Source: Chryseolinea lacunae
GTDB lineage: Bacteria; Bacteroidota; Bacteroidia; Cytophagales; Cyclobacteriaceae
Length of the DNA: 64,000 nt
NCBI RefSeq assembly: GCF_016735595.1
Contig: NZ_JAERRB010000001.1
Location: forward strand, 434,001-498,000
Direction of reading: 5' to 3'
The position numbers were made by a program, and so were the translations under genes. The notes beneath the pieces were generated by a model that was given only the letters and a program-made list of their open reading frames with translations, did not search any database and was not told the DNA's origin. Below, piece after piece: positions 1 to 64,000 of this stretch (positions within the stretch are counted from its first letter, which is position 1; every line of letters begins with the position of its first letter).

Positions 1-1
1 T

Positions 2-586
2 TTGAAACACTTCTCCTTCAACCCCGGCAAGCTGATACTGCTACTGGCCGCATGTTATTTTATACTGAAAATCGCGACGTCCTATCTCTACAACAATAGC
101 CAGACCGAGCTGACCGAGCTTGGGCAATCGCTCGCCATTGTAGACCACCAGGTGGACTCCCTCAAAACCATTCGCAACAAAATCGAACTATACGATTCGC
201 TACGGCATTTGAAACCCCAGGGCAACCTCGACAACCCCTACGAATTGAGCGAGGACACAAAAACAATGTTACGCACGGGTTCGCTGGACAAGGAGCAGAT
301 GGCGTTGGCCGTAGACTCGCTCGGGCGCAGCATTGCCTTCCGCGAGCATGCTTTCGATTCGACCTCGCCCGACTACAGCTTTGCCTTCAGGCAGCGATTG
401 GATAGCCTCTATGTAAAGCTGAACATGTCGCTCATCAAAAATCTGGAGCAACAAAAAGCAATTTCAGAAAATGGAATCTTTTTGCTTGACGCATTCGAGT
501 TGCTGGCAAAGATCCTGTTCGGACTGGCCATCGTTGTGCTGGTGGTGTGGGCTGTGAAGACAAGCTTTGGAACGAGGCCGCAGTGA
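2..586 (+). CDS. Hypothetical membrane protein with two transmembrane ends (possibly 5'-truncated)
   Basis: Not recognised. The reading frame is open from the first bases of the window and the only visible start is TTG at position 2, so the true start may lie to the left. The 194-residue product has a hydrophobic segment at about residues 10-30 and a second at about 163-186, separated by a charged, probably coiled-coil middle with regular Leu/Ile spacing. This suggests a protein anchored at both ends with a roughly 130-residue loop between. It ends 14 bp from the converging di-iron gene. No family is proposed. Confidence 0.6.
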   Translation: MKHFSFNPGKLILLLAACYFILKIATSYLYNNSQTELTELGQSLAIVDHQVDSLKTIRNKIELYDSLRHLKPQGNLDNPYELSEDTKTMLRTGSLDKEQMALAVDSLGRSIAFREHAFDSTSPDYSFAFRQRLDSLYVKLNMSLIKNLEQQKAISENGIFLLDAFELLAKILFGLAIVVLVVWAVKTSFGTRPQ

Positions 587-599
587 TTGTGGAATGCGT

Positions 600-1160
600 T
601 TACTTTCTGCAATAGCCGTCCGATTTCTCGACGGGATATTTTTTATCGAGATCTATATTGTTGAAGGGATTTTCTTTTCCCCAGGAGAACAGTTTTTCGA
701 AGAGCGGAAGCAGCTTATTGGTTTTTATCTTCTCGAGGAAGTACACTTCATGTTCCTTTTCCTTGATGCCCATGTCGTATAGCAACTGGTCGTGCGTGTG
801 GATGCCCACCTGGTTGAAAAACTGTTTCATCCGAAAATATTCACACACGTTGCCGCTTTCCAGCCGGCCAGCAAAATAGAACGGCATAAACCATCCGATC
901 ACATAGCAGCTTGCGGATATAATCTTTCCGATCACGTGAAAACGAAACTCATAGCGCTTTGAAACGGGAATGTTGTATTGCTGCATGATGCTGAGCACTT
1001 CCTTCCGGTGGTTCCATTCGTCAATCTCGATCTGGTGGATCTCCTTTTTCTGATTGGCATCCTTCACCGAGCCGGCATGTCCCTGATAGGCAAATGCGGC
1101 GGCCTTTTCGGCGGAGTAAGCTTTTTTCAATAGATCAACAAGTTCGGCCTGAAGCTGCAT
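600..1160 (-). CDS. Ferritin-like di-iron protein (COQ7/demethoxyubiquinone hydroxylase-like)
   Basis: The 186-residue protein has the outline of a four-helix di-iron carboxylate protein. A Glu lies in the first helix (YSAEKAAAFAY, about residue 18), an ExxH motif in the second (DEWNH, about 48-51) and another in a late helix (KEKEHEVYF, about 132-137). This pattern matches COQ7-type hydroxylases and related ferritin-like proteins. A hydrophobic stretch near residues 82-97 could touch the membrane, as in COQ7. A respiratory bacterium of this group uses menaquinone, so a literal ubiquinone role is doubtful. The fold is fairly safe and the substrate is unknown. Confidence 0.65.
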   Translation of the reverse strand: MQLQAELVDLLKKAYSAEKAAAFAYQGHAGSVKDANQKKEIHQIEIDEWNHRKEVLSIMQQYNIPVSKRYEFRFHVIGKIISASCYVIGWFMPFYFAGRLESGNVCEYFRMKQFFNQVGIHTHDQLLYDMGIKEKEHEVYFLEKIKTNKLLPLFEKLFSWGKENPFNNIDLDKKYPVEKSDGYCRK

Positions 1161-1365
1161 GGCTATCGTATGTTAAAGGGTACGGCCATAAAGGTAATCC
1201 GGCAATTGATATGAACCATGCGTTTTTGTTATGAGAGGGGCTGTTTTCCCAGCTACGGGCCACCATCCAACCTGTGGCCATCCCAGGCCTGCAAAATTCC
1301 TTTGCTCGCGTTTACCTTTTTGCCGCTATCCCCATCCATACACGCAAAAACGTTACGCCAACCCT

Positions 1366-3516
1366 ATGCGCAAAGCTCTACTCTCGCTCCTGCTCGTTTT
1401 CTCGATCGCTGTTACCCACGCCCAAAAGCAATTCTGGGGCACCACCAGTTCGGGAGGCGCCCACCAAAACGGCTTCATCTTCAAGACCGACTCCATTGGC
1501 AACAACCTGGAAATCATTCATAGTTTCGAAAGCGCCGTAGATGGCGAGAACATTGGCGCGCTGCTGCTGGCCAGCAACAACAAGCTCTACGGTCTTGCCG
1601 CCTCAGGCGGACGGCCCGGTGCTGGCGCATTTGGAGGCGGAACCTTTTTTGAGTATGACCTCGACACTGATCGCTTTCGCGTGGTGGCGCGCTTTGGTCC
1701 CGACAACACAAACTTCCCCAACGTTTTCACGCCGCGTGCCGAAGGGGTTCCAGGCCTCACCGAAGTTTCGCCGGGCTTGCTCTACGGCTTGTTGCAGCAA
1801 GGGCAGTATGTGTTTTCATATAACATCAACACCGGCGTGTTTGGCCATCCTTTCGATTTGCCGCTCTATCAGGGAGGCACCACCAACAGCACGCTTCACA
1901 ACCGCCTCGCCGAAGCGTTCTATAAAGCCGCCGATGGAAATCTGTATGCCGCAAGCCCCACCAACTCAAGCTGTCCTATTCCTAACCCGAACATGGGGTC
2001 CATCATTCAGGTGAAGCCGGCTACCAACGCGCTCACCATACGTCACAAAAGCAGTTGTCTTGTGGATGCGGGCTTTATTTACAACGGCCGTTTTGCCGAA
2101 GTGAGTGGCAAACTCTACTCCACCACACAACTGGGTGGTGTCAACAACAAGGGCGTGATCTTCGAATACAACATCGCGGCCAACACCTACACCAAGCTGC
2201 ACGATTTTGCGGGAGGTGTTTATGCCTACGAACCCTCGTCGCTGGTGGTGGGCAAGAACGGCAAGCTCTATGGCACGGCCCATGGTGGTGGGGTGCCCGA
2301 ACCCAACCTGCCCTCCGGAGGCGGCATCCTCTATGAATTTGATCTCACCACCAACACCTTTGTCAACAAGCACAATTTCCTGATAGAGAATTCGTGGGTG
2401 GGTGGCATGGGCACTTTTCCTTCGGGTCTTGTGGCAAGCACCAACGGAAAAATCTATGGCGTCACCGAGTTTGGCGTGTTTGAATACAACACCGTGACCG
2501 AAGAAGCGCGCGTGGCCGGGCGCTTTAACGACCGTGGCTTTGCGCCCTCGCTGTTGCAAGTGTGTCGCAAGCCTGCCTATCAATATCCCGCAGCCCTGAC
2601 CTACGACATTTGCAAGGACGCCGCATTTTCGCTCGACCTGTCCAGCACCAACGCCACGTCTGTGACCTGGAAACACAACGGTGTGTTGGATGCATCGCGA
2701 ACCACTACCCTGCTCAGCATCCCTTCGTTCGACGCGGACGATGCGGGCACATGGCAGTGCACGCTCACCAACGAATGCGGCACCACCGTGGCACAAACCA
2801 TCACGCTGTCACTCAACCAACCGTCACAACCCGCGATCACGCCCAGCGGCCCCACAACCTTTTGTGCAGGCGAGAACGTTACGCTGTCGGCACCCGATGG
2901 CTTCCATGAATATGCATGGTCGAATGGTGAAACAACGCGCGCCATTGAAGTGAGCGAAAGTGGCGCGTTCAGTGTGATCGTGAGCAACGGTTGCGAAAGC
3001 CCCGCATCAAACGTCACCACAGTGACGGTGAATGCGCTGCCGGCGGCACCTGTAAAAATTGAGGCTCCATCTTTTAATATTCTGAAAGCAATCGGCACCA
3101 GCGCTTCCTATGCCTGGACGTTGAACGACGTGCTGCTGAATGCACACACGGCCGAGATCAACGTGACACAATCCGGAACCTACACGGTGCGCGGTATTAG
3201 CGCCGACGGATGTTTGTCGTCAGGGTTTGCATCGTTGTCGTTTATTGTCACGGCTATGGAGGTGGATGCTAAGGATGCTGTTGTTGTCTATCCTAATCCA
3301 AGCCGGGGTGTGGTGCATGTGCAGGTCAGCAACAATCTTCGGGGACAAGCGGAGGTGTCGGTGTTTGACACTATGGGAAGTTTAGTTTTTTCGCAGGGGG
3401 TTCGTTTCGATGATGAAGCGAGTACGATCAATCTTGAGGGGCTTCCTTCGGGGTTGTATCATTTGATGTTGCGGAAGGGTGAGAATTTGGTGTTGAAGAA
3501 AATTGTGTTGCGGTAG
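1366..3516 (+). CDS. Secreted GloVer-repeat/Ig-like protein with T9SS C-terminal sorting domain
   Basis: The start at 1366 is chosen because it opens a clean signal peptide (MRKALLSLLLVFSIAVTHAQ). The longer frame to 1231 adds a non-signal leader. The 716-residue product has an N-terminal half of repeated units with 'GGxxxxGxIFxxD' and 'NGKLYG' cores, typical of GloVer-type (TIGR03803) propeller repeats. An Ig-like segment follows at about 430-590. The end is a type A T9SS sorting domain: VYPNPSRG, then SVFDTMG, then a GLPSGLYHL and KKIVLR finish. It is therefore predicted to cross the outer membrane by T9SS. Binding target unknown. Confidence 0.85.
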   Translation: MRKALLSLLLVFSIAVTHAQKQFWGTTSSGGAHQNGFIFKTDSIGNNLEIIHSFESAVDGENIGALLLASNNKLYGLAASGGRPGAGAFGGGTFFEYDLDTDRFRVVARFGPDNTNFPNVFTPRAEGVPGLTEVSPGLLYGLLQQGQYVFSYNINTGVFGHPFDLPLYQGGTTNSTLHNRLAEAFYKAADGNLYAASPTNSSCPIPNPNMGSIIQVKPATNALTIRHKSSCLVDAGFIYNGRFAEVSGKLYSTTQLGGVNNKGVIFEYNIAANTYTKLHDFAGGVYAYEPSSLVVGKNGKLYGTAHGGGVPEPNLPSGGGILYEFDLTTNTFVNKHNFLIENSWVGGMGTFPSGLVASTNGKIYGVTEFGVFEYNTVTEEARVAGRFNDRGFAPSLLQVCRKPAYQYPAALTYDICKDAAFSLDLSSTNATSVTWKHNGVLDASRTTTLLSIPSFDADDAGTWQCTLTNECGTTVAQTITLSLNQPSQPAITPSGPTTFCAGENVTLSAPDGFHEYAWSNGETTRAIEVSESGAFSVIVSNGCESPASNVTTVTVNALPAAPVKIEAPSFNILKAIGTSASYAWTLNDVLLNAHTAEINVTQSGTYTVRGISADGCLSSGFASLSFIVTAMEVDAKDAVVVYPNPSRGVVHVQVSNNLRGQAEVSVFDTMGSLVFSQGVRFDDEASTINLEGLPSGLYHLMLRKGENLVLKKIVLR

Positions 3517-3829
3517 TGATCTTTTGATTTCCTCTTTGTGAGGGTGTTGTGAGATAGTTGGGTTAGTGCGTTTTTTTTGTTTGTGTTTCATAGCTCCGCT
3601 CATGGCCGCGGGGGCCGCGCATGTCCCCATCAGGGCTTAACACTACCCGCACATGCCATTGCCAGGCCGAAGGTAGAGTTAGACCATGATGGGAACATGC
3701 TGGAAGTGGGTGTGAGTGTGTGGTGTGGGGTGCGTTAAGGTGACGTTGGAATGGATTGAGGCGGTGTGTGGTTTAGGTTGTGTTTTACTTGGGGGAGGCT
3801 GGTACTTAACTATTGAGGGTTGGTCATTT
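3517..3829. other. Convergent intergenic region holding one copy of a dispersed repeat
   Basis: This 313-bp gap lies between two converging genes. No supported gene is seen; frames here lack a family signature and have poor composition. The only recognisable element is the dispersed repeat at about 3631-3674. Confidence 0.6.
3631..3674 (+). repeat. Dispersed intergenic repeat, copy 1
   Basis: The sequence starting CAGGGCTTAACACTACC is closely matched at 48255-48300, with about four fifths identity by eye over some 45 bp. Shared blocks are CAGGG, CTTAAC, CCGCAC, TGCC and GGCCGAA. Both copies are intergenic and lie downstream of a gene, so it looks like an interspersed or REP-like element. Confidence 0.55.
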
Positions 3830-5341
3830 TTACTTGAAAATTTCGGTGAGGATTGTGGAGAGGTGTTGGGCGTCTTTGGCGTGGTAGTATTTGCCGCCTG
3901 TGGTTTGGGCGATGTGTTTCAGGTCGCCGTCGAAGAATGTGTTTTCGATGAGCATGACTTTGCCGGTGGCGTCTTTGCCATAGGGAACTGCGCCTTGCTT
4001 GCCTATACCGATAGTAAATATTTTTATGTTGGCGCGTCGCGCCATTTGGGCTGCTAACTGTGGGGTCATCACGCCGCCGGTGTTGTCGCCATCGCCGATC
4101 ATGACGAGGATTTTTTGTTGGGTGCTATCGGGAACAAAAGAATTTTGAGCAAGCCAGATGGCGTCGCCCATGGCGGTGCCGGATGCGCCTTTGATAAAGT
4201 CGATGTCGGTTAGCACTTTTCCGTTGTTGCACGGCTCGCTGTCGGGTGGGAACAAATGCCAGGCTTTCGCTGCAAAAACAATCATGCCCAGATCGCATAC
4301 ATTGGGACGTAACAGAAATTTTGCCAGGCCGCTTTTCACAACGACAAGCCGACTTGGCTTATAGTCTTCAAGCGACATAGAGGTCGACACATCAACGGCT
4401 ATGAATTTTGTTTTGTCGCGGGCGGGCATCACCACTTTGGGTTTGTTGGCGGCATCTGCTTTTGCAACCACTATTTTTTTTGACGACCGCAGTGTGCCGA
4501 CCTTGCCCGTTGTGGGATTGAAATAGTTGATGTTGATCTTATCTGTGAGATCGTAGGTTCCCGCCTGTTGAAATGTGAGCGCGTAGGTAAAGATTCTATC
4601 GGTTTCAAGCTGACCTCGTCTCAGTGCATTGTGATCTTTAATATCGCGCAGCCTCACCACCGCGCCATCCACGACTAGCTGCGGTGGGGTTAAGGGAAAA
4701 AGAAGCCCTTTGCCACGAAGGGTGACATAGTAGTTGACCAGCTCGCCGGCCTTCGGGTTTTCCGACAGTCGCTCGTCGATGCTGAAGTCACCGACAATGT
4801 TGAACTCTCCCGATTTAAGCGAAGTTGCCACAGCCGGCAGCGGGTTCACGTTTATGGTGACCGGATCAGATTTGAACGTGAGGGTGTCACTCGGCCCATA
4901 AATGGTTGGGGAGCCGAGTTTAGGTTGCAGCAGTTTCAGCTTGAGCGCCGGAAAGTGAACGTCCTGAGGTTTGAAGGGACAATAGCTTGCGCGATAGATG
5001 CAATATATCATAGCGCTGTCGCCGGCAATGCTTTTCCGTTCGCCCACCACCTCCTGTAGACGGGAGTCGACCTGGAAGCAATGACTCACCGCCAGCCCGG
5101 AGGTTTGCAGGTCAAACAGTTGTTGCGGGAGATCATAGAACCGAACGGGCGCACGGTTGTCGTGATACACGTTCAAATCAAGCGACACCGTGGTGCATTC
5201 ACCTTGCATAAGGGTATCGCGGTTCGTCGTGAGTGTGAATGATACTTTGGGGTCGGGATATTTTTCGAGCTGTTTTGTCTGGGCGCAGAGAATAATGGGG
5301 AAACACCACGCCAGGATAGAAAACCGGATATCGTTCAACAT
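3830..5341 (-). CDS. Secreted BatD-like/von Willebrand A fusion protein
   Basis: The start at 5341 gives a signal peptide (MLNDIRFSILAWCFPIILCAQ); the in-frame extension to 5410 does not. Residues 25-310 resemble the BatD (oxygen-tolerance) family with its repeated beta-sandwich segments (e.g. GDFSIDERLSENPKAGE). Residues 320-500 form a VWA domain with an intact MIDAS: DVSTSMS, a Thr in GTAMGDA, and GDGDN. BatA/B (VWA) and BatD are normally separate proteins of one operon, so a single-chain fusion is unusual. It is expected to be periplasmic or surface exposed. No MoxR ATPase or other Bat gene is nearby. Exact function unknown. Confidence 0.75.
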   Translation of the reverse strand: MLNDIRFSILAWCFPIILCAQTKQLEKYPDPKVSFTLTTNRDTLMQGECTTVSLDLNVYHDNRAPVRFYDLPQQLFDLQTSGLAVSHCFQVDSRLQEVVGERKSIAGDSAMIYCIYRASYCPFKPQDVHFPALKLKLLQPKLGSPTIYGPSDTLTFKSDPVTINVNPLPAVATSLKSGEFNIVGDFSIDERLSENPKAGELVNYYVTLRGKGLLFPLTPPQLVVDGAVVRLRDIKDHNALRRGQLETDRIFTYALTFQQAGTYDLTDKININYFNPTTGKVGTLRSSKKIVVAKADAANKPKVVMPARDKTKFIAVDVSTSMSLEDYKPSRLVVVKSGLAKFLLRPNVCDLGMIVFAAKAWHLFPPDSEPCNNGKVLTDIDFIKGASGTAMGDAIWLAQNSFVPDSTQQKILVMIGDGDNTGGVMTPQLAAQMARRANIKIFTIGIGKQGAVPYGKDATGKVMLIENTFFDGDLKHIAQTTGGKYYHAKDAQHLSTILTEIFK

Positions 5342-5437
5342 AATGTCTGGTTTAGGTATTCTAAAGTACACTCTTTTTGAAAAATATATGCCACCGGTCT
5401 CCTCACCCAACAGAAACTTCGACTATTTTACATACCA

Positions 5438-5956
5438 ATGAAGACCCACCCTCTCCTCATGTTGATGCTGTTGGCACAAACGGCTTTTGGTCAAGCGGCC
5501 GTGGTGCAGCCGAAAGGCGACAGCCTGGTGGTGCTGGAGAAAGACATTGTTACCGACCTGTTTGCCCTCGGCACAACACCCCTGCAACACCTCACGCAAG
5601 GCACCCAACCCAAGCCTGCCATCGAAAAGCAGCCCGTCCGAAACCTGCACGACAACACCCGCATCGACACGGCCTTCCGGCTCGCGTTCGACAAAGACAT
5701 CTTCATCGCATTGAAGTCGTTCGACGGATCGAACAAAGTGATTCATGCCGATGTGGAGTCAACCCTTTTCAGTACGCGTCATGGCGTCCGTGTAGGCATG
5801 ACCAAGGATGAGGTAACGAAAACGCTGGCTGTCTATAAACTCGCGTCCATTCCCAAATACCTGGTGCTTCGCGACCCCGCCACATCGCACTATGTGATTC
5901 TCTACTTCAAGGGCGACGTGCTTGTGTTTGTGGAATACTTTGCCCCTGCGCGATGA
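5438..5956 (+). CDS. Hypothetical secreted protein
   Basis: Not recognised. The 172-residue product begins with a signal peptide (MKTHPLLMLMLLAQTAFGQ). The C-terminal half has a short alpha/beta pattern (GVRVGMTKDEVTKTL, then YVILYFKGDVLVFVEYF). The 'GMTKDEV' step resembles the BamE/SmpA-type start of a small outer-membrane or periplasmic domain, but this is only a local likeness. It is divergent from the VWA gene, with 96 bp between the starts. Confidence 0.65.
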   Translation: MKTHPLLMLMLLAQTAFGQAAVVQPKGDSLVVLEKDIVTDLFALGTTPLQHLTQGTQPKPAIEKQPVRNLHDNTRIDTAFRLAFDKDIFIALKSFDGSNKVIHADVESTLFSTRHGVRVGMTKDEVTKTLAVYKLASIPKYLVLRDPATSHYVILYFKGDVLVFVEYFAPAR

Positions 5957-6137
5957 GCAACCCAACCCTAAAAATCAGTTACTGATTGCCGGTGTGAGGC
6001 GGGTACAATCGATTGTGAGGTTAACTTCATTTCAAGCGTTTGCATAGACGGAATATGCGATTAACGTACATCGGCGCCTGTCTCTCGCCCGGCTGTGATA
6101 TTTTTGTGTTGACACGTGAAGTAATTCACCTACAAAC

Positions 6138-6341
6138 ATGATCCGTATGTCAACTCGTAACGATATCGTCAGAAAAGCATCTTTGTTCACCATGAACGGA
6201 CTGGCAGACCCCAGACTGATGCCTCAACCCATTGCCCACGAAGACGCCAGCCGCAGAGAAACAACAACACCCGACACCATGAACGTGTGGCGTGGATTGT
6301 TTCAGCGTTTGTTCGGTCGCATGAGCAAGGGCAACGCCTGA
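6138..6341 (+). CDS. Small hypothetical protein
   Basis: A 67-codon frame opens at ATG 6138, with an alternative ATG at 6147. The product is basic and has an amphipathic C-terminal helix (MNVWRGLFQRLFGRM). No family is recognised. It stands alone between the secreted protein and the converging GH31 gene. Support is the codon composition and the lack of a better frame on the other strand, so it could be spurious. Confidence 0.4.
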   Translation: MIRMSTRNDIVRKASLFTMNGLADPRLMPQPIAHEDASRRETTTPDTMNVWRGLFQRLFGRMSKGNA

Positions 6342-6389
6342 GCACGTTTGTTAAACATTGCGCGTGATGGGTAAACATCGCGCGTCGGC

Positions 6390-8708
6390 TCATTCTACAA
6401 CTATTTCAATTTCTTTCTCCGTGCGCTTCACAAGCTGAATCGTAAAGGCATCTCCAGTCTTGCTGCGGGTCCATGCCACGGGTGTTTTCGTTGAGACCTT
6501 TTTGCTTCCTTCTGTAATAGCTTTGCCCTGATAGAAAACTTTCGGCTCACGTGAGGTACCATTCAAGGTTATCGAATAGGTTCTCTCCACACTGCTGCCT
6601 GCATAGTGCCCTTGCATGGCACCTACTTTCACCATGACCTTCCTATCCTTCTTGTTCCCTTCGCACGTTATGGTGGTTTTGCCTACCTCGCCTTGCTGAT
6701 ACTTTGTCGACACGCCGTCGTCTTCAAAGAGCGTAAACGTTGAGAGCGTGTCGGCAGGAAAAATTTCGAACATAAGTTGATCTGGCACGGTCGGGTCTAT
6801 CCATTCCGTTGCTTGTCGTGTCGGGATGATGGCGCCACTTTTCACGAACAGGGGCAACGTGTTGATGTCTGCTACATCGTAGGTGATGACGCCCCCGTTT
6901 TTAAAAACTTCGCCGGTGTTGTAGTCGATCCAATCATGACCTTGCGGAAGATAAATCTCCATCGTATTGAAGTCGCCATAAACAGGCGCCACCAGCATTT
7001 CATTTCCCAGCATGTATTGATACGGCCATGCATCCGACGAACAGATGTAGTCGTTCGGGAACGCCAGCAACATGGGGCGCACAATGGGCATGCCCGTTTG
7101 GTAGGTCACGTGTGCATAGGAATAGAGGTAGGGTAGCAGCCGGTAGCGCAGTTGCAGATATTTTCGTATGCTCGCTTCGGCGGTTTCGGTTTGCGTTGTC
7201 TCGGTCTTCTTCACCGCCGTGATGGTGTCTCTTCCCGTGATCCTGATCTTGTTCGTAAAATCAAACACATCGATGTTACCCGACCAGGGTTTGGGATTGT
7301 GCGATCGCGCAATAGCACTCAACGCTGTGAACTGATTCCAGCGTGCCTGCGCGCGCCAGCTTGCGGCCACCCCATCCGAACTCAAGTAGGTGTAGCCACT
7401 CAACGGCCCGAACGTGTTGTTGGTGGCCTTCAGTTGAAATCGCAGTTCATTCCACGACGACGATGCATCTTCGGTCCAGTGAAACGGATAGCGGCGGGCG
7501 CCGATCATGTTCTCCGTGGGGGCCACGCTGTAGCGAAAGTCCCAGGGGTTCAGGGCCACCGTTTTGCGGCATCCCAGAAACATCACGCGCTTGCCGGGTT
7601 GGTGTTGTTCGGTGAGGTTCCAGATGTAGCTGTCGGTAATGTCGTTGATGCGCGTGTCTTGCCAGCTACCCACAATGCCCATGTCGAGCTTTTGTTTGTA
7701 GGCGTTGTTCCAGGCAGCTTCGTCATATACCGTTTCGGTCCAGCCCTGATGTTTCCGGTTTTTAAAATCGGGCGCGCTGTGGTGAATCAGCATCACGTCG
7801 ATGTGAAGGGCTTTCAGTCTTTGAATCATCTCCTCGGGAGAGAAAGGTTTCGTGTAGCTCGATGACCAGTTCAGCGACTTTCCCCATGTGGTTTCCTTCT
7901 GCCCTTCGCAGCCATCGCCCCATTCAAAGTCGATAATCAAGTTATCGAGAGGAATGTTCTTCGCGCGAAACTGTTGCGCCACGTCCAGCAATTGCTGCTG
8001 TGTTCCATCGCAGGCGAGGTGTTGCGTTTGAAAAAAACCGTAGCCCTTGCGGGGCAATAGTGGTTCAGGACCGACGAGTGTGTTGTACTGCTCATAGATC
8101 GCGTCGTAGGATGGGCCGTAGATAAAGTACAGATCTTCCAGCACATCCTCTTCGAGGTAAACATCGGTGTAACGCTGAGTGGTGTGGTTATAGAACCAAT
8201 GTGCAAAGCGACTGTTCTTGTTCGATTCATTCAGGGCGCTAGCATTGTCGAAAAAAGTATAGCCGTCTTTGAACATGCCGTAGGCCGGTCCATCAGACGG
8301 AAAGAGTTTCTTTTTTCTATCAACCGACCACACGGTCCACGACAGGCCACGCTTGGCAATCTGCACAACGATCTTGCCGGTGTTGATGGTGAAGGTGTTT
8401 TTGTCTTCCTGTTTTGTATACGTCACTTCTTTCCACGGGGTGGTCTTTCCAATAGCAAAAGGGATGTCATACTGTACCGGAAACTTCTCCCCTTTCAAAT
8501 GCGAAATGCGCACGCGAAACATGGTGGGCGAATACAAGGAAACTTCAAGGCTATCCTGAAGCACCACTTTGGTCGAATAGAAAGTACTGGGCGATGATGG
8601 CTGGCCAAATCCAATCACACATTGAACACAGACCAACACCATCGCAAGCAATGCCTCACCTGTCATCATCATTATTTTATTACGGTTCATCATATTCTGA
8701 TTGTTCAT
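6390..8708 (-). CDS. Secreted glycoside hydrolase family 31 alpha-glucosidase-like enzyme
   Basis: The start at 8708 is chosen because its ATG overlaps the stop of the upstream GH2 gene (ATGA, translational coupling). It is followed by a signal sequence ending VIGFGQ; an in-frame ATG at 8693 is the alternative. The roughly 772-residue product has a GH31 N-terminal beta domain, then the barrel. The nucleophile region is GSWQDTRIND (Asp near residue 348) and the acid/base region is HWTEDASSSW (Asp near 413). GPLSGYTYLSSD follows. GH31 enzymes cleave alpha-linked glucose, xylose or galactose. Together with the upstream GH2 and the hydroxylysine-type fusion enzyme, removal of the alpha-1,2-glucose of Glc-Gal-hydroxylysine is a coherent guess. 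It is the last gene of the susC operon. Confidence 0.88.
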   Translation of the reverse strand: MNNQNMMNRNKIMMMTGEALLAMVLVCVQCVIGFGQPSSPSTFYSTKVVLQDSLEVSLYSPTMFRVRISHLKGEKFPVQYDIPFAIGKTTPWKEVTYTKQEDKNTFTINTGKIVVQIAKRGLSWTVWSVDRKKKLFPSDGPAYGMFKDGYTFFDNASALNESNKNSRFAHWFYNHTTQRYTDVYLEEDVLEDLYFIYGPSYDAIYEQYNTLVGPEPLLPRKGYGFFQTQHLACDGTQQQLLDVAQQFRAKNIPLDNLIIDFEWGDGCEGQKETTWGKSLNWSSSYTKPFSPEEMIQRLKALHIDVMLIHHSAPDFKNRKHQGWTETVYDEAAWNNAYKQKLDMGIVGSWQDTRINDITDSYIWNLTEQHQPGKRVMFLGCRKTVALNPWDFRYSVAPTENMIGARRYPFHWTEDASSSWNELRFQLKATNNTFGPLSGYTYLSSDGVAASWRAQARWNQFTALSAIARSHNPKPWSGNIDVFDFTNKIRITGRDTITAVKKTETTQTETAEASIRKYLQLRYRLLPYLYSYAHVTYQTGMPIVRPMLLAFPNDYICSSDAWPYQYMLGNEMLVAPVYGDFNTMEIYLPQGHDWIDYNTGEVFKNGGVITYDVADINTLPLFVKSGAIIPTRQATEWIDPTVPDQLMFEIFPADTLSTFTLFEDDGVSTKYQQGEVGKTTITCEGNKKDRKVMVKVGAMQGHYAGSSVERTYSITLNGTSREPKVFYQGKAITEGSKKVSTKTPVAWTRSKTGDAFTIQLVKRTEKEIEIVVE

Positions 8709-11700
8709 TCTACAGAAACACCTTTCAGCACAAACGAATAGCGATATTCGACAGGCTTTATTTTGTAGGCATCGTGCACCGGTGCGCCCCATGAGTTGTC
8801 GCCGCCCACGCCCATTTGTTTCAGGTCGATGTTCCAGGTCACAAAGTCGCGTTGCACCACATCATAGGAATGCTTCGACACGTTGGGCACCAGCCCCGAT
8901 GCAGACTTACCTTTACCTTCCTTAAAATCAAGTTCATCCTGACTGAAGGGCCACGCAGAGGAAGACAACAGTTGATCGTCGGTCTCCAGCTTCAATCCAA
9001 TGCCATCGGCGCTGGCAAGCGTCATCCAACGCACGTCGGTTTTGTTTCCGGTTTCCTGCGGCCTCGGATAACGATAGACCTGATCCCACAACATTCCCTT
9101 GTAGACACCCACCGCCGCGCCCGACTTCCGGTCGGCATAAGATTCGTACGGACCCCGACCATACCAGCTCATGTATTGAAACTCCTGTGGCAACGTGAGC
9201 TGCATGCCCAACCTCGGCATGTCGGGCAATGCTTTTGCCCCGGGGAGAAAATGATATTCAACCTTCACCTCTGCCAACGGACGAATTGTGTATCGCACTT
9301 CAACAGTCGACTTCACGGCAGGCAGAGAAAACGTTGACGACACAACTACTTCGCTCGCATCCTGCTTATCGATCTGACAGCTGATGAATTTCGCATTTCG
9401 TCCCGCGTCTTTCCACACGGCAGCCCAAACCTGCATGTTGTTGCCCAGGTCGTTGTCGGTTGGTGCGCGCCAGAATTGAGGGCGCAGTGGCGTGCGTAAC
9501 AGCTTTTTGTTTTTGACGGTGAAATCTGTTAATGTTCCGTCGGTCAAATTCAGGGTCACTGAAAAGTCTGCTCCGGAAACCGTAACATCTGTTTTGGTCT
9601 TCACCGTCTCCAGTTTTTCGGACGACGCCACAGGTACCGGCCGCTGTCTTTCTTTGATCACAAACTGTTCCCATGCTGTTTCAAATCCGACAGGCAAAAA
9701 GGGAACATCCGAATTAACATGCGCGCTTAGTTTGAGAATATATTCGCGTGTGTCCGTAGCCATGGATTGCGGCAATGGAATTTTCACACGTGTGCCCGCA
9801 CCGGGCAGTGCCTCAACCTTGTTCAGCCATCCTTTGGAAACTACCACGCCATCGGCCGTCAGCTGCCACTGAAAGTTCAGTCTGCTGAGATCAGAAAAGA
9901 CAAACTTATTGAGAATTTCAAACTCCCCCGCAGACGCATTCACGGCCTGGAAAGAAACCGGTTGATACACTTTCTTTACTTCAAAATAATGTGGTATCGG
10001 CTCGCGCAGACCGGTCACCAGTCCTTTGTTGATGAAGGCACCGTCGGTGGGAAGGTCGGGGTGATAGTCGTGACCGTAGGCCATATACCTCACACCTTTG
10101 CTGTTGGTGTATTGCAGGCCTTGGTCGGACCACTCCCAGATGAAGCCGCCCTGCAGCACGGGATACTTTTCGATTTCATTCCAATAGTCCTGCAGGTTGC
10201 CGCCGGAATTTCCCATCACATGAGCATATTCACACATGATGAGCGGACGCGAGGGGTTCGATTTTGCATACTCCACAATCTGTGGAATGCGGGCGTACAT
10301 CGGCGAGAAAATGTCAGTGTACGCATGCAGCTTCGCCGGCTCATAGGCCACAGGCCGTGTGTTGTCGTGCCGATGAAGCCACTGATAGGTGCTGTCAAAC
10401 ACAGGGCCGTCGCCCGATTCGTTGCCCAGCGACCAGATGATGATGGACGGATGATTCTTGTCGCGCTCGAACATGTTGCGCGTCCGGTCTTTGTGTGCCG
10501 GAAGCCAGCTCATTTCGTTACCCAGCTTCGTACTGTCGTCCAACGCCAGTGGCTGGCTCTCGATGTTTGCTTCGTCAATAACATAGAAGCCGTATTCATC
10601 CATGAGATCATACCACATCGGGTTGTTGGGATAATGACAGCCGCGCACGGCATTGATGTTGGCTTGCTTCATCAACGCAATGTCACGGAGCATGATGTCA
10701 CGGGTGATGTAATGCCCCTGGGTGGCGTGTGCTTCATGACGGTTCACGCCTTTGATTTTGATGGCCTTGCCGTTGATCAGCAGTTGCGCATTCTGTATCT
10801 GCACGGTTCTGAAACCAACTTTATCGGATATTACTTCTACAATTTTCTTGTCGGCATCTTTTAATGTGACCACCAGTGTGTAAAGCTCCGGCGTTTCTGC
10901 GGTCCACTTTCGTGGATTGAGAATGGTTTGCGGAAGGGAAATAGTGAACGGTTTGTCCGGCACAATTTGCAGGGGCTGCGATGCGTTCCAAATCGTTTTC
11001 AAATTGTTTTCATCGTCGAGCAGCGAAATGTCGGCTACTCCCTTGAAGGTTTTCGCTGTCAGATTTTTGAATTGCACATTCAACAGCAACTTGCCGTGCT
11101 GGTAAGCTTCATCCAACCCAGCCTTCACAAAGAAATCAGACACGCGCACTTTTGGTGCAGCATAGAGGTAAACATCGCGTTCGATGCCCGATACTTTCAG
11201 CATGTCTTGAGCTTCGAGGTAGCTGCCATCGCTCCAGCGGAAAATCTGGAGGGCAATTGTATTTGTTCCGGCCTTCAGGAATTTGGTGATGTTGAATTCG
11301 GCTGGTGTCTTCGAATCTTCGGAGTAGCCCACCTGGGTTCCGTTTATCCAGACATAGACGGCAGAGTTCACCGCGCCGAGGTGAAGAAACACTTCCCTCC
11401 TACGCCATGCGTCACGAAGTTCAAATGTTCTTCGATACGAACCCACCGGGTTGTAGTCTTGCGGGGCATCGGGCCAATGGGTGTCGAAGGGATATTTTTC
11501 ATCAAGGTAAATCGGGTAGTCATAACCTTCCACTTCCCAATTGGCCGGCACCTTAATATTCTCCCACGGGGTCACATCAAATTCTTCCTTATAGAAACCC
11601 TCCGGCCTGTCGGCTGGCTTCTTGGCAAAGTTGAATTTCCACAAGCCATTCAATGATTGATACCACGCAGATTTTTCTTTTTCATCCTGCACAGCCTGCT

Positions 11701-11863
11701 CCACATTGTCGTATGAAAAAAAAGTTGCGTGCGGGTCTTCCTTGTTTATTCTGAACACGGTGTGGTCCTGCCACGGATCGCGTTGTGCAAAAGCCTGAGA
11801 GAATGCAGTTACACACACGGTGAATACAAAAATCCGCGTGGCACTCGAATAAAATTTCGTCAT
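8705..11863 (-). CDS. Secreted glycoside hydrolase family 2 beta-galactosidase (LacZ-like)
   Basis: This 1052-residue protein has a signal peptide (cleavage after AFSQAFAQ) and the full LacZ-like order: jelly roll, Ig-like, TIM barrel and C-terminal Bgal_small domain. The acid/base Glu is in LGNESGDGP (near residue 481) and the nucleophile Glu in MCEYAHVMGN (near 543). The length is typical of Bacteroidota GH2 beta-galactosidases. It lies 14 bp after the kinase/phospholyase fusion and overlaps the GH31 gene by 4 bp. A likely role is periplasmic removal of beta-galactose, here possibly from galactosyl-hydroxylysine. Lactose or plant galactosides are the ordinary alternatives. Confidence 0.92.
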   Translation of the reverse strand: MTKFYSSATRIFVFTVCVTAFSQAFAQRDPWQDHTVFRINKEDPHATFFSYDNVEQAVQDEKEKSAWYQSLNGLWKFNFAKKPADRPEGFYKEEFDVTPWENIKVPANWEVEGYDYPIYLDEKYPFDTHWPDAPQDYNPVGSYRRTFELRDAWRRREVFLHLGAVNSAVYVWINGTQVGYSEDSKTPAEFNITKFLKAGTNTIALQIFRWSDGSYLEAQDMLKVSGIERDVYLYAAPKVRVSDFFVKAGLDEAYQHGKLLLNVQFKNLTAKTFKGVADISLLDDENNLKTIWNASQPLQIVPDKPFTISLPQTILNPRKWTAETPELYTLVVTLKDADKKIVEVISDKVGFRTVQIQNAQLLINGKAIKIKGVNRHEAHATQGHYITRDIMLRDIALMKQANINAVRGCHYPNNPMWYDLMDEYGFYVIDEANIESQPLALDDSTKLGNEMSWLPAHKDRTRNMFERDKNHPSIIIWSLGNESGDGPVFDSTYQWLHRHDNTRPVAYEPAKLHAYTDIFSPMYARIPQIVEYAKSNPSRPLIMCEYAHVMGNSGGNLQDYWNEIEKYPVLQGGFIWEWSDQGLQYTNSKGVRYMAYGHDYHPDLPTDGAFINKGLVTGLREPIPHYFEVKKVYQPVSFQAVNASAGEFEILNKFVFSDLSRLNFQWQLTADGVVVSKGWLNKVEALPGAGTRVKIPLPQSMATDTREYILKLSAHVNSDVPFLPVGFETAWEQFVIKERQRPVPVASSEKLETVKTKTDVTVSGADFSVTLNLTDGTLTDFTVKNKKLLRTPLRPQFWRAPTDNDLGNNMQVWAAVWKDAGRNAKFISCQIDKQDASEVVVSSTFSLPAVKSTVEVRYTIRPLAEVKVEYHFLPGAKALPDMPRLGMQLTLPQEFQYMSWYGRGPYESYADRKSGAAVGVYKGMLWDQVYRYPRPQETGNKTDVRWMTLASADGIGLKLETDDQLLSSSAWPFSQDELDFKEGKGKSASGLVPNVSKHSYDVVQRDFVTWNIDLKQMGVGGDNSWGAPVHDAYKIKPVEYRYSFVLKGVSVE

Positions 11864-11877
11864 GATTTGTTTCCGGG

Positions 11878-14800
11878 TTATTGAACATGCATAACATCTT
11901 CGCGCAACACAGCCGCTATGGCATCGAGCAGGAAGTCGGCGTTGGAAGAAGAAAACACGAGTGGTGGTTTTATTTTCAGCACGTTGTTGAAGGGACCGTC
12001 GGTGCTCATCAGAATACCTTTGTCGCGCATGCGGTTGGCGAAATAGGATGCTTGCTCCGTGGCCGGTGCTTTGGTGTCACGATCTTTCACCAGCTCAAAG
12101 CCAATGAACAACCCAGGCCCGCGCACATCGCCAACAATGGGAAACCGATCCATCAGGTCGCGCAATCCCGCCTTCAGATAGTTGCCGACGAGCTTTGCAT
12201 TTTGTTGAAGACCTTCGTCTTTAATCACCTTCAGCACTTCCAAGCCAATAGCGCACGACACCGGGTTGCCGCCAAAGGTGTTAAAGTATTCCATGCCGTT
12301 CTTGAATGCATCGGCAATCGCCTGCGTGGTCACCACCACGGCCAGGGGATGGCCGTTGCCAATCGGTTTGCCAATGGTCACGATGTCGGGAACAACATCG
12401 TGTTGCTGGAAGGCCCAGAAATGATCGCCCGCTCGGCCACAACCGGTCTGCACTTCGTCGGCCAGACAAACCCCACCGGCCTCGCGCACGTGTTGATAGG
12501 CCTGCTTCAAAAAGTTTTCCGGAAGCTCCACTTGTCCACCACAGCTGATGACGGATTCAAAAATGAAGGCCGCCGGGTTTCGCCCTTGTGCCTGCATGTT
12601 CGCGATGGCTTGCTTCACATGTCCGGCATAGTGGCTCGCCACGTGCGGGTCGCCGGCGCGATATAGGCCCCGATACACATCGGGTATGGGCACGACGTGA
12701 ACGTGTGGTGCCGCGCCCTTTCCGCCCGCGCCGTCAAATTTATAGGAACTGATTTCAATGCAGCCGCCGGTGTTGCCATGATAGCCCACTTCGGAAACAA
12801 TCATGTCTTTCTGCCCCGTGTAGTTTCGGGCGAGGCGCATGCCCAACTCGTTGGCTTCGCTGCCGGAGTTCACGATGAAAGCCACGTTGAGTGGGGGTGG
12901 CATGGTTTCGAGCATGGCTTCTACGAACTTCACAATGTTGTCGTGCAGGTAGCGTGTGTTGGTGTTGAGCACGGCCATCTGTCGTTGGCCTGCGCGCACC
13001 ACACGTGGATGTTCGTGTCCCACATGAGCCACGTTGTTCACGGTGTCGAGATATCGTCTTCCGGCATCGTCGAGCAAATGAACACCGTTGCCGCGCACCA
13101 TCTTGATAGGCTCGCGATAGGAAATGCTCATGTTCTTGCCGAGGTGCTCTTTGCGATAGTCCACGATGTGTTGTGAACTCAGGCTTGCCAGTTGTTCGGA
13201 TGGCTTGCCGGTGAGCAACAACCACGGATCAGGGCAAATGCTTTTCCAGAGGGTGCGCTGGTGCGCATAAGCCACCCCGGGAAAATCGCCTTGCTTGCCT
13301 AACATGTCGAGCACGATTTGGAAGTGCAGGTGCGGGGGCCAGTTGCCGTTTTCACGACGGCCACCAACGTGACCAATCACGTCGCCGCGACGAACTGTTT
13401 TTCCCACGTTCAGCGCAGTCAACGAGTTTGTCGACAGGTGGCCATAGAGTGTGTAGAAGATCAGGTCGTCGGCTACTTTGTGTTCGAGTATTATCGTAGG
13501 ACCGTAGTCGCGTTCGGCCGCGTTGTTGGCAAAGCTGTGAACCGTGCCGTCGCACACGGCAAAGACTTCGGTTTGTTGTTGCGTGAAGAAGTCCATGCCG
13601 ATGTGAACCGTCCGCCAGGTTTGTGAATCATTTCCTTGCGTGGCAAACGCGTCCGTTGTGTAGAGCGCACGGGCTTCGTCATAGCGGCCAATGGCGAGCG
13701 TTGCATCCGCGTCGGCCATCAGGGTTTGCACTTGTTTGTCGAGCATGTCTGCATCGAGCAGGTTTTGTGAATTGCCTGCATCGAGGCTGCCCACACTCAA
13801 GTCGAGCCATGTTATGTTCTTTGCGTTCTTCACCGGGAAGTTCATGGCCTTATAGTGCGCCGACGCCCACTGCACAAATTTCTCATGTATCGTGCAGGCT
13901 TCCTTTCCGCAGGCATTCCGGAATGCATAGTGTGCCAGCTCCGGTGCAATGGCACGAAGTTTCTCCAGCAAATCCCACGCAGGCTTGTCGCTGATTTGCA
14001 GGTATTCATTTTCGGGATGCTCCACCCGGTTCAATGCTGCACAGGTTATGCTGATCAGCAATCGTGTTGCCACCAGGGAAAAAATCACAGAAAGCTCTTC
14101 GTCGGTCAGCGGACAGACGCTATTAAAACCTTTCACCACCTGACACGCCGCGTCAAGCGGATCAGGTTTGTCCATCGCGGCATAGGCAATGGCAATGGCC
14201 AGTTCGTTCACCGTGTGGGTATAGACCACATCGCCAAAGTCGATCACGCCGGGCACACGCGGGTCGGTTGCATCGTTGCTCACCAGAACATTATAATCGT
14301 TGGCGTCGTTGTAGTTCACGCTTTTGCGCAACGACGGCATCAACGGCACCACGCGTTGTTCGAACAACGTGTAGAAATGATGAACCCATTCGTTCCGTTC
14401 GCCGTCCACAACAAGGTTGAGGTGCGGCTTAATCCACATGGCTTGCGACGGGTCCCACTTCATGAAGCGATGCGCCTCTGCATGATCGAAATCAGACAAG
14501 GCAACGCATAGCTTGCCACACATCGCACCCAGCTGAATAAGCAACGCCGGGCTATGCGGATTCACTTTTGCCCAGGGTCGTCCATCCACCCACGTGAGCA
14601 GTCTCACCATGCGGGGTTGGGATGAGCCATCGGCAATCTCAAGAATGTCGCGACCGTTTTTTGCATTCACCACCGTCGACACCTGAAGGCCCACGTCTTT
14701 TGTGGCGAGGTGGTGCATCACAGCATTTTGCAACTCCAGACACCCGCGTTTCTCTTCCGCGTTGGCGATCTTTAAAATGAACGAGCGTCCGTCGGTGGCG

Positions 14801-14916
14801 CGCAGGAAGAAATTAAAATCAAGTTCGCCAGGCAAGGGTTGAACCTCCGCTTGCAATCCAAAGTTTTTCAGCACGAAGTCGGCAATCTCGGGGGAGGAAT
14901 AAGTTTTCATGGTCAT
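11878..14916 (-). CDS. Three-domain fusion: hydroxylysine-kinase-like (HYKK) + M23 peptidase-like + class III PLP phospholyase (PHYKPL-like)
   Basis: The start is set at 14916 (MTMKTYSSP; 14910 also possible). There is no signal peptide, so it is cytoplasmic. Residues 1-355 are an APH-fold kinase resembling human hydroxylysine kinase: [16 protein letters not shown], catalytic Asp in NYNDANDYN (near 204) and Mg-binding IDFGD (near 226). The usual catalytic-loop His is Tyr. Residues about 410-570 are an M23/LAS domain with complete zinc ligands (HIGMD near 439, HLHF near 530). Residues 590-1010 are a class III PLP enzyme with Lys in [10 protein letters not shown] (near 849). Its blocks [32 protein letters not shown] and LSTDGP match the AGXT2L/PHYKPL ammonia-phospholyases rather than ordinary transaminases. 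It would phosphorylate 5-hydroxylysine and split the product to 2-aminoadipate semialdehyde. Phosphoethanolamine (ETNPPL-like) is the main alternative. Confidence 0.9.
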
Positions 14917-14943
14917 CTCTTGTGGTGTTCGCGTGGGAATTCT

Positions 14944-14972
14944 AAAAAAAGTCACCCTCTTGCGAGGGTGAC
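14944..14972 (-). terminator. Stem-loop with U-run between susD and the downstream enzymes
   Basis: A perfect 9-bp stem GTCACCCTC/GAGGGTGAC with a 4-nt loop is followed on the minus strand by seven T. It lies just after susD and only 27 bp before the ATG of the fusion gene, so there is no room for a promoter after it. It probably terminates part of the transcripts and lowers enzyme output relative to SusC and SusD. Confidence 0.85.
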
Positions 14973-15007
14973 CACTTCTACCAATCTACCGGATAAGGAA
15001 ACCGGCT

Positions 15008-16534
15008 TTACCATTTATCGTTTTGAACAAGGTTTTTGTTTAAGGAAATTTCTGAAGCCGGTATGGGGCTGATCTCGTGCTTTCCTTCCACAAAATTGTC
15101 GGCAAAGGCTTTTCCATGATCAGAGAGTGTTGTTTTGATACTCTCTTTGGCCACGCTGCCTTTGCTCCACCTATACAAGTCCATCCAGCGAATGCCATAT
15201 TCCATCGACAACTCGCAAGGGCGTTCGTGATGACGGATCTGCTCGCGGAGCGCATCTTTTGTGAACGTGTTGTCGAGTGGTTCAGCATGCGCACGAACTC
15301 TCACTGTATTGATGGCATCAATGGCATCGGCGGTGTTGTTGTTTTCGTTCAGCGCTTCGGCGTACATCAACAACACGTCGGCATAGCGAATGAGCGACAC
15401 GTTCGTGCCCACGTAGTCACCCTGTTTGTCGGTCCATGCATTGTATTTCTTGAAGTATTGCGGGAACGTGAGCGATCCTTTCACGTCGGCATAGGGAATG
15501 GCATCGGTTTCGGTAGGACGTCTGATGGTGGAATTGGGATCGTCGAAGAAAAGAGATTCATAGACACGGTCGCTGTATTCATCGCTCGTCGTGAGGTCGG
15601 TTTTCATTTCTTCCAAAATCCAGTCCGATGCGGAGAACAATTCCCAGCCATCCAACGCCGCGGGTGTGATTTCCCAGTTGATAGGCTGACGTTTGTCTAC
15701 ACCACCATTGCGATCGCCAGAGAACTGAATTTCGAATACAGACTCCACGCCGTTTTCGCCCACGCCGTTGAAATTGTCGGCATAATTTGGTAGCAGGCTG
15801 TACGGTCCTTGCTCTACCACTTCCTTAAATTTTGACACCGCTTCGCTCCACTTCTCCTGGAACAAATACGCCTTCCCTAACAAAGCTTTTGCCGACCACC
15901 TCGTGGCGCGACCGGTCCACACGTCGGCGTGCGATTGGGGCACGGTGGTCTCAGCTTCTTTCAAATCCGATTCAATCAATGCCCAGATTTCGCCAACAGC
16001 TGCCTGCGATGGAATGAGTTTGTCCACATCCGTTTCAAACACCGTCACCTTGGGGATTTTCTCAAAGCTGCACACCAGGTAGAAGTAGTTGAGCGCGCGC
16101 AGAAATTTTGCTTCTCCAATGTAGGCTTGCTTCAGCTCGTCGCTGAGGCCGGGCACGTTGGGTGTGTTTTGAATGACCTGGTTTGCACGGGCAATGCCGG
16201 CATAGCGTGTGAGCCAGTTGTTTGAGGCTGTGCTTTCATCTGCCGTGTTGGTGAATGAGGCGAGTTTGCCGGCATAGCCGGAGCTTTGGTTGTTGCTGAT
16301 CTCGTCGGTGCGGATCACCATGCCCAAAAATACTTCTTCAAAAAATGTCCACTTGCTTCCGTCCCAGCTGGCCAATGCCGAGTAGGCGGCGGTGAGTCCT
16401 TGTTGCACGTGTTGTTCCGTTTGCCAGAACGAGTCGTTTGTCAAGTTTCCTTTGTTGGGAACTTCCAGGTAGTCGCTGCACGACGAAGCCACGAACATGA
16501 TGGCCAGCACTGCGAGAATATAGTATGTTTTCAT
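15008..16534 (-). CDS. susD: SusD/RagB-family outer-membrane nutrient-binding lipoprotein
   Basis: The 508-residue product has a lipoprotein signal ending in VASSC (Cys20), then the SusD opening SDYLEVPNKGNLTNDSFWQTEQ. TPR-like helices follow, with the conserved late block RYADVLLMYAEALNE and the C-terminal RxHERPCELSMEYGIRWMDLYRW. SusD proteins sit on the cell surface as a lid on the SusC channel and bind the substrate. It is 18 bp downstream of susC and is followed by a terminator-like hairpin. The locus context suggests a ligand related to glycosylated hydroxylysine or collagen peptide. Confidence 0.95.
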   Translation of the reverse strand: MKTYYILAVLAIMFVASSCSDYLEVPNKGNLTNDSFWQTEQHVQQGLTAAYSALASWDGSKWTFFEEVFLGMVIRTDEISNNQSSGYAGKLASFTNTADESTASNNWLTRYAGIARANQVIQNTPNVPGLSDELKQAYIGEAKFLRALNYFYLVCSFEKIPKVTVFETDVDKLIPSQAAVGEIWALIESDLKEAETTVPQSHADVWTGRATRWSAKALLGKAYLFQEKWSEAVSKFKEVVEQGPYSLLPNYADNFNGVGENGVESVFEIQFSGDRNGGVDKRQPINWEITPAALDGWELFSASDWILEEMKTDLTTSDEYSDRVYESLFFDDPNSTIRRPTETDAIPYADVKGSLTFPQYFKKYNAWTDKQGDYVGTNVSLIRYADVLLMYAEALNENNNTADAIDAINTVRVRAHAEPLDNTFTKDALREQIRHHERPCELSMEYGIRWMDLYRWSKGSVAKESIKTTLSDHGKAFADNFVEGKHEISPIPASEISLNKNLVQNDKW

Positions 16535-16552
16535 AGTCTGCTGTTGGTTGAA

Positions 16553-19500
16553 TTAAAGACCGATGGTGATGCCTGCTACAAACGAGCGCGAGATGGGGTA
16601 AAACCCTTTATCAACGCCGCGCGAGAATTTGCCCGTGTTGGAAAGTCCCGGATCAAAGCCCATGTAGTTTGTGATGGTGAACAAATTGTAGCCGCCCGCA
16701 AAAACGCGCAGTCGGGTGAGGCCGATGTTTTCTGCCAGGGGCGCGGGAAGCGTGTAGCCAATCTGAAGGTTTCTCAATCGCACATACGAAGCGTTCTCCA
16801 GAAAATAGTTCGAGGCCGTTGTGTAGTTGCTGTTGGGGTCGGTATAGTTCAGGCGGGGAACGTCGCTCGAAGCGTTTGTCGGTGTCCACGAGTTCAACAG
16901 ATCGGGCGATGCATTGAGGCGATACATTTCCATCTTGAAGGCGTTATACATTTTGTTGCCAGCCGTGCCGTTGAACATGACGGTGAAGTCAAAATTCTTC
17001 CAGCTCGCATTGAAGGTTAAACCAAACGATGCTTTGGGCAAGCCGCTTCCAAAAGAACGTTTGTCTTTGTCGTCGATCACACCGTCGTTGTTGATGTCAA
17101 CAAATTTGAAATCGCCGGGGGCGGCGTTGGGCTGAAGCAGTTCGCCGTCTTTGCCTTTGTAGGCATCAACCTCTTGCTGGGTTTGAAAAATGCCTGCCAC
17201 TTCTTTCATATAGAACTCTCCCACCTGCGTGCCCACGGCGGTGCGCGTGGTGGCGTAGTTGTTGAACTCTACATAACCGTCGATGAACTCCTGGCCTTCA
17301 TAGCCCAACTTTGTGATTTTGTTTTTGGATGTGCCCACGTTGGCGCTGATGTTGTATTGGAAGTCGCCCGCTTCGTTTCTATACGTAGCCGTCACTTCAA
17401 GACCTTTGTTTTCGAGGTTACCCGCGTTGGTTGTGGGTGCCTTCTGAATGCCGGCCGATCCGGGCGGGCGACGTTCCACCAGCATGCCTTCCGTTTTCGA
17501 CTGGAAGTAGTCGATGGTGAACGACAGTTTGTTCTCTAACAATCCCAAATCCAACCCGATGTTGCTGGTGGTGGTTTGTTCCCATTTGATGTCGGGTGTG
17601 CCAATGCCCAGGGCCGAAGCACCGGTGGCCACCGTTTGTGGTTTCGACAATCCGAAAGGATAGTTCACGGCGCTGGGAAAATCAGGGTCGCCACTGCCCA
17701 GCGTGATCAGCGATTGATACTTGTAGTCGCCAATGCTTTGATTACCCACCACGCCATAGCTGAAGCGGGGCTTCAGCTCGCTGATGAAATCGATATTAAA
17801 AAAGCTCTCGCGGTGAATGGCCCAACCGCCGGACACGGCATAGAATGTTCCCCAACGATTTTCGGGACCAAAGCGTGTCGATCCGTCTTTGCGCACACTG
17901 CCTTCAATAAAATACTTGTTGGCAAAGCTATACGTTGCACGACCAAAGAACGACAACAGTCTGTTCTCCACAATTCCACCATAAGCATTGCGTGTGCCAA
18001 TGCCCGCATCAAGCGCAGGCACCAGCGACGACGGCAGTTCAAGATTGGAACCACCCACCGAGCGCATAACATACCGCTCGCTCGATTGGCCTAATAGCAC
18101 CGCAATGCTGTGGTCATTAAATTCTTTCTTGATGTTCAACAGGTTGTTGAAAATGGACGAGTTTATTCTGGCACGTTCCTGCCACGTGCGCGGCGTCTCA
18201 ACCGTGGCGCCGGGGCCAAAGTTGTAGGCGGGCAAGAATGTGTCGTTGTAGGTGTTCTCCGAGTTCACGCCCAGCTTGAATTGGTAAGTGAGCCACGACA
18301 ACACTTTCAAATCAGCACCCCAGTTCAACTGAAGGTAGTCATCCTGGTTCGTGTTGTTTTGCAACATCTGCGAACCAATGGGGTTGCCCGCGCCCACCAC
18401 ACCCAGCAACGGGTCCTGACCCGCATAGCCGTTGGGACTGGTGGCATCATAAATTTCTTTGTGTGGAAGCGCTGTATACAAAGACATGATGGGCGAAAAA
18501 TCGGCGTTGCCCTGGCCGAGTGCTTCCGAATAGTTCTTCAGGTCTTTGCGCACAAACGAAACGCCGAGGTTGAACTTCAAGTGATCGTGCAGCAGGTTTT
18601 TGAACTCCAGGTTCAGGCGCGAGTTGTACCGATTCAATCCGGTGTTCACAACGGTGCCGTTGTTTGAATAGTAGCCGCCCGCAAAACTATAGGTCACATC
18701 GTCGGTGCCACCGGCAATGCTCAGGTCGTGTTTTTGTTCGAGGCCTGTTTTGAAATAGGCATCGGCCCAGCGTGTGTCTGCAAACTTCGAATTGTCCATC
18801 GTCCACGTGGGGGGCGTGAGGCCCGCGTTGTTGTAGGCGTTCTGCATGATGGCGTTCTTCTGCGCCTTCGACACTGCCGACACACCGTTGAGGTTGACAT
18901 CGTTGGCGCCTACAAAAGAGTTGATGGTGATTTGCGGCTTGCCCGACTTGCCACGCTTTGTGGTGATGAGAATAACCCCGTTCGATCCGCGTGCGCCATA
19001 GATGGTGGCGGCCGATGCGTCTTTCAACACCGAGATGCTTTCGATCTCCGCGGGGTTGAGATAGGATGGTTCGCTGGGAATACCGTCGATGACATAGAGC
19101 GGCGAGCTTCCGTTGATGGTGCCCAGTCCACGGATCTGCACCACCGGTGCGGCACCCGGTGCACCTGTGGCATTGGAAACACTCACGCCGGCCACTTGTC
19201 CCTGTAAGGCATTGAGTGCATCGCCCGTCGGCACTTTCATGAAGTTGTCCATGTTGGTAGACGCCACGGCACCGGTGAGGTGACTCTTTTGTTGTGTACC
19301 AAAACCGACCACCACCACTTCCTGTAGCGCGGTGACATCCGATTCCAGCTTCACAACCAACGTGGTTTGCGCAGGCAACACGGCCACCTCTTGTGTTTTG
19401 TAGCCAATGAACGACACAACCAGCGCATTGTCTTCCTCCTTCAGCACGATTGCAAACGCACCGTTGGCGTCGGTGGTGGTGCCGTTGGTGGTGCCTTTAA

Positions 19501-19654
19501 TGACGAGATTCACACCGGGCATGGCTTCACCCGAAGTAGCGTCCGAAACGGTTCCGGTCACCGTGCGGCTCTGACCATAAACGGTTATCAGCGTACTCGA
19601 AATGAGCAAATGCAGCAGCAGCATTTTTCTCCAAATTTGTAAACCTGTCTTCAT
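16553..19654 (-). CDS. susC: SusC/RagA-family TonB-dependent outer-membrane transporter
   Basis: The 1033-residue product has a signal peptide (ending LITVYGQ), then a carboxypeptidase-like regulatory domain (TVTGTVSDATSGEAMPGVNL), the SusC plug signature (GFGTQQKSHLTGAVAS and SPLYVIDGIPS) and a 22-strand barrel finishing in VAGITIGL. It imports the ligand captured by SusD, powered by TonB. It is the first gene of the operon. Its 443-bp upstream region is shared with the divergent permease and carries a GTAGAG direct repeat in this orientation about 100 bp before the ATG. Confidence 0.96.
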   Translation of the reverse strand: MKTGLQIWRKMLLLHLLISSTLITVYGQSRTVTGTVSDATSGEAMPGVNLVIKGTTNGTTTDANGAFAIVLKEEDNALVVSFIGYKTQEVAVLPAQTTLVVKLESDVTALQEVVVVGFGTQQKSHLTGAVASTNMDNFMKVPTGDALNALQGQVAGVSVSNATGAPGAAPVVQIRGLGTINGSSPLYVIDGIPSEPSYLNPAEIESISVLKDASAATIYGARGSNGVILITTKRGKSGKPQITINSFVGANDVNLNGVSAVSKAQKNAIMQNAYNNAGLTPPTWTMDNSKFADTRWADAYFKTGLEQKHDLSIAGGTDDVTYSFAGGYYSNNGTVVNTGLNRYNSRLNLEFKNLLHDHLKFNLGVSFVRKDLKNYSEALGQGNADFSPIMSLYTALPHKEIYDATSPNGYAGQDPLLGVVGAGNPIGSQMLQNNTNQDDYLQLNWGADLKVLSWLTYQFKLGVNSENTYNDTFLPAYNFGPGATVETPRTWQERARINSSIFNNLLNIKKEFNDHSIAVLLGQSSERYVMRSVGGSNLELPSSLVPALDAGIGTRNAYGGIVENRLLSFFGRATYSFANKYFIEGSVRKDGSTRFGPENRWGTFYAVSGGWAIHRESFFNIDFISELKPRFSYGVVGNQSIGDYKYQSLITLGSGDPDFPSAVNYPFGLSKPQTVATGASALGIGTPDIKWEQTTTSNIGLDLGLLENKLSFTIDYFQSKTEGMLVERRPPGSAGIQKAPTTNAGNLENKGLEVTATYRNEAGDFQYNISANVGTSKNKITKLGYEGQEFIDGYVEFNNYATTRTAVGTQVGEFYMKEVAGIFQTQQEVDAYKGKDGELLQPNAAPGDFKFVDINNDGVIDDKDKRSFGSGLPKASFGLTFNASWKNFDFTVMFNGTAGNKMYNAFKMEMYRLNASPDLLNSWTPTNASSDVPRLNYTDPNSNYTTASNYFLENASYVRLRNLQIGYTLPAPLAENIGLTRLRVFAGGYNLFTITNYMGFDPGLSNTGKFSRGVDKGFYPISRSFVAGITIGL

Positions 19655-19710
19655 ACTCGTATGGGGTTAGTAGATATTTCGTGAGGTCCAATTCCCCGCA
19701 AAGGGATAAA

Positions 19711-19769
19711 CGAAAGTATTCTACAGGTCCCCCAAAACTGAAATTTTCCACCTCTACATGAGCTCTACA
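19711..19769 (-). promoter_or_regulatory. susC promoter: GTAGAG direct repeat plus -7-like element
   Basis: On the minus strand, GTAGAG occurs at 19764-19769 and again at 19753-19758, 11 bp apart, in the context TGTAGAGGTGG. After 34 bp comes TACTTTCG (19711-19718), one mismatch from TAnnTTTG. The same arrangement precedes the permease and the DUF1338 gene. No TTTG lies at the usual 19-bp spacing, which suggests an activator-dependent promoter. Confidence 0.75.
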
Positions 19770-20021
19770 ACGGGCACGATATTTCACAAAGTGGTCCATT
19801 TCGTTTAGAAATCAACTTTCCCGGATACACTGCGCACCCCAACACAACGACACACGAGCATCGCAACCCGGCAAAACAGAAAGGCACAGTTCGATACGGA
19901 CTCTATAAAGAAGACATCCGTTTGCGATGTCTATTATTAAGGAGTCTCCCGCAGCATCCTCATCGTTCGCGCGTGGTTCGTCAACATAAATCATGATCCT
20001 CCTCAACATTAATTGCACACC

Positions 20022-20079
20022 GTAGAGTTGTTGTAGAGGTGGCCTACACGTGGTATTGGGGAGGTCGATCCTATATTGC
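20022..20079 (+). promoter_or_regulatory. Permease promoter: GTAGAG direct repeat plus -7-like element
   Basis: GTAGAG occurs at 20022-20027 and 20033-20038 (11-bp period), again inside TGTAGAGGTGG. After 33 bp comes TATATTGC (20072-20079), a weak match to TAnnTTTG. Spacing and sequence match the susC and DUF1338 promoters. Confidence 0.7.
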
Positions 20080-20097
20080 CCATTATCTATACCGAGC

Positions 20098-21423
20098 ATG
20101 GAATCATCAGGAGAAGGTTTGAACCGGGCCATTGGCATCAAGAGCCTCGCGGCCAGCGTTGTTAATTTGACGGTGGGCGCCGGCATCTTTGTGTTGCCGG
20201 CCTTGGTGGCCGAAAAGCTGGGCCATGCCAGCACCGTAGCCTATCTCATTTGCGGCGCGCTCATCTTCATGATCATGATGTGCTTTGCCGAAGTGGGAAG
20301 CCAAACGTCGACCAGTGGCGGAATCTATAAATATGTGGAGAGTGCATTTGGTCCCTATGTGGGTTTTCTCACCAGCAACCTGTATTGGTTCGGGTTTGGG
20401 ATGATCAGTGACGCAGCCATTGCCAACGCTTTGTTCGAAATGATTGCGCTCTATGTTCCCGACATCGACACACTCTTTGGTCGATTGCTCTTTTTCCTGT
20501 TGGTGTTTGGTTTGCTGGCGTGGATCAACGTGCGGGGTGTGAAGTATGGCGCAAAAGTGATTTCGGTGCTTACACTGGCCAAACTGTTGCCCATCGCGTT
20601 GCTGTTGTTCTTTGGCTGGCCAAAGATTGACACTGCAAATCTGAGCGTGTGGGGCGACTTCGAATTTAATCATTTGGGCGAGGCTTGTCTCATTCTGTTC
20701 TTTGCGTTTGTAGGTGGCGAAGCGGCGTTGACCACCGGTGGCGAAATCAGGAATCCGAAACGCTCGGTGCCGCTGGGATTGCTTTCGGGAATTGTGATTG
20801 TAATTCTCATTTACCTCGGCATCCAGGTTTTGGCACAAGGCATTCTGGGCGCCGATCTTTCGCTCTATAAGGAAGCACCGCTTGCCCGGATCGCGACCGT
20901 TATCTTCGGAAGTGTCGGTCCCACGCTTATTGTGCTAGCCACGGCGCTGGCCATACTCGGCGCCATCAGTGGCGACATCCTGGCAATGCCCCGCTTTCTG
21001 TTTGCATCTTCAAAAGACAAGCTCATTCCCGATATGTTGTCGTCTATACACCCGCGGTTTCGCACGCCGTATATTTCCATCATCACCTACTCGTTTCTGG
21101 CCTTTGTGCTGTCGCTGTCGGGTAGTTTCAAAGGGTTGGCCATTCTTTCCAGCTCGGCCAATCTCATCACCTATTTTGCCGTGGTGCTTTCGCTGTGGAA
21201 GCTCAAGAAAAATGATCGGTTGGCCGCAGACGAGTCGGGCATACGGGTGCCGGTCTTTCTCATTCCGCTCATTCTCATCACCATGCTTTGGCTGCTCTCG
21301 CATTTATCGATTGGTGAATATGCGGCGCTCTTTATTTTTTTGCTGCTTTGCTCTCTATACTATTTCAGAAAGGCGCTTGCGCTATGGCTGAAGAAAATAC
21401 TGGTGGCGCAGCAAAGCAATTGA
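20098..21423 (+). CDS. APC-superfamily amino-acid permease
   Basis: The start at 20098 (MESSGEGLNRAIG) is chosen because the TM1 region then sits close to the N-terminus. The 441-residue product has about 12 membrane segments and the APC hallmark GAGIFVLPALVAEKLG in TM1 for binding the amino-acid backbone. It imports or exchanges amino acids across the inner membrane. It is divergent from susC and shares the GTAGAG operator with susC and the DUF1338/aldehyde-dehydrogenase operon. Hydroxylysine or lysine is therefore the most economical substrate guess, but the sequence alone does not show specificity. Confidence 0.88.
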   Translation: MESSGEGLNRAIGIKSLAASVVNLTVGAGIFVLPALVAEKLGHASTVAYLICGALIFMIMMCFAEVGSQTSTSGGIYKYVESAFGPYVGFLTSNLYWFGFGMISDAAIANALFEMIALYVPDIDTLFGRLLFFLLVFGLLAWINVRGVKYGAKVISVLTLAKLLPIALLLFFGWPKIDTANLSVWGDFEFNHLGEACLILFFAFVGGEAALTTGGEIRNPKRSVPLGLLSGIVIVILIYLGIQVLAQGILGADLSLYKEAPLARIATVIFGSVGPTLIVLATALAILGAISGDILAMPRFLFASSKDKLIPDMLSSIHPRFRTPYISIITYSFLAFVLSLSGSFKGLAILSSSANLITYFAVVLSLWKLKKNDRLAADESGIRVPVFLIPLILITMLWLLSHLSIGEYAALFIFLLLCSLYYFRKALALWLKKILVAQQSN

Positions 21424-21496
21424 TGTACTTAATCCTGCGGGGTTAAGCGGTTCGCACGGCATGCCTTGCGGGTAACATCCACGTGTTAAATATTCT

Positions 21497-21504
21497 TACT
21501 TTTG
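21497..21504 (+). promoter_or_regulatory. TAnnTTTG -7 element six bases before the start codon
   Basis: TACTTTTG is an exact TAnnTTTG match and the ATG of the TPR/HTH regulator follows after CAGCCG. Transcription would begin at or next to the start codon, giving a leaderless or nearly leaderless mRNA. No good -33 TTTG is seen at 19 bp. Confidence 0.5.
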
Positions 21505-21510
21505 CAGCCG

Positions 21511-23262
21511 ATGAAGCGTCTTCTATTTCACTGCATTTTCGTGTCATCCCTTCTCCCCTTTGCGGGCCGAGCCCAGTCGCTTCAACATCCGTGGGACGAT
21601 GCCGCAAGCCTCGCGTCGATGACGGTAGAGAAGCGCATCGAAGCCTATCTGGCCGCCGCCGACTTTTATAAAGATTCATTGCTCCTTTCCACCACCTATG
21701 GCAACCAGGCTTTACAGCTTTCTCTGGAAAACAAAAATCTTTCGCTGGAGGCCCGCTCAAAACAAACACTGGCCACCATCTATCTCGACCAGGACCTGTA
21801 TGACAAAGCGCTGATCTTTGCCTACGAAGCCCTGGCCGATTACCAAAAGCTCCGCGATGAACAAGGACAATTGCTTGCCAATGGAATTTTGGGTTGGGTA
21901 TATTACGATGCCGGGCAAACGGACAAGGCGCTTGACTTTCATCAAAAACTCTTAGCGGTCTATCGAAAAAAAGGAAGCAAAGAAGATGTGGTGTGGACCA
22001 CAAATGCGATAGGTCTTGACTACAGCCAATTGAAAAACTACAGCCTTGCGCTGAAATATTTTGAAGAGTCGCTTGCCCTTAGCCGCACCCTGAACCAGCC
22101 CGAACGCATCTCGGCAAGTCTCAACAACATCGGCATGGTGCAGACGGCGCAAGGTCTTTATCGGGAAGGCCTGGCTTCGTTGAAGGAAGGTTACCGGCTG
22201 TCTATTCAACTGGGCAACGTGCTGAAACAAGGCGAAAACCTCAATCAATTGGGGAACACGTATTACCAGATGAACAAGCTCGACAGTGCCGAATATTATT
22301 TAGCAAAAGCCCGCACCATCATCACCACATCCAAGGCCAACGCGCGGAAAGAAAAACTGATCGACAACTATGAATTCAGCACCAAAGTTTTTCTGGCAAA
22401 GAAAGATTATCAGAACGCGTTTCAGAATCTCACACTATACATGAAGCTGAAAGACGAGGTGATTTCGTTGGAGAAAAGCAACAACCTCACCAACGCGTTG
22501 ATGGTGCACCAAACACAACAAAAGGAACAGGAAATAAAACTTCTGGAAAGTGAGAACAAACTAAAAGTATTGCAGCGCGATGCCCTGGCCGGCGCCATCC
22601 TGCTGATCACGATCATCGGCGTGTTGTTGTATAACAAACAGGTGACCACACAAAAGAAAGAACGCCTGATCCTGGAAGCACAACAGGCGCTCACGCAAAA
22701 AGAACTTGCCCGCGCCTCGCTGGAGAAAGAGGCGCTCGAAAAAGAATTTCTGTTGTCGGAAGCACAAAAGCAATTGGCCCAAAACGACCTGGAGCGCGCA
22801 AACCTCGAAAAGGAAGCATTGCAGGCAAACCTCGATTTCAAAAATTCAGAATTCACCAACGCGGCCATTCACTTGTCGCAACGCAACGAGCTGATCCGTT
22901 CGTTTCTCGACGAGCTGAAACAACTGAACCTGCGTTCGCCTTCCGAATCGTCAAGCCGGATCACCAAGATCATCGACCACTTCTCGCAGGTGCAAGGCAT
23001 CAACAAAGACGCCGAAGCGTTTCACCTGAACATGGAGGCCGAATACAAAGACTTCATCTTCAAACTCACCAACCGTTTCCCCGAACTGACCGACAACGAA
23101 AAAAGATTGTGCGCGCAGATCCGGCTAAACCTTTCCATCAAAGACATCGCGTCCATCAACAACATCTCTGTGAAGTCGGTGGAGATGGCGCGCTACCGCC
23201 TTCGCAAGAAGCTCAACATGGAGCACGACGAAAACCTGGGAAGCTTTTTGAATAGTCTTTGA
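21511..23262 (+). CDS. Membrane-spanning TPR sensor-regulator with C-terminal LuxR-like HTH
   Basis: The start at 21511 opens a signal or anchor sequence (MKRLLFHCIFVSSLLPFAGRAQ). Residues 30-330 hold TPR repeats (e.g. GNTYYQMNKLDSAEYYLAKA), predicted periplasmic. A membrane helix lies at about 357-375 (LAGAILLITIIGVLLY), then a long Glu/Lys-rich coiled coil, then a C-terminal HTH (about 525-575: LTDNEKRLCAQIRLN, IKDIASINNISVKSVEMARYRLRKKL). This is a one-component regulator able to pass a periplasmic signal to DNA. It lies between the permease and the dehydrogenase/DUF1338 operon, so it is the best local candidate to bind the GTAGAG repeats. That link is inference. Confidence 0.85.
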   Translation: MKRLLFHCIFVSSLLPFAGRAQSLQHPWDDAASLASMTVEKRIEAYLAAADFYKDSLLLSTTYGNQALQLSLENKNLSLEARSKQTLATIYLDQDLYDKALIFAYEALADYQKLRDEQGQLLANGILGWVYYDAGQTDKALDFHQKLLAVYRKKGSKEDVVWTTNAIGLDYSQLKNYSLALKYFEESLALSRTLNQPERISASLNNIGMVQTAQGLYREGLASLKEGYRLSIQLGNVLKQGENLNQLGNTYYQMNKLDSAEYYLAKARTIITTSKANARKEKLIDNYEFSTKVFLAKKDYQNAFQNLTLYMKLKDEVISLEKSNNLTNALMVHQTQQKEQEIKLLESENKLKVLQRDALAGAILLITIIGVLLYNKQVTTQKKERLILEAQQALTQKELARASLEKEALEKEFLLSEAQKQLAQNDLERANLEKEALQANLDFKNSEFTNAAIHLSQRNELIRSFLDELKQLNLRSPSESSSRITKIIDHFSQVQGINKDAEAFHLNMEAEYKDFIFKLTNRFPELTDNEKRLCAQIRLNLSIKDIASINNISVKSVEMARYRLRKKLNMEHDENLGSFLNSL

Positions 23263-23281
23263 ACAACAACCTCTTCGGTTC

Positions 23282-24829
23282 TCACTCCGTCATTTCCAGA
23301 TCGAACGTGATGCCTTGCGCCATCGGCAGGTTTGTTGCGTAGTTGATGGTGTTGGTCTGACGGCGCATGTATACTTTCCACGCGTCGCTTCCACTTTCGC
23401 GGCCGCCGCCGGTTTCTTTCTCGCCACCAAAGGCACCGCCAATTTCGGCTCCCGATGTCCCGGCGTTCACGTTGGCAATGCCACAATCGCTTCCCGCCGA
23501 CGACAGAAACAACTCGGCCTCGCGCAAGTCGCGTGTCATCATAGCCGATGACAGGCCTTGCGGCACATCGTTTTGCATGCGGATCGCTTCTTCCACCGTC
23601 TTATATTTCATGAGATAAAGAATGGGCGCAAAGGTTTCATGCTGCACCACGGCATAATGATTTTGCACTTCGGCAATGCAAGGTTTCACATAGCAACCAC
23701 TTTCAAAGCCTTCGCCTTCCAGCACACCGCCTTCCACTATGAACGTGCCGCCCTCGCGCTTGCATTGCGCGATCGCCGACACATAGCCTTCCACGGCAGC
23801 CTTGTCGATCAACGGGCCGAGGTGATTGGCGGCGTCCAACGGATTGCCGATGCGCAGCTGGCCGTAGGCTTTCACGAGTTTCTGTTTCATGGAATCATAG
23901 ATCGCTTCGTGCACGATGAGACGGCGTGTGGTGGTGCAGCGTTGACCGGCCGTGCCCACCGCTCCAAACACCGATGCCATCAGGGCCATGTTCAGGTCGG
24001 CTTGCTTCGAGATGATGACGGCGTTGTTTCCACCCAACTCCAACAGGCTTCTTCCCATACGTTTTGCCACGGCAACGCCCACGGCTCTTCCCATGGCGGT
24101 GGAACCGGTGGCCGAGAGCAATGGCACGCGAACGTCGTCACTCATCCACTCGCCCACTTCCTTTCCACCCATCACCAGGCAACTTACGCCTTCGGGCACC
24201 TGGTTCTTTTCCAACACGCCGGCAATTATATGTTGACACGCTACAGCACACATCGGCGTTTTTTCGGAAGGTTTCCACACGCACACATCGCCGCATACCC
24301 AAGCGAGCATGCTATTCCAACTCCACACCGCCACGGGAAAATTGAATGCCGAAATGATGCCGACAATGCCCAGCGGATGATATTGTTCATACATGCGATG
24401 TGAAGGTCGTTCGCTATGCATCGTCAATCCATAAAGTTGTCGCGAAAGGCCTACGGCAAAATCGCAGATGTCGATAATCTCCTGCACTTCGCCCAGCCCT
24501 TCTTGCAGACTCTTGCCCATTTCGTAGGACACCAGTTTGCCTAATTCAGTTTTGTTTGCACGGAACGCTTCTCCCATCTGGCGCACAATTTCTCCTCGCC
24601 GGGGCGCGGGCCACTGGCGCCATTCGTGAAAGGCGGCGGTTGCCTTTGTCATCACGGCTTCATAGGTGGCTTTGTCTGCCGACGTAACGGCGCCAATATA
24701 TTTCCCGTCTACTGGCGAATGAGACGCAATCGTCAATCCTTTGCTCTCCAGCCATTGTGTTCCGGTTGATACGCCGTGGGTATGATTTTTAAAATCGAAC
24801 GCACGCTGCCCTTCCATGGTCTTTGTCAT
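23282..24829 (-). CDS. amaB: Antiquitin-type (ALDH7) 2-aminoadipate semialdehyde dehydrogenase
   Basis: The 515-residue protein carries ALDH7/antiquitin signatures. These are FNFPVAVWSWNSMLAW (cofactor region), LLELGGNNAVI (general base Glu), catalytic Cys in GTAGQRCTTTRRL (near residue 302), and the C-terminal TSGAEIGGAFGGEK, GGRESGSDAWK and MRRQTNTINY. ALDH7A1 and AmaB oxidise L-2-aminoadipate 6-semialdehyde to 2-aminoadipate with NAD, in lysine and hydroxylysine breakdown. It follows the DUF1338 gene by 30 bp and is probably co-transcribed with it. The TPR/HTH regulator converges on it with 19 bp between them. Confidence 0.93.
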   Translation of the reverse strand: MTKTMEGQRAFDFKNHTHGVSTGTQWLESKGLTIASHSPVDGKYIGAVTSADKATYEAVMTKATAAFHEWRQWPAPRRGEIVRQMGEAFRANKTELGKLVSYEMGKSLQEGLGEVQEIIDICDFAVGLSRQLYGLTMHSERPSHRMYEQYHPLGIVGIISAFNFPVAVWSWNSMLAWVCGDVCVWKPSEKTPMCAVACQHIIAGVLEKNQVPEGVSCLVMGGKEVGEWMSDDVRVPLLSATGSTAMGRAVGVAVAKRMGRSLLELGGNNAVIISKQADLNMALMASVFGAVGTAGQRCTTTRRLIVHEAIYDSMKQKLVKAYGQLRIGNPLDAANHLGPLIDKAAVEGYVSAIAQCKREGGTFIVEGGVLEGEGFESGCYVKPCIAEVQNHYAVVQHETFAPILYLMKYKTVEEAIRMQNDVPQGLSSAMMTRDLREAELFLSSAGSDCGIANVNAGTSGAEIGGAFGGEKETGGGRESGSDAWKVYMRRQTNTINYATNLPMAQGITFDLEMTE

Positions 24830-24859
24830 GTTGCTGTACTCTAAAAATGAAAGAAAAAC

Positions 24860-25759
24860 TTAGCTGATCTTGGTGGTTTGAGAAGAGTAGGTACTCTCAA
24901 AAATCCGGTTTGCATTTTGGGCCTCAAAGCCTTCGCGCCGGTGTTGACGACCGATCTCGTTAGGAGCAAGATTGCGAAACTCCGGAAGCACGCGTCGCTC
25001 TGCGAATTCAACATACGATCCGGAGATGGTGTGTTTCTCGCCATTGGCAAATTCGGCTTCGATCATCTTGGCCACTGTTGAACTTTGCAACAACAAACCG
25101 TCGGGACTTTCTTTATACTTTCCACCCGAGTCATTCAGCACAAAGCCGTTTCGTTCCAGGAAGGCATTAAATTCCTGAATGGTGTTATAGCCCGGCTTCA
25201 GGGAATGAACACTTATAGTGAAGTGATTCAGGTAGTATTTATTGTACATCACCCAGGCCGCATACTCGCTCTCCTTGTGCAGCGCCAGATAGTCTTGCAG
25301 GGTTGGGATGCTCCAGAAGTGGCTGTGTAAAAAGGCGTCGACCTTGGCCACGTCGTTCAGGTCAAGGCTATCTACCGGGTCGCTCGTTAACGCGCCGGTG
25401 TATTTGCGGATCAGTGCTTGTGAGGCGGGCGACAAATCGTCGACGCGCAGTTCGCTGATAAAAATGCGGGGGAAATTTTCAGCGGGTGGTGCATACCAAT
25501 AGGCATTCAGTTTCTTCTCCGGAAAAAAATAGTATTCTCTTTTGGTATAGCCCAAATGAAGGAACACCTTCTCGAGCGATTGAATGCCCAGATGAGGCAC
25601 ACCCAAACTGCGGAAGGCGATGTGATCGTTTTCAATTTCATGGTCGTGCTGAATCACGCCTTCTTTCTTCATGGCGGCAATCACGGCCGACACATCCGGC
25701 ACTCTTTCTTTATAGCGGCTCATCAGGCCCTTCAGGACACCCTCCAATAGTTCGTTCAT
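24860..25759 (-). CDS. DUF1338 family 2-oxoadipate dioxygenase/decarboxylase-like enzyme
   Basis: The start at 25759 (MNELLEGVL) is preferred over the longer frame, which runs into the promoter. The 299-residue product matches DUF1338, whose member HglS is a non-heme iron enzyme turning 2-oxoadipate into 2-hydroxyglutarate in lysine catabolism. Candidate metal ligands are His46 (ENDHIAFRSLG), a His in NHFTISVH (near 178-185) and a Glu in SYVEFAERR (near 249). It is shorter than the Pseudomonas enzyme (about 460 residues from memory) and resembles the short form. It leads an operon with the ALDH7 gene and has its own GTAGAG-type promoter. Confidence 0.88.
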   Translation of the reverse strand: MNELLEGVLKGLMSRYKERVPDVSAVIAAMKKEGVIQHDHEIENDHIAFRSLGVPHLGIQSLEKVFLHLGYTKREYYFFPEKKLNAYWYAPPAENFPRIFISELRVDDLSPASQALIRKYTGALTSDPVDSLDLNDVAKVDAFLHSHFWSIPTLQDYLALHKESEYAAWVMYNKYYLNHFTISVHSLKPGYNTIQEFNAFLERNGFVLNDSGGKYKESPDGLLLQSSTVAKMIEAEFANGEKHTISGSYVEFAERRVLPEFRNLAPNEIGRQHRREGFEAQNANRIFESTYSSQTTKIS

Positions 25760-25791
25760 AATGCGGTGCTTTTTTTGGTTTGCTTTGGGAA

Positions 25792-25849
25792 CAAAGATAT
25801 CAAAGCCCGCCAAAAAACCCCTGCATTCAAACCTCTACATAGCCTCTAC
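25792..25849 (-). promoter_or_regulatory. DUF1338 operon promoter: GTAGAG direct repeat plus TAnnTTTG
   Basis: On the minus strand, GTAGAG lies at 25844-25849 and 25833-25838 (11-bp period, second copy in ATGTAGAGG). After 33 bp comes TATCTTTG (25792-25799), an exact TAnnTTTG. This is the clearest of the three shared promoters and sets the spacing rule. Confidence 0.8.
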
Positions 25850-25970
25850 CGGCTTCAATTCATTGAAATAGATTGAGAAAAAACCAGGCGCCATTGTCTT
25901 TTTTCGTATTGAAAAAGAGATGCGCTATCTGTTGTATAGCCGAAATTGGTGAACGATAAGCAAACAGGCG

Positions 25971-27020
25971 CTAGAGTTCGTTGTCGAGTTGCGTGGCGAT
26001 GTAGGTGCGTTCGTGTTGGGGGAAAGTGGCCGTTCTTTCTTTGGCCTGGCTGTTCATGCGGGCCTTCTCCTCTACTTCGAGAACGATGAATTGATGTTCT
26101 TCCACCTTCAGGAGATTATCGTAGGGACCTTTGCCGGCGATGAGTTTCACAAACACGGGTGTTGTTTCGATGGCGATGAACAGCAGCATGATGAAAATGT
26201 GGGCCCAGGCCACGGCGCTGCTTTTGGCGGTGAGGTGGCTAAGGGCTTCGATGCGGGCCGCGGGGCCGTCGATCTTGCTGCGTTCGAGGGTGATGAGGGC
26301 GTCGCCCATGATGCGGTCGTTTTCGGCGATGCTTTTTTCGAGCACGGCGATGCGTTCATAGTTACGGGTTGTGAGCACGCTCAGTTCTGCTTCGGCTTTG
26401 TCGGCGTCTGCTTTTTTGATCTTGTAGATGGGGCCCAGATTTTTCTTGCGGCTGCCGCCGGTGCCGTCGGCTTCTTCCTGTGCGGTGCGCATAAGGGCGT
26501 CGCGTTGCTGGGCCTTTTGCATCACTTCGGCTTTCAACGTGTTCACGGCGGCTTTCAGACTGTCGCTCACAAAGGTGAAGCGGCTTCGCGCTAACGCTTC
26601 CTGTTCGAGGTAAGCCTTTTGTTCCATGGCCACCAGTTCGGGTGCAATTTCTTTTTCAAATATCTTAAGCTCCAGCGGCCGGGCAATGACAATGGAAATG
26701 ATGATGGCCAGAATGATGCGTGGCGTGGCCATGAGCCACTCGCGCGCGGGCTTACCTTCCTTGCGCATGCTGCTCACGATGTAACGGTCGAGATTAAAAA
26801 TCATGAGTCCCCACACCATGCCGAAGAGCGCGGCGAGCCACGCGTTGTCAAACACCGTGTCCAGTGCATAGCCGCCCGACAAACCTGCGAACAGGCCCGT
26901 GAAGAAGATGGTGGCGCCGATGCCCGCATACTTGCTGGTTTCGGACGGACACTTCTTCAGCATCTCCAGGTCTGCGCCGGAGCACTGGAGAAAGAACGTC
27001 GTGATTTTTTTCATATACAT
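25971..27020 (-). CDS. DUF4407 family membrane protein
   Basis: The start at 27020 (MYMKKITTF; 27014 also possible) gives a 349-residue product. The N-terminal part has several membrane segments (about residues 30-50, 57-75 and 95-115, with NLDRYIVSS between). A long periplasmic or cytoplasmic coiled coil follows at 130-260, then another membrane helix near 280 (IFIMLLFIAIETTPVFVKLI). This is the DUF4407 layout. Function unknown. It lies after the response regulator but is separated from it by a strong terminator, so it is probably expressed on its own. Confidence 0.85.
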   Translation of the reverse strand: MYMKKITTFFLQCSGADLEMLKKCPSETSKYAGIGATIFFTGLFAGLSGGYALDTVFDNAWLAALFGMVWGLMIFNLDRYIVSSMRKEGKPAREWLMATPRIILAIIISIVIARPLELKIFEKEIAPELVAMEQKAYLEQEALARSRFTFVSDSLKAAVNTLKAEVMQKAQQRDALMRTAQEEADGTGGSRKKNLGPIYKIKKADADKAEAELSVLTTRNYERIAVLEKSIAENDRIMGDALITLERSKIDGPAARIEALSHLTAKSSAVAWAHIFIMLLFIAIETTPVFVKLIAGKGPYDNLLKVEEHQFIVLEVEEKARMNSQAKERTATFPQHERTYIATQLDNEL

Positions 27021-27170
27021 GGTAACGGCGCCAAAGCTGTGGATATTGCCAAAGCATGATTCAATAAAAATGCCATGATTGAAAAGGCTGCTTTCTCTTC
27101 GAGAAGCCGGACAGAGGTGTTCGATGGTGTACAAATGTGAACACGGGCCTGTACGATTTGAATGGGTTTC

Positions 27171-27220
27171 AAAAAAAAATCAGGAGCGCGTGTGGCATTG
27201 CCTGCGCACACGCTACTCCT
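27171..27220 (-). terminator. Rho-independent terminator after the response regulator
   Basis: On the minus strand the stem AGGAG-ta-GCGTGTG pairs with CACACGC-g-CTCCT around a 12-nt loop, followed by nine T. It closes the kinase/response-regulator transcript. Confidence 0.85.
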
Positions 27221-27293
27221 AATCAACCTAAATCTAACACAAAAACCCGTTTCTTACTTTTAAGCTTGCACATGCCAACCCAACCCCGCACGC

Positions 27294-27929
27294 TCAGATA
27301 ATCTTTGCCCGTATGGCCTTGGCCACTGCCTCGGGGCCACATTGCACGTGCAGCTTCTGATAAATGTTTTTCAGGTGACGTTTCACCGTTTCGGGTGAGA
27401 TGGAATATTCGATGCCGATCATTCTATAGGAGAACCCGCGTGCCAGCAAATTCAGCACTTGTTGCTCGCGTTCGGTGATGTGGTACTCGCCTTCCGACAG
27501 CTTCGGTTTGTGAAACGCCGTCAACACCTTGCGCGCAATGCCCGGCGACATGGGCGCGCCGCCTTCAATCACATCGCGAATGGCGGGAATGAGTTGCAGA
27601 GACGTGTCGCGCTTCAGCAGATAGCCGTCGGCACCATTGCTGAGGCAGGCAAAAAGTTTTTCGTCGTCGTCGAACACGGTGTGCATGATCACTTTGATAG
27701 TGACGTCAAGTTCCTTGATCATCCGCACGCCGTCGATGCCGCTGCATCCGGGCATGTCAATGTCCATGATGACAACGTCGGGGCGTAGGGTGAGAATTTC
27801 GGCCGTCACATTCCGGCAGTTGGAATAGGAACCGCTCACGTGGAAGTCTTCCACCGATCCCAGCAGCATGTTGAGCACATCGCGCAACTTCTCATTGTCT
27901 TCGTAAATCGTAACCGCAATAGTCTTCAT
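27294..27929 (-). CDS. NarL/FixJ-type response regulator
   Basis: The start at 27929 (MKTIAVTIYEDN) is an ATG; the frame upstream of it needs a TTG at 27935. The 211-residue product has a receiver domain with acidic pair Glu10-Asp11, phospho-acceptor Asp56 (VVIMDIDMPG), a Thr in the MHTVFDDD strand and Lys in YLLKRD. A LuxR-type HTH follows (ITEREQQVLNLLARGFSYRMIGIEYSIS, then ETVKRHLKNIYQKL). It is the cognate partner of the kinase whose stop is 40 bp upstream. A TGACCC-type site inside the kinase 3' end, also found before the GH5 gene, could be its own binding site. Confidence 0.95.
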   Translation of the reverse strand: MKTIAVTIYEDNEKLRDVLNMLLGSVEDFHVSGSYSNCRNVTAEILTLRPDVVIMDIDMPGCSGIDGVRMIKELDVTIKVIMHTVFDDDEKLFACLSNGADGYLLKRDTSLQLIPAIRDVIEGGAPMSPGIARKVLTAFHKPKLSEGEYHITEREQQVLNLLARGFSYRMIGIEYSISPETVKRHLKNIYQKLHVQCGPEAVAKAIRAKII

Positions 27930-27959
27930 GCGCAAAGTGGTAGTGGAGAAAACTTGAAT

Positions 27960-28006
27960 ACAAGTGACACTATTCCGGAGAGATAGTCAATAACCCATTC
28001 GGGTCA
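27960..28006 (-). promoter_or_regulatory. Possible response-regulator promoter/operator inside the kinase 3' end
   Basis: Minus-strand TGACCCGAATGGGTTATTGA (27987-28006) matches the GH5 site at 17 of 20 positions. CACTTGT lies exactly 20 bp further on (27960-27966), where the GH5 promoter has TACTTTG. It overlaps coding sequence of the kinase, so chance cannot be ruled out. Confidence 0.4.
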
Positions 28007-31000
28007 CCCAGACGCAGGGGGAACTTCAGCACAATGGTGGTTCCCTTTCCCGGCGTCGACCGGATTTCTATTTTTCCTTTCAGGTTGTCGGCCCGCACCC
28101 TCAGGTTCTGTAGCCCATTGCGGTCGCTGGCAGCTTCCGGATCAAAACCTTTGCCGTTGTCGCCGATGGTGAGCAATAGATTTTTGTTTTCGATGGCGAT
28201 GTTGATGAACGCCTCGGTGCAACAGGAATATTTCACCAGGTTGTTGACCGACTCTTTAAAGATGAGGTAAAAATTACGGCGCTGTTCCATCGACAACCGC
28301 ATCTGCTCCAGGTGTTCGGGAAGGGTGTAGCGGAAGTTGATTTGTTTCGCTTCAAACAGCTCCGACGCATAACGTGTCATGCGGGCGATAAGGTTGGAAA
28401 GGCTGTCGTTCTTGGGGCTGATGTTCCAGACAATGTCGTCGAGGGTGCCGCTGATTTGCCGGATCTCTTCCACCATTCGCTCCAGCATGGGTTTGGATGG
28501 ATGCTGGCTTGCGAGGTTGGTTTGCGCCATGGCCCCCATAATGCTGATGCTGCTGAGCGACGATCCCAATTCATCGTGCAGGTCGGCCGAGATGCGGTTC
28601 CGTATGTTTTGCAGGTGCAGCAATTGATTGATGCGGTAGCGATACAACGCATAGAGCAACGCCGCCACAATCAGCACCATCAACGTTTTGAACCACCATG
28701 TTTCATAATAGGCCGGCAACACTTCCACCTTCATCGTCAGTGTGCCATAGTTCCAGTTGCCAAAGGCATCGCCGGCTTTCAGGTGCAACGTGTAGGTGCC
28801 CGGATTAAGGTTGGTGTAATAGGCCTGGTGTTCCGAACCGCTGGCGTGCCACTCCTTCTCAAAGCCTTCGAGGTAATAGGCATACTGATTGTCCTGATGT
28901 TTCCGGTAGTTCAATGAAATGAAGTCGACACTGAAGGTATTGTCTGCGCGGTCCAGCACAATACGTTTGTTGAAATCGGGATAACGTTCCTGCTCGTGCA
29001 CTTTGAAACTGCTGATGGCCAGCGGCGGCGCTTCCGAGGGGCGCAGCAATTGCTCCACATTCACAAAGTTGAAGGCGTTGATCTGTCCGATAAAAAGGCG
29101 GCGGCCGTCGTTGCTCAGGCCAATTCTTCCGGCGGTGTTGTTGCTCACCAACCCGTCGTTGGTGGTGAAGCGGAGAATGCGTTTTGATTCAGGATGGATG
29201 CAATACAATCCCTCATAGTTTCCCATCCAGAGGTTTCCGGAGCGGTCTTCCACAAGGCCGCGGTTTTCGCGATCATAAAATCCGTTGGCCGTAGTGAAGG
29301 CCGTGATCAGCTTGCCTTCGCCCGACATTTGTGTGAGGCTTCCCCAACGCGCCGCCCAGATGTTGCCCTGCCGGTCTTCCATCATCGACGTAACGGCCCA
29401 GTCGGCAATGGACTTTGGAAGAATGGAGGAGTCGGGTGAAAGAAATTTTGCCTGGCGTTCGTCGGCGCGGATCACACCGTTGTAGGTTCCCAGCCAGGTT
29501 CTGCCCTTGCTGTCCATGAGCATGCTGGTCATCAGGTTGTTGTTGCTGAACACGGCGTGTTGCACGGCGGCACTCCACGGCGATTCGTCTTTTTGTCCCT
29601 CGGCATCGAGCACGTGGATGCCTTCGTCTGAGTTGCCGATCCACAAACGGTTCTGCGAATCAAAGCCTCCGTTCATGAAGAAGGGCACCGAAAAGAACGT
29701 GTTGGCCAGGTTGCTCAACGGCGAGGTCACAAATTTTTCCTTGTCGGGATCATACACAAAAATGCCGGGGCGCACATAGTCGCCGCGGTTTGTTCCGATC
29801 CAGATGGTACCGTCGTTGCGCTGCGCCATCCACCGTGTGTCGGCCGTGGCGGCGGGATAGGGTATCATCAAAAACTTGTCGGTGCTTCGGTCCCACCGGA
29901 TCATTCCCGTGTGCGACAGGCCGAGGTAGTGAATGTTGTCTTGCCCAGGTCGCTTGTCGGAAAGAATCACGTTCACATCCACGGGGTGGCGAACGAGTTC
30001 CCTGGGAAGCGCGCGCGCCTGAAAAATGTTTCCGTGGGGATGATACTTGATGATGCCCTTCGACGTGCAAACCCACACGATGCCTTCTTCGGGGTCGCGA
30101 AAAATGTCGTAGACTTCATAGGGTTCTTCAATGATGTTGTGGAAGTAGTAGAATTTTTTCTGGTCGGGTCTGAAGATTCCCAACCCGTGTTCGTCGCCCA
30201 CCCAAAAGATGCGCCGACCATATTCGTCTACGCCTTCTTCCACTGCACGCACTTCTTTGATGAGGCGTTCGGTTTCAAAAATATCACGCTCGTCGGTGCG
30301 GGTGTTGTAGCGGATCAGGCCAAGGTTGAATGACGCGATCCACAGAAATCCATCCTTGTCGGCATAGGCCTTGTTTTGCATAATCAATTCGCGGCGCGCC
30401 GGATCTTTGCAGTCCGATCCCCACACACAGATAAACGAATCTTTTTTTGCGTCATAGCGAAACAGCCCGTTGTCGCGACCGATGGCCCACAGCGTGTGGT
30501 CGGCGTCTTCGGCAAACGACGCCTTGTTCCACACAAAATTGGTTTGCGTGAATGGATAATGTTTTAGGACATTGGTTTTCAAATCAAGACGATTCACGCC
30601 AAAGCGGTTGCTGAACCATCCCGTTCCGTTTGAGTCTATGAAAAAGTCGCCGGTCTGTATGTTCTCTGTGGTGTGCGGAAGCGAGTCCATCTTCATGCGT
30701 TGGGCATCGATGCGGCACACGCCACTGCGATCGGATGCGAACCAGATGTTGTCGTCTTTATCAATAGCGAGACTGGTCACAAAATTTGTTTCGGGTTCGC
30801 GAAAGCTTTGAAAGGTGGCGCCATTGTAGCGCACCGGACACAACCGCGTTCCAAACCACATAAAGCCGGTGTGATCGCGCTTTGCCGACAGCACCGTGTT
30901 GCTCGGCAATCCCTCTTTGGTGGTGATCACTTCAAACCGGAATGCCGGCAACTGCGCACGACTGGGCGCCAGGGGCCACACCACCGCGAGCACGAATGCG

Positions 31001-31026
31001 ACACGAAAAAAAATTACGCGATTCAT
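27970..31026 (-). CDS. Periplasmic two-propeller/Y_Y_Y sensor histidine kinase (NarL partner type)
   Basis: The start at 31026 opens a signal peptide (MNRVIFFRVAFVLAVVWPLAPSRAQ). The 1018-residue product has two seven-bladed Reg_prop propellers (e.g. GLPSNTVLSAKRDHTGFMWFGT), a Y_Y_Y domain near 700-760, one membrane helix near 778-797, a HisKA_3 helix with phospho-His in ADLHDELGSSLS (near 816) and a HATPase (VNNLVKYSCC, IGDNGKGFD). Unlike hybrid polysaccharide-locus sensors it lacks a fused receiver and AraC domain. The receiver is the next gene. The ligand is not evident. It follows the five-gene surface operon by 75 bp on the same strand. Confidence 0.94.
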   Translation of the reverse strand: MNRVIFFRVAFVLAVVWPLAPSRAQLPAFRFEVITTKEGLPSNTVLSAKRDHTGFMWFGTRLCPVRYNGATFQSFREPETNFVTSLAIDKDDNIWFASDRSGVCRIDAQRMKMDSLPHTTENIQTGDFFIDSNGTGWFSNRFGVNRLDLKTNVLKHYPFTQTNFVWNKASFAEDADHTLWAIGRDNGLFRYDAKKDSFICVWGSDCKDPARRELIMQNKAYADKDGFLWIASFNLGLIRYNTRTDERDIFETERLIKEVRAVEEGVDEYGRRIFWVGDEHGLGIFRPDQKKFYYFHNIIEEPYEVYDIFRDPEEGIVWVCTSKGIIKYHPHGNIFQARALPRELVRHPVDVNVILSDKRPGQDNIHYLGLSHTGMIRWDRSTDKFLMIPYPAATADTRWMAQRNDGTIWIGTNRGDYVRPGIFVYDPDKEKFVTSPLSNLANTFFSVPFFMNGGFDSQNRLWIGNSDEGIHVLDAEGQKDESPWSAAVQHAVFSNNNLMTSMLMDSKGRTWLGTYNGVIRADERQAKFLSPDSSILPKSIADWAVTSMMEDRQGNIWAARWGSLTQMSGEGKLITAFTTANGFYDRENRGLVEDRSGNLWMGNYEGLYCIHPESKRILRFTTNDGLVSNNTAGRIGLSNDGRRLFIGQINAFNFVNVEQLLRPSEAPPLAISSFKVHEQERYPDFNKRIVLDRADNTFSVDFISLNYRKHQDNQYAYYLEGFEKEWHASGSEHQAYYTNLNPGTYTLHLKAGDAFGNWNYGTLTMKVEVLPAYYETWWFKTLMVLIVAALLYALYRYRINQLLHLQNIRNRISADLHDELGSSLSSISIMGAMAQTNLASQHPSKPMLERMVEEIRQISGTLDDIVWNISPKNDSLSNLIARMTRYASELFEAKQINFRYTLPEHLEQMRLSMEQRRNFYLIFKESVNNLVKYSCCTEAFINIAIENKNLLLTIGDNGKGFDPEAASDRNGLQNLRVRADNLKGKIEIRSTPGKGTTIVLKFPLRLGDPNGLLTISPE

Positions 31027-31101
31027 ATATGCATCCGAAGATAGCAAAGAAAATGAACAGCGCGTCCATTCCGCCACAATACGCTTGTGGTCACACGCTT
31101 C

Positions 31102-33228
31102 CTACTTCACTTCCACGCGCATGTTTTTGCTGAGCGGCGATTGCCCGCCGTCTTTGTAGACCGCTTTCACGGCGTACTCATAGTTTCCCTTGCTAAGATT
31201 TTTGTCGGCCAGCGAAAATTTATCGCCCGGCACCTGCTGATACATCTCCATTCCACCGCCATTGTAGGAACGATAGATCAGAAAATAATATTCTCCCGGC
31301 GTGGCATACTTCCAATTCAGGCCCACCGATTTTTTATCGTTCTCCAACTTGGCAACAAACCCTTCTATTTTCCTGCGCACACCCGAGTCGTAGACACGTG
31401 CCTTCACCGGAAACGACCGTTCCGAAATGTTGCCATCGTCGTCGGTTGTGATGAGGCTGTATTCATACCACACGGTCTTCTTCACTTTAGTGTCGGCATA
31501 GCGGGCAATTTCTTTGGGCAGTTTGGCAACTTCCACCCACTCCTTTCCCTGTTCTTTGCGGTAGAGGGTTTGGCCCGTTGCGTCGCTGCTGCTGCTCGGC
31601 GCCCAGTTCAGCACCACGGTGGTGTCTGAAACCTGGAAGCTGATGAAGACGGGGGCAACTGGCGGTATGCGGTCGGGCTTCTTCAGTTCAAGAATGTCTG
31701 AATAAGCGCTCGGGTTACGATTCTTGTCGAAAGCGACGATGCGGTAGTAAATTTTTTCTGTCAACGTATTTAATGACACGCTGTCGGTGTAGACAGAGTC
31801 GGCCAGAAAGTTTTTGGTGAGCGGGTTAAAGGTGTGGTCTTTGGCGTTGGCGAAATAAACAAGATAGCCCATGAGGTCGCGTTCCTTGCCCAGCTTCCAG
31901 CTGATGCGGGCAATGCCGGTGGTGTCGATCTTACCCCGAAGACCCAGCGGTTTTGATGGCGCCACGGTGTCGATCATGGTGACGTAGGCTGGAATGGAAA
32001 TGCCTGCATTGCGCGCCGTGTCGATGGCCGACACCACATAATAGTTTGTTCCCCACGTAACAGCGGCAGTGTCGGTGAATGCGATCATGTCTTTCGCAAG
32101 CAGTTTCAGATTCAACGGCACAAACGGTCCGTTCATGGATTCGCTTCGTCCCACGATGAAGCCGGCGAAATCAGTTTCCTTCACGGGCTTCTCCCACGTG
32201 ATCTTCACTTTCTTCTTTCCCAGGTGCTGTGCCGCCACATGCTGCGGCGGGGTGGGCGCTGTTTGATCTTTGCCCATCACCGGCATGGCAGGCGATGGTT
32301 TGCCCAGATCGCCAAAGGGTGTGATGCCGACAATTCTATAATAATACTGCTTGTAGTTTTGTGGCAGCGAGTCGTTCAGCACGATCTCGTTGTTCAAGAC
32401 GTCGCCCGTTGCTTTCGGCTGCATATAGGGTTGATAGTTTCTGCGCTTGAATGTTTTGCCGGCGTCGTCGGAGCGCTCATAATAATAGGATGTGAAGTTG
32501 CTCGATGCCAGCGTCCGGTTCCATTTGAAGGCCACCTTGCGATCGGATTCCGTATAGCGAATCTCCGGCATGTCGGGGAGCGCTGCAGGGGTTGTCGTTT
32601 TTACCAACACGGCAGCCGAGTCAGACTTTATTTTTGTGGGATCGGTGAGCGCGTGAATGGAGTAGAGGTATAGCTTTCCCTTCTTCGCGGTCTTGTCCAC
32701 AAACCGAAGGCCGAGGCCGTTGGCAATGAACGGATGTGCATCGGCCACAAACAGCGCCATCGAAAAACGATTCTCCATGTCATACTTCTGGTTGAGTGCT
32801 TCCTCGATGTTGACCGTGGTGCTCTTGCCACGCTTGTCTGACTTCACCACGGGAATGTTCGACTTTCCATAGAGCAGGGTGAACGCCACCGCCGCCAGTG
32901 TGTCTTTTGGTTTTGCTTTTTGCTTCCACTCTTCCTGTGTCCAGGGTTTCAGGGGTGCGATGTTCAGTTTTTCGCGCGGGGGTTTTGTGGTCGAGTTTTG
33001 CACCAGCTCCATGCGCTCGAGCACATAGCCGACTTTGTTATAGGCTCTCCATAACATGGGATCCGACGGCGCCCAACGCAGCACCACAGAGTCGCCATAA
33101 TATTTCCCCACCAGATAAACCGAAGCTTTGTGCATAACGGAGTCGCCGGGAAGTTTCTTCGGTGTTTGTGCATGGGCCGTTGCCAGGAGTGTTGTGCACA
33201 GCAGACAAATAAGATTGAACCGTTTCAT
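31102..33228 (-). CDS. Secreted fibronectin type III repeat protein
   Basis: The 708-residue product has a signal peptide (MKRFNLICLLCTTLLATAHAQ) and several FnIII-like modules (e.g. PSKPLGLRGKID with RISWKLG, and PVAPVFISFQVSDTTVVLNWAPS). No catalytic motif or sorting domain is visible. It is the last gene of a five-gene minus-strand operon with 10-13 bp gaps. It probably works with the TANFOR-like giant protein and the beta-barrel at the outer membrane. The specific role is unknown. Confidence 0.82.
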   Translation of the reverse strand: MKRFNLICLLCTTLLATAHAQTPKKLPGDSVMHKASVYLVGKYYGDSVVLRWAPSDPMLWRAYNKVGYVLERMELVQNSTTKPPREKLNIAPLKPWTQEEWKQKAKPKDTLAAVAFTLLYGKSNIPVVKSDKRGKSTTVNIEEALNQKYDMENRFSMALFVADAHPFIANGLGLRFVDKTAKKGKLYLYSIHALTDPTKIKSDSAAVLVKTTTPAALPDMPEIRYTESDRKVAFKWNRTLASSNFTSYYYERSDDAGKTFKRRNYQPYMQPKATGDVLNNEIVLNDSLPQNYKQYYYRIVGITPFGDLGKPSPAMPVMGKDQTAPTPPQHVAAQHLGKKKVKITWEKPVKETDFAGFIVGRSESMNGPFVPLNLKLLAKDMIAFTDTAAVTWGTNYYVVSAIDTARNAGISIPAYVTMIDTVAPSKPLGLRGKIDTTGIARISWKLGKERDLMGYLVYFANAKDHTFNPLTKNFLADSVYTDSVSLNTLTEKIYYRIVAFDKNRNPSAYSDILELKKPDRIPPVAPVFISFQVSDTTVVLNWAPSSSSDATGQTLYRKEQGKEWVEVAKLPKEIARYADTKVKKTVWYEYSLITTDDDGNISERSFPVKARVYDSGVRRKIEGFVAKLENDKKSVGLNWKYATPGEYYFLIYRSYNGGGMEMYQQVPGDKFSLADKNLSKGNYEYAVKAVYKDGGQSPLSKNMRVEVK

Positions 33229-33238
33229 AAGCGTGTCT

Positions 33239-33763
33239 TTATTTTTTTATCAAAAGCGTCTTGGTGTGAATGGCCGGGGTGTTGTTGATGGGCGCAAAAT
33301 CCAGGGGATTGACATAGTATGAAAACTTCCTGCTGTTGTAGTTAAAACTCAGCTTGATGTTCATGGGTGCGTAGACCGAGAGCGGCACAAATTCGTCCCA
33401 CGCCAATTTTTCCAGGGGGTCGAGCACGCCCTTCGCCGCCAGAAAAATCCAGTTGTGAGCGTCGAGCATATCGGCTGCACGCATTCTCACATTCACCCAC
33501 TCCACGGCAGTGAGGGAAGCAATCTGGTAACTCACATGCAGCTGCCGGTCATAGCCCTTCACCAATTCATAGTTCGCACCGGAAATCGCGATGCTGCTTT
33601 TCTCCGTGGCCACGGGTTGATAGGCCGCATCTTTGTTCACCATCGTCGACGCAGTCTTCACCGAGAATCCTTTGTTCAGGGCAGTCGCGCCAACTTGGGC
33701 ATAGGCCGCCGGGGCGAGACACGCAGACAGCAATAAGAGTATAAGGACGTTGAACGTTTTCAT
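33239..33763 (-). CDS. Small secreted protein of the TANFOR/FnIII operon
   Basis: Not recognised. The 174-residue product has a signal peptide (cleavage after LAPAAYAQ) and a beta-rich body. It lies 12 bp after the 1840-residue protein and 10 bp before the FnIII gene, so it almost certainly belongs to the same transcript and perhaps the same complex. Confidence 0.7.
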   Translation of the reverse strand: MKTFNVLILLLLSACLAPAAYAQVGATALNKGFSVKTASTMVNKDAAYQPVATEKSSIAISGANYELVKGYDRQLHVSYQIASLTAVEWVNVRMRAADMLDAHNWIFLAAKGVLDPLEKLAWDEFVPLSVYAPMNIKLSFNYNSRKFSYYVNPLDFAPINNTPAIHTKTLLIKK

Positions 33764-33775
33764 TTTTATGTTCTG

Positions 33776-36700
33776 TTATTTTTGATAAATGATTTTCGTA
33801 AGATCTTTCGACGACACCGCGGTGGCATTCATGACCTGCACATAGTTGTTTACCACCTCGCTTTGAATCTCCACGTTCGACAACGGTGGATCTATGGTGT
33901 TGATCAGAAAATCGATGGGTCGTGTGGCCGTTTCAAAACCAATCACTTCGTTGAGCGGCGTGGAGAACGGACGGATGTAGCGCGGACTCATCTCGTCATA
34001 GAAGCCTGCATAGAACACCTGACCCCACGGACGATAGAAACTAACCTGCGCCTGACTCTCGGACCACCGGTTCTTGGGCCTGGCCTCCGACACAATCACC
34101 AGCGGACCAACCCGACGGTCGACCGCCTTCTTATCCAGCCCATAGGCGAAGCCATGAATATCAAACACATCAAAGCCTTCCGTCATGCCATAGTCGGCAC
34201 TGTAGAGTTCAAGAATACCCCACGCCGCTTTCTGTGCCGTGGCCGAAGTTTCGGAACGCGAAAACTTTTCTGCCAGCGTGTTATACTTACTGGTTTTGAA
34301 ATAGTATTGAAAGATTTCGCGGTCAGCGGTTTTCTTGATGCTCGTGGCAATGTTAGACACCGCGCTGGATTTCACATCCACAAAGTTGTTGATGCCCACG
34401 TAGCGATTCTTGGTGTCGTAGCTGAAGTTGCTGGCCGAGGCAATGCCGGTGTATGTGCCACTGGCCTTCACGCCACCAATCATTTGTGTTGACGCCGAGG
34501 TGTTGATCACCACTTTTGCACGCATCACAATCGTCATCTGAACAATTTGATCGTTGGGCAACGCTGGCATCGGAAACGAGAACATGGCGGCGGCATCATT
34601 GTAGGTGAGCGGAACTTCCACCGTGGTGGTGACGCCCTTCGACTGATAGGCTTTGAAAATGCCTACCACCGTATAGTTGGTCATATTCATCAGACAAGGA
34701 ACGTCCTTGGTGATTTCGATATAGCCAAAGGCAGCCTCCTTTTGCAATAAGTAGCGTTGTCGCGCAATGGGATAGGATGCCATCACCGCGCCCTTGAGGT
34801 CTGTTATGCACTCGCCCGTCTTGAACGCAAGCTCTTTATATTCCTCCACGTTGTTGCCGCGGTATTTGCAGGGAATCTTGGTCCCGCCTTTTATTTCGAA
34901 CGCCTGAACCTTGACGCGAATCTTGTAGGGATTCTGAGGATCGAATGCCTTGGCTGTATAGATCGTGGCAAGCTTTGCCTGATCGGTAACCCTGAACTCG
35001 CGATTGTTGTCCTTGCTCCAAACTACCGCACCCGTTTTCTCGTCGACCACATCAAACTGCAACAGTTCAATGAGGTAGGTGCGCTCCACTTCATTACCAT
35101 CGTCGTCTAGCGTGGGGATATTAAATTCCTGACTGATGGGATAGTTGAACGTGGCTTGCGGATCGGCCATGATCGAAACGTTGGTGCCTCCGGGACTCAG
35201 CTCGCTGATGAGCGGCACACCACCAAACGGATCGGACTGCGGCACACATTTGTCGCCCACCTGCACGTGGAAATTCATGTTTCCGGAAATCAATCCATTC
35301 AACACATCATACTGCCCGTGCAACCAGCCATCGAACCACGTGGGATTGGGCAACCCGGCACGAAGCAACGCTGCCGCTTCCAGGCTCGCGACTGAAATGC
35401 GACCCGTAAAGAAAAAGGTGTCAACATATAAACCAAAGGCAAATTGCGCCCACATATACATCTGCCCGTTGGCATACCAGCCGTTGATGCCGGGAAGGTC
35501 GTTGCCGCCATTGCATCCCGACGTGATCTGCCGGAGCGCAATATCAAATCCAATTCCCGCGCCCAGCTTCATATAGAAAATGAGAAACTTCAAATCGGCA
35601 GGACCATAGCTCATGCTGGCACCAAACGCAAGGCCGGCCCCGGTTTGTGTTTCCGCAGCGCGCGGCCCGTCATATCCTTTTATCTGCGCCAGCACCTGTG
35701 GCGGTGGCGGCGGAATGCCAGGGATGCCGCTGTTGCCCATCATGAAGTAGCCATCCACATTGATGAAGTCGAGCACACTCAGGGTCACCCGGTCGGAGGG
35801 CTCTCCTACTTTAAAGAAAAATTCTTTTGTCGAACCATTCACGTTGAGGTGAAGAAAGCCGTGGCCGTTAATGATGCTGATGAGGTTCACGTTCACGCCT
35901 ACAGCCGCGTCGAAGATGTCGTTGGCAAAATCGTAGCTCACAATGCCGGTGCCTTTAATAAACGCTTTGTCGGTTTGCATCAACGGACTGAGCATGGCGG
36001 CATCCACCTGCAACTTCATCATGATGGGCGCCATGGTTTTGGCATTGATGGTGGCCTCGAAGGTGCCCGACACCTGGAACGACGAGCCGTCGCTCACGCC
36101 CATGATGATGGTGGCCTTGAACCCCGCCGCATTAGCATTGGGTGTGTAAAGGTTGGTGAGGGGTGGTGGTGTGGGACTGTATAAATCTTTTGCGTTGAGC
36201 AATGGTTTTTGCGCAAGGTGATAGTAGGCCCCGCCGCCAAATCCAAAAATGCTGAGGGGAATGGGTGGCGAGAGCGCGATGCCGGGAGGCGGCAATTGCA
36301 GGCGGGCGTCTACATACCAATAGGAGAATGACGTGTTACCAAACAACACCTGCGCCTTTGCGGAAAATCCGGAAAGAAGCGTGGCCGTGAGACTTCCCCT
36401 CACACCGTTGCCAAACTCAGGATCTTTATCAAAAAAATTCACATCACCATCGATCGACACCGGCCCTATCGGTCCTTTCAAACTGATGGCCTTGAATGCA
36501 ACTTTCTCATATTTCCAATCAGGACGCCCCGCAGTGACACCAACCTTACCCAGAATATCAAATGCAAAATCGGCTTCGGGAATGGAGGCAATATCGCAGA
36601 GTCTCACTTTCATAGTGAACCCTATGCCGGCCTGCGTTCCGGCGAACACACCGTGAACATCCTGCAAGCCGATGGGGAAACCCGCCAGCGATTTGTCGGG

Positions 36701-39298
36701 ACTGGCAAATCCGGCCACAAATTTTTCAACACCCACATAGGGAACCACCGTCTGGATTTTCAACTTCTCAAATTCAATGGCCCGGAAATTTATTTTCGAC
36801 AACGGACTGAGGTCGGCAATGATATCCAGGCTGCCGTTGAGTGTGGCCGATGCAAAAAAATCTTTTCCACCACCGGCCGTCACCAAAATGCTGGAGGTGT
36901 TGAGCAGGTTGAATTTGGAATACCACAACGGCACGTCAAGGTCGTTTTTGGGTTTCACCACAAATTGAAACTCAAGCGACCCTGCGGGTTTGCTGAGTGT
37001 TGAAGTGTAGTCAAGCTGGCTCTTGGGATTCGTCGTGGACGATCCCGAGATGGGCAGGATAACTTTTCCATTCATGCCGCCCTGCACAAACGAGTTGTTG
37101 AGAAAGTCAACACCAATGTTGTCGACCGAATAATACCATCCTCCCAGATCGCCATCGCCAATGGCCAACACATTCACGGCATTTACCGACCCACTAAGCC
37201 CCTGGTTGTCGATGATCAGATTCTTGACCGCGGCTGTCAACGGAGGACCGCCGCCTATTTTTTTGATAACGGCCGGAAGCTCTACAGAAAGTGTAGGAAG
37301 ATAGAAGCCGTTCCAGTCGGGTGTGTTAATGTTTGTCTTTGCTGCAATGACGGGCATGCCCACCGGGTTCGACGTGGACGAGTGATCGTAGGTGCCACTG
37401 CCCACTATCGAGAAACCAAAGTCTTCGTTGCCGCTGAGGTAGAACGGATCGATGTTCACCTTCGCCATCCAGTTGCTCCACGACACGGCGCTGGCCGTGA
37501 GCGTGGCTTTTACCTGGCTCACTTTGTCGACCTTCTTCACCAGCATGCTGGTCGGGAAAGCATACTCGGCCTGGATGCGCAGTTTCTTGAAACCGTCTTT
37601 GTCGAACACCACATAGGTGCCCGAGTCGAGCGGATTCACCGGCATGGCCGTCACACCTTTCAGCATCATGTTGAGCGGAGCGATGTTGAAGTCTGCTGAC
37701 AGAAACAACGTTCCTTGTCCACACAAGCCGGCGTTGTCCATACAAACCCCGCGCGCACCCAGTGCGATTTTTGTAGCGCCGTCGGGAATGTTCACCACGG
37801 TGGCCGCTTCGAAGGTGGCTTGTTGAGGTGTGAACGTGGCGCCTGTGATGGCGATGACGGTTCCGATGCCACCAATGTTTTTATCCAGACCAAGCGGCAT
37901 TTCAAACCCGGCATTGTCAATGGCCGTGTTGATGTTCGACACCAGCTGCTGCACGTTGGCTTTGAAATATTCATCCAGCTTCTGCGCATCCGACGACGTG
38001 AAAGGAACCGACTGTATGTTGGGGGCAGGTGCCGCCGGAATAAAATTCACATCCGATTTTACTTTGGCTTTCACCGTTCCCGCCAATGCCTGGTTGGATC
38101 CATTCACCTGCAGATCGCTAAACTCCACCAACAGGGGAATGAGCTTGCTGTTGATCATCGGGAAATTAATTTTGCCACGTCCCTTCAACACACCTGCATC
38201 TTCTCTCGACTCCAGCACCGTCATCTCAAACTTTCCGATTTTCACCTTGCTGCCCACAATGGCTTTTGAATTGTCTACCGCACCACCGGGAACGCCTTCC
38301 AAACACCCGCACACAATGGCACCGGGTGGTGCTGCATTCATCACCTTAAACACCATGTTGGGGAAACCCGCCGCAGCCGCTTCGCCATAGGTGAACGTGC
38401 TCACCTCACTGCGACCACCATTTCTAAAAACCGTTCTGCCAAAAGGATCATAGGCCGTGACCATGAACGCATACTTGCGCCCCAGCACCAGCGTGGGTTG
38501 TGCGGGCCCAAACAGAAAAGCATTGCCCGTCACATCCTGTTCAAAAAATGGCGGCACAGTAGAAGATTGCATCGCGTCGTTGATATTGCGTTCGCGGTTA
38601 AAGATGTCTACGATCTTCAGCTTGAACATCGTAGACGGCGGCGCCCCCGCGGGGAAACTCCACGTGAACACCACGTTCTGCGGACCATTCACACGAATCA
38701 CTTCATCAAAGAAAGGTTTGATGAGCATGGGCGGCTCCAGGTTGGTGAGCCGAATCATGTTGCTGCAACCCGAAGGCTCGTCGGTCGACAACGCAATCTC
38801 CGGACGGTTGTAGTCATAGGCCCTGGCGCAGATGCGATACATCCCCTCCGGCAAACCGTTGCCCGCACGCAGATCGGCCGCCGACGCGCCACGCACTTGC
38901 AACTTGTCGATGTCGAACAGTTCGCGGATGGCAAGTGCGTTCAGCACTTTGGTTTCGCCCGCCTGCAACGTGATGGGTTGTGGTGAACGATATTGCGCAC
39001 CCGCGCGAACCTCAATGCCATTTTCGCCAATGATCGCACCCCGCAACTGCACCTCGTGGTTGAGCTGCGAGCGCGAAATGAGTGTGATGATGACTTGCTG
39101 CGGATGTTCCTGAAAGTAATCGACCTTTGTGGAGTAGGGTGGCGCAACCACCACCGACACCATCACTTCGTTCTGGGCCTGCGCACAAAACGAAACGAAC
39201 AACGAGGCGAACACGGCCAGTGCCATGTACAGCTTTAGGATGGGCAGCGCGATGATCGGGTGTGAGGCAACCGCTGCAAGGTTATGTTTTGTTTTCAT
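33776..39298 (-). CDS. Giant TANFOR-like secreted protein (1840 residues)
   Basis: The protein has a long signal region ending FCAQAQ. The first 300 residues match, as I remember them, the TANFOR N-terminal domain of large Bacteroidota surface proteins: VVAPPYSTKVDYF, SPQPITLQAGETKV, LPEGMYRICARAYDY and NVVFTWSFP. The next 1500 residues are beta-rich without a recognised enzyme domain and look repetitive (FDIALRQI, PDRVTLSVLDFINVDGYFMMG). No T9SS sorting domain is seen at the C-terminus. Together with the beta-barrel, NHL/IPT lipoprotein and FnIII protein it forms a conserved-looking surface operon. It may be an adhesin or a scaffold of an unnamed outer-membrane complex. Confidence 0.75.
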   Translation of the reverse strand: MKTKHNLAAVASHPIIALPILKLYMALAVFASLFVSFCAQAQNEVMVSVVVAPPYSTKVDYFQEHPQQVIITLISRSQLNHEVQLRGAIIGENGIEVRAGAQYRSPQPITLQAGETKVLNALAIRELFDIDKLQVRGASAADLRAGNGLPEGMYRICARAYDYNRPEIALSTDEPSGCSNMIRLTNLEPPMLIKPFFDEVIRVNGPQNVVFTWSFPAGAPPSTMFKLKIVDIFNRERNINDAMQSSTVPPFFEQDVTGNAFLFGPAQPTLVLGRKYAFMVTAYDPFGRTVFRNGGRSEVSTFTYGEAAAAGFPNMVFKVMNAAPPGAIVCGCLEGVPGGAVDNSKAIVGSKVKIGKFEMTVLESREDAGVLKGRGKINFPMINSKLIPLLVEFSDLQVNGSNQALAGTVKAKVKSDVNFIPAAPAPNIQSVPFTSSDAQKLDEYFKANVQQLVSNINTAIDNAGFEMPLGLDKNIGGIGTVIAITGATFTPQQATFEAATVVNIPDGATKIALGARGVCMDNAGLCGQGTLFLSADFNIAPLNMMLKGVTAMPVNPLDSGTYVVFDKDGFKKLRIQAEYAFPTSMLVKKVDKVSQVKATLTASAVSWSNWMAKVNIDPFYLSGNEDFGFSIVGSGTYDHSSTSNPVGMPVIAAKTNINTPDWNGFYLPTLSVELPAVIKKIGGGPPLTAAVKNLIIDNQGLSGSVNAVNVLAIGDGDLGGWYYSVDNIGVDFLNNSFVQGGMNGKVILPISGSSTTNPKSQLDYTSTLSKPAGSLEFQFVVKPKNDLDVPLWYSKFNLLNTSSILVTAGGGKDFFASATLNGSLDIIADLSPLSKINFRAIEFEKLKIQTVVPYVGVEKFVAGFASPDKSLAGFPIGLQDVHGVFAGTQAGIGFTMKVRLCDIASIPEADFAFDILGKVGVTAGRPDWKYEKVAFKAISLKGPIGPVSIDGDVNFFDKDPEFGNGVRGSLTATLLSGFSAKAQVLFGNTSFSYWYVDARLQLPPPGIALSPPIPLSIFGFGGGAYYHLAQKPLLNAKDLYSPTPPPLTNLYTPNANAAGFKATIIMGVSDGSSFQVSGTFEATINAKTMAPIMMKLQVDAAMLSPLMQTDKAFIKGTGIVSYDFANDIFDAAVGVNVNLISIINGHGFLHLNVNGSTKEFFFKVGEPSDRVTLSVLDFINVDGYFMMGNSGIPGIPPPPPQVLAQIKGYDGPRAAETQTGAGLAFGASMSYGPADLKFLIFYMKLGAGIGFDIALRQITSGCNGGNDLPGINGWYANGQMYMWAQFAFGLYVDTFFFTGRISVASLEAAALLRAGLPNPTWFDGWLHGQYDVLNGLISGNMNFHVQVGDKCVPQSDPFGGVPLISELSPGGTNVSIMADPQATFNYPISQEFNIPTLDDDGNEVERTYLIELLQFDVVDEKTGAVVWSKDNNREFRVTDQAKLATIYTAKAFDPQNPYKIRVKVQAFEIKGGTKIPCKYRGNNVEEYKELAFKTGECITDLKGAVMASYPIARQRYLLQKEAAFGYIEITKDVPCLMNMTNYTVVGIFKAYQSKGVTTTVEVPLTYNDAAAMFSFPMPALPNDQIVQMTIVMRAKVVINTSASTQMIGGVKASGTYTGIASASNFSYDTKNRYVGINNFVDVKSSAVSNIATSIKKTADREIFQYYFKTSKYNTLAEKFSRSETSATAQKAAWGILELYSADYGMTEGFDVFDIHGFAYGLDKKAVDRRVGPLVIVSEARPKNRWSESQAQVSFYRPWGQVFYAGFYDEMSPRYIRPFSTPLNEVIGFETATRPIDFLINTIDPPLSNVEIQSEVVNNYVQVMNATAVSSKDLTKIIYQK

Positions 39299-39309
39299 GA
39301 GATCATTTT

Positions 39310-41001
39310 TTAAAAATTGATCATATAGGCCACTTCACCGCGAAACTCGCTGAACCGGGGATTCTCGGGCTGCGACTGTCCGGGATAACTTCCGATGTAG
39401 TTCATGTTGGTGTTGAAGCTGTGATGCGTATTGACGCGATAGGTACACTGCAACCCGTCGTTGAGCAGCAAACTGCTTTTGCCCGCAGTGGTCGATTGCA
39501 TGACGGACACCGACAATCCAAGGGTGAGCTTGTTGTCCAGCATGTTTTTATTTCCACCCAGGGTCACGCCTTTGTTGCCGGTTTCGGTAGTGGCCGAGTT
39601 GAGCTTTGCCGAATTGAGATTGACGAAGAGCGTAAGATTTTTCTGCGGCAGAATCACCTGGTAGTTCAGGAACATGTTGGTGGAATTCAGATTGTTGTTG
39701 GAAGCCGTAGCGGAATTGAGATCGACTAGGTTCATGTAGTTCCAGGAGAGCAACACGGTGTGGGTAATATTTTCTTTCGCCACCATGTAGCGTGGCATGA
39801 TGCCGATGTTGCCCGTGGTTTGGGTGATGAGGAACGTATCGGCCACAAACACACGCCCCGGCTTTTGCCGTGTGGTGAAGTTGGTGTAGGTAAGATCCAC
39901 GCCCAATCGCTCCGTGATAGTGGCCGACACATTGCCCGACCCAATGACGCGGCGACTGGTAGACTCTTTCTGATTCTGAAGATTGTCGCGCTGAAGCCCC
40001 AGGCTTCCGGCGATGTGTATCTTTCTGTTCAACAAAGAAAAAGACGGCGAGATGGTGATGTTTTCCAGATCGTTGTTGAAGAAATAGGAGCCCATCGATT
40101 TGAAGTCGGGATCGATTCGTTTGTATTGCACCTTCAGCGACAGGTCTTTCACACGATAGCCAACCGCAAAACTGTAGGCACTATAAAATTCCGTAGAGCC
40201 GTTGATGTTGATAAACTTGCCCAGCGTGTTTTTCAGAATCTCCGGAATAGAATCGAAGGCGATGGATGATCCGATGTTGTTGGTATACAAACTCAGCCCC
40301 GCATCGCCCTCCACAAACAGGTTGTGAAAGGTGTAGGCGCCCGAAAGACCAAACACCACATTTTCGGCAGGACTCACCCGTTGCACTTTGGTGCCCACAT
40401 CACCCACGCTGGTGCTGTCGTCTTTGGCGTGGATCATGATGAGGTCAAGAAAATTGCTTCCCTTACCGACACCGATCTTCGCGGCATATCCCCTGCGGTT
40501 ATATTGATAGGCATCGAACGAACCCGACGTGGTGTCGACGGCCGTGGCGCGGTTCAATCGTCCATACATAAAACCAAAGCGAAAGATGCCGGGTGTGAGA
40601 TCAACACCGCCTCCCAGCATGGTGTGACCGGCCAGCGTATAGGGCGAGTAGTTTATGTTGCGATAACCACCATGAACTGTCACCCACTTGTAGCGCGGAC
40701 TCATGCCAAACTGATTGAACGGCTGGCGGAACGAACGCTCCTGCTCGCTGTACACAAAGTATAGCGGAATGGTGATCCCATACAGACTCACCACGGGCGA
40801 ACCTGTCAACACATACGAAAAAGGTTTCCGCCGTTGTGGAATTCCCGACGCGGAATAGAACATCATTCGCGCACTGGCACCACCGGAAATGGTCACCGCT
40901 TTTTCTTTCGCGATGTTCTCCAGGTCCTGCGCCGTCACCGACACCTGTGCGCCGGCGAGGCAGATCATGATAAGCAGACTATAGACACTTAGCGTTTTCA
41001 C
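39310..41001 (-). CDS. Outer-membrane beta-barrel protein
   Basis: The 563-residue product has a signal peptide (ending VSVTAQ) and alternating polar/hydrophobic strands throughout (e.g. FRFGFMYGRLNRAT, LSLKVQYKRIDPDF). It ends in an aromatic residue (VAYMINF), as outer-membrane barrels do. It has no plug or TonB box, so it is a porin- or translocon-like barrel rather than a TonB-dependent receptor. It is 7 bp after the NHL/IPT gene and 11 bp before the giant TANFOR-like gene, and could anchor or export that protein. Confidence 0.75.
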   Translation of the reverse strand: MKTLSVYSLLIMICLAGAQVSVTAQDLENIAKEKAVTISGGASARMMFYSASGIPQRRKPFSYVLTGSPVVSLYGITIPLYFVYSEQERSFRQPFNQFGMSPRYKWVTVHGGYRNINYSPYTLAGHTMLGGGVDLTPGIFRFGFMYGRLNRATAVDTTSGSFDAYQYNRRGYAAKIGVGKGSNFLDLIMIHAKDDSTSVGDVGTKVQRVSPAENVVFGLSGAYTFHNLFVEGDAGLSLYTNNIGSSIAFDSIPEILKNTLGKFININGSTEFYSAYSFAVGYRVKDLSLKVQYKRIDPDFKSMGSYFFNNDLENITISPSFSLLNRKIHIAGSLGLQRDNLQNQKESTSRRVIGSGNVSATITERLGVDLTYTNFTTRQKPGRVFVADTFLITQTTGNIGIMPRYMVAKENITHTVLLSWNYMNLVDLNSATASNNNLNSTNMFLNYQVILPQKNLTLFVNLNSAKLNSATTETGNKGVTLGGNKNMLDNKLTLGLSVSVMQSTTAGKSSLLLNDGLQCTYRVNTHHSFNTNMNYIGSYPGQSQPENPRFSEFRGEVAYMINF

Positions 41002-41008
41002 GGGAGCA

Positions 41009-42397
41009 TCAGTTTAAATCAATTCGTAGCAAGCGCGTGTTGGCCGCGAGGTAAAGCACATCGTCGATCATGATGAGGCTTCCCGCATAAGGCATGTAGG
41101 CCTTCTCGCCAATCCCTTCAATGGGATCGTTCTCCGTGCCGCCACCGGCCACCACATCCACCGAATTGTCGGGCGACACCGCGATAACTTTGTAGGCATA
41201 GGCCGAGTTGTCGTCACGGCCGGCATACACCGAAGTGTAGATCGTGCCTTTCGAATCCACCACAACCCCCATGGCATTGGCGAGCTTGAAGGTTTTCTTA
41301 TGACAACCGTTATACACGTCGTCATACCCTTTCACAAGCGTAGAGACCACGCCCGCGGCCGACACTTTGCGGAGCTTCGGATACTCCTGCAATTCGGTCA
41401 CAAAAAGATTTCCGTCGCTGTCAATCGCCACGTCCTGCATGTTGCTGAACGACGCCTGCAACGCCGGACCATCTTTGCCTCCCACACTGCCGTTGCCGGC
41501 GATGGTGGTTACTTTGCCAAGCGTGTTTCCATTGTCGGGGGTGATCATGCGAATGCGGGCATTGTCCACATCCACCACGTAGAGATTATCATTTTTGTCG
41601 ATGGCAAGACCGCGCGGGTAGCCAAAGAAAGCTTCTGTGCGCAGGCCATCCTTGAAACCGGGAATGGGCCGTGCATACTGAGGATCATAAACACCGGCAT
41701 ACAACGTTACTGTGCCGTTTGGATCAATTTTACGGATGCAGGCGTTGGCAGCATCAGCCACAAAAACATTTCCCTTGCTGTCGGCCGCTACATCGAGTGG
41801 ATAGTTGAACAACACATTGCCCGGGTCGTTGCCATAGCCACTCATGCGCCCGGTGTCGCCACCGCCTGCATAGAGTGTTGATGTGCCCGTGGGTGTTTTG
41901 CGTTCGATGCGTCCTGAAGTGGGCCGGGCCGTGTAGATATTTTTGGCAGCATCGGCAGCAATGCCTTCGGCGATGTAGGTTTCGCCGCGAAAAAATCCAT
42001 AGGTATCGGCAATCGTCACCGTGCCCCGAGGCACATTGCTGAACAGCGGTCCAGTGCCCACGGCATCGCCAACACTCACCGTCACCACACCACTGCCCAC
42101 ACGTGAGGGAACGATGGCTTTGAGATAAGTTTCTGACGCCAGATACACCACCGACTGAATGCCGTTGATGCGCACCGTGTTTTTCGCCGTGATGGCGCTA
42201 AAGTTTTTTCCGGTGATGGTGATCGTGTCGCCAACGCTGCCACACAACGGCGCTACATCCTGAATGGAGGGCACGGGCGTGGTGGGATTGATGTCGTACT
42301 TGCCCGCACACTGCGCAAGCACCAGTAACAAAATTCCGTCGAACACCCTGGAGAACGATTGTCGTGCCCGGGGTGATAATATAGAGAGGGTCTTCAT
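41009..42397 (-). CDS. IPT/TIG plus NHL-propeller lipoprotein
   Basis: The 462-residue product starts with a hydrophobic signal and a Cys in VLAQCAGKYD that could be lipidated, although Gln at -1 is not classical. Residues 45-130 form an IPT/TIG Ig-like domain (APLCGSVGDTITITGKNF). Residues 140-460 carry NHL repeats (VAADSKGNVFVADAANACIRKIDPNG, GLAIDKNDNLYVVDVDNARIRMITPD). It is the first gene of the five-gene surface operon. Its 328-bp upstream gap holds two inverted repeats (42502-42551). It probably binds a protein or glycan at the cell surface. Confidence 0.85.
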   Translation of the reverse strand: MKTLSILSPRARQSFSRVFDGILLLVLAQCAGKYDINPTTPVPSIQDVAPLCGSVGDTITITGKNFSAITAKNTVRINGIQSVVYLASETYLKAIVPSRVGSGVVTVSVGDAVGTGPLFSNVPRGTVTIADTYGFFRGETYIAEGIAADAAKNIYTARPTSGRIERKTPTGTSTLYAGGGDTGRMSGYGNDPGNVLFNYPLDVAADSKGNVFVADAANACIRKIDPNGTVTLYAGVYDPQYARPIPGFKDGLRTEAFFGYPRGLAIDKNDNLYVVDVDNARIRMITPDNGNTLGKVTTIAGNGSVGGKDGPALQASFSNMQDVAIDSDGNLFVTELQEYPKLRKVSAAGVVSTLVKGYDDVYNGCHKKTFKLANAMGVVVDSKGTIYTSVYAGRDDNSAYAYKVIAVSPDNSVDVVAGGGTENDPIEGIGEKAYMPYAGSLIMIDDVLYLAANTRLLRIDLN

Positions 42398-42725
42398 TGT
42401 TTTGTATTTTAGATTTTCGCCAACCTATCCCGCACGTCTTCAGACAGAAAGAATCGCGCAGACATTAAATCTCCGTTTTTCAAAAGGCGCAACGATCCCG
42501 TCAAATCACTTTTCTGATTTGCGTCGTCGCATAAGCGTGACGACCGTCGTCGCTATTAAGTATTCAGGAACAACCAGTCAGAAACTGGACAGGGCTTCAG
42601 AGAAAATTCATTCACGCAATCAACATCAACCACGCAAGGGCAACCTGGTGCATTCTTCACAACATCACTCCCATCATCACTCCACCAGGCCGCGGCTTCG
42701 GTCGCGCGCGTTATCTTTCAGGCGC
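42398..42725. other. Intergenic region upstream of the surface operon
   Basis: This 328-bp gap separates the NHL/IPT gene from the GH5 gene, both on the minus strand. It contains no supported gene. The recognisable elements are the two perfect inverted repeats at 42502-42521 and 42539-42551. Confidence 0.6.
42502..42551. promoter_or_regulatory. Two perfect inverted repeats upstream of the surface operon
   Basis: CAAATCA and TGATTTG form perfect 7-bp arms around 6 bp (42502-42521). Eighteen bp on, GACGAC-C-GTCGTC is a second perfect inverted repeat (42539-42551). They lie about 105-155 bp before the NHL/IPT start and have no T-run, so operator sites are more likely than a terminator. Confidence 0.5.
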
Positions 42726-43898
42726 TCAAGGGCAAGTAAATCCATTCTGCACGTAAGGGGTTTTGACAGCGGTGTTCTTAATGCTATAACTCCCCGTAAT
42801 GACAGCATCTTTTGCCCACGCATTTGGCGCGCCCGCCTGAATGGCCGTGATGGATGCATAGGTTCCATTGGAGGTGATGTCCATGGCAGGGCAAAGCACC
42901 ACGGGGTCGCGCTCGTAATAGCCGTTGCCCGGTCCCCACTCCCACAGCAACCAGCCCATGTTGTATTTTGCCGCCTCGGTGAGCAAGGCAACATAGTTCA
43001 CTTCGCCTTCGGTGGAGCAGCTTTTGGTTTCGTCAACACCCTGGCCTGGCCAGCCACCGTTGGCCGCCACTTCGCCCAGCAACAAGGGCACGTTGGCATC
43101 GTTGGCTGCTTTAAGTTGGTCGGCAATAAACGCCGGTGTGGCATCAGCAACCTTCGACCAATAGGGATGCGCCGAAATCATGATGTTATGAAGCGGGTCG
43201 TGCTGAATGAGCTGCGAGGCCACGGGCACCACCAGTTCCAGGTTCTTTCCGCACTCGGGTGCGTCGATGATAAGCGGGGCGTTGATGCCCGCGTTGCGCA
43301 GTTTGGTGATGGCACCTTTGTAGGCCGTCACAAACTGGTTAGCCGTCACGGTGTTGTCGCCGGCTTCGTTGGCCACGTTCACCAGCAGGGCGTGTTCATA
43401 TTTTTTCACCAGCGCCAGAATGGGCGTGCTCACCCAATAATTCACCACGGCGTCGAGACCGCCGAGGTCGCAGGTGGCGTCGTGCATCTCCACGATGGGG
43501 ATCATCTTTTCATTCATACAATTCTGGATCAGCAACTCCAGTTGTGCAGGGTCTGTGGCCGCGCCGCTGCTGTAGGTGCGACGCCACACAATGCGCACGG
43601 CGTTGGCCCCCGACTTGGCGATCTCCGGAAAGTAGGCCGTGCCGTTGGGATCTTCTTCATCGAACACGCTCATCTTGTTCACGCCCTTCAGCACCACTGC
43701 AGCCCCACAGGGGTCGAGCAGCGACTTGCCACTGACGGTGAAGGTGGCCCCGCCTTCCGGCGTGGTGGTCACAGGCTCATCGTCTTTACACGCATACGCA
43801 AAAAACATCACAGCCATAAGAGACGACAGGAGCCTAACGGCCACCCTACCCTCCCTTGTTTTTGCATCGGCTCCCGACTTCTTCAAGGTTGCTTTCAT
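42726..43898 (-). CDS. Glycoside hydrolase family 5 lipoprotein (mannanase-like)
   Basis: The 390-residue product has a lipoprotein signal (FFAYAC, Cys near 37). It has GH5 features: acid/base Glu in VNVANEAG (near 171) and nucleophile Glu in PLLLGEVAANG (near 269), plus ISAHPYW and a late WLLWEWGPGNGYY. The block EMHDATCDLGGLDAVVNYW resembles GH5 endo-beta-mannanases, so beta-mannan is the best substrate guess. It is surface or periplasmic and has no SusC/D partner of its own. Its promoter carries a TGACCC-type site also seen at 45856-45875. Confidence 0.85.
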   Translation of the reverse strand: MKATLKKSGADAKTREGRVAVRLLSSLMAVMFFAYACKDDEPVTTTPEGGATFTVSGKSLLDPCGAAVVLKGVNKMSVFDEEDPNGTAYFPEIAKSGANAVRIVWRRTYSSGAATDPAQLELLIQNCMNEKMIPIVEMHDATCDLGGLDAVVNYWVSTPILALVKKYEHALLVNVANEAGDNTVTANQFVTAYKGAITKLRNAGINAPLIIDAPECGKNLELVVPVASQLIQHDPLHNIMISAHPYWSKVADATPAFIADQLKAANDANVPLLLGEVAANGGWPGQGVDETKSCSTEGEVNYVALLTEAAKYNMGWLLWEWGPGNGYYERDPVVLCPAMDITSNGTYASITAIQAGAPNAWAKDAVITGSYSIKNTAVKTPYVQNGFTCP

Positions 43899-43917
43899 AG
43901 TGTTGAGAATTTTAGAT

Positions 43918-43964
43918 CAAAGTACGCTTCGATACCAACGGCATTCAATCACCTATTTGGGTCA
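43918..43964 (-). promoter_or_regulatory. GH5 promoter with TGACCC-type operator
   Basis: Minus-strand TGACCCAAATAGGTGATTGA (43945-43964) is a near-inverted repeat (TGACC-N6-GGTGA). After 20 bp comes TACTTTG (43918-43924), 19 bp before the ATG. Sequence and spacing are repeated almost exactly at 45829-45875. Confidence 0.65.
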
Positions 43965-44039
43965 CCAGACAACAGAAAGCGGGGATTTGCGGGTGGGATT
44001 GGGGGAAAACGGGGGTTGATTGGTGGTGGCAATCACCAC

Positions 44040-44303
44040 TCACCCCACCTTTGCTTTGGCTTGCGCAGAAGTAATAACCGGCACGATCTCAAAATCGGCA
44101 AGATCATTCCAATGGCCAATCCACTCCTGCAATTTCTCTAGCGATTCACTCTCCATAACCTGGAAGCACACGGTAACATCTTCGTTGATCCAACTGTTGA
44201 TATAGCTGACACCCTCGGGAAGCATGCGACCTTTTTTGTCGAACCGATCGTAGAGGGTTTTGATTTTTCCGGGGTGGAATTTTTCGATGATCATGTATTG
44301 CAT
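44040..44303 (-). CDS. DUF3303 family small protein
   Basis: The 87-residue product matches DUF3303 in its whole layout: MQYMIIEKFHPG, then RFDKKGRMLPEGVSYINSW, CFQVMES and WNDLADFEIVPVITS. The ferredoxin-like fold is predicted from the family; its function is unknown. It stands alone between the GH5 gene and the DUF4304 gene. Confidence 0.88.
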   Translation of the reverse strand: MQYMIIEKFHPGKIKTLYDRFDKKGRMLPEGVSYINSWINEDVTVCFQVMESESLEKLQEWIGHWNDLADFEIVPVITSAQAKAKVG

Positions 44304-44355
44304 AGCGAATTCTTTAAACTACGTTCAAGAGCAAACGGCGAGGTACCTGAGAAAA

Positions 44356-44970
44356 CTAATTGCGCCCTTCTTCAACCGATTCCTGCAAGTGCTCAAGATG
44401 ATCCAGAGCAATCCTTTTCGCATTTTTATTCAACGGCGATTCAATGAATGCTGTTGCCAACGCCAGCCAATCGGGGCGATTGTAGCTCTTTAGAAGGGCG
44501 GTGAAAAATTTATATTCCGTGAAATGCATGATACCCGCCGAAAATCTGGCGCGCCACGTTTTTTCAAGACTTGCATCCGAAATATTGTTATCAATTTCGG
44601 GAATGCAATAGTTCACTAGCACCTGTTCCAACTCCTTCTCTAATTGAGTTAAATCCGGATAGTCACTTATCCTCCACCACACGTCTTTGTTTTGAGGGAG
44701 TAAATAACCTACCCGTTCGTCCCAATGACATAGCTCCACCCCTGGTGTTCCCTTCACGCTGCTGCCAAAGAAATTCGCAACGCGTTCAGATCCAATATAA
44801 ATATTGATGGTGAACGTTCGCTCACCGGGTTCGTGGCCTCTTTCCTTTTGAAAATCGATTATAGCGCAATTGTTCTCTTTGGTAATATAAAACTTGTTTC
44901 CCTTGCGCATGAAACCCCGAGACTTCAGCATTTTTGCTAACGTATTCAACAGAAGTTTATAAGAGTCCAT
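44356..44970 (-). CDS. DUF4304-like protein
   Basis: The 204-residue product begins MDSYKLLLNTLAKMLKSRGF and continues with KGNKFY, IIDFQKERG and TFTINIYIGS. This is the pattern of DUF4304 proteins, whose function is unknown but which often sit in accessory or polymorphic-toxin-like neighbourhoods. It has no signal peptide. The next gene on the strand is DUF3303, 52 bp away. Composition is more AT-rich than the flanking enzymes. Confidence 0.75.
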   Translation of the reverse strand: MDSYKLLLNTLAKMLKSRGFMRKGNKFYITKENNCAIIDFQKERGHEPGERTFTINIYIGSERVANFFGSSVKGTPGVELCHWDERVGYLLPQNKDVWWRISDYPDLTQLEKELEQVLVNYCIPEIDNNISDASLEKTWRARFSAGIMHFTEYKFFTALLKSYNRPDWLALATAFIESPLNKNAKRIALDHLEHLQESVEEGRN

Positions 44971-45242
44971 AGTGAGTCGACAAAAGGCTGCGGAGAATAA
45001 TTCGACTACAAAATAGCCATAAAAAGATTGACCAAAAAAGAAGATGTTTCGTGGTGTTCAAGTATAAATCCCTCACCATGCCCAAGCGAACTCGGCTTCG
45101 TGACTACGCTATTTTTGCGGCCATTCATTTACCCGGTCCAGTTTCTTTACACGAACTTCGCATGTAGAGAAATTCCTAGACCTCACGCTTAACGCAGCTT
45201 TCCAACGCACGGGTTTCTTCAAATCGCAATTTGATCTTAAAG

Positions 45243-45464
45243 CTACATTCCAACAGATGCCACAATGACACAAGCCACAACAAACATAATTACACACAAA
45301 TACCCTAGCGCTTCGGCATATCGGTTACAATATTCAGAAAAGGTCAGTTTTGTTTTACTAAGGCGCCACAACAAATAGCTGACCGGCATGCCAACAACCA
45401 TAACAACGAAAAGCTCGCCAAGTATCTGATAGAGTATATCCTTCACAACCTTCACAACCTTCAC
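45243..45464 (-). CDS. Small two-helix membrane protein, GTG start within a 9-bp repeat
   Basis: Not recognised. The 73-residue frame has two hydrophobic helices (GELFVVMVVGMPVSYLLW and YLCVIMFVVACVIVASVGM) separated by a charged loop. The probable GTG start lies inside three tandem copies of TTCACAACC (45442-45468), so the first residues are repeats of K-V-V. Support is the membrane-protein pattern only. Confidence 0.45.
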   Translation of the reverse strand: MKVVKVVKDILYQILGELFVVMVVGMPVSYLLWRLSKTKLTFSEYCNRYAEALGYLCVIMFVVACVIVASVGM

Positions 45465-45468
45465 AACC
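45442..45468. repeat. Three tandem 9-bp copies of TTCACAACC
   Basis: Three perfect 9-bp units cover the start region of the small membrane protein. Loss or gain of a unit would keep the reading frame. Confidence 0.8.
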
Positions 45469-45666
45469 TCTAATTAAGTCCACACAGCCATCCCGTCTTT
45501 GAAGCGAGAATTGGGGACCACAAAAATATTCAAAAAAAGCCCTTCTGAAAAATGAAAACTGGTAGATTATTCCGGCAAGAAATTCGGACAAAAACTATCG
45601 AATAAGTCATAGCACGCCCACATTTAGCAAAGACGCCAACCCACCCGCGTAGAAAATTTGTATGGC

Positions 45667-45810
45667 TTAAAAAATACTCTTCTCCAAAACAAACACAACA
45701 TAATACCTAACACGCGAGGCCACGCTGCGACAGCGCAAGAATAACTGTGCGGCCACCTCGCTTCGCCTGCCCTTGGGTCGAGCGATTGGATTCCTAAAAA
45801 TAGGCTTCAT
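45667..45810 (-). pseudogene. Decayed paralogue of the GH5 gene start (47 codons)
   Basis: A 47-codon frame starts at ATG 45810, 18 bp after a promoter copy nearly identical to the GH5 promoter. Its first 24 residues align with the GH5 leader: M1, K2, A10, K13, R15, V19, A20 and L23 are shared. The frame then diverges, has no lipobox and stops at 45667. It looks like the stub of a duplicated gene whose body was lost. A genuine small gene is the alternative. Confidence 0.4.
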
Positions 45811-45828
45811 GACATTGAGGGTTTGCCA

Positions 45829-45875
45829 CAAAGTAAAGCCCCGGGCCTATGGCTGTCAATCACCTTTTTGGGTCA
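45829..45875 (-). promoter_or_regulatory. Orphan copy of the GH5-type promoter
   Basis: Minus-strand TGACCCAAAAAGGTGATTGA (45856-45875) differs from the GH5 site at one of 20 positions. TACTTTG follows after exactly 20 bp (45829-45835). No complete gene follows. Confidence 0.6.
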
Positions 45876-45939
45876 TGATCTTGCAAGTAGCAGATTCCCC
45901 TTAGACGGGATATTATCTCCACCTGCTTCGATTTTTCAA

Positions 45940-46143
45940 TCAGTGTTTATTCGCCGACCCACGTCTTGACACTTCAACCAATTTCTCAAACGCTTCCCAA
46001 TCAACCTTCGCCAACATAGCCTTTGCCTCTTCATTCTTCTTCAGCACATAAGGATCGTTCTTAAATCGATTGGCCAGTCTCCTGGACAAAACTTTGGGCA
46101 TCTTTTCTTTTCTTAAGCGCCTCTTTGTAATTGCCTTCCTCAT
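45940..46143 (-). CDS. Small basic protein paired with the DUF6934 gene
   Basis: A 67-residue frame (or 53 residues from the ATG at 46101, MPKVLSRRLANRF) lies 28 bp downstream of the DUF6934 gene on the same strand. It is helical and highly charged, with a basic N-terminus and an acidic middle (EEAKAMLAKVDWEAFEKLVEVS). No family is recognised. The size and position suggest a partner or antitoxin-like protein, which is inference. Confidence 0.5.
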   Translation of the reverse strand: MRKAITKRRLRKEKMPKVLSRRLANRFKNDPYVLKKNEEAKAMLAKVDWEAFEKLVEVSRRGSANKH

Positions 46144-46171
46144 AATTTTTCTTGTTTGTTACTCTATAAAG

Positions 46172-46618
46172 TTAAAATGCTTCCACTATAAAACCATCGT
46201 AATTTTCATTTTTACGAAACAATTCTGTATTCGTTCCCTTTATCCCATATACGTTAAACTTTCTCTGAATTTCGTCGAGGTTATTAGAGATCAACATGCG
46301 ATACAATCTCGTCCTGGTGGGTGTATTGCCGTGCGCCACGATCCATACACCCGGATATCGGTCGATAAAAAACTCCACCGACTTCGCCACAGTCATCAGC
46401 ACTTTGTCTCTATCGCCATTGTCCGAAACACTACTGTGCGTCAATTGTCTTGTTCGCCGTTCAACATCGCCAAGCGCCAAATTAAAAACTACAAAGGGCC
46501 GGGTTTTGATCAATGTATACGTGATAACCTTAACAATCCTTCCCCGGGGCCCTTCACTAAAAAACTTGAAGTGCATAAGATCATCACTCGGAAAAAGTGG
46601 ATAGTACGGTACATTCAT
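46172..46618 (-). CDS. DUF6934 family protein
   Basis: The start at 46618 (MNVPYYPLF) is chosen by the family N-terminus. The 148-residue product has the family blocks FKFFSEGPRGRI, FNLALGDV, SVSDNGDRDKVLMTVAKSV, FFIDRYPGVWIVAHGNTPTRTRLYR and LFRKNENYDGFIV, as I remember them from Bacteroidota proteins. Function is not established. It sits in an accessory, AT-rich stretch beside a transposase relic and is followed by a small charged protein, a layout compatible with a toxin-antitoxin or other two-gene mobile module. Confidence 0.75.
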   Translation of the reverse strand: MNVPYYPLFPSDDLMHFKFFSEGPRGRIVKVITYTLIKTRPFVVFNLALGDVERRTRQLTHSSVSDNGDRDKVLMTVAKSVEFFIDRYPGVWIVAHGNTPTRTRLYRMLISNNLDEIQRKFNVYGIKGTNTELFRKNENYDGFIVEAF

Positions 46619-46773
46619 ATACATCGCATTTAAAATTACACTACCCACAACACAATCATCTCCACACCACAAGAATACTTCCCCACACTGAAAAAATCTT
46701 GCAGTTCAAAAAAGACGAGAAATATTTTAAAGGGACATCATTCAAACACAAACAGATGGCTATGCACTTATTT

Positions 46774-46932
46774 CTAAATAGACAATGAATGTTTTTTTTG
46801 GGCCGAATGTAAACTACTAGCCATCACAATATCCTTAAACCGATCCTCCACCAACACCGGCTTCCACCACAAACACGTAATCGTAATAAACGCCGGATGA
46901 CGCCACGAATCACCATCAACAACTTCAATCAT
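46774..46932 (-). pseudogene. N-terminal relic of a REP-associated/IS200-like (Y1) transposase
   Basis: A 52-codon frame from ATG 46932 to TAG at 46774 reads like the start of the small Bacteroidota Y1 transposases: HPAFITITCLWW, then KPVLVEDRFKDIVMASSL. In complete members a HUH motif (PNHIH or TNHVH type) follows about 15-25 residues later; here the frame stops first. It is therefore a truncated remnant. Recognition is by eye from a short segment. Confidence 0.45.
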
Positions 46933-46961
46933 AACGGAACAATTTTGACCTACCCGAAAAT

Positions 46962-47000
46962 AAAAATGGCCACTGCAATTACTTTGCAGTGGCCATTTTT
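46962..47000. terminator. Bidirectional terminator with perfect 17-bp stem
   Basis: AAAAATGGCCACTGCAA pairs perfectly with TTGCAGTGGCCATTTTT around a 5-nt loop. With A and T runs at the two ends it can act in either direction. It insulates mdh from the accessory stretch. Confidence 0.92.
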
Positions 47001-47049
47001 CATCTCAAGGCCATTCGCCCACAATCAAGCACAATTTTATCGTGCACAA

Positions 47050-47072
47050 ATTGTCGGCGTCGCGCCGACAAT
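47050..47072 (-). terminator. Stem-loop just after mdh
   Basis: ATTGTCGGCG and CGCCGACAAT form a perfect 10-bp stem with a 3-nt loop, 2 bp after the mdh stop. There is no long T-run, so it may protect the mRNA 3' end or assist the stronger hairpin 50 bp on. Confidence 0.7.
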
Positions 47073-47074
47073 AA

Positions 47075-48004
47075 TTATCCCAATTTCTCCAAAACGTCCA
47101 TAACCTCTCTCACCGCTTTCCGGCTCGATTCCATCAACGCTTTTTCTTCACTGTTCAAATCCAACTCAATGATCCGTTCCACACCATTCTTACCCAACAC
47201 CACCGGCACACCGAGGTAACAATCCTTAATACCATACTCCCCTTCAAGCTTAATACAAACAGGGAACACGCGACGTTGATCTTTCACAATCGCCTCTACC
47301 ATCTGTGCTGCTGCCGAGCCGGGTGCATACCATGCCGACGTGCCCATCAGTTTCACCAGTTCGCCACCACCTACTTTGGTTCTTTCGAGGATAGCGTTCA
47401 GTTTATCTTTGTCGATCAGTTCTGTTACGGGAATACCAGCTACTGTGGTGTAGCGTGGCAGAGGTACCATGGTGTCGCCGTGACCGCCGAGCAAAATTGC
47501 CTGGATATCTTTGGGTGACACGTTGAGTGCTTCGGCGAGGAACGCGCGGTAGCGGGCGGTGTCGAGGATGCCGGCCATGCCCATGATGCGGGTGCGGGGC
47601 AGCTTCGAGGTGAGGTGCGCCTGGTAGGTCATTACATCCAACGGGTTGGACACAACGATCACGATGGCGTTGGGCGAGTGACGGATCACATTTTCCGTTA
47701 CCGACTTCACAATGCCGGCGTTGGTTGTAATTAAGTCATCGCGGCTCATGCCCGGCTTGCGGGGAAGACCCGAGGTGATCACCACTACGTCCGAGTTGGC
47801 CGACTTTGCATAGTCGTTGGTGGCGCCCACGGTGCGGCTGTCATACAGGTCGATGGGGGCTTTCTGCCAGATGTCGAGTGCCTTGCCTTCGGCCAGACCT
47901 TCTTTGATGTCCACCAACACAATTTCGTTGGCCACTTCACGGTAGGCCAGCACATCGGCGCATGTAGCGCCCACATTGCCAGCGCCCACTACAGTTACTT
48001 TCAT
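47075..48004 (-). CDS. mdh: Malate dehydrogenase (LDH-like type)
   Basis: The 309-residue protein has the NAD-binding VVGAGNVGATCAD, Asp in VLVDIKEG, the substrate Arg loop (LPRKPGMSRDDL), NPLDVMTYQA and the catalytic pair in GGHGDTMVPL. The length and loop fit the LDH-like MDH of Bacteroidota. It interconverts malate and oxaloacetate in the TCA cycle. It is monocistronic, closed by two hairpins downstream, with an 834-bp repeat-bearing gap upstream. Confidence 0.97.
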   Translation of the reverse strand: MKVTVVGAGNVGATCADVLAYREVANEIVLVDIKEGLAEGKALDIWQKAPIDLYDSRTVGATNDYAKSANSDVVVITSGLPRKPGMSRDDLITTNAGIVKSVTENVIRHSPNAIVIVVSNPLDVMTYQAHLTSKLPRTRIMGMAGILDTARYRAFLAEALNVSPKDIQAILLGGHGDTMVPLPRYTTVAGIPVTELIDKDKLNAILERTKVGGGELVKLMGTSAWYAPGSAAAQMVEAIVKDQRRVFPVCIKLEGEYGIKDCYLGVPVVLGKNGVERIIELDLNSEEKALMESSRKAVREVMDVLEKLG

Positions 48005-48254
48005 TTTAGAATTCGTTTAAAGTTTATTAGAAATGATTGCTCTTGATTCCAGAGGCCTTTTGATTAGGCGCGGCAAGTTATCAATAAGGGAGGATTTTGG
48101 AAATAAATTCATGGAAAAGCCTGGGGGTTGGGGGCTGGTGTTTTGGATGTGCGTTGTGCCATATGTTGACGGTTGTTGTTTGTGCTGAGCGGTTTGTGAG
48201 AGCAGGTGTTTTTGTGTGTCTGTCCCGTTCCGACGCGTCGGGGCAAGTTTGCCG

Positions 48255-48300
48255 CAGGGGCTTAACCCTAACCGCACGTGCCTTATGCTGGCCGAAAAAG
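48255..48300 (+). repeat. Dispersed intergenic repeat, copy 2
   Basis: CAGGGGCTTAACCCTAACC and the following 27 bp match the copy at 3631-3674. Confidence 0.55.
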
Positions 48301-48362
48301 GTCCGTCGTCGGTGTTCGGAACACCGTGTGTCAGGTTCGGGACGGCAAATTTGGCAGAGGGT

Positions 48363-48467
48363 GGAGTTAAAAGATGCGATGACGGATCTTTTATATGCGA
48401 TGTCGGTATTCAAAGATGCAGTGACGCATCTTTGAACTCCGACATCGCATCTCCGGGCTTCGGTTTT
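48363..48467. repeat. 21-nt array 1: five units, some inverted
   Basis: Five consecutive 21-nt units. Units 1 and 3 resemble the reverse complement of the others, so hairpins form, e.g. CAAAGATGC and GCATCTTTG at 48411-48434. The unit core is GCATCTTTGAACTCC, as in array 2. Confidence 0.75.
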
Positions 48468-48593
48468 GGGGGTGTTTTTTACGATGCTGCTTAAAAAAAA
48501 TGAAAGGTCGCGGCTAAACATGCGGTCTTCGCATAAAAACATGGCGTGGACGGATGAAATAGTTGCATTCCAAACCAAAAACCTGACAACGCT

Positions 48594-48824
48594 GCATCTT
48601 TAACATCCATCACTGCATCTTTGAACTCCAGTGTTGGATCTTTAACATCCGTCACTGCATCTTTGAACCCCAGCGTTGGATCTTTAACATCCATCACTGC
48701 ATCTCTGAACTCCAGTGTTGGATCTTTTACATCCGTCATTGCATCTTTGAACTCCGACGTCGGATCTTTTAATTCCGGTGTCGGATCTTTTAACTCCGGC
48801 GTTGGATCTTTTTAGTCCGATGAT
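48594..48824 (+). repeat. 21-nt tandem array 2: eleven units
   Basis: Eleven units of exactly 21 nt follow without a gap. All start G[CG]ATCT, with a variable second half (e.g. TTTGAACTCC or TTTAACATCC). The first eight units alternate between two subtypes, giving a 42-nt higher-order period; the last three are more uniform. The array ends 14 bp from the tilS stop. Confidence 0.9.
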
Positions 48825-48838
48825 GAATCCACACCGTC

Positions 48839-50161
48839 TTAGGCCTGCGTGGTGAGCACAAACTTGAGGGTTTGTTTTGTGGCCTCCGTCACTTTGAAAC
48901 GATCGTCTATGCGGTGGCCTGCCACCCACACAATGTGGCCGTGCGACTCCAGCACGGTAGCCGATTCTTTGTCGGCTATGGAGAGTTTTTTGTCTATGAA
49001 GAAATCGCTGAGTTTCTTTTTGTGGTCCATGCCCAGGGGATGAAAGGCGTCGCCGGGTTTCCACTTTCGCCACAGCAGCGGATATCTCAGCAAGCTTGCG
49101 TCGAGCACGGCTTCGGTGCCGGAGGTGCCGCGCTCGTTTGGCGCGCAGGGTTCTATGCGAAGGTGCCAGGGACCCAGCGTCGACTCGGTGGTGTCGTGGG
49201 CTACGGTCACATCGTGCCAGTGATGTTGATGCGGCGTGATGATGAGCACATCGCGATCGATCACCAGCAAGTGCGTGGCCGACAGGAATTTTTTTCCAGG
49301 CTGTCCTCTCAATGCCTGCACCACTTCTTTGGCTTGCTCGAAGTTGAACCCAAAGGTTTTGACAAAGCGCCACAACAACGACTGTGCCTGTGGATGCGCT
49401 TGCAAACCTTGTTTGGTCAAGGTTATTTTATCGCCCGCCTGGGTTATGTATTTCTTGCCCCACAACGCAAACGCTTCGTGCAGCACGGCCAGCTCGCCCT
49501 GAATTTTTTCGATGCCCGCCTGCCACGTGGTTTCGAGTGAAGGATTGAGTTCTTTGAGCAGGGGGATGATCTGGTGACGGATAAAATTTCGTTGGTAGTC
49601 GTCGGTGAGGTTGCTTTCGTCTTCGCGCCACGACAGCTTTTTGTCGGCGGCATATTTCTCCACTTGTGCGCGGGTGGCAAAGAGCAGGGGGCGGATAATG
49701 GTGCCGTTCTTCACGGGTATGCCGGCCATGCCTTCGGTAGAGGCACCGCGGGTGATGTTGAGGAGAATGGTCTCCATCGAGTCGTCGAAATGATGGCCTG
49801 TGGCGAGATACGCATAGTGGTGGGTGGTGCGTATTTCTTCGAACCAGGCGTAGCGCAGTTCGCGCGCGGCCATTTGGGTTGACAGTCCGTTTTCCCAGGC
49901 ATAGGCTTCGGTGTCGAAGCGACGCACAAACACGGGAATGTTCAGGGCTGTGCAGGCGTCGTGCACAAAGGCTTCGTCGCCATCGGAGGCTTTGCCGCGA
50001 AGTTGGAAGTTGCAGTGGGCCACGCCCAGGTTGTAGCCTGCCGCATGAAAAAGATGGAGCATGGCCATGGAGTCTACACCGCCGCTCACGGCCAGCAAAA
50101 GGGTGTCGCCGGGGGTGCAAAGGTCAAACCGGGCAATGTGGTTCAGAAATTGCTCCTGCAT
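48839..50161 (-). CDS. tilS: tRNA(Ile)-lysidine synthase
   Basis: The 440-residue protein has the N-type ATP-pyrophosphatase P-loop SGGVDS (near residue 26), AHCNFQLRG, TGHHFDDSMETILLNITRG and RPLL, with TilS substrate-binding and C-terminal domains (WRKWKPGDAFHPLGM, KKKLSDFFID). It adds lysine to C34 of tRNA-Ile(CAU) and is essential. The start at 50161 lies 4 bp after a TAnnTTTG element, so its mRNA may be leaderless. It is divergent from the OstA-like gene. Confidence 0.97.
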   Translation of the reverse strand: MQEQFLNHIARFDLCTPGDTLLLAVSGGVDSMAMLHLFHAAGYNLGVAHCNFQLRGKASDGDEAFVHDACTALNIPVFVRRFDTEAYAWENGLSTQMAARELRYAWFEEIRTTHHYAYLATGHHFDDSMETILLNITRGASTEGMAGIPVKNGTIIRPLLFATRAQVEKYAADKKLSWREDESNLTDDYQRNFIRHQIIPLLKELNPSLETTWQAGIEKIQGELAVLHEAFALWGKKYITQAGDKITLTKQGLQAHPQAQSLLWRFVKTFGFNFEQAKEVVQALRGQPGKKFLSATHLLVIDRDVLIITPHQHHWHDVTVAHDTTESTLGPWHLRIEPCAPNERGTSGTEAVLDASLLRYPLLWRKWKPGDAFHPLGMDHKKKLSDFFIDKKLSIADKESATVLESHGHIVWVAGHRIDDRFKVTEATKQTLKFVLTTQA

Positions 50162-50165
50162 GCTG

Positions 50166-50173
50166 CAAAGGTA
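50166..50173 (-). promoter_or_regulatory. TAnnTTTG -7 element four bases before tilS
   Basis: Minus-strand TACCTTTG is followed by CAGC and then the ATG. The expected transcription start falls on or next to the start codon. Confidence 0.55.
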
Positions 50174-50245
50174 CGACGACCAGGGCGATTCCTGTTCGAT
50201 CCCCTACTATTTTAACCATAAGCATCGTAGCTTGCACCCCATTTT

Positions 50246-51838
50246 ATGACGGTATTCTGCACATCGGCCTTTCGTTTTCTTCTCCGCCCCGGCATGGCCG
50301 GCCTTGTTCTGCTCATGGTGGCCCTTGCCGCCGCGCCCGCCCAGGCCCAAAAGAAGGTGAAACTGAAGCAAGCCGACCAGCTTCGCGGCACGGGCAAAGG
50401 CGACGATAGCTATCAGCGGGTGCTCGGCAACGTGATTTTCGTGCAGAACACCACCACCATTTTCTGCGACTCGGCGCACTTCTACAAATCCAAAAACTAT
50501 ATCGAAGCCTTTGGTAGTGTGCGCATCCTGGAAGGCGACTCAGTGACCATCACCGGCAACAAACTGGAGTATGACGGCAACGTGAAGAAAGCCAAACTCC
50601 GAAACAATGTGGTGTTCACGAAACTGGCCACCTCCACACTCTATACCGACAACCTCGACTTCGACCGACCGAAAAATCTGGCCTACTATTTTAATGGCGG
50701 AAAACTGGTAGACAGCATCAACGTGCTCACCAGCCGCAAAGGCTACTACGACCTCACGTCGAACATGGCCTCGTTCAAAAAAGACGTGCACGTGAAGAAC
50801 CCCGACTACACCATGACGTCGGACAGCTTGCAGTATAACTCGCGCACCAAGATCCTTTTCTTCCGCACCCCCACCAACGTGGTGGATAAAGACAGCAGCA
50901 CCTTTGTTTACAATGGCGGCCAATACGACACCAAGACACGCCGCTCGGACCTGAAACTTGGCGAAGCCGAATCGACCGACTACAAACTTATGGGCGACGA
51001 CTACCAACTGGACGACATCCGGAAGATTTATAAACTACGCGACAACGTGGTGATGACGTCGAAGAAAGAAAACATCGTGATCTATGGCCAGGCTGCCGAC
51101 TACTATAAACTGAAAGGCCTCTCCAAAGTCTACAACAACGCCTACCTCGCCAAGGTGGACGATAAAAACGACACGCTCTTTATCTCGGCCGACACACTGG
51201 TGTCGATCGACAGTCCCGATCCGCAGAAGAAACGTTTGCTTGCCTACAACCACGTGAAGATCTGGCGCAAAGACCTGCAGGGCCTGGCCGACTCCATCGA
51301 GTATCGCTCGGCCGACAGCACCATCTACTTTTATAAAGATCCTGTGCTGTGGACGGAGGGCAACCAAATGACGGCCGACTCCATCCGCATGCTCATCAAG
51401 AACGGCACCATAGACCGCATCTTCATGAACGTGAACTCCTTTGTGATTTCGAAAGACACGCTCATCAACTATAACCAGATCAAGGGACGAAAGATGACGG
51501 CAGAGTTTCAGTACAAAAAAATCAGCCAGGTGATTGTGGAAGGCAACGGCGAAAGTATATACTCCATTCTATCGGAAAAGAAGGACGACAAGCCACTCAC
51601 TTCCATGGGCCTGAACCGCATCATTTGCAGCAACATCACCATACGGTTCAAAGAAGGCAAGGTGAACAACCTTAGCTTCTATACAAAACCCGAAGCCCGC
51701 TTCATTCCTCCGCACGAACTCAAAGTCGAAGACACGGTGCTGAAAGGTTTCCTCTGGAAAGAAGACGGCAAGCCCAAACGCAACGATGTGGTGAAGCCGT
51801 TCAAGCGCAAAGAGTCGCCCAGCCCAATCCAGCCCTGA
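50246..51838 (+). CDS. LptA/OstA-like LPS-transport protein
   Basis: The 530-residue product has a signal peptide (cleavage after AAPAQAQ) and repeated OstA-type strands: GNVIFVQNTTTIFCDSAHFY, GDSVTITGNKLEYDG and YTMTSDSLQYNSRTKILFF. This matches the Bacteroidota OstA-like family, longer than E. coli LptA and related to the periplasmic bridge that carries LPS to LptD. It is predicted periplasmic or outer-membrane associated. The start is ATG 50246. Confidence 0.88.
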   Translation: MTVFCTSAFRFLLRPGMAGLVLLMVALAAAPAQAQKKVKLKQADQLRGTGKGDDSYQRVLGNVIFVQNTTTIFCDSAHFYKSKNYIEAFGSVRILEGDSVTITGNKLEYDGNVKKAKLRNNVVFTKLATSTLYTDNLDFDRPKNLAYYFNGGKLVDSINVLTSRKGYYDLTSNMASFKKDVHVKNPDYTMTSDSLQYNSRTKILFFRTPTNVVDKDSSTFVYNGGQYDTKTRRSDLKLGEAESTDYKLMGDDYQLDDIRKIYKLRDNVVMTSKKENIVIYGQAADYYKLKGLSKVYNNAYLAKVDDKNDTLFISADTLVSIDSPDPQKKRLLAYNHVKIWRKDLQGLADSIEYRSADSTIYFYKDPVLWTEGNQMTADSIRMLIKNGTIDRIFMNVNSFVISKDTLINYNQIKGRKMTAEFQYKKISQVIVEGNGESIYSILSEKKDDKPLTSMGLNRIICSNITIRFKEGKVNNLSFYTKPEARFIPPHELKVEDTVLKGFLWKEDGKPKRNDVVKPFKRKESPSPIQP

Positions 51839-52025
51839 GGCACTGCCCCTGAATATGGGGGTGCTTCAAAATCATTATCGCACCACAAAGCTTCATCAAA
51901 AAAATTACCGCGCATGTGCGGAAACGATTGTGTTGAAAAAAAATGAGACCGCCGAACGAAAAACTTGGCTTTCTATTATGACAACCCGTTAAAATGTTTA
52001 AATTTTGTGAAACACAAAAAAACGT

Positions 52026-52730
52026 ATGAAGTATTCGGTGTTGTTGGTAATTATCCTTGCTGTGTCCCGTGTCGGATTCAGTCAAGGGTTTGAGATCACC
52101 AGCCTCCAGGAATCCTACAAGGGCGTTATCGGCGAAACCATCAAAGCTCCCCTCCGCTTCCGCAACACCACCGACAAAGCCATCACCCTCATCATCCGCA
52201 AAGTGACCGGCCAGATCGGCGGCACACAAAAAAACTACTTCTGCATCGACAACAACTGTCTCGACCAGAAAGTGGAAGACTACATCGTGAAGGTTGACCC
52301 CGGCCAAACCCTGGCCAACTTCAACATCTCGCTCGAAGCGGGCTTTGTTTCCGGCGCAAGCACCCTCAAATACATCGTCTACAACAAGTCCAACCCAGGC
52401 CAGCCCATAGAGTTTGAGTTAAACTTCGATGTGGAAGAAAAGCCCGAGAAGCAAAGCCTCTACACCTCCCGGTTCATAACCCTGCACGACGTCTACCCCA
52501 ATCCGGTGATCGACCATGCCCAGGTGGAATATAAAATCCTGAACGACCGGATCAAGGCCAAAATCGTTGTACACAACATCCTGGGCAACCCGGTGGGCGA
52601 ATACAGCCTGCCGTCGCTGGAAAGCCTGGTTCGCATAAAAACCGACGATTTGAGCGCCGGAATCTATTTTTATACCCTCTATATCGACAATGAGGGGGTG
52701 ATGACACGAAAGCTCATCGTAAAAAAATAA
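52026..52730 (+). CDS. Secreted protein with T9SS C-terminal sorting domain
   Basis: The 234-residue product has a signal peptide (MKYSVLLVIILAVSRVGFSQ), one beta-sandwich domain (residues 22-140, with SYKGVIGETIKAPLRFRN resembling an Ig-like/ASH-type fold) and a type A T9SS sorting domain (VYPNPVIDHAQVEY, VVHNILGN, LSAGIYFYTLY, RKLIVKK). It should be exported by T9SS. No enzymatic motif. It lies directly upstream of bamD. Confidence 0.88.
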   Translation: MKYSVLLVIILAVSRVGFSQGFEITSLQESYKGVIGETIKAPLRFRNTTDKAITLIIRKVTGQIGGTQKNYFCIDNNCLDQKVEDYIVKVDPGQTLANFNISLEAGFVSGASTLKYIVYNKSNPGQPIEFELNFDVEEKPEKQSLYTSRFITLHDVYPNPVIDHAQVEYKILNDRIKAKIVVHNILGNPVGEYSLPSLESLVRIKTDDLSAGIYFYTLYIDNEGVMTRKLIVKK

Positions 52731-52773
52731 AACTTCTTTGCCCGTTCACGCATCTGTAAAGGAAAAAATGACG

Positions 52774-52805
52774 TTTTCCAGTTCTGGCTGTTTATATTAT
52801 ATTTG
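52774..52805 (+). promoter_or_regulatory. bamD promoter
   Basis: TTTT (52774-52777), then 20 bp, then TATATTTG (52798-52805), an exact TAnnTTTG with a near-consensus -33. The bamD ATG at 52813 lies only 7 bp after it. Confidence 0.6.
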
Positions 52806-52812
52806 CGGGCTT

Positions 52813-53625
52813 ATGCAACGTGTATCCTCATACCTTTCCCTGGCGCTGATCCTGATCATCGCTGTTTCGTGCAGCAAATTCCGGAAAATCGAGAAAAGCC
52901 AAGACTGGCGCGTCAAGTATGACGCGGCGTTGAGCTATTACAACAAAAAGGACTATTACAAGGCTTCGGTGCTGTTCGAACAGATCATTCCGATCGTGCG
53001 AGGCCTTCCCGAAGGCGAAAAAGTGCAGTTCTACCTGGCCTATTGCCAGTTCTATGACAAGCTGTACCTATTGTCGTCGGAGCAGTTCAAAACGTTCTAC
53101 GAAACCTATGGTCGCAGCAGCATGGCCGAAGAAGCCCGCTACATGTATGCCTATTCGATGTATGCTTCCTCGCCAAACTCCAATCTGGACCAATCGAGCA
53201 GCGAAGACGCTATGGCGGCCATGCAGCAGTTTTTGAACCGCTACCCCCAAAGCCAATTCCGCGACAAAGCCGTCGAGGTGATTTTCACCACGCAGGAAAA
53301 ACTGGAAAAGAAAGGGTTCGACAATGCCTATCAGTATTACCGCATGCGCAGCTACAAGGCGGCTATTGTGGCCCTGAATAATTTTAAAGACAACTTCCCC
53401 GACTCGAAATACCTGGAGCGCACCTACTACCTGGTGATCTCTTCGGAATATAAGTTGGCCGAGCAAAGCATCTACTCCAAGCAACTCGATCGCTACAAGG
53501 GCGTGGTGGAACACTACAAGGAATTTGTGGACCGCTATCCGGGCAGCACCTATCTCGAGGACGCCGAGCGCATGTATGCCGACAGCCTGGGGAAAATCAC
53601 TAAATCAAAAAACAATAATTCGTAA
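52813..53625 (+). CDS. bamD: BamD outer-membrane assembly lipoprotein
   Basis: The start at 52813 gives a lipoprotein signal (LILIIAVSC, Cys near 18); the longer frame from 52738 does not. The 270-residue product consists of TPR repeats typical of BamD/YfiO (YNKKDYYKASVLFEQIIPI, FLNRYPQSQFRDKAVEV, FVDRYPGSTYLEDAERMY). It is part of the Bam complex inserting barrel proteins. It is followed 4 bp later by rpoZ. Confidence 0.93.
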   Translation: MQRVSSYLSLALILIIAVSCSKFRKIEKSQDWRVKYDAALSYYNKKDYYKASVLFEQIIPIVRGLPEGEKVQFYLAYCQFYDKLYLLSSEQFKTFYETYGRSSMAEEARYMYAYSMYASSPNSNLDQSSSEDAMAAMQQFLNRYPQSQFRDKAVEVIFTTQEKLEKKGFDNAYQYYRMRSYKAAIVALNNFKDNFPDSKYLERTYYLVISSEYKLAEQSIYSKQLDRYKGVVEHYKEFVDRYPGSTYLEDAERMYADSLGKITKSKNNNS

Positions 53626-53629
53626 TCAT

Positions 53630-53953
53630 ATGGCAGTTCAATCATCAGTAGTAACCCGCGATGTAGAAAAAATCGCAGACCAAACCGGTAACATCTATGA
53701 ATCGGTTGTGGTGATTTCGAAACGCGCGCGTCAGATCGCCGTGAACATCAAGGAAGAGCTCAACAACAAGCTGGCTGAGTTTGCCACCACGGTCGATAAC
53801 CTGGAAGAAGTGTTCGAGAACCGCGAGCAAATTGAAATCTCGAAGTTCTATGAGCGCATGCCCAAGCCTACGACTACGGCAACGGAAGAATTTATCGAAG
53901 AAAAGCTGAACTTCCGTCTGCGCGGCGAAGGCGATACCAGACAGGAACTTTAA
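53630..53953 (+). CDS. rpoZ: RNA polymerase omega subunit (Rpb6 family)
   Basis: The start at 53630 (MAVQSSVVTRDVE) is chosen over the longer frame, which overlaps bamD. The 107-residue product has the omega/Rpb6 core (DQTGNIYESVVVISKRARQI, EELNNKLAEF), characteristic of Bacteroidota. It helps assemble and stabilise RNA polymerase. It lies between bamD and coaBC, as usual in this phylum. Confidence 0.93.
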   Translation: MAVQSSVVTRDVEKIADQTGNIYESVVVISKRARQIAVNIKEELNNKLAEFATTVDNLEEVFENREQIEISKFYERMPKPTTTATEEFIEEKLNFRLRGEGDTRQEL

Positions 53954-53965
53954 TCACGGTCGGCC

Positions 53966-55159
53966 ATGCCGAAGGGCAAGCGAATCGTGGTAGGCGTTTG
54001 TGGTGGCATAGCGGCCTATAAGTCGGCTGTGCTCGTGAGGCTTCTGGTGAAAGCCGGAGCCGAGGTGCAAGTGATCATGACGCCCGACGCGCATGAGTTC
54101 ATCACGCCCCTCACCCTCTCCACCCTGTCGAAACGCCCCGCCCTCACGGAGTTTCAAAGCTCCGGCACGTGGAATAATCATGTAGACCTTGGGTTGTGGG
54201 CCGATGCCATACTGTTGGCACCGGCCACCGCCAACACCCTCGGCAAAATGGCCAACGGCATCTGCGACAACCTGCTGCTGGCCGTCTATCTCTCCGCACG
54301 CTGCCCTGTTTTTCTGGCCCCGGCCATGGACCTCGACATGCTGCAACACCCGGCCGTTCAGGCCAACCTTCAAAAACTGAAAAGCTTTGGCAACCACATC
54401 ATCGACCCCGCCTTTGGCGAGCTGGCCAGTGGTTTGGTGGGCAACGGCCGCATGGCCGAACCCGAAGCATTGATAGCCCATCTCCAAAACTTCTTTACAC
54501 CACAGAAATTAGCAGGCAAGAAAGTGCTGGTCACCGCCGGACCTACCTATGAAGCGCTCGACCCCGTGCGTTTCATCGGCAACCACTCCAGCGGCAAGAT
54601 GGGTTTTGCCGTTGCCGAAGCGTTGGCCAACGCGGGTGCGGAAGTGAACCTGGTGTCGGGCCCCACGCAACAACATACGCAACACGCGGGGGTGAGCGTT
54701 ACGTCTGTGACCTCCGCCGAAGAAATGTATAACGCCTGCGCCACACTCTTTCCCGCTGCCGACATCACCGTGCTGGCGGCCGCCGTGGCCGACTATCGCC
54801 CCGCGACAGTGGCCGATCAGAAAATCAAAAAGAAAGACGACGTGTTTAATCTTGAACTGGTGAAGACGCGCGACATCGCCGCCTCGCTGGGCAAACTGAA
54901 ACACAACGGACAAATCATTGTTGGCTTTGCGCTGGAAACAGAACACGAACAGGCCAACGCACTAAAAAAACTGGAGGCCAAAAACTTTGACCTCATTGTG
55001 CTAAATTCCCTGCGCGACAACGGCGCGGGATTTGGACACGACACCAACAAGATCACCATCATGGACCGCAACCAGCAGGTGAAATCTTTCGACCTGAAAT
55101 CGAAAGACGCTGTGGCCCAGGATATCGTGGCCGCCATAATCGAAAAATTGCATGGGTAA
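53966..55159 (+). CDS. coaBC: Bifunctional phosphopantothenoylcysteine decarboxylase/phosphopantothenate-cysteine ligase
   Basis: The 397-residue protein has the CoaC flavoprotein half (VGVCGGIAAYKSA, His in NNHVDLGLW, LAPATANTLGKMANGICDNLL, PAMDLDM) and the CoaB half (VTAGPTYEALDPVRFIGNHS, SGKMGFAVAEAL, AAVADYRP, KIKKKDD). It performs two steps of coenzyme A synthesis. It starts 12 bp after rpoZ and overlaps the next gene by 8 bp. Confidence 0.97.
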   Translation: MPKGKRIVVGVCGGIAAYKSAVLVRLLVKAGAEVQVIMTPDAHEFITPLTLSTLSKRPALTEFQSSGTWNNHVDLGLWADAILLAPATANTLGKMANGICDNLLLAVYLSARCPVFLAPAMDLDMLQHPAVQANLQKLKSFGNHIIDPAFGELASGLVGNGRMAEPEALIAHLQNFFTPQKLAGKKVLVTAGPTYEALDPVRFIGNHSSGKMGFAVAEALANAGAEVNLVSGPTQQHTQHAGVSVTSVTSAEEMYNACATLFPAADITVLAAAVADYRPATVADQKIKKKDDVFNLELVKTRDIAASLGKLKHNGQIIVGFALETEHEQANALKKLEAKNFDLIVLNSLRDNGAGFGHDTNKITIMDRNQQVKSFDLKSKDAVAQDIVAAIIEKLHG

Positions 55160-56051
55160 ATACACACTTCTGTTTTTCCTGCTGCTGGGCACGGCAAGCA
55201 TGGCATGGTCGCAAGAACTGAACTGCCTCGTCACCATCAACTCCACGCAAGTGACCACCAGCGATCGCGGCATTTTCCGCGACATGAAAACAGCCGTGGA
55301 GCAATTCATGAACACGCGCAAGTGGACCAACGATTCGTATAAGCCCTACGAGAAGATCAACTGCAACATGCTGATCACCATCACCAAGATGCCCGCCATT
55401 GGCAACTTCACGGCGTCGGTGCAGGTGCAGGCCGCGCGCCCGGTCTACAACACGAACTATTCCAGCCTCACCTTCAACTATGCCGACCGCGACTGGGAGT
55501 TTGAATACATCGAATCGCTGCCGCTTGAATTTAACGACAACACCTTCACCACCAACCTCACCTCCATGCTGGCCCTCTATGCCTACATGGTGATTGGTGT
55601 AGATGCCGACACGTTCAGCGAACTGGGCGGCACACCCTACTTTCAGAAGGCACTGGCCGTGGTGAACAACGCGCAACAATCTAACCGCGCCGGCTGGCAA
55701 CCCCTGGGCAGCAACCGGAGCCGCTACTGGATTGTGGAGAACTATAACAACGCACAATCGGTGGATATGCGCAAAGCCCTGTATGCCTATCACCGGCTGG
55801 CACTCGACAACTTCGAGAAGGATCCGGACAAGAGCCGGGAAACAATATTGAAGAGCCTGCGCGATGTCAAGAAAATGCGCGACATCAACCCTGCCTCCAT
55901 TCTGGTGATCAGCTTCTTCGACGCCAAGAGCAAGGAGCTGGCCAACGTGTTTTCGTCGGGCAGCATCCAGGTGCGGCGCGAGGCCTACGACATCATCACC
56001 ACCATCGACCCCAGCAACCGGGCGGCCTACGACAAGATGATCCAGAACTGA
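55152..56051 (+). CDS. DUF4835 (PorD-type) secreted protein
   Basis: The 299-residue product has a signal peptide (ending MAWSQ) and the family opening ELNCLVTINSTQVTTSDRGIF, then FNYADRDWEFEYIESLPL. DUF4835 proteins are widespread in Bacteroidota and are labelled PorD of the type IX secretion system in some annotations; a mechanistic role is not settled as far as I know. The 8-bp overlap with coaBC and the following recN are the conserved gene order. Confidence 0.9.
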   Translation: MGKYTLLFFLLLGTASMAWSQELNCLVTINSTQVTTSDRGIFRDMKTAVEQFMNTRKWTNDSYKPYEKINCNMLITITKMPAIGNFTASVQVQAARPVYNTNYSSLTFNYADRDWEFEYIESLPLEFNDNTFTTNLTSMLALYAYMVIGVDADTFSELGGTPYFQKALAVVNNAQQSNRAGWQPLGSNRSRYWIVENYNNAQSVDMRKALYAYHRLALDNFEKDPDKSRETILKSLRDVKKMRDINPASILVISFFDAKSKELANVFSSGSIQVRREAYDIITTIDPSNRAAYDKMIQN

Positions 56052-56115
56052 TTTCACCTTTCACGTGTTGGATTCATGCCCCGATTTCGGCAGCTTTGCC
56101 GGAACGACGCTGCAC

Positions 56116-56340
56116 ATGAGCACCAAACAATTACGCCTTAGCGACACTGAGCAAATCCGGAAACGGATCACGGAATTTTTGGGTAAAAAAATTAATATTG
56201 TGCTCACAGACGACACGGCCATGGTAGGCGAACTGGCGGCTGCCAACGCCACCGAAATAACCCTGGTGAACATGCGTCAGAAGAAAATGATCTACCGTTT
56301 AAACACCATCGCCGAAGTATACGTCGACACACGCGCCTAA
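56116..56340 (+). CDS. Small Sm-like (Lsm/Hfq-fold) protein
   Basis: The start at 56116 (MSTKQLRLSD) gives 74 residues. An N-terminal helix is followed by GKKINIVLTDDTAMVGEL, which fits the Sm1 motif (G-x-x-hydrophobic strand, then D at the turn, then G-x-L), and a second half TEITLVNM-KKMIYRL-TIAEVYVD that could form strands 3-5. This suggests a small RNA-binding-like barrel. Canonical Hfq is generally missing in this phylum. The recN ATG overlaps its stop (TAATG). The fold call is by motif and is not proven. Confidence 0.6.
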   Translation: MSTKQLRLSDTEQIRKRITEFLGKKINIVLTDDTAMVGELAAANATEITLVNMRQKKMIYRLNTIAEVYVDTRA

Positions 56341-57992
56341 TGCTGAAACACCTCACCATACAAAACTACGCCCTCATCAAGCACCTCGTGCTGGAACCCT
56401 CGGCCCGTCTCAACGTGGTGACGGGCGAAACCGGTGCCGGAAAGTCCATCATGCTCGGCGCCATCGGCCTGCTGCTGGGCAACCGCGCCGACACCAAGGT
56501 GCTGTGGGACGAAGAACAGAAGTGCATCATTGAAGGAACCTTCTTTATCAAAGACTATAAACTCAAGTCGTTGTTCAAAAGCGAAGACCTCGACTACGAC
56601 GACACCACGGTGATCCGCCGCGAGATCAGCCCCGGCGGAAAATCGCGCGCATTCATCAACGACACCCCGGTGACCCTGGAAGTGATGAAACGTTTGGGCA
56701 CGTTGCTGATGGACATCCACTCGCAACACGAAACGCTGCAACTGGGGCAACAGAGCTTTCAACTGAAACTGGTAGACGCCTACGCCGGCAACACCACGTT
56801 GCGCGAACAATATGCCGCCGACTGGCAAGCCTATAGCAAGACGCGCAAGGAATACGACAACCTAGTATCCGAAGCCGACACGCTGCGCCAGGATGCCGAC
56901 TACATCCGCTTCCAACTGGACGAACTGGTGCAGGCAAACCTGGAAGAAGGCGAACAGGATTCGATGGAGTCGGAACTGAAGATCATGGAGCACTCGGGCG
57001 AAATAAAAACACGCTTCCAGCAAGTGCTCGACCTGGTGAACAATTCGGAGTATGCCTCGCGCACCAGCCTCTCGGAAGCACGCGGCCACCTGAACGCGGT
57101 GGCAGCCTATGCACCAGCCTACGAAAACCTGCTGCAACGCCTCGACAGTTTGATTATCGAACTGGATGATGTGGCAGCCGAGATTGAACGCGAAGAAGAG
57201 AAAATAGAATTCGATCCGCAGCGTGCCGAGTTTGTGAAAGAACGCCTCAGTACCATTTACAAGCTGTTGAAAAAACATAAGGCCGCCGACCTGCGTGCCC
57301 TCATGGCCATACAAGAAGAGCTGTCGCAAAAGAACACGCTCACCTCCACCCTCGACGAGTCGCTGGAGGCCGCGAAGAAAGCTTTTGAACAAGCCCACAA
57401 AACCGTGACGGCCACCGCCAAAAAACTGACAGAGTCGCGCGTGAAAGTTTTTACTCCCCTTTGCAAACAACTCACCGGTTTGTTGCAAGAGCTGGGCATT
57501 CCCAACGCAACCCTTCAAATCGACACACAACCCGCAGAGCTTTCCGCACAAGGCGCCGACCGCATAGACATTTTGTTCAGCGCCAACAAGGGCGTGAGCC
57601 CACGCCCGCTGGCCCAGGTGGCATCGGGTGGCGAGTTCTCCAGACTCATGTTCGGCATCAAGTATGTGATGGCCGAGAAGGCCGCCATGCCCACGCTGAT
57701 ACTCGACGAAATAGACACGGGCATCTCGGGCGAAGTAGCCATCAAGTTGGGCAACCTCATGAAAACAATGGCCACACGCCACCAGGTGATTGCCATCAGC
57801 CACTTGCCCCAAATTGCCGCCAAAGGCGACGCACACTACTTTGTGTATAAGGACAACTCTTCCGCAAAAACCATCAGTTCCATCAAACTGCTGGGCGAAA
57901 ACGACCGCGTGGAGGAAATAGCCAAGATGATTGGCGGTGCCAAGCCTTCGAAGATTGCGTTGGAAAATGCGCAGGAGTTGCTGAGTCAATAA
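56340..57992 (+). CDS. recN: DNA repair ATPase RecN
   Basis: The 550-residue SMC-like protein has Walker A GETGAGKS (near residue 30), a long coiled-coil middle (about 150-400) with a hinge region, the ABC signature VASGGEFSRLMFGIK (near 425) and Walker B LILDEIDTG (near 460). This is standard RecN for double-strand-break repair. It is translationally coupled to the Sm-like gene. Confidence 0.97.
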   Translation: MLKHLTIQNYALIKHLVLEPSARLNVVTGETGAGKSIMLGAIGLLLGNRADTKVLWDEEQKCIIEGTFFIKDYKLKSLFKSEDLDYDDTTVIRREISPGGKSRAFINDTPVTLEVMKRLGTLLMDIHSQHETLQLGQQSFQLKLVDAYAGNTTLREQYAADWQAYSKTRKEYDNLVSEADTLRQDADYIRFQLDELVQANLEEGEQDSMESELKIMEHSGEIKTRFQQVLDLVNNSEYASRTSLSEARGHLNAVAAYAPAYENLLQRLDSLIIELDDVAAEIEREEEKIEFDPQRAEFVKERLSTIYKLLKKHKAADLRALMAIQEELSQKNTLTSTLDESLEAAKKAFEQAHKTVTATAKKLTESRVKVFTPLCKQLTGLLQELGIPNATLQIDTQPAELSAQGADRIDILFSANKGVSPRPLAQVASGGEFSRLMFGIKYVMAEKAAMPTLILDEIDTGISGEVAIKLGNLMKTMATRHQVIAISHLPQIAAKGDAHYFVYKDNSSAKTISSIKLLGENDRVEEIAKMIGGAKPSKIALENAQELLSQ

Positions 57993-58040
57993 ACTTCCGG
58001 ATGATGTGCCCGGGCTAATGCTGCCTCAGACGACTGATGG

Positions 58041-59063
58041 CTAAGGCTGTAAAACTTGTTGACGTCCCCACGAAATTCCGTAATTGTTTTCGTAGAGCTT
58101 GTAGAATCCAGTATTTCCAAAGAAAATATTAATCAGAATAAACGTCTCCCAAATTAAGTCACGCAACCGGCCGGTGGGTTGATTTATCATAACTCCTAAC
58201 TGAGCGATTTTCCCATAGTGAAGCGGACGCGAATGCGTCATATGATCGTCGTAGCTTGAAAAATATTCTACGATCTCCGTAATGCGCACAGTCTCGACAT
58301 CCTGTTTTCCGGCAAACATGTAGTTCGTCAGCCACGTTGTTACCAGCTGCTTGGAAAGTTTATCGGCATCTTCACAAATCTCCAAAAGATGTAGATCCAG
58401 CTTTTGCAATAGTGGAACATAAGCGGGCAACGTTTCTGGACCCTCCAGTTGTATCTTTTGTTTTGCATTTTCAAAACCATTGATAATAGAGCGCGCCGGA
58501 ATGCCGTCGAGTTGTGGATCTATCGGCCCTAAGGTGGCGCTGGAGTGCAGGGTTATTTCATTTCCCGAGAGCGCCAGCATTGTCGCTGCGGAGTATGCAG
58601 AATGAGGTATGATAAAGTGCACCTCTCTGAATCTGTTTCTCAAAATGCCAACGATTCGTTCGGTCGCATTTGGATCGCCCCCGGGGCTGTGCAACAACAC
58701 GTCTATAGATTCGTGCGCCGCGGGTATCGCATTTACCAAATCAGTAAAACCTTCAATGTCATCTAAAGCAATCGAGCTGGGGAGTTGCGTCTGGTCGAGA
58801 AACCTGGCTGCGTAAACAATCAACGGGCGACCGCGAAGTGCTTCGATCTCGGCATAGCACCGGGAACGAAATTCTCTTAGCCTGTCACCATCAACTTCTG
58901 GTGTCGGGTTTGAATGCAAAAATGTATACCAATCTTGAGTGGATCTAAATCTAACAATGGGGTTCTCTGCTGACGCTGAAACCGATTCTCTTACCTGAGC
59001 AGAGCTAACGCTAGAATTTTCTAAAGTTGGTACCGGGGCTGGTTGTTGTTCCTGACTTGACAT
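58041..59063 (-). CDS. SDH/SppA-type Clp-fold serine protease-like protein
   Basis: The 340-residue protein has a Clp/crotonase-fold core: DVLLHSPGGDPNATERI, then PHSAYSAATMLALSGNEI with the likely nucleophile Ser near residue 156, then HSSATLGPIDPQL. This matches the SDH-sah family (serine dehydrogenase proteinase-like). Family members are often accessory; the true substrate is unknown. A C-terminal hydrophobic stretch (LIWETFILINIFFG) may contact membrane. Its start lies inside the upstream small gene, which suggests co-translation. It interrupts the housekeeping genes recN and ydcF/recQ. Confidence 0.8.
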   Translation of the reverse strand: MSSQEQQPAPVPTLENSSVSSAQVRESVSASAENPIVRFRSTQDWYTFLHSNPTPEVDGDRLREFRSRCYAEIEALRGRPLIVYAARFLDQTQLPSSIALDDIEGFTDLVNAIPAAHESIDVLLHSPGGDPNATERIVGILRNRFREVHFIIPHSAYSAATMLALSGNEITLHSSATLGPIDPQLDGIPARSIINGFENAKQKIQLEGPETLPAYVPLLQKLDLHLLEICEDADKLSKQLVTTWLTNYMFAGKQDVETVRITEIVEYFSSYDDHMTHSRPLHYGKIAQLGVMINQPTGRLRDLIWETFILINIFFGNTGFYKLYENNYGISWGRQQVLQP

Positions 59064-59232
59064 TTATTTTGCCGGTTGATGAATCGCTGCTAATGCTAAC
59101 CGTGACCTTTGTTTGCCCCATCGCCACATACGTTCTCTTCAATATTTCCTCAACATTTTTATAGTCAGAAAGGACCTTCTGAGTTTCTTGGGAGAGTTCT
59201 CCAAAATGCGTGTTGATCAATAAATTTTTCAT
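59011..59232 (-). CDS. Small protein overlapping the Clp-fold protease gene
   Basis: Not recognised. A 73-residue frame from ATG 59232 (MKNLLINTHFGELSQ) overlaps the protease start by 53 bp in another frame. It is helical at first (SQETQKVLSDYKNVEEILKRTY), then Ser/Thr-rich. The overlap and shared strand suggest a two-gene unit. Confidence 0.5.
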   Translation of the reverse strand: MKNLLINTHFGELSQETQKVLSDYKNVEEILKRTYVAMGQTKVTVSISSDSSTGKINVKSGTTTSPGTNFRKF

Positions 59233-59511
59233 AAACAGGTTAGTTTGGGATCGGATTTCTTTTCCTTGCCCGCATGCATAGGTAAATAAAATTATTCGGA
59301 AAACGATCCATGTTCCACCCACCCGTCAGACACTTCGAAAAAACAGGACTTTCAGTTAGACTTAACCATCAACAGAATCACAATTTGTGCCGACGAATAT
59401 CGGAAAATCACTAACGATCATGCGGGGCTCTCAAAAAAACAACTCCTCTAAAATTTTTTAAAATTATTTTTTCCCGATCCGGAAAAACACCCCAAAAACT
59501 CGCCACTATAG

Positions 59512-60258
59512 CTACTGCGTCGCCACAGGCGTCATCGCTTTCACATTGTCTTTTTCCTTCTCTTCCCGCTTCTTCTTTTCTTTCTCGTCCTGGAGTTCAT
59601 CTTTTATGCGGCGGCCCATGGTGTAGCGGAAGCGTTGCCAGAAACTTTCGCGCACGGTGATGGACACAAACTCTTTGCGGAAAGCCGAGTCGTAGTTGAT
59701 GTTGGGTAGCGGGGTGTCATCCATTTTCAGGATGTCGAACACGATGGGGATGACTTTCACGCCGGGGCAATATTTTTTGGCAAAGCTTTTCAGCAGGCGG
59801 CCCTGATAGGGATCGGTGGCGACCGCTATTTTCTGAAAGCCCATTTGTTTGGCCATCTTCCACGAATAGTATACATTTTCGGTGCTGTGCTCGGCTTTGG
59901 TTTCAGAGAAGGTATGTTCGGCGGGAATGCCCAGGGTGTCGGCAATGATTTTCATGGCGATGCCTTCCACGTAGGGACTGTAGACGGCCGAGCCGGAGAA
60001 GATGATGTTTTTGGTGAAGCCGCTGTCGTAAAGATGTTTGGCCCAATAGATGCGCATCTTCATGACCGACGTTGTTTTTTCTTTTTCGTAGGGCACACCC
60101 GGCACAATCACCACGTCGTAGGGCTTGTCTTTTTTGGCCTGATCGTAGGCTTTGTGCGCATAGTGCGAGAACGAGCAGTGTGTCAGCAACAGGGCCACGG
60201 CCAGGCAAATGTGGAAATAGACAAAAAATCTCAAAAACTTCTTCAGGCGCTTATTCAT
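59512..60258 (-). CDS. YdcF/SanA-family (DUF218) protein
   Basis: The 248-residue protein has an N-terminal membrane anchor (FFVYFHICLAVALLLTHCSF), then the DUF218 core: DVVIVPGVPYE, IIFSGSAVYSPYVEG, SETKAEHSTENVYYS and AVATDPYQGRLLKSF. Related E. coli proteins (SanA, ElyC) affect envelope integrity. A charged, Lys/Glu-rich tail closes it. It is 14 bp downstream of recQ, so probably co-transcribed. Confidence 0.85.
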   Translation of the reverse strand: MNKRLKKFLRFFVYFHICLAVALLLTHCSFSHYAHKAYDQAKKDKPYDVVIVPGVPYEKEKTTSVMKMRIYWAKHLYDSGFTKNIIFSGSAVYSPYVEGIAMKIIADTLGIPAEHTFSETKAEHSTENVYYSWKMAKQMGFQKIAVATDPYQGRLLKSFAKKYCPGVKVIPIVFDILKMDDTPLPNINYDSAFRKEFVSITVRESFWQRFRYTMGRRIKDELQDEKEKKKREEKEKDNVKAMTPVATQ

Positions 60259-60272
60259 GTTCTCTCCGGCAG

Positions 60273-62192
60273 TTATTCTTTTTCATTCACTCTCAGTTTC
60301 CAAGCAGCATCGTAGGCCAGTTTGCCATCGTCTACCATTTCGCGAATCACGTCCACAAACAGTTCGTGGTCGCGGGGGGCGATAATTTCTTCCAGTTCTT
60401 CCACGGTCATGGGTTTCTTTTTCAACACCGTGGCCACTTCGCCGTGCAGGTCTTCGTAGGCCTCCATGTTTTCGTGTTTCCGGTTTTGAATACAAACATC
60501 GCAGATGCCACAAGTGTTAAAGGTCTCCTCGCCAAAATAATCCTGAATCATCTGCATGCGGCAGCGGTGGGCGGTGGTGGCAAATGCCACCATGGCCTCC
60601 ATTTTGCCAATAATCAACGTTCTGCGCGCTTCCATGCGCGCCAGATTCAACGACAGGCGTTGGGCGTCCTGCCGGGGCGTGAGGTAGGTGAGCTGCGGTT
60701 TGTCTTTCACGGGCTGGTAGACCAGCACCTGCAGCTCGTCGAGGTGTTTCAATATTTTCACCATTTCGGCCGTGGAAATCTTCAGTCCTTTGGCCAGCAG
60801 CGGTTCCGATATTCTGGCAAAGCCCGACATGAGCTCGCCCCCAAAAAGGCGCAACAGCATTTTGATGGGCGCATCAAACTGGGCATGGGCTACCTGGAAT
60901 TCATAGAGTTTGCCCTTGTCGAGCGCGAGGTGTATGCGCGGGGGGCTGTAGAAACTTTCGTTGAATTGGATGAGGCCTTCTTCTTCCAGCTTCTTCAGCG
61001 CGGCATAGACTTCGGCGGCATGCACGTTGAAGCGCTCCGTGAAATCGTGGAGGTCGAAGTCGTAGCCCTGGCCTTCGCCGCTACCTTCGGCCAGCTGATA
61101 GTAGTTGGCAAGGGCCTGGTATATTTTTCGGAGATAGGCCGGTGCGGGTTGCGACTGCTCGGTTTTGGTTTTCAGGTTCAACACGTCGGCGTCGTTATAG
61201 ATCATGACGGCGTAGGCGCGCTGGCCATCTCTTCCACCACGTCCGGCTTCCTGATAGTAGGACTCGATGTTTTCCGGAAGGTCGAGGTGAATCACGATGC
61301 GCACATCGGGTTTGTCGATGCCCATGCCGAAGGCGTTGGTGGCCACCATCACCCGCTTTTCGTTTTTGATCCACTCTTCCTGCCGGCGGTTGCGTTCTTC
61401 AAAGTCAAGGCCTGCATGATAGAACGAAGCGCTGATGCCTTTTTTCGAAAGCCATTCAGCAAAGTCCTGGGTGGCTTTGCGCGAGCGCACATAGAGGATG
61501 GCAGAGCCGTTCACTTTGGTGAGTATTTCCAACACCTTGCGTTCCTTGTGTTCGGCCTTGCGCACCACAAACGAGAGGTTGTGACGGGCAAACGATTTTT
61601 GAAACACACCCGCGTGTTTGCGAAAGGCCAGCTTGTCCATGATGTCGTCGCGCACCTGCTGTGTGGCCGTGGCCGTGAGGGCGATCACGGGCACCTCGGG
61701 CTTCTGCTCGCGCAGAGCAACAATTTTCAGATACGATGGCCGGAAGTCGTAACCCCACTGCGAAATGCAATGGGCTTCGTCTATGGCGATGAGGCTCACC
61801 TTCATTTGTTTGACGCGCTCCATAAAAAGCTCGGTGTGCAAACGCTCGGGCGACACGTAGAGAAATTTTATGGGACCATAGATGCAGTTGTTCAGCAGGA
61901 TGTCTATTTCGCGCCACGGCATGCCGGAGTGAATGGACACGGCGTCGATGTTGCGTCGCTTCAGTTGCTCTACCTGGTCTTTCATGAGGGCGATGAGGGG
62001 CGTCACCACAATGCAAAGCCCTTCGCGCAACAATGCGGGCACCTGAAAACAGATGGACTTGCCCCCGCCCGTGGGAAGCAACGCCAGCGTGTCGTGACCT
62101 TGCAGCACGGAGTGAATGATCTCCTCCTGCCCCGGCCTGAACTGGCTGTGGTTCCAATACTGTTTTAATATGGTGTGAGGCGTCTCCAACAA
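60273..62192 (-). CDS. recQ: ATP-dependent DNA helicase RecQ (Zn-domain type)
   Basis: The 639-residue protein has Walker A LPTGGGKS, DEAHCISQWG, LTATAT, motif VI (EAGRGGRDGQ), an RQC winged helix and the four-Cys zinc site in the C-terminal part (RCRMQMIQDYF, CGICDVC). The start is ATG 62192. RecQ unwinds DNA in repair and recombination. It leads the recQ-ydcF unit. Confidence 0.96.
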   Translation of the reverse strand: MLETPHTILKQYWNHSQFRPGQEEIIHSVLQGHDTLALLPTGGGKSICFQVPALLREGLCIVVTPLIALMKDQVEQLKRRNIDAVSIHSGMPWREIDILLNNCIYGPIKFLYVSPERLHTELFMERVKQMKVSLIAIDEAHCISQWGYDFRPSYLKIVALREQKPEVPVIALTATATQQVRDDIMDKLAFRKHAGVFQKSFARHNLSFVVRKAEHKERKVLEILTKVNGSAILYVRSRKATQDFAEWLSKKGISASFYHAGLDFEERNRRQEEWIKNEKRVMVATNAFGMGIDKPDVRIVIHLDLPENIESYYQEAGRGGRDGQRAYAVMIYNDADVLNLKTKTEQSQPAPAYLRKIYQALANYYQLAEGSGEGQGYDFDLHDFTERFNVHAAEVYAALKKLEEEGLIQFNESFYSPPRIHLALDKGKLYEFQVAHAQFDAPIKMLLRLFGGELMSGFARISEPLLAKGLKISTAEMVKILKHLDELQVLVYQPVKDKPQLTYLTPRQDAQRLSLNLARMEARRTLIIGKMEAMVAFATTAHRCRMQMIQDYFGEETFNTCGICDVCIQNRKHENMEAYEDLHGEVATVLKKKPMTVEELEEIIAPRDHELFVDVIREMVDDGKLAYDAAWKLRVNEKE

Positions 62193-62220
62193 AAACGAAG
62201 ATAGGCGAAGGTTGGGCTAT

Positions 62221-62259
62221 AAAAAAAAGACCCGGCAAGTTTCGACACCGGCCAGGTCT
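62221..62259 (-). terminator. Rho-independent terminator after the solute-binding protein
   Basis: On the minus strand AGACC-t-GGC pairs with GCC-g-GGTCT and is followed by eight T. It separates the solute-binding gene from recQ. Confidence 0.85.
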
Positions 62260-62280
62260 GGTTATGCGATGCGGGTTCGC

Positions 62281-63144
62281 CTATTTTGCCTGCGACTGCG
62301 ATTGCATGAGTTTCATGCCGGCCTCACCCAGGTGTTTAAACAAAATGGCTTTGTATTCCTTGGTGTTCAGGTAGCCCCCGTTGGCGGCAAAAAACTCTTC
62401 AAACGGGGTGCCCCAGTCGCTGTTGCTGGGCATGATGAATCCGAACTGCTCGGCGGCCTTGTCGGCCAACGGGTGGCGCTTCACAGACTTCTTTAACTGC
62501 ACCGCTTCGAGATAGAACGCCAGGTCGAGGTAAGCCATGCCTTTGTTGTCTGACAGCATTTTCTCGAGTGTTTCCTGGCTGGTGGTGGTGTAGGTGATTT
62601 TGAGGTCAGGGAAATATTTCTCCTTGAGTTCAAGCGTGCGCTTTTCGTTGAGCGTGCCCTTGGCGGTGTAGGCCGTGAGGCCCGAGAATGTTTTGGGCAT
62701 GTCTTCGAGCTTGTTCAGGTTCGACACTTTGTTTTGGGTGACCAGAATGGCAAAGTTGGTGATGAAGGGCGGGCTGAATTTCACTTCCTTCTTGCGCTCT
62801 TCGGTGATGGTGACGTTGCCCAGGCCCACCACGCCGCCTTTCGATATCTTCACTTTATCGTACATGCCCCGGAAGTTGGAGCCGTCGCCTACAAACTTGA
62901 ATTCGATGTCAACTTTTTTATTGTCTTTCACCCAGGTTCTGAAGTCTTTCATGATGTCGATGCAGATGCCGGTGAGCTGACCGGAGTTGTCTACATAGAT
63001 GAAGCTGGGCGTTTGCACGTAGGCGAGCGTCAAGGTGCCTTTTCCGCTTTTTTTGGTCTGCTTCCAGGTGTCGCCCGTATAGGATTGGGCCATGGAAGCC
63101 GACGCGGCCACGAACAGTAACAAGTTGGTAATAAGGGTTCTCAT
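62281..63144 (-). CDS. Extracellular solute-binding protein family 3 (amino-acid type)
   Basis: The 287-residue protein has a signal peptide (ending ASMAQ) and the family 3 periplasmic-binding layout (LTGICIDIMKDF, FVGDGSNFRGMYDKVKISKGGVVGLGNVTITEERKKEV). No ABC permease or ATPase gene is nearby, so it is an orphan binding protein. The ligand is probably an amino acid or related compound. A terminator follows. Confidence 0.85.
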   Translation of the reverse strand: MRTLITNLLLFVAASASMAQSYTGDTWKQTKKSGKGTLTLAYVQTPSFIYVDNSGQLTGICIDIMKDFRTWVKDNKKVDIEFKFVGDGSNFRGMYDKVKISKGGVVGLGNVTITEERKKEVKFSPPFITNFAILVTQNKVSNLNKLEDMPKTFSGLTAYTAKGTLNEKRTLELKEKYFPDLKITYTTTSQETLEKMLSDNKGMAYLDLAFYLEAVQLKKSVKRHPLADKAAEQFGFIMPSNSDWGTPFEEFFAANGGYLNTKEYKAILFKHLGEAGMKLMQSQSQAK

Positions 63145-63200
63145 GGGTCAGGTTAATTCAACCCCTGAGTTAGAAGATTCGCGATAATAATTTCGCGTTG

Positions 63201-63237
63201 CTGTAATATCGACGTTAGTTTTTCAGTCATATTACAG
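63201..63237. repeat. Long inverted repeat (9-bp arms) between two genes
   Basis: CTGTAATAT and ATATTACAG are perfect inverted arms separated by 19 bp. It lies 1 bp after the enoyl-CoA hydratase stop and 57 bp before the solute-binding gene start. A weak terminator or an operator are both possible. Confidence 0.6.
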
Positions 63238-63238
63238 A

Positions 63239-64000
63239 TTACCATGTTATTTTTTCTTTCCGGAGAAAAGCATCCACACCACGCTTGCAATCATCGCTTG
63301 CGCGGGCTTCGGCGTTGCGTTCTGCTGCAAACGTTAGCGCTTCCGACAGGGCTAAACTCTGCACGTGCGCGATCATTTGCTTGGTCATCATCATGGCGTG
63401 GGTTGAGTTGGTGCGGATGAGATTGGCGGCAAACTCATGTGTCTCGGCTTCCAGTTTTTCTCTTGGCACAACGTGGTGAATAAGCGACAGGTGTTTTGCT
63501 TCGTCGGCCGTGATCAGCTCGCCACTCAGCAACAACCGCTTGGCATGCGACTCGCCCACCTTGCGCAACAGAAACACCATGACAACGGCGGGTATGAAAC
63601 CGATGCGCACTTCGGTGTAGCCAAACTTGGCTTCGGGTGCGGCAAACACAAAGTCGCACACCGCCGCCAGCCCACAGCCCCCCGCCAGCGCATGGCCCTG
63701 CACCTGGGCGATGATCACTTTCTTGAGCGTGTACATCAACAGAAACAATTCTTTCAGGTGGCTGGAGTCGGCCAGGTTTTGTTCGTACGAAAATTCCTGG
63801 AGCTTTTGCAGATAGGCCAGGTCGGCTCCCGCGCAAAATGCTTCGCCTTCCGCTTTCAGAATAATCACTTTCACCGTGGGGTCGTCGCCCAGCAGAGCAA
63901 AAGCTTCCTTCAACTCTCCCACCAGCTCAAAGCTCAGGGCATTGCGTTTCTCGGGGCGGCTCAGTGTGATGACGCCGATGTGGTTGTCGATGGAATAGTG
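63239..64000 (-). CDS. Enoyl-CoA hydratase/isomerase family protein (5' end outside the window)
   Basis: The frame is open to the right edge, so the first residues are missing; an internal GTG at 63922 is not the true start because the upstream codons already give the family opening (GVITLSRPEKRNALS). It has the crotonase core: GAGADLAYLQ region for the oxyanion hole, HALAGGCGLAAVCDFVFA, and YTEVRIGFIPAVVMVFLL, closest by eye to methylglutaconyl-CoA-hydratase-like members of Bacteroidota. It acts on a CoA thioester; the exact substrate is not shown. Confidence 0.9.
   Translation of the reverse strand, partial: HYSIDNHIGVITLSRPEKRNALSFELVGELKEAFALLGDDPTVKVIILKAEGEAFCAGADLAYLQKLQEFSYEQNLADSSHLKELFLLMYTLKKVIIAQVQGHALAGGCGLAAVCDFVFAAPEAKFGYTEVRIGFIPAVVMVFLLRKVGESHAKRLLLSGELITADEAKHLSLIHHVVPREKLEAETHEFAANLIRTNSTHAMMMTKQMIAHVQSLALSEALTFAAERNAEARASDDCKRGVDAFLRKEKITW

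What the first reader, a model, noticed from the sequence alone, without database searches (positions are those of the whole stretch)
6390..25849. Candidate locus for use of glucosyl-galactosyl-hydroxylysine (collagen sugar-amino acid)
Read as one set, the genes cover a pathway. GH31 fits removal of alpha-glucose and GH2 of beta-galactose from Glc-Gal-hydroxylysine. SusC/SusD and an APC permease could supply uptake. The fusion enzyme has a domain like human hydroxylysine kinase (HYKK) and one like 5-phosphohydroxylysine phospholyase (PHYKPL), which makes 2-aminoadipate semialdehyde. An antiquitin-type dehydrogenase (ALDH7) oxidises that, and a DUF1338 enzyme acts on 2-oxoadipate. In animals the glycosylated form of hydroxylysine occurs mainly in collagen, and the mammalian glucosidase (PGGHG) belongs to another GH family, so a bacterial GH31/GH2 route would be an independent solution. 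A 2-aminoadipate transaminase and a 2-hydroxyglutarate dehydrogenase are not in the window. I know of no bacterial locus described this way.
Basis: partly seen in the sequence, partly recalled or inferred. Interest (0 to 1): 0.93.

Follow-up and report, generated by a model that had tools for sequence, protein, structure and literature searches.

The report
Bacterial locus for collagen's sugar-linked hydroxylysine
A bacterium carries a gene set that looks built to import the sugar-decorated amino acid typical of animal collagen, strip off its glucose and galactose and break down the hydroxylysine left over; relatives carry similar sets with other sugar-cutting enzymes, some beside genes for collagen's other special amino acid.

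Summary
In detail: a tight minus-strand run SusC-SusD-[kinase/M23/phospholyase fusion]-GH2-GH31, a divergent APC permease and TPR-LuxR regulator, and an ALDH7-HglS pair. Comparative tests strengthen the interpretation. In 299 genomes of one unnamed family of the same class, 70 match the triple-domain fusion. A GH63 (YgjK-like glucosidase) occurs in 31; 26 of these have the fusion, 23 within 20 kb (about 0.3 expected). Recurrent neighbours are SusC/D, GH63, GH2, GalM, GalK and GalT. 4-Hydroxyproline epimerase lies within 20 kb of the triple fusion in 25 of 55 genomes (0.6 expected), against 0 of 31 for shorter kinase-lyase fusions. So the fusion sits with alpha-glucosidase, beta-galactosidase, galactose and hydroxyproline enzymes: the parts of collagen's Glc-Gal-hydroxylysine and hydroxyproline. 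The window's genus uses GH31 where others use GH63; one locus has GH42 for GH2. Against: 55 of 118 fusion loci show none of these neighbours, and short-fusion genomes hold the epimerase just as often (32 of 41 against 56 of 70). Not shown: any activity, the GH31 specificity, or that ALDH7/HglS serve this route rather than lysine.

The parts
16553..19654 (-). SusC-type TonB-dependent outer-membrane transporter
   Evidence: TIGR04056 over cut-off; 49% identical to the SusC near the fusion in L093, L152, L158, L179
15008..16534 (-). SusD-type surface lipoprotein
   Evidence: PF07980 + PF14322; lipoprotein-like N-terminus by eye
11878..14955 (-). Fusion: APH-type kinase (HYKK-like), M23 peptidase domain, class-III PLP phospholyase (first ATG 14916)
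   Evidence: PF01636/PF01551/PF00202; NF004799 over cut-off; APH D217, N222, D239 and PLP Lys863 invariant, M23 zinc ligands 98% in 118 homologues; best solved-structure match is human phosphoethanolamine phospholyase, 50%
8705..11863 (-). GH2 LacZ-type beta-galactosidase, signal-peptide-like N-terminus
   Evidence: NF052611 over cut-off; E482 and E545 motifs align to 6S6Z (catalytic roles recalled)
6390..8792 (-). GH31 alpha-glycosidase, signal-peptide-like N-terminus (likely ATG 8708)
   Evidence: PF01055/PF21365/DUF5110; candidate catalytic Asp in GSWQDTR (from 375) and HWTED (from 438) (motif assignment recalled)
20050..21423 (+). APC amino-acid permease, candidate hydroxylysine importer
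   Evidence: PF13520; role inferred
21502..23262 (+). TPR protein with a C-terminal LuxR-like helix-turn-helix (by eye), candidate regulator; relatives near the fusion in L093, L143, L158, L179
   Evidence: PF13424; 29-31% relatives
23282..24829 (-). ALDH7 / 2-aminoadipate-6-semialdehyde (piperideine-6-carboxylate) dehydrogenase
   Evidence: NF050084 over cut-off
24860..25813 (-). HglS (DUF1338) 2-oxoadipate dioxygenase/decarboxylase, the only match in the genome
   Evidence: PF07063

Best explanation
This is a SusC/D-type utilisation locus for the glycosylated amino acid of collagen. SusC/SusD bring glucosyl-galactosyl-hydroxylysine, or small peptides that carry it, into the periplasm (inferred). 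The exported GH31 removes alpha-1,2-glucose and the exported GH2 removes beta-galactose (families shown, activities inferred). Free hydroxylysine enters the cytosol, perhaps through the APC permease (inferred). The fusion, which has no signal peptide, phosphorylates it on the 5-hydroxyl, and its PLP domain eliminates phosphate and ammonia to give 2-aminoadipate semialdehyde (domains and catalytic residues shown, substrate inferred from context). ALDH7 oxidises that to 2-aminoadipate; after transamination (gene not identified) HglS converts 2-oxoadipate to D-2-hydroxyglutarate, which a dehydrogenase elsewhere in the genome returns to central metabolism (inferred). In one family of relatives GH63 stands in for GH31, and galactose and hydroxyproline genes often join the locus.
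For: Domain content and gene order. Neighbourhoods: fusion-GH2 in L006, L007, L008, L017 and in more distant L092, L093; GH63-fusion-GH2 with SusC/D, GalM, GalK, GalT in genomes of family f7; SusC-SusD-GH63-GH42-short fusion-D2HG-dehydrogenase-like in L129. Statistics: GH63 within 20 kb in 23 of 26 genomes with both; 4-Hyp epimerase in 25 of 55, against 0 of 31 clean short fusions; distance decay. Solved-structure and fold matches are to phospholyases before any transaminase. The nearest solved relative of one GH63 tested (L142) is YgjK, shown in print with a galactose at subsite +1 (PMC7263609, figure legend passage). The own genome has a separate 4-Hyp operon with DPPIV and an Xaa-Pro aminopeptidase relative. 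ALDH7 is next to the fusion in L171 (same strand) and L194 (opposite strand), and HglS is two genes away in L148.
Against: No activity data. GH31 with the fusion was seen only in three genomes of the genus (window, L001, L080), and the GH31 fold model failed (pLDDT 34.5), so alpha-1,2-glucosidase is a guess within a broad family. 55 of 118 triple-fusion loci have none of the GH or hydroxyproline neighbours sought within six genes. HglS has no genome-level correlation with the fusion. 4-Hyp epimerase is as common in genomes with other fusion forms (32 of 41) as with the triple fusion (56 of 70; p 0.81), so only proximity is specific. The genome has saccharopine-dehydrogenase-family genes, so ALDH7/HglS may serve lysine. 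The nearest solved phospholyase acts on phosphoethanolamine. No M9 collagenase was found, but that search was silent in all controls.
Confidence: 0.77

Rival explanations
1. The fusion acts on ethanolamine (kinase, then phosphoethanolamine phospholyase) and its neighbours form an ordinary beta-galactoside/alpha-glucoside locus that merely happens to lie beside it.
For: Best solved-structure match is phosphoethanolamine phospholyase, 50% identity; GH2 and SusC/D are common in Bacteroidota (general knowledge); 55 of 118 fusion loci lack the sought neighbours.
Against: Beta-galactosidases and alpha-glucosidases are concentrated next to the fusion, 31 and 21 of 452 near slots against 0 and 2 of 1027 far slots, in both main parts of the tree; ethanolamine does not explain 4-hydroxyproline epimerase within 20 kb in 25 of 55 genomes.
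Confidence: 0.1
2. ALDH7 and HglS are general lysine-catabolism genes and are only neighbours; the true hydroxylysine locus is SusC/D-fusion-GH2-GH31 (plus permease and regulator). This is compatible with the best explanation for the rest.
For: Separate transcription unit; saccharopine dehydrogenase family present in the genome; no genome-level correlation of HglS with the fusion (8 of 34 against 70 of 299).
Against: HglS within 20 kb of the fusion in 4 of 8 genomes with both (0.09 expected) and ALDH7 next to the fusion in L171 and L194; the fusion's proposed product is ALDH7's substrate.
Confidence: 0.4
3. The substrate is another glycosylated hydroxy-amine or hydroxylysine compound, for example of bacterial lipids or of sponge or other invertebrate proteins, rather than vertebrate collagen.
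For: Nothing here identifies the source organism of the substrate; one record title (L012, Offshore 40m) suggests water.
Against: Hydroxyproline, trans-3-hydroxyproline-like and proline-peptide enzymes in some of the same loci point to collagen-like protein of some animal.
Confidence: 0.15

Closest known systems
Mammalian hydroxylysine route (HYKK kinase, PHYKPL phospholyase, ALDH7A1)
   Same: Same three enzyme types in the same proposed order; kinase and lyase fused in one protein here
   Different: Bacterial, fused with an M23 peptidase domain, and joined to uptake and glycosidase genes; proposed to continue through HglS (mammalian route recalled; the 2012 JBC paper was not held, and was seen only in reference lists)
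PGGHG (GH65), animal glucosidase of Glc-alpha1,2-Gal-Hyl
   Same: Same proposed bond
   Different: The window protein is GH31 and the loci of family f7 use GH63; neither matches GH65 (passages of PMC11012932 and PMC8626586)
Bacteroidota polysaccharide utilisation loci (SusC/SusD)
   Same: SusC/SusD pair, exported glycosidases, adjacent regulator
   Different: The aglycone is an amino acid and the locus carries its catabolic enzyme
PRK06148 / NF004799 fusion proteins
   Same: The window fusion is a member (1236 bits, cut-off 1128)
   Different: The family is described as 'hypothetical protein'; the sugar and hydroxyproline context is added here
Hydroxyproline catabolic operons (4-Hyp epimerase, DAO, DHDPS-like, ALDH)
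   Same: Near the fusion in many relatives; present about 78 kb away in this genome
   Different: Acts on the other collagen-typical residue

Membership tests
SusC/D utilisation locus | Adjacent SusC and SusD homologues | tested here: met
SusC/D utilisation locus | Exported glycoside hydrolases in the same transcription direction | tested here: met
   GH2 and GH31 with signal-peptide-like N-termini (by eye, no predictor), gap of 14 bp and an ATGA overlap
SusC/D utilisation locus | Induced by and grows on the target glycan | not testable with these tools
   bench only
PRK06148 (NF004799) fusion proteins | Score over curated cut-off | tested here: met
   1236.3 against 1128
5-phosphohydroxylysine phospholyase | Class-III PLP fold nearest to phospholyases, Lys conserved | tested here: met
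   6TOR and 5G4I head both lists; K863 in 100% of 118
5-phosphohydroxylysine phospholyase | Acts on 5-phosphohydroxylysine rather than phosphoethanolamine | not testable with these tools
   inferred from neighbourhoods only
Hydroxylysine kinase | APH-type kinase with catalytic Asp and DFGD-type metal site (roles recalled) | tested here: met
   PF01636; D217, N222, D239, G241, D242 invariant
PGGHG | GH65 family | tested here: not met
   window glucosidase matches GH31
ALDH7 piperideine-6-carboxylate dehydrogenase | NF050084 over cut-off | tested here: met
   823 against 730
HglS | PF07063 over cut-off | tested here: met
   230.6 against 25
GH31 alpha-1,2-glucosidase | Specificity for Glc-alpha1,2-Gal | tested here: inconclusive
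   family only; solved chains match mainly the C-terminal half; fold model failed

The most novel reading that the evidence does not exclude
The triple fusion is a collagen-specific machine: its conserved M23 domain is an active cytosolic peptidase that frees hydroxylysine from Gly-containing di- or tripeptides, so that one polypeptide goes from collagen peptide to 2-aminoadipate semialdehyde. It anchors a modular collagen-modification island spread through Bacteroidota, in which the alpha-glucosidase (GH31, GH63, perhaps GH97) and beta-galactosidase (GH2, GH42) were recruited more than once and to which 4-hydroxyproline, and perhaps 3-hydroxyproline, catabolism is attached. The zinc ligands are conserved in 98% of 118 homologues, and the clean short fusions have none of the close hydroxyproline links (0 of 31 within 20 kb, against 25 of 55).
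Probability: 0.3. Interest if true: 0.9.

Novelty: new variant of a known kind. Interest (0 to 1): 0.8.

Why it matters
If true, bacteria have a dedicated and widespread way to use the amino acid-sugar unit that marks animal collagen, solved with glycosidase families other than the animal enzyme's. It gives a testable function to a protein family described as hypothetical (NF004799), to a GH63 subgroup and to a GH31, would supply enzymes for reading or removing collagen glycosylation, and would link collagen breakdown in the environment to specific genes that can be counted in metagenomes.

Tried and rejected
Considered and rejected: the locus as a plain lactose/galactoside PUL (does not explain the fusion or the hydroxyproline neighbours); the fusion as a transaminase (nearest by sequence and fold are phospholyases). 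Tried without result: fold of GH31 with three sequences (pLDDT 34.5; not searched further); M9 collagenase search in the own genome (no hit, but controls silent too); paper searches for a bacterial Glc-Gal-Hyl or hydroxylysine locus: among the papers listed none describes one by title and start of abstract (one search listed 20 of 514, 20 of 21; open-licence library only). The Kiloniella loci (L014, L015, L016, L018) showed no glycosidase or hydroxyproline neighbour among the seeds (groups).
Full report
OBSERVATION. The window lies in a 7.9 Mb genome (G000:C1:434001-498000); the nearest named hit of the fusion is Chryseolinea serpens (88%). The minus-strand run SusC (16553-19654), SusD (15008-16534), fusion (11878-14955), GH2 (8705-11863), GH31 (6390-8792) is tight, with gaps of 18, 52 and 14 bp and an ATGA stop/start overlap. 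The + strand carries an APC permease and a TPR protein with a LuxR-like end; ALDH7 and HglS form a second minus-strand pair. The fusion also contains an M23 peptidase domain between the kinase and PLP parts.

THE FUSION. It belongs to NF004799 (1236 bits, cut-off 1128). Its PLP domain is 50% identical to human phosphoethanolamine phospholyase, followed by the bacterial phospholyase 5G4I, ahead of the transaminases, by sequence and by fold (model pLDDT 84.5; Foldseek). No row shown in those lists is named a 5-phosphohydroxylysine phospholyase, so structure cannot choose between the two substrates. In 118 triple-domain homologues (window plus 117 loci; four duplicate loci L079, L081, L082, L083 were dropped) the kinase D217, N222 and D239 and PLP K863 are invariant, and M23 H451, D455, H506, H542 and H544 are 98% conserved. 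The link between such bacterial fusions and the human hydroxylysine enzymes was, as I recall, the basis of the 2012 JBC identification of HYKK and PHYKPL; that paper was not held and I saw it only in reference lists.

NEIGHBOURS IN OTHER GENOMES. These counts include the shorter fusions. It is followed by a GH2 in L006, L007, L008, L017 (64-66% to the window GH2) and in L092 and L093 (46-47%). In f7 genomes a recurrent order is GH63/YgjK-like, fusion, GH2, in some with SusC/SusD, aldose epimerase, GalK, GalT and an SSF transporter (YgjK match tested for L142). L129 has SusC, SusD, GH63, GH42 beta-galactosidase, a kinase-lyase fusion without M23 and a D-2-hydroxyglutarate-dehydrogenase-like protein (577 bits, below the cut-off of 1350). 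L009 has GH97. Many loci have hydroxyproline genes: 4-hydroxyproline epimerase over cut-off (L165, L097), a FAD oxidase, an ALDH, a DHDPS-like protein, in L142 a pyrroline-2-carboxylate reductase over cut-off and a trans-3-hydroxyproline-dehydratase-like protein below cut-off, and DPPIV in L165.

NUMBERS. In the 299 f7 genomes (236 genera) I counted 70 triple fusions, three of them partial (G616, G844, G860), and 41 others: 37 of the 760-aa type by length, two fragments and two with kinase + M23 only; absence of M23 was checked by Pfam in two short ones, L129 and L131. GH63 (E <= 1e-100, 31 of 299): 26 have a triple fusion (Fisher 4e-14), four another form, one none; 23 of the 26 lie within 20 kb, 0.3 expected for a 3.5 Mb genome. 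4-Hyp epimerase (152 of 299): 56 of 70 triple-fusion genomes, 32 of 41 with other forms and 64 of 188 with neither; so at genome level both fusion types go with it (p 0.81 between them). Within 20 kb: 25 of the 55 triple-fusion genomes whose places are listed (0.63 expected), against 0 of 31 clean short ones (Fisher 1e-6). HglS (34 of 299): no genome-level association (8 of 34, p 0.57), but within 20 kb in 4 of 8 (0.09 expected). Places were copied by hand, and related genomes are not independent.

SECOND CONTROL. In 117 triple-fusion loci beta-galactosidases occupy 31 of 452 slots at distance 1-2 (27 loci; split or doubled GH2 count more than once) and 0 of 1027 further out; alpha-glucosidases 21 of 452 and 2 of 1027. 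A bias: labels rest on BLAST to seeds, and the GH63 and GH97 seeds were themselves taken from beside the fusion, so other GH families further out would be missed; the GH2 seed is the window's. Within six genes, of 118 loci (window included), 24 have an alpha-glucosidase, 28 a beta-galactosidase, 20 both, 40 a hydroxyproline-type gene (DHDPS-like included), 63 any of these and 55 none. Random regions of the same genomes could not be fetched. On a quick tree the GH label needs 8 changes and the Hyp label 6 (at least 5 each by well-supported branches; losses count as changes), and both lie in both main parts.

LINK BACK TO THE WINDOW. SusC and SusD of the window are 49% and 52-56% identical to those in L093, L152, L158 and L179, where the glucosidase is GH63; other SusC near the fusion, outside the genus, are 30-40%. 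A TPR/LuxR relative (29-31%) sits in L093, L143, L158 and L179. So the window locus matches some GH63 loci in transporter, fusion, GH2 and regulator and differs in the alpha-glucosidase, which suggests that GH31 took the place of GH63 or the reverse. Among the loci examined GH31 is in the window, L001 and L080 only; in the genus, G568 (apparently L005) has the fusion without it, and G409 and G482 have no fusion match.

CHEMISTRY. Collagen hydroxylysine bears beta-galactose or Glc-alpha1,2-Gal, and the animal glucosidase is GH65 (passages of PMC8626586, and of section 6.5 of PMC11012932; the abstract of the latter prints the glucose as beta). YgjK, the solved relative of the GH63 here, has an unsettled natural substrate (PMC9061262, passage) and is shown with galactose at +1 (PMC7263609, legend). 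GH2, GH31 and most GH63 proteins have signal or lipoprotein N-termini by eye and the fusion has none, which fits glycosidases outside and amino-acid chemistry inside. HglS converts 2-oxoadipate to D-2-hydroxyglutarate (PMC7286885, start of abstract in the listing).

REST OF THE GENOME. The one 4-Hyp epimerase lies about 78 kb from the fusion in a run with DHDPS-like, ALDH, DAO, DPPIV and APC permease genes, beside an Xaa-Pro aminopeptidase relative. A D-2-hydroxyglutarate-dehydrogenase-like protein, a galactokinase-family gene and saccharopine-dehydrogenase-family genes exist elsewhere. The last leaves open that ALDH7/HglS serve lysine.

VERDICT. Each enzymatic step is inferred. The papers listed by my searches do not describe such a locus by title or start of abstract; these cover open-licence papers only.

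Noticed in passing
window 11878-14955, residues about 450-548: An M23 peptidase domain with intact zinc ligands lies inside a metabolic enzyme without signal peptide; ligands 98% conserved in 118 triple fusions, no M23 in the two 760-aa fusions scanned.
   Followed up: partly
window 25971-27134; L147, L149, L155, L156 and others: A DUF4407 protein lies beside HglS in the window, and a 39-44% relative is next to the fusion in 12 loci (19 of 118 within six genes).
   Followed up: no
L204:299-2713: A GH127 (beta-L-arabinofuranosidase family) gene sits at the end of this genome's 4-hydroxyproline run, which may point to plant extensin (arabinosylated hydroxyproline) as another source.
   Followed up: no
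L171 (G586): Fusion and ALDH7 sit with a 3-oxoadipyl-CoA thiolase, a CoA transferase, a HemL-like aminotransferase and a sulfatase, perhaps a different way to finish the pathway.
   Followed up: no
L001:13085-16243: The GH2 of Chryseolinea serpens DSM 24574 is split into two ORFs in the record.
   Followed up: no
L154, L173, L175, also L157: A further GH2, 39-41% to the window's, lies upstream of the fusion (between GH63 and fusion in the first three); its role is unknown.
   Followed up: no
G792 (C67): A genome with GH63 and HglS about 9 kb apart but no fusion at the threshold used.
   Followed up: no
G612:C1:418920-420587 and G826:C1:277822-279468: Matches to the kinase + M23 part only (34-35%), without the PLP domain.
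   Followed up: no
window 27294-31077: A response-regulator-like protein and a Reg_prop/Y_Y_Y sensor histidine kinase lie upstream of DUF4407/HglS; no link to the locus was tested.
   Followed up: no
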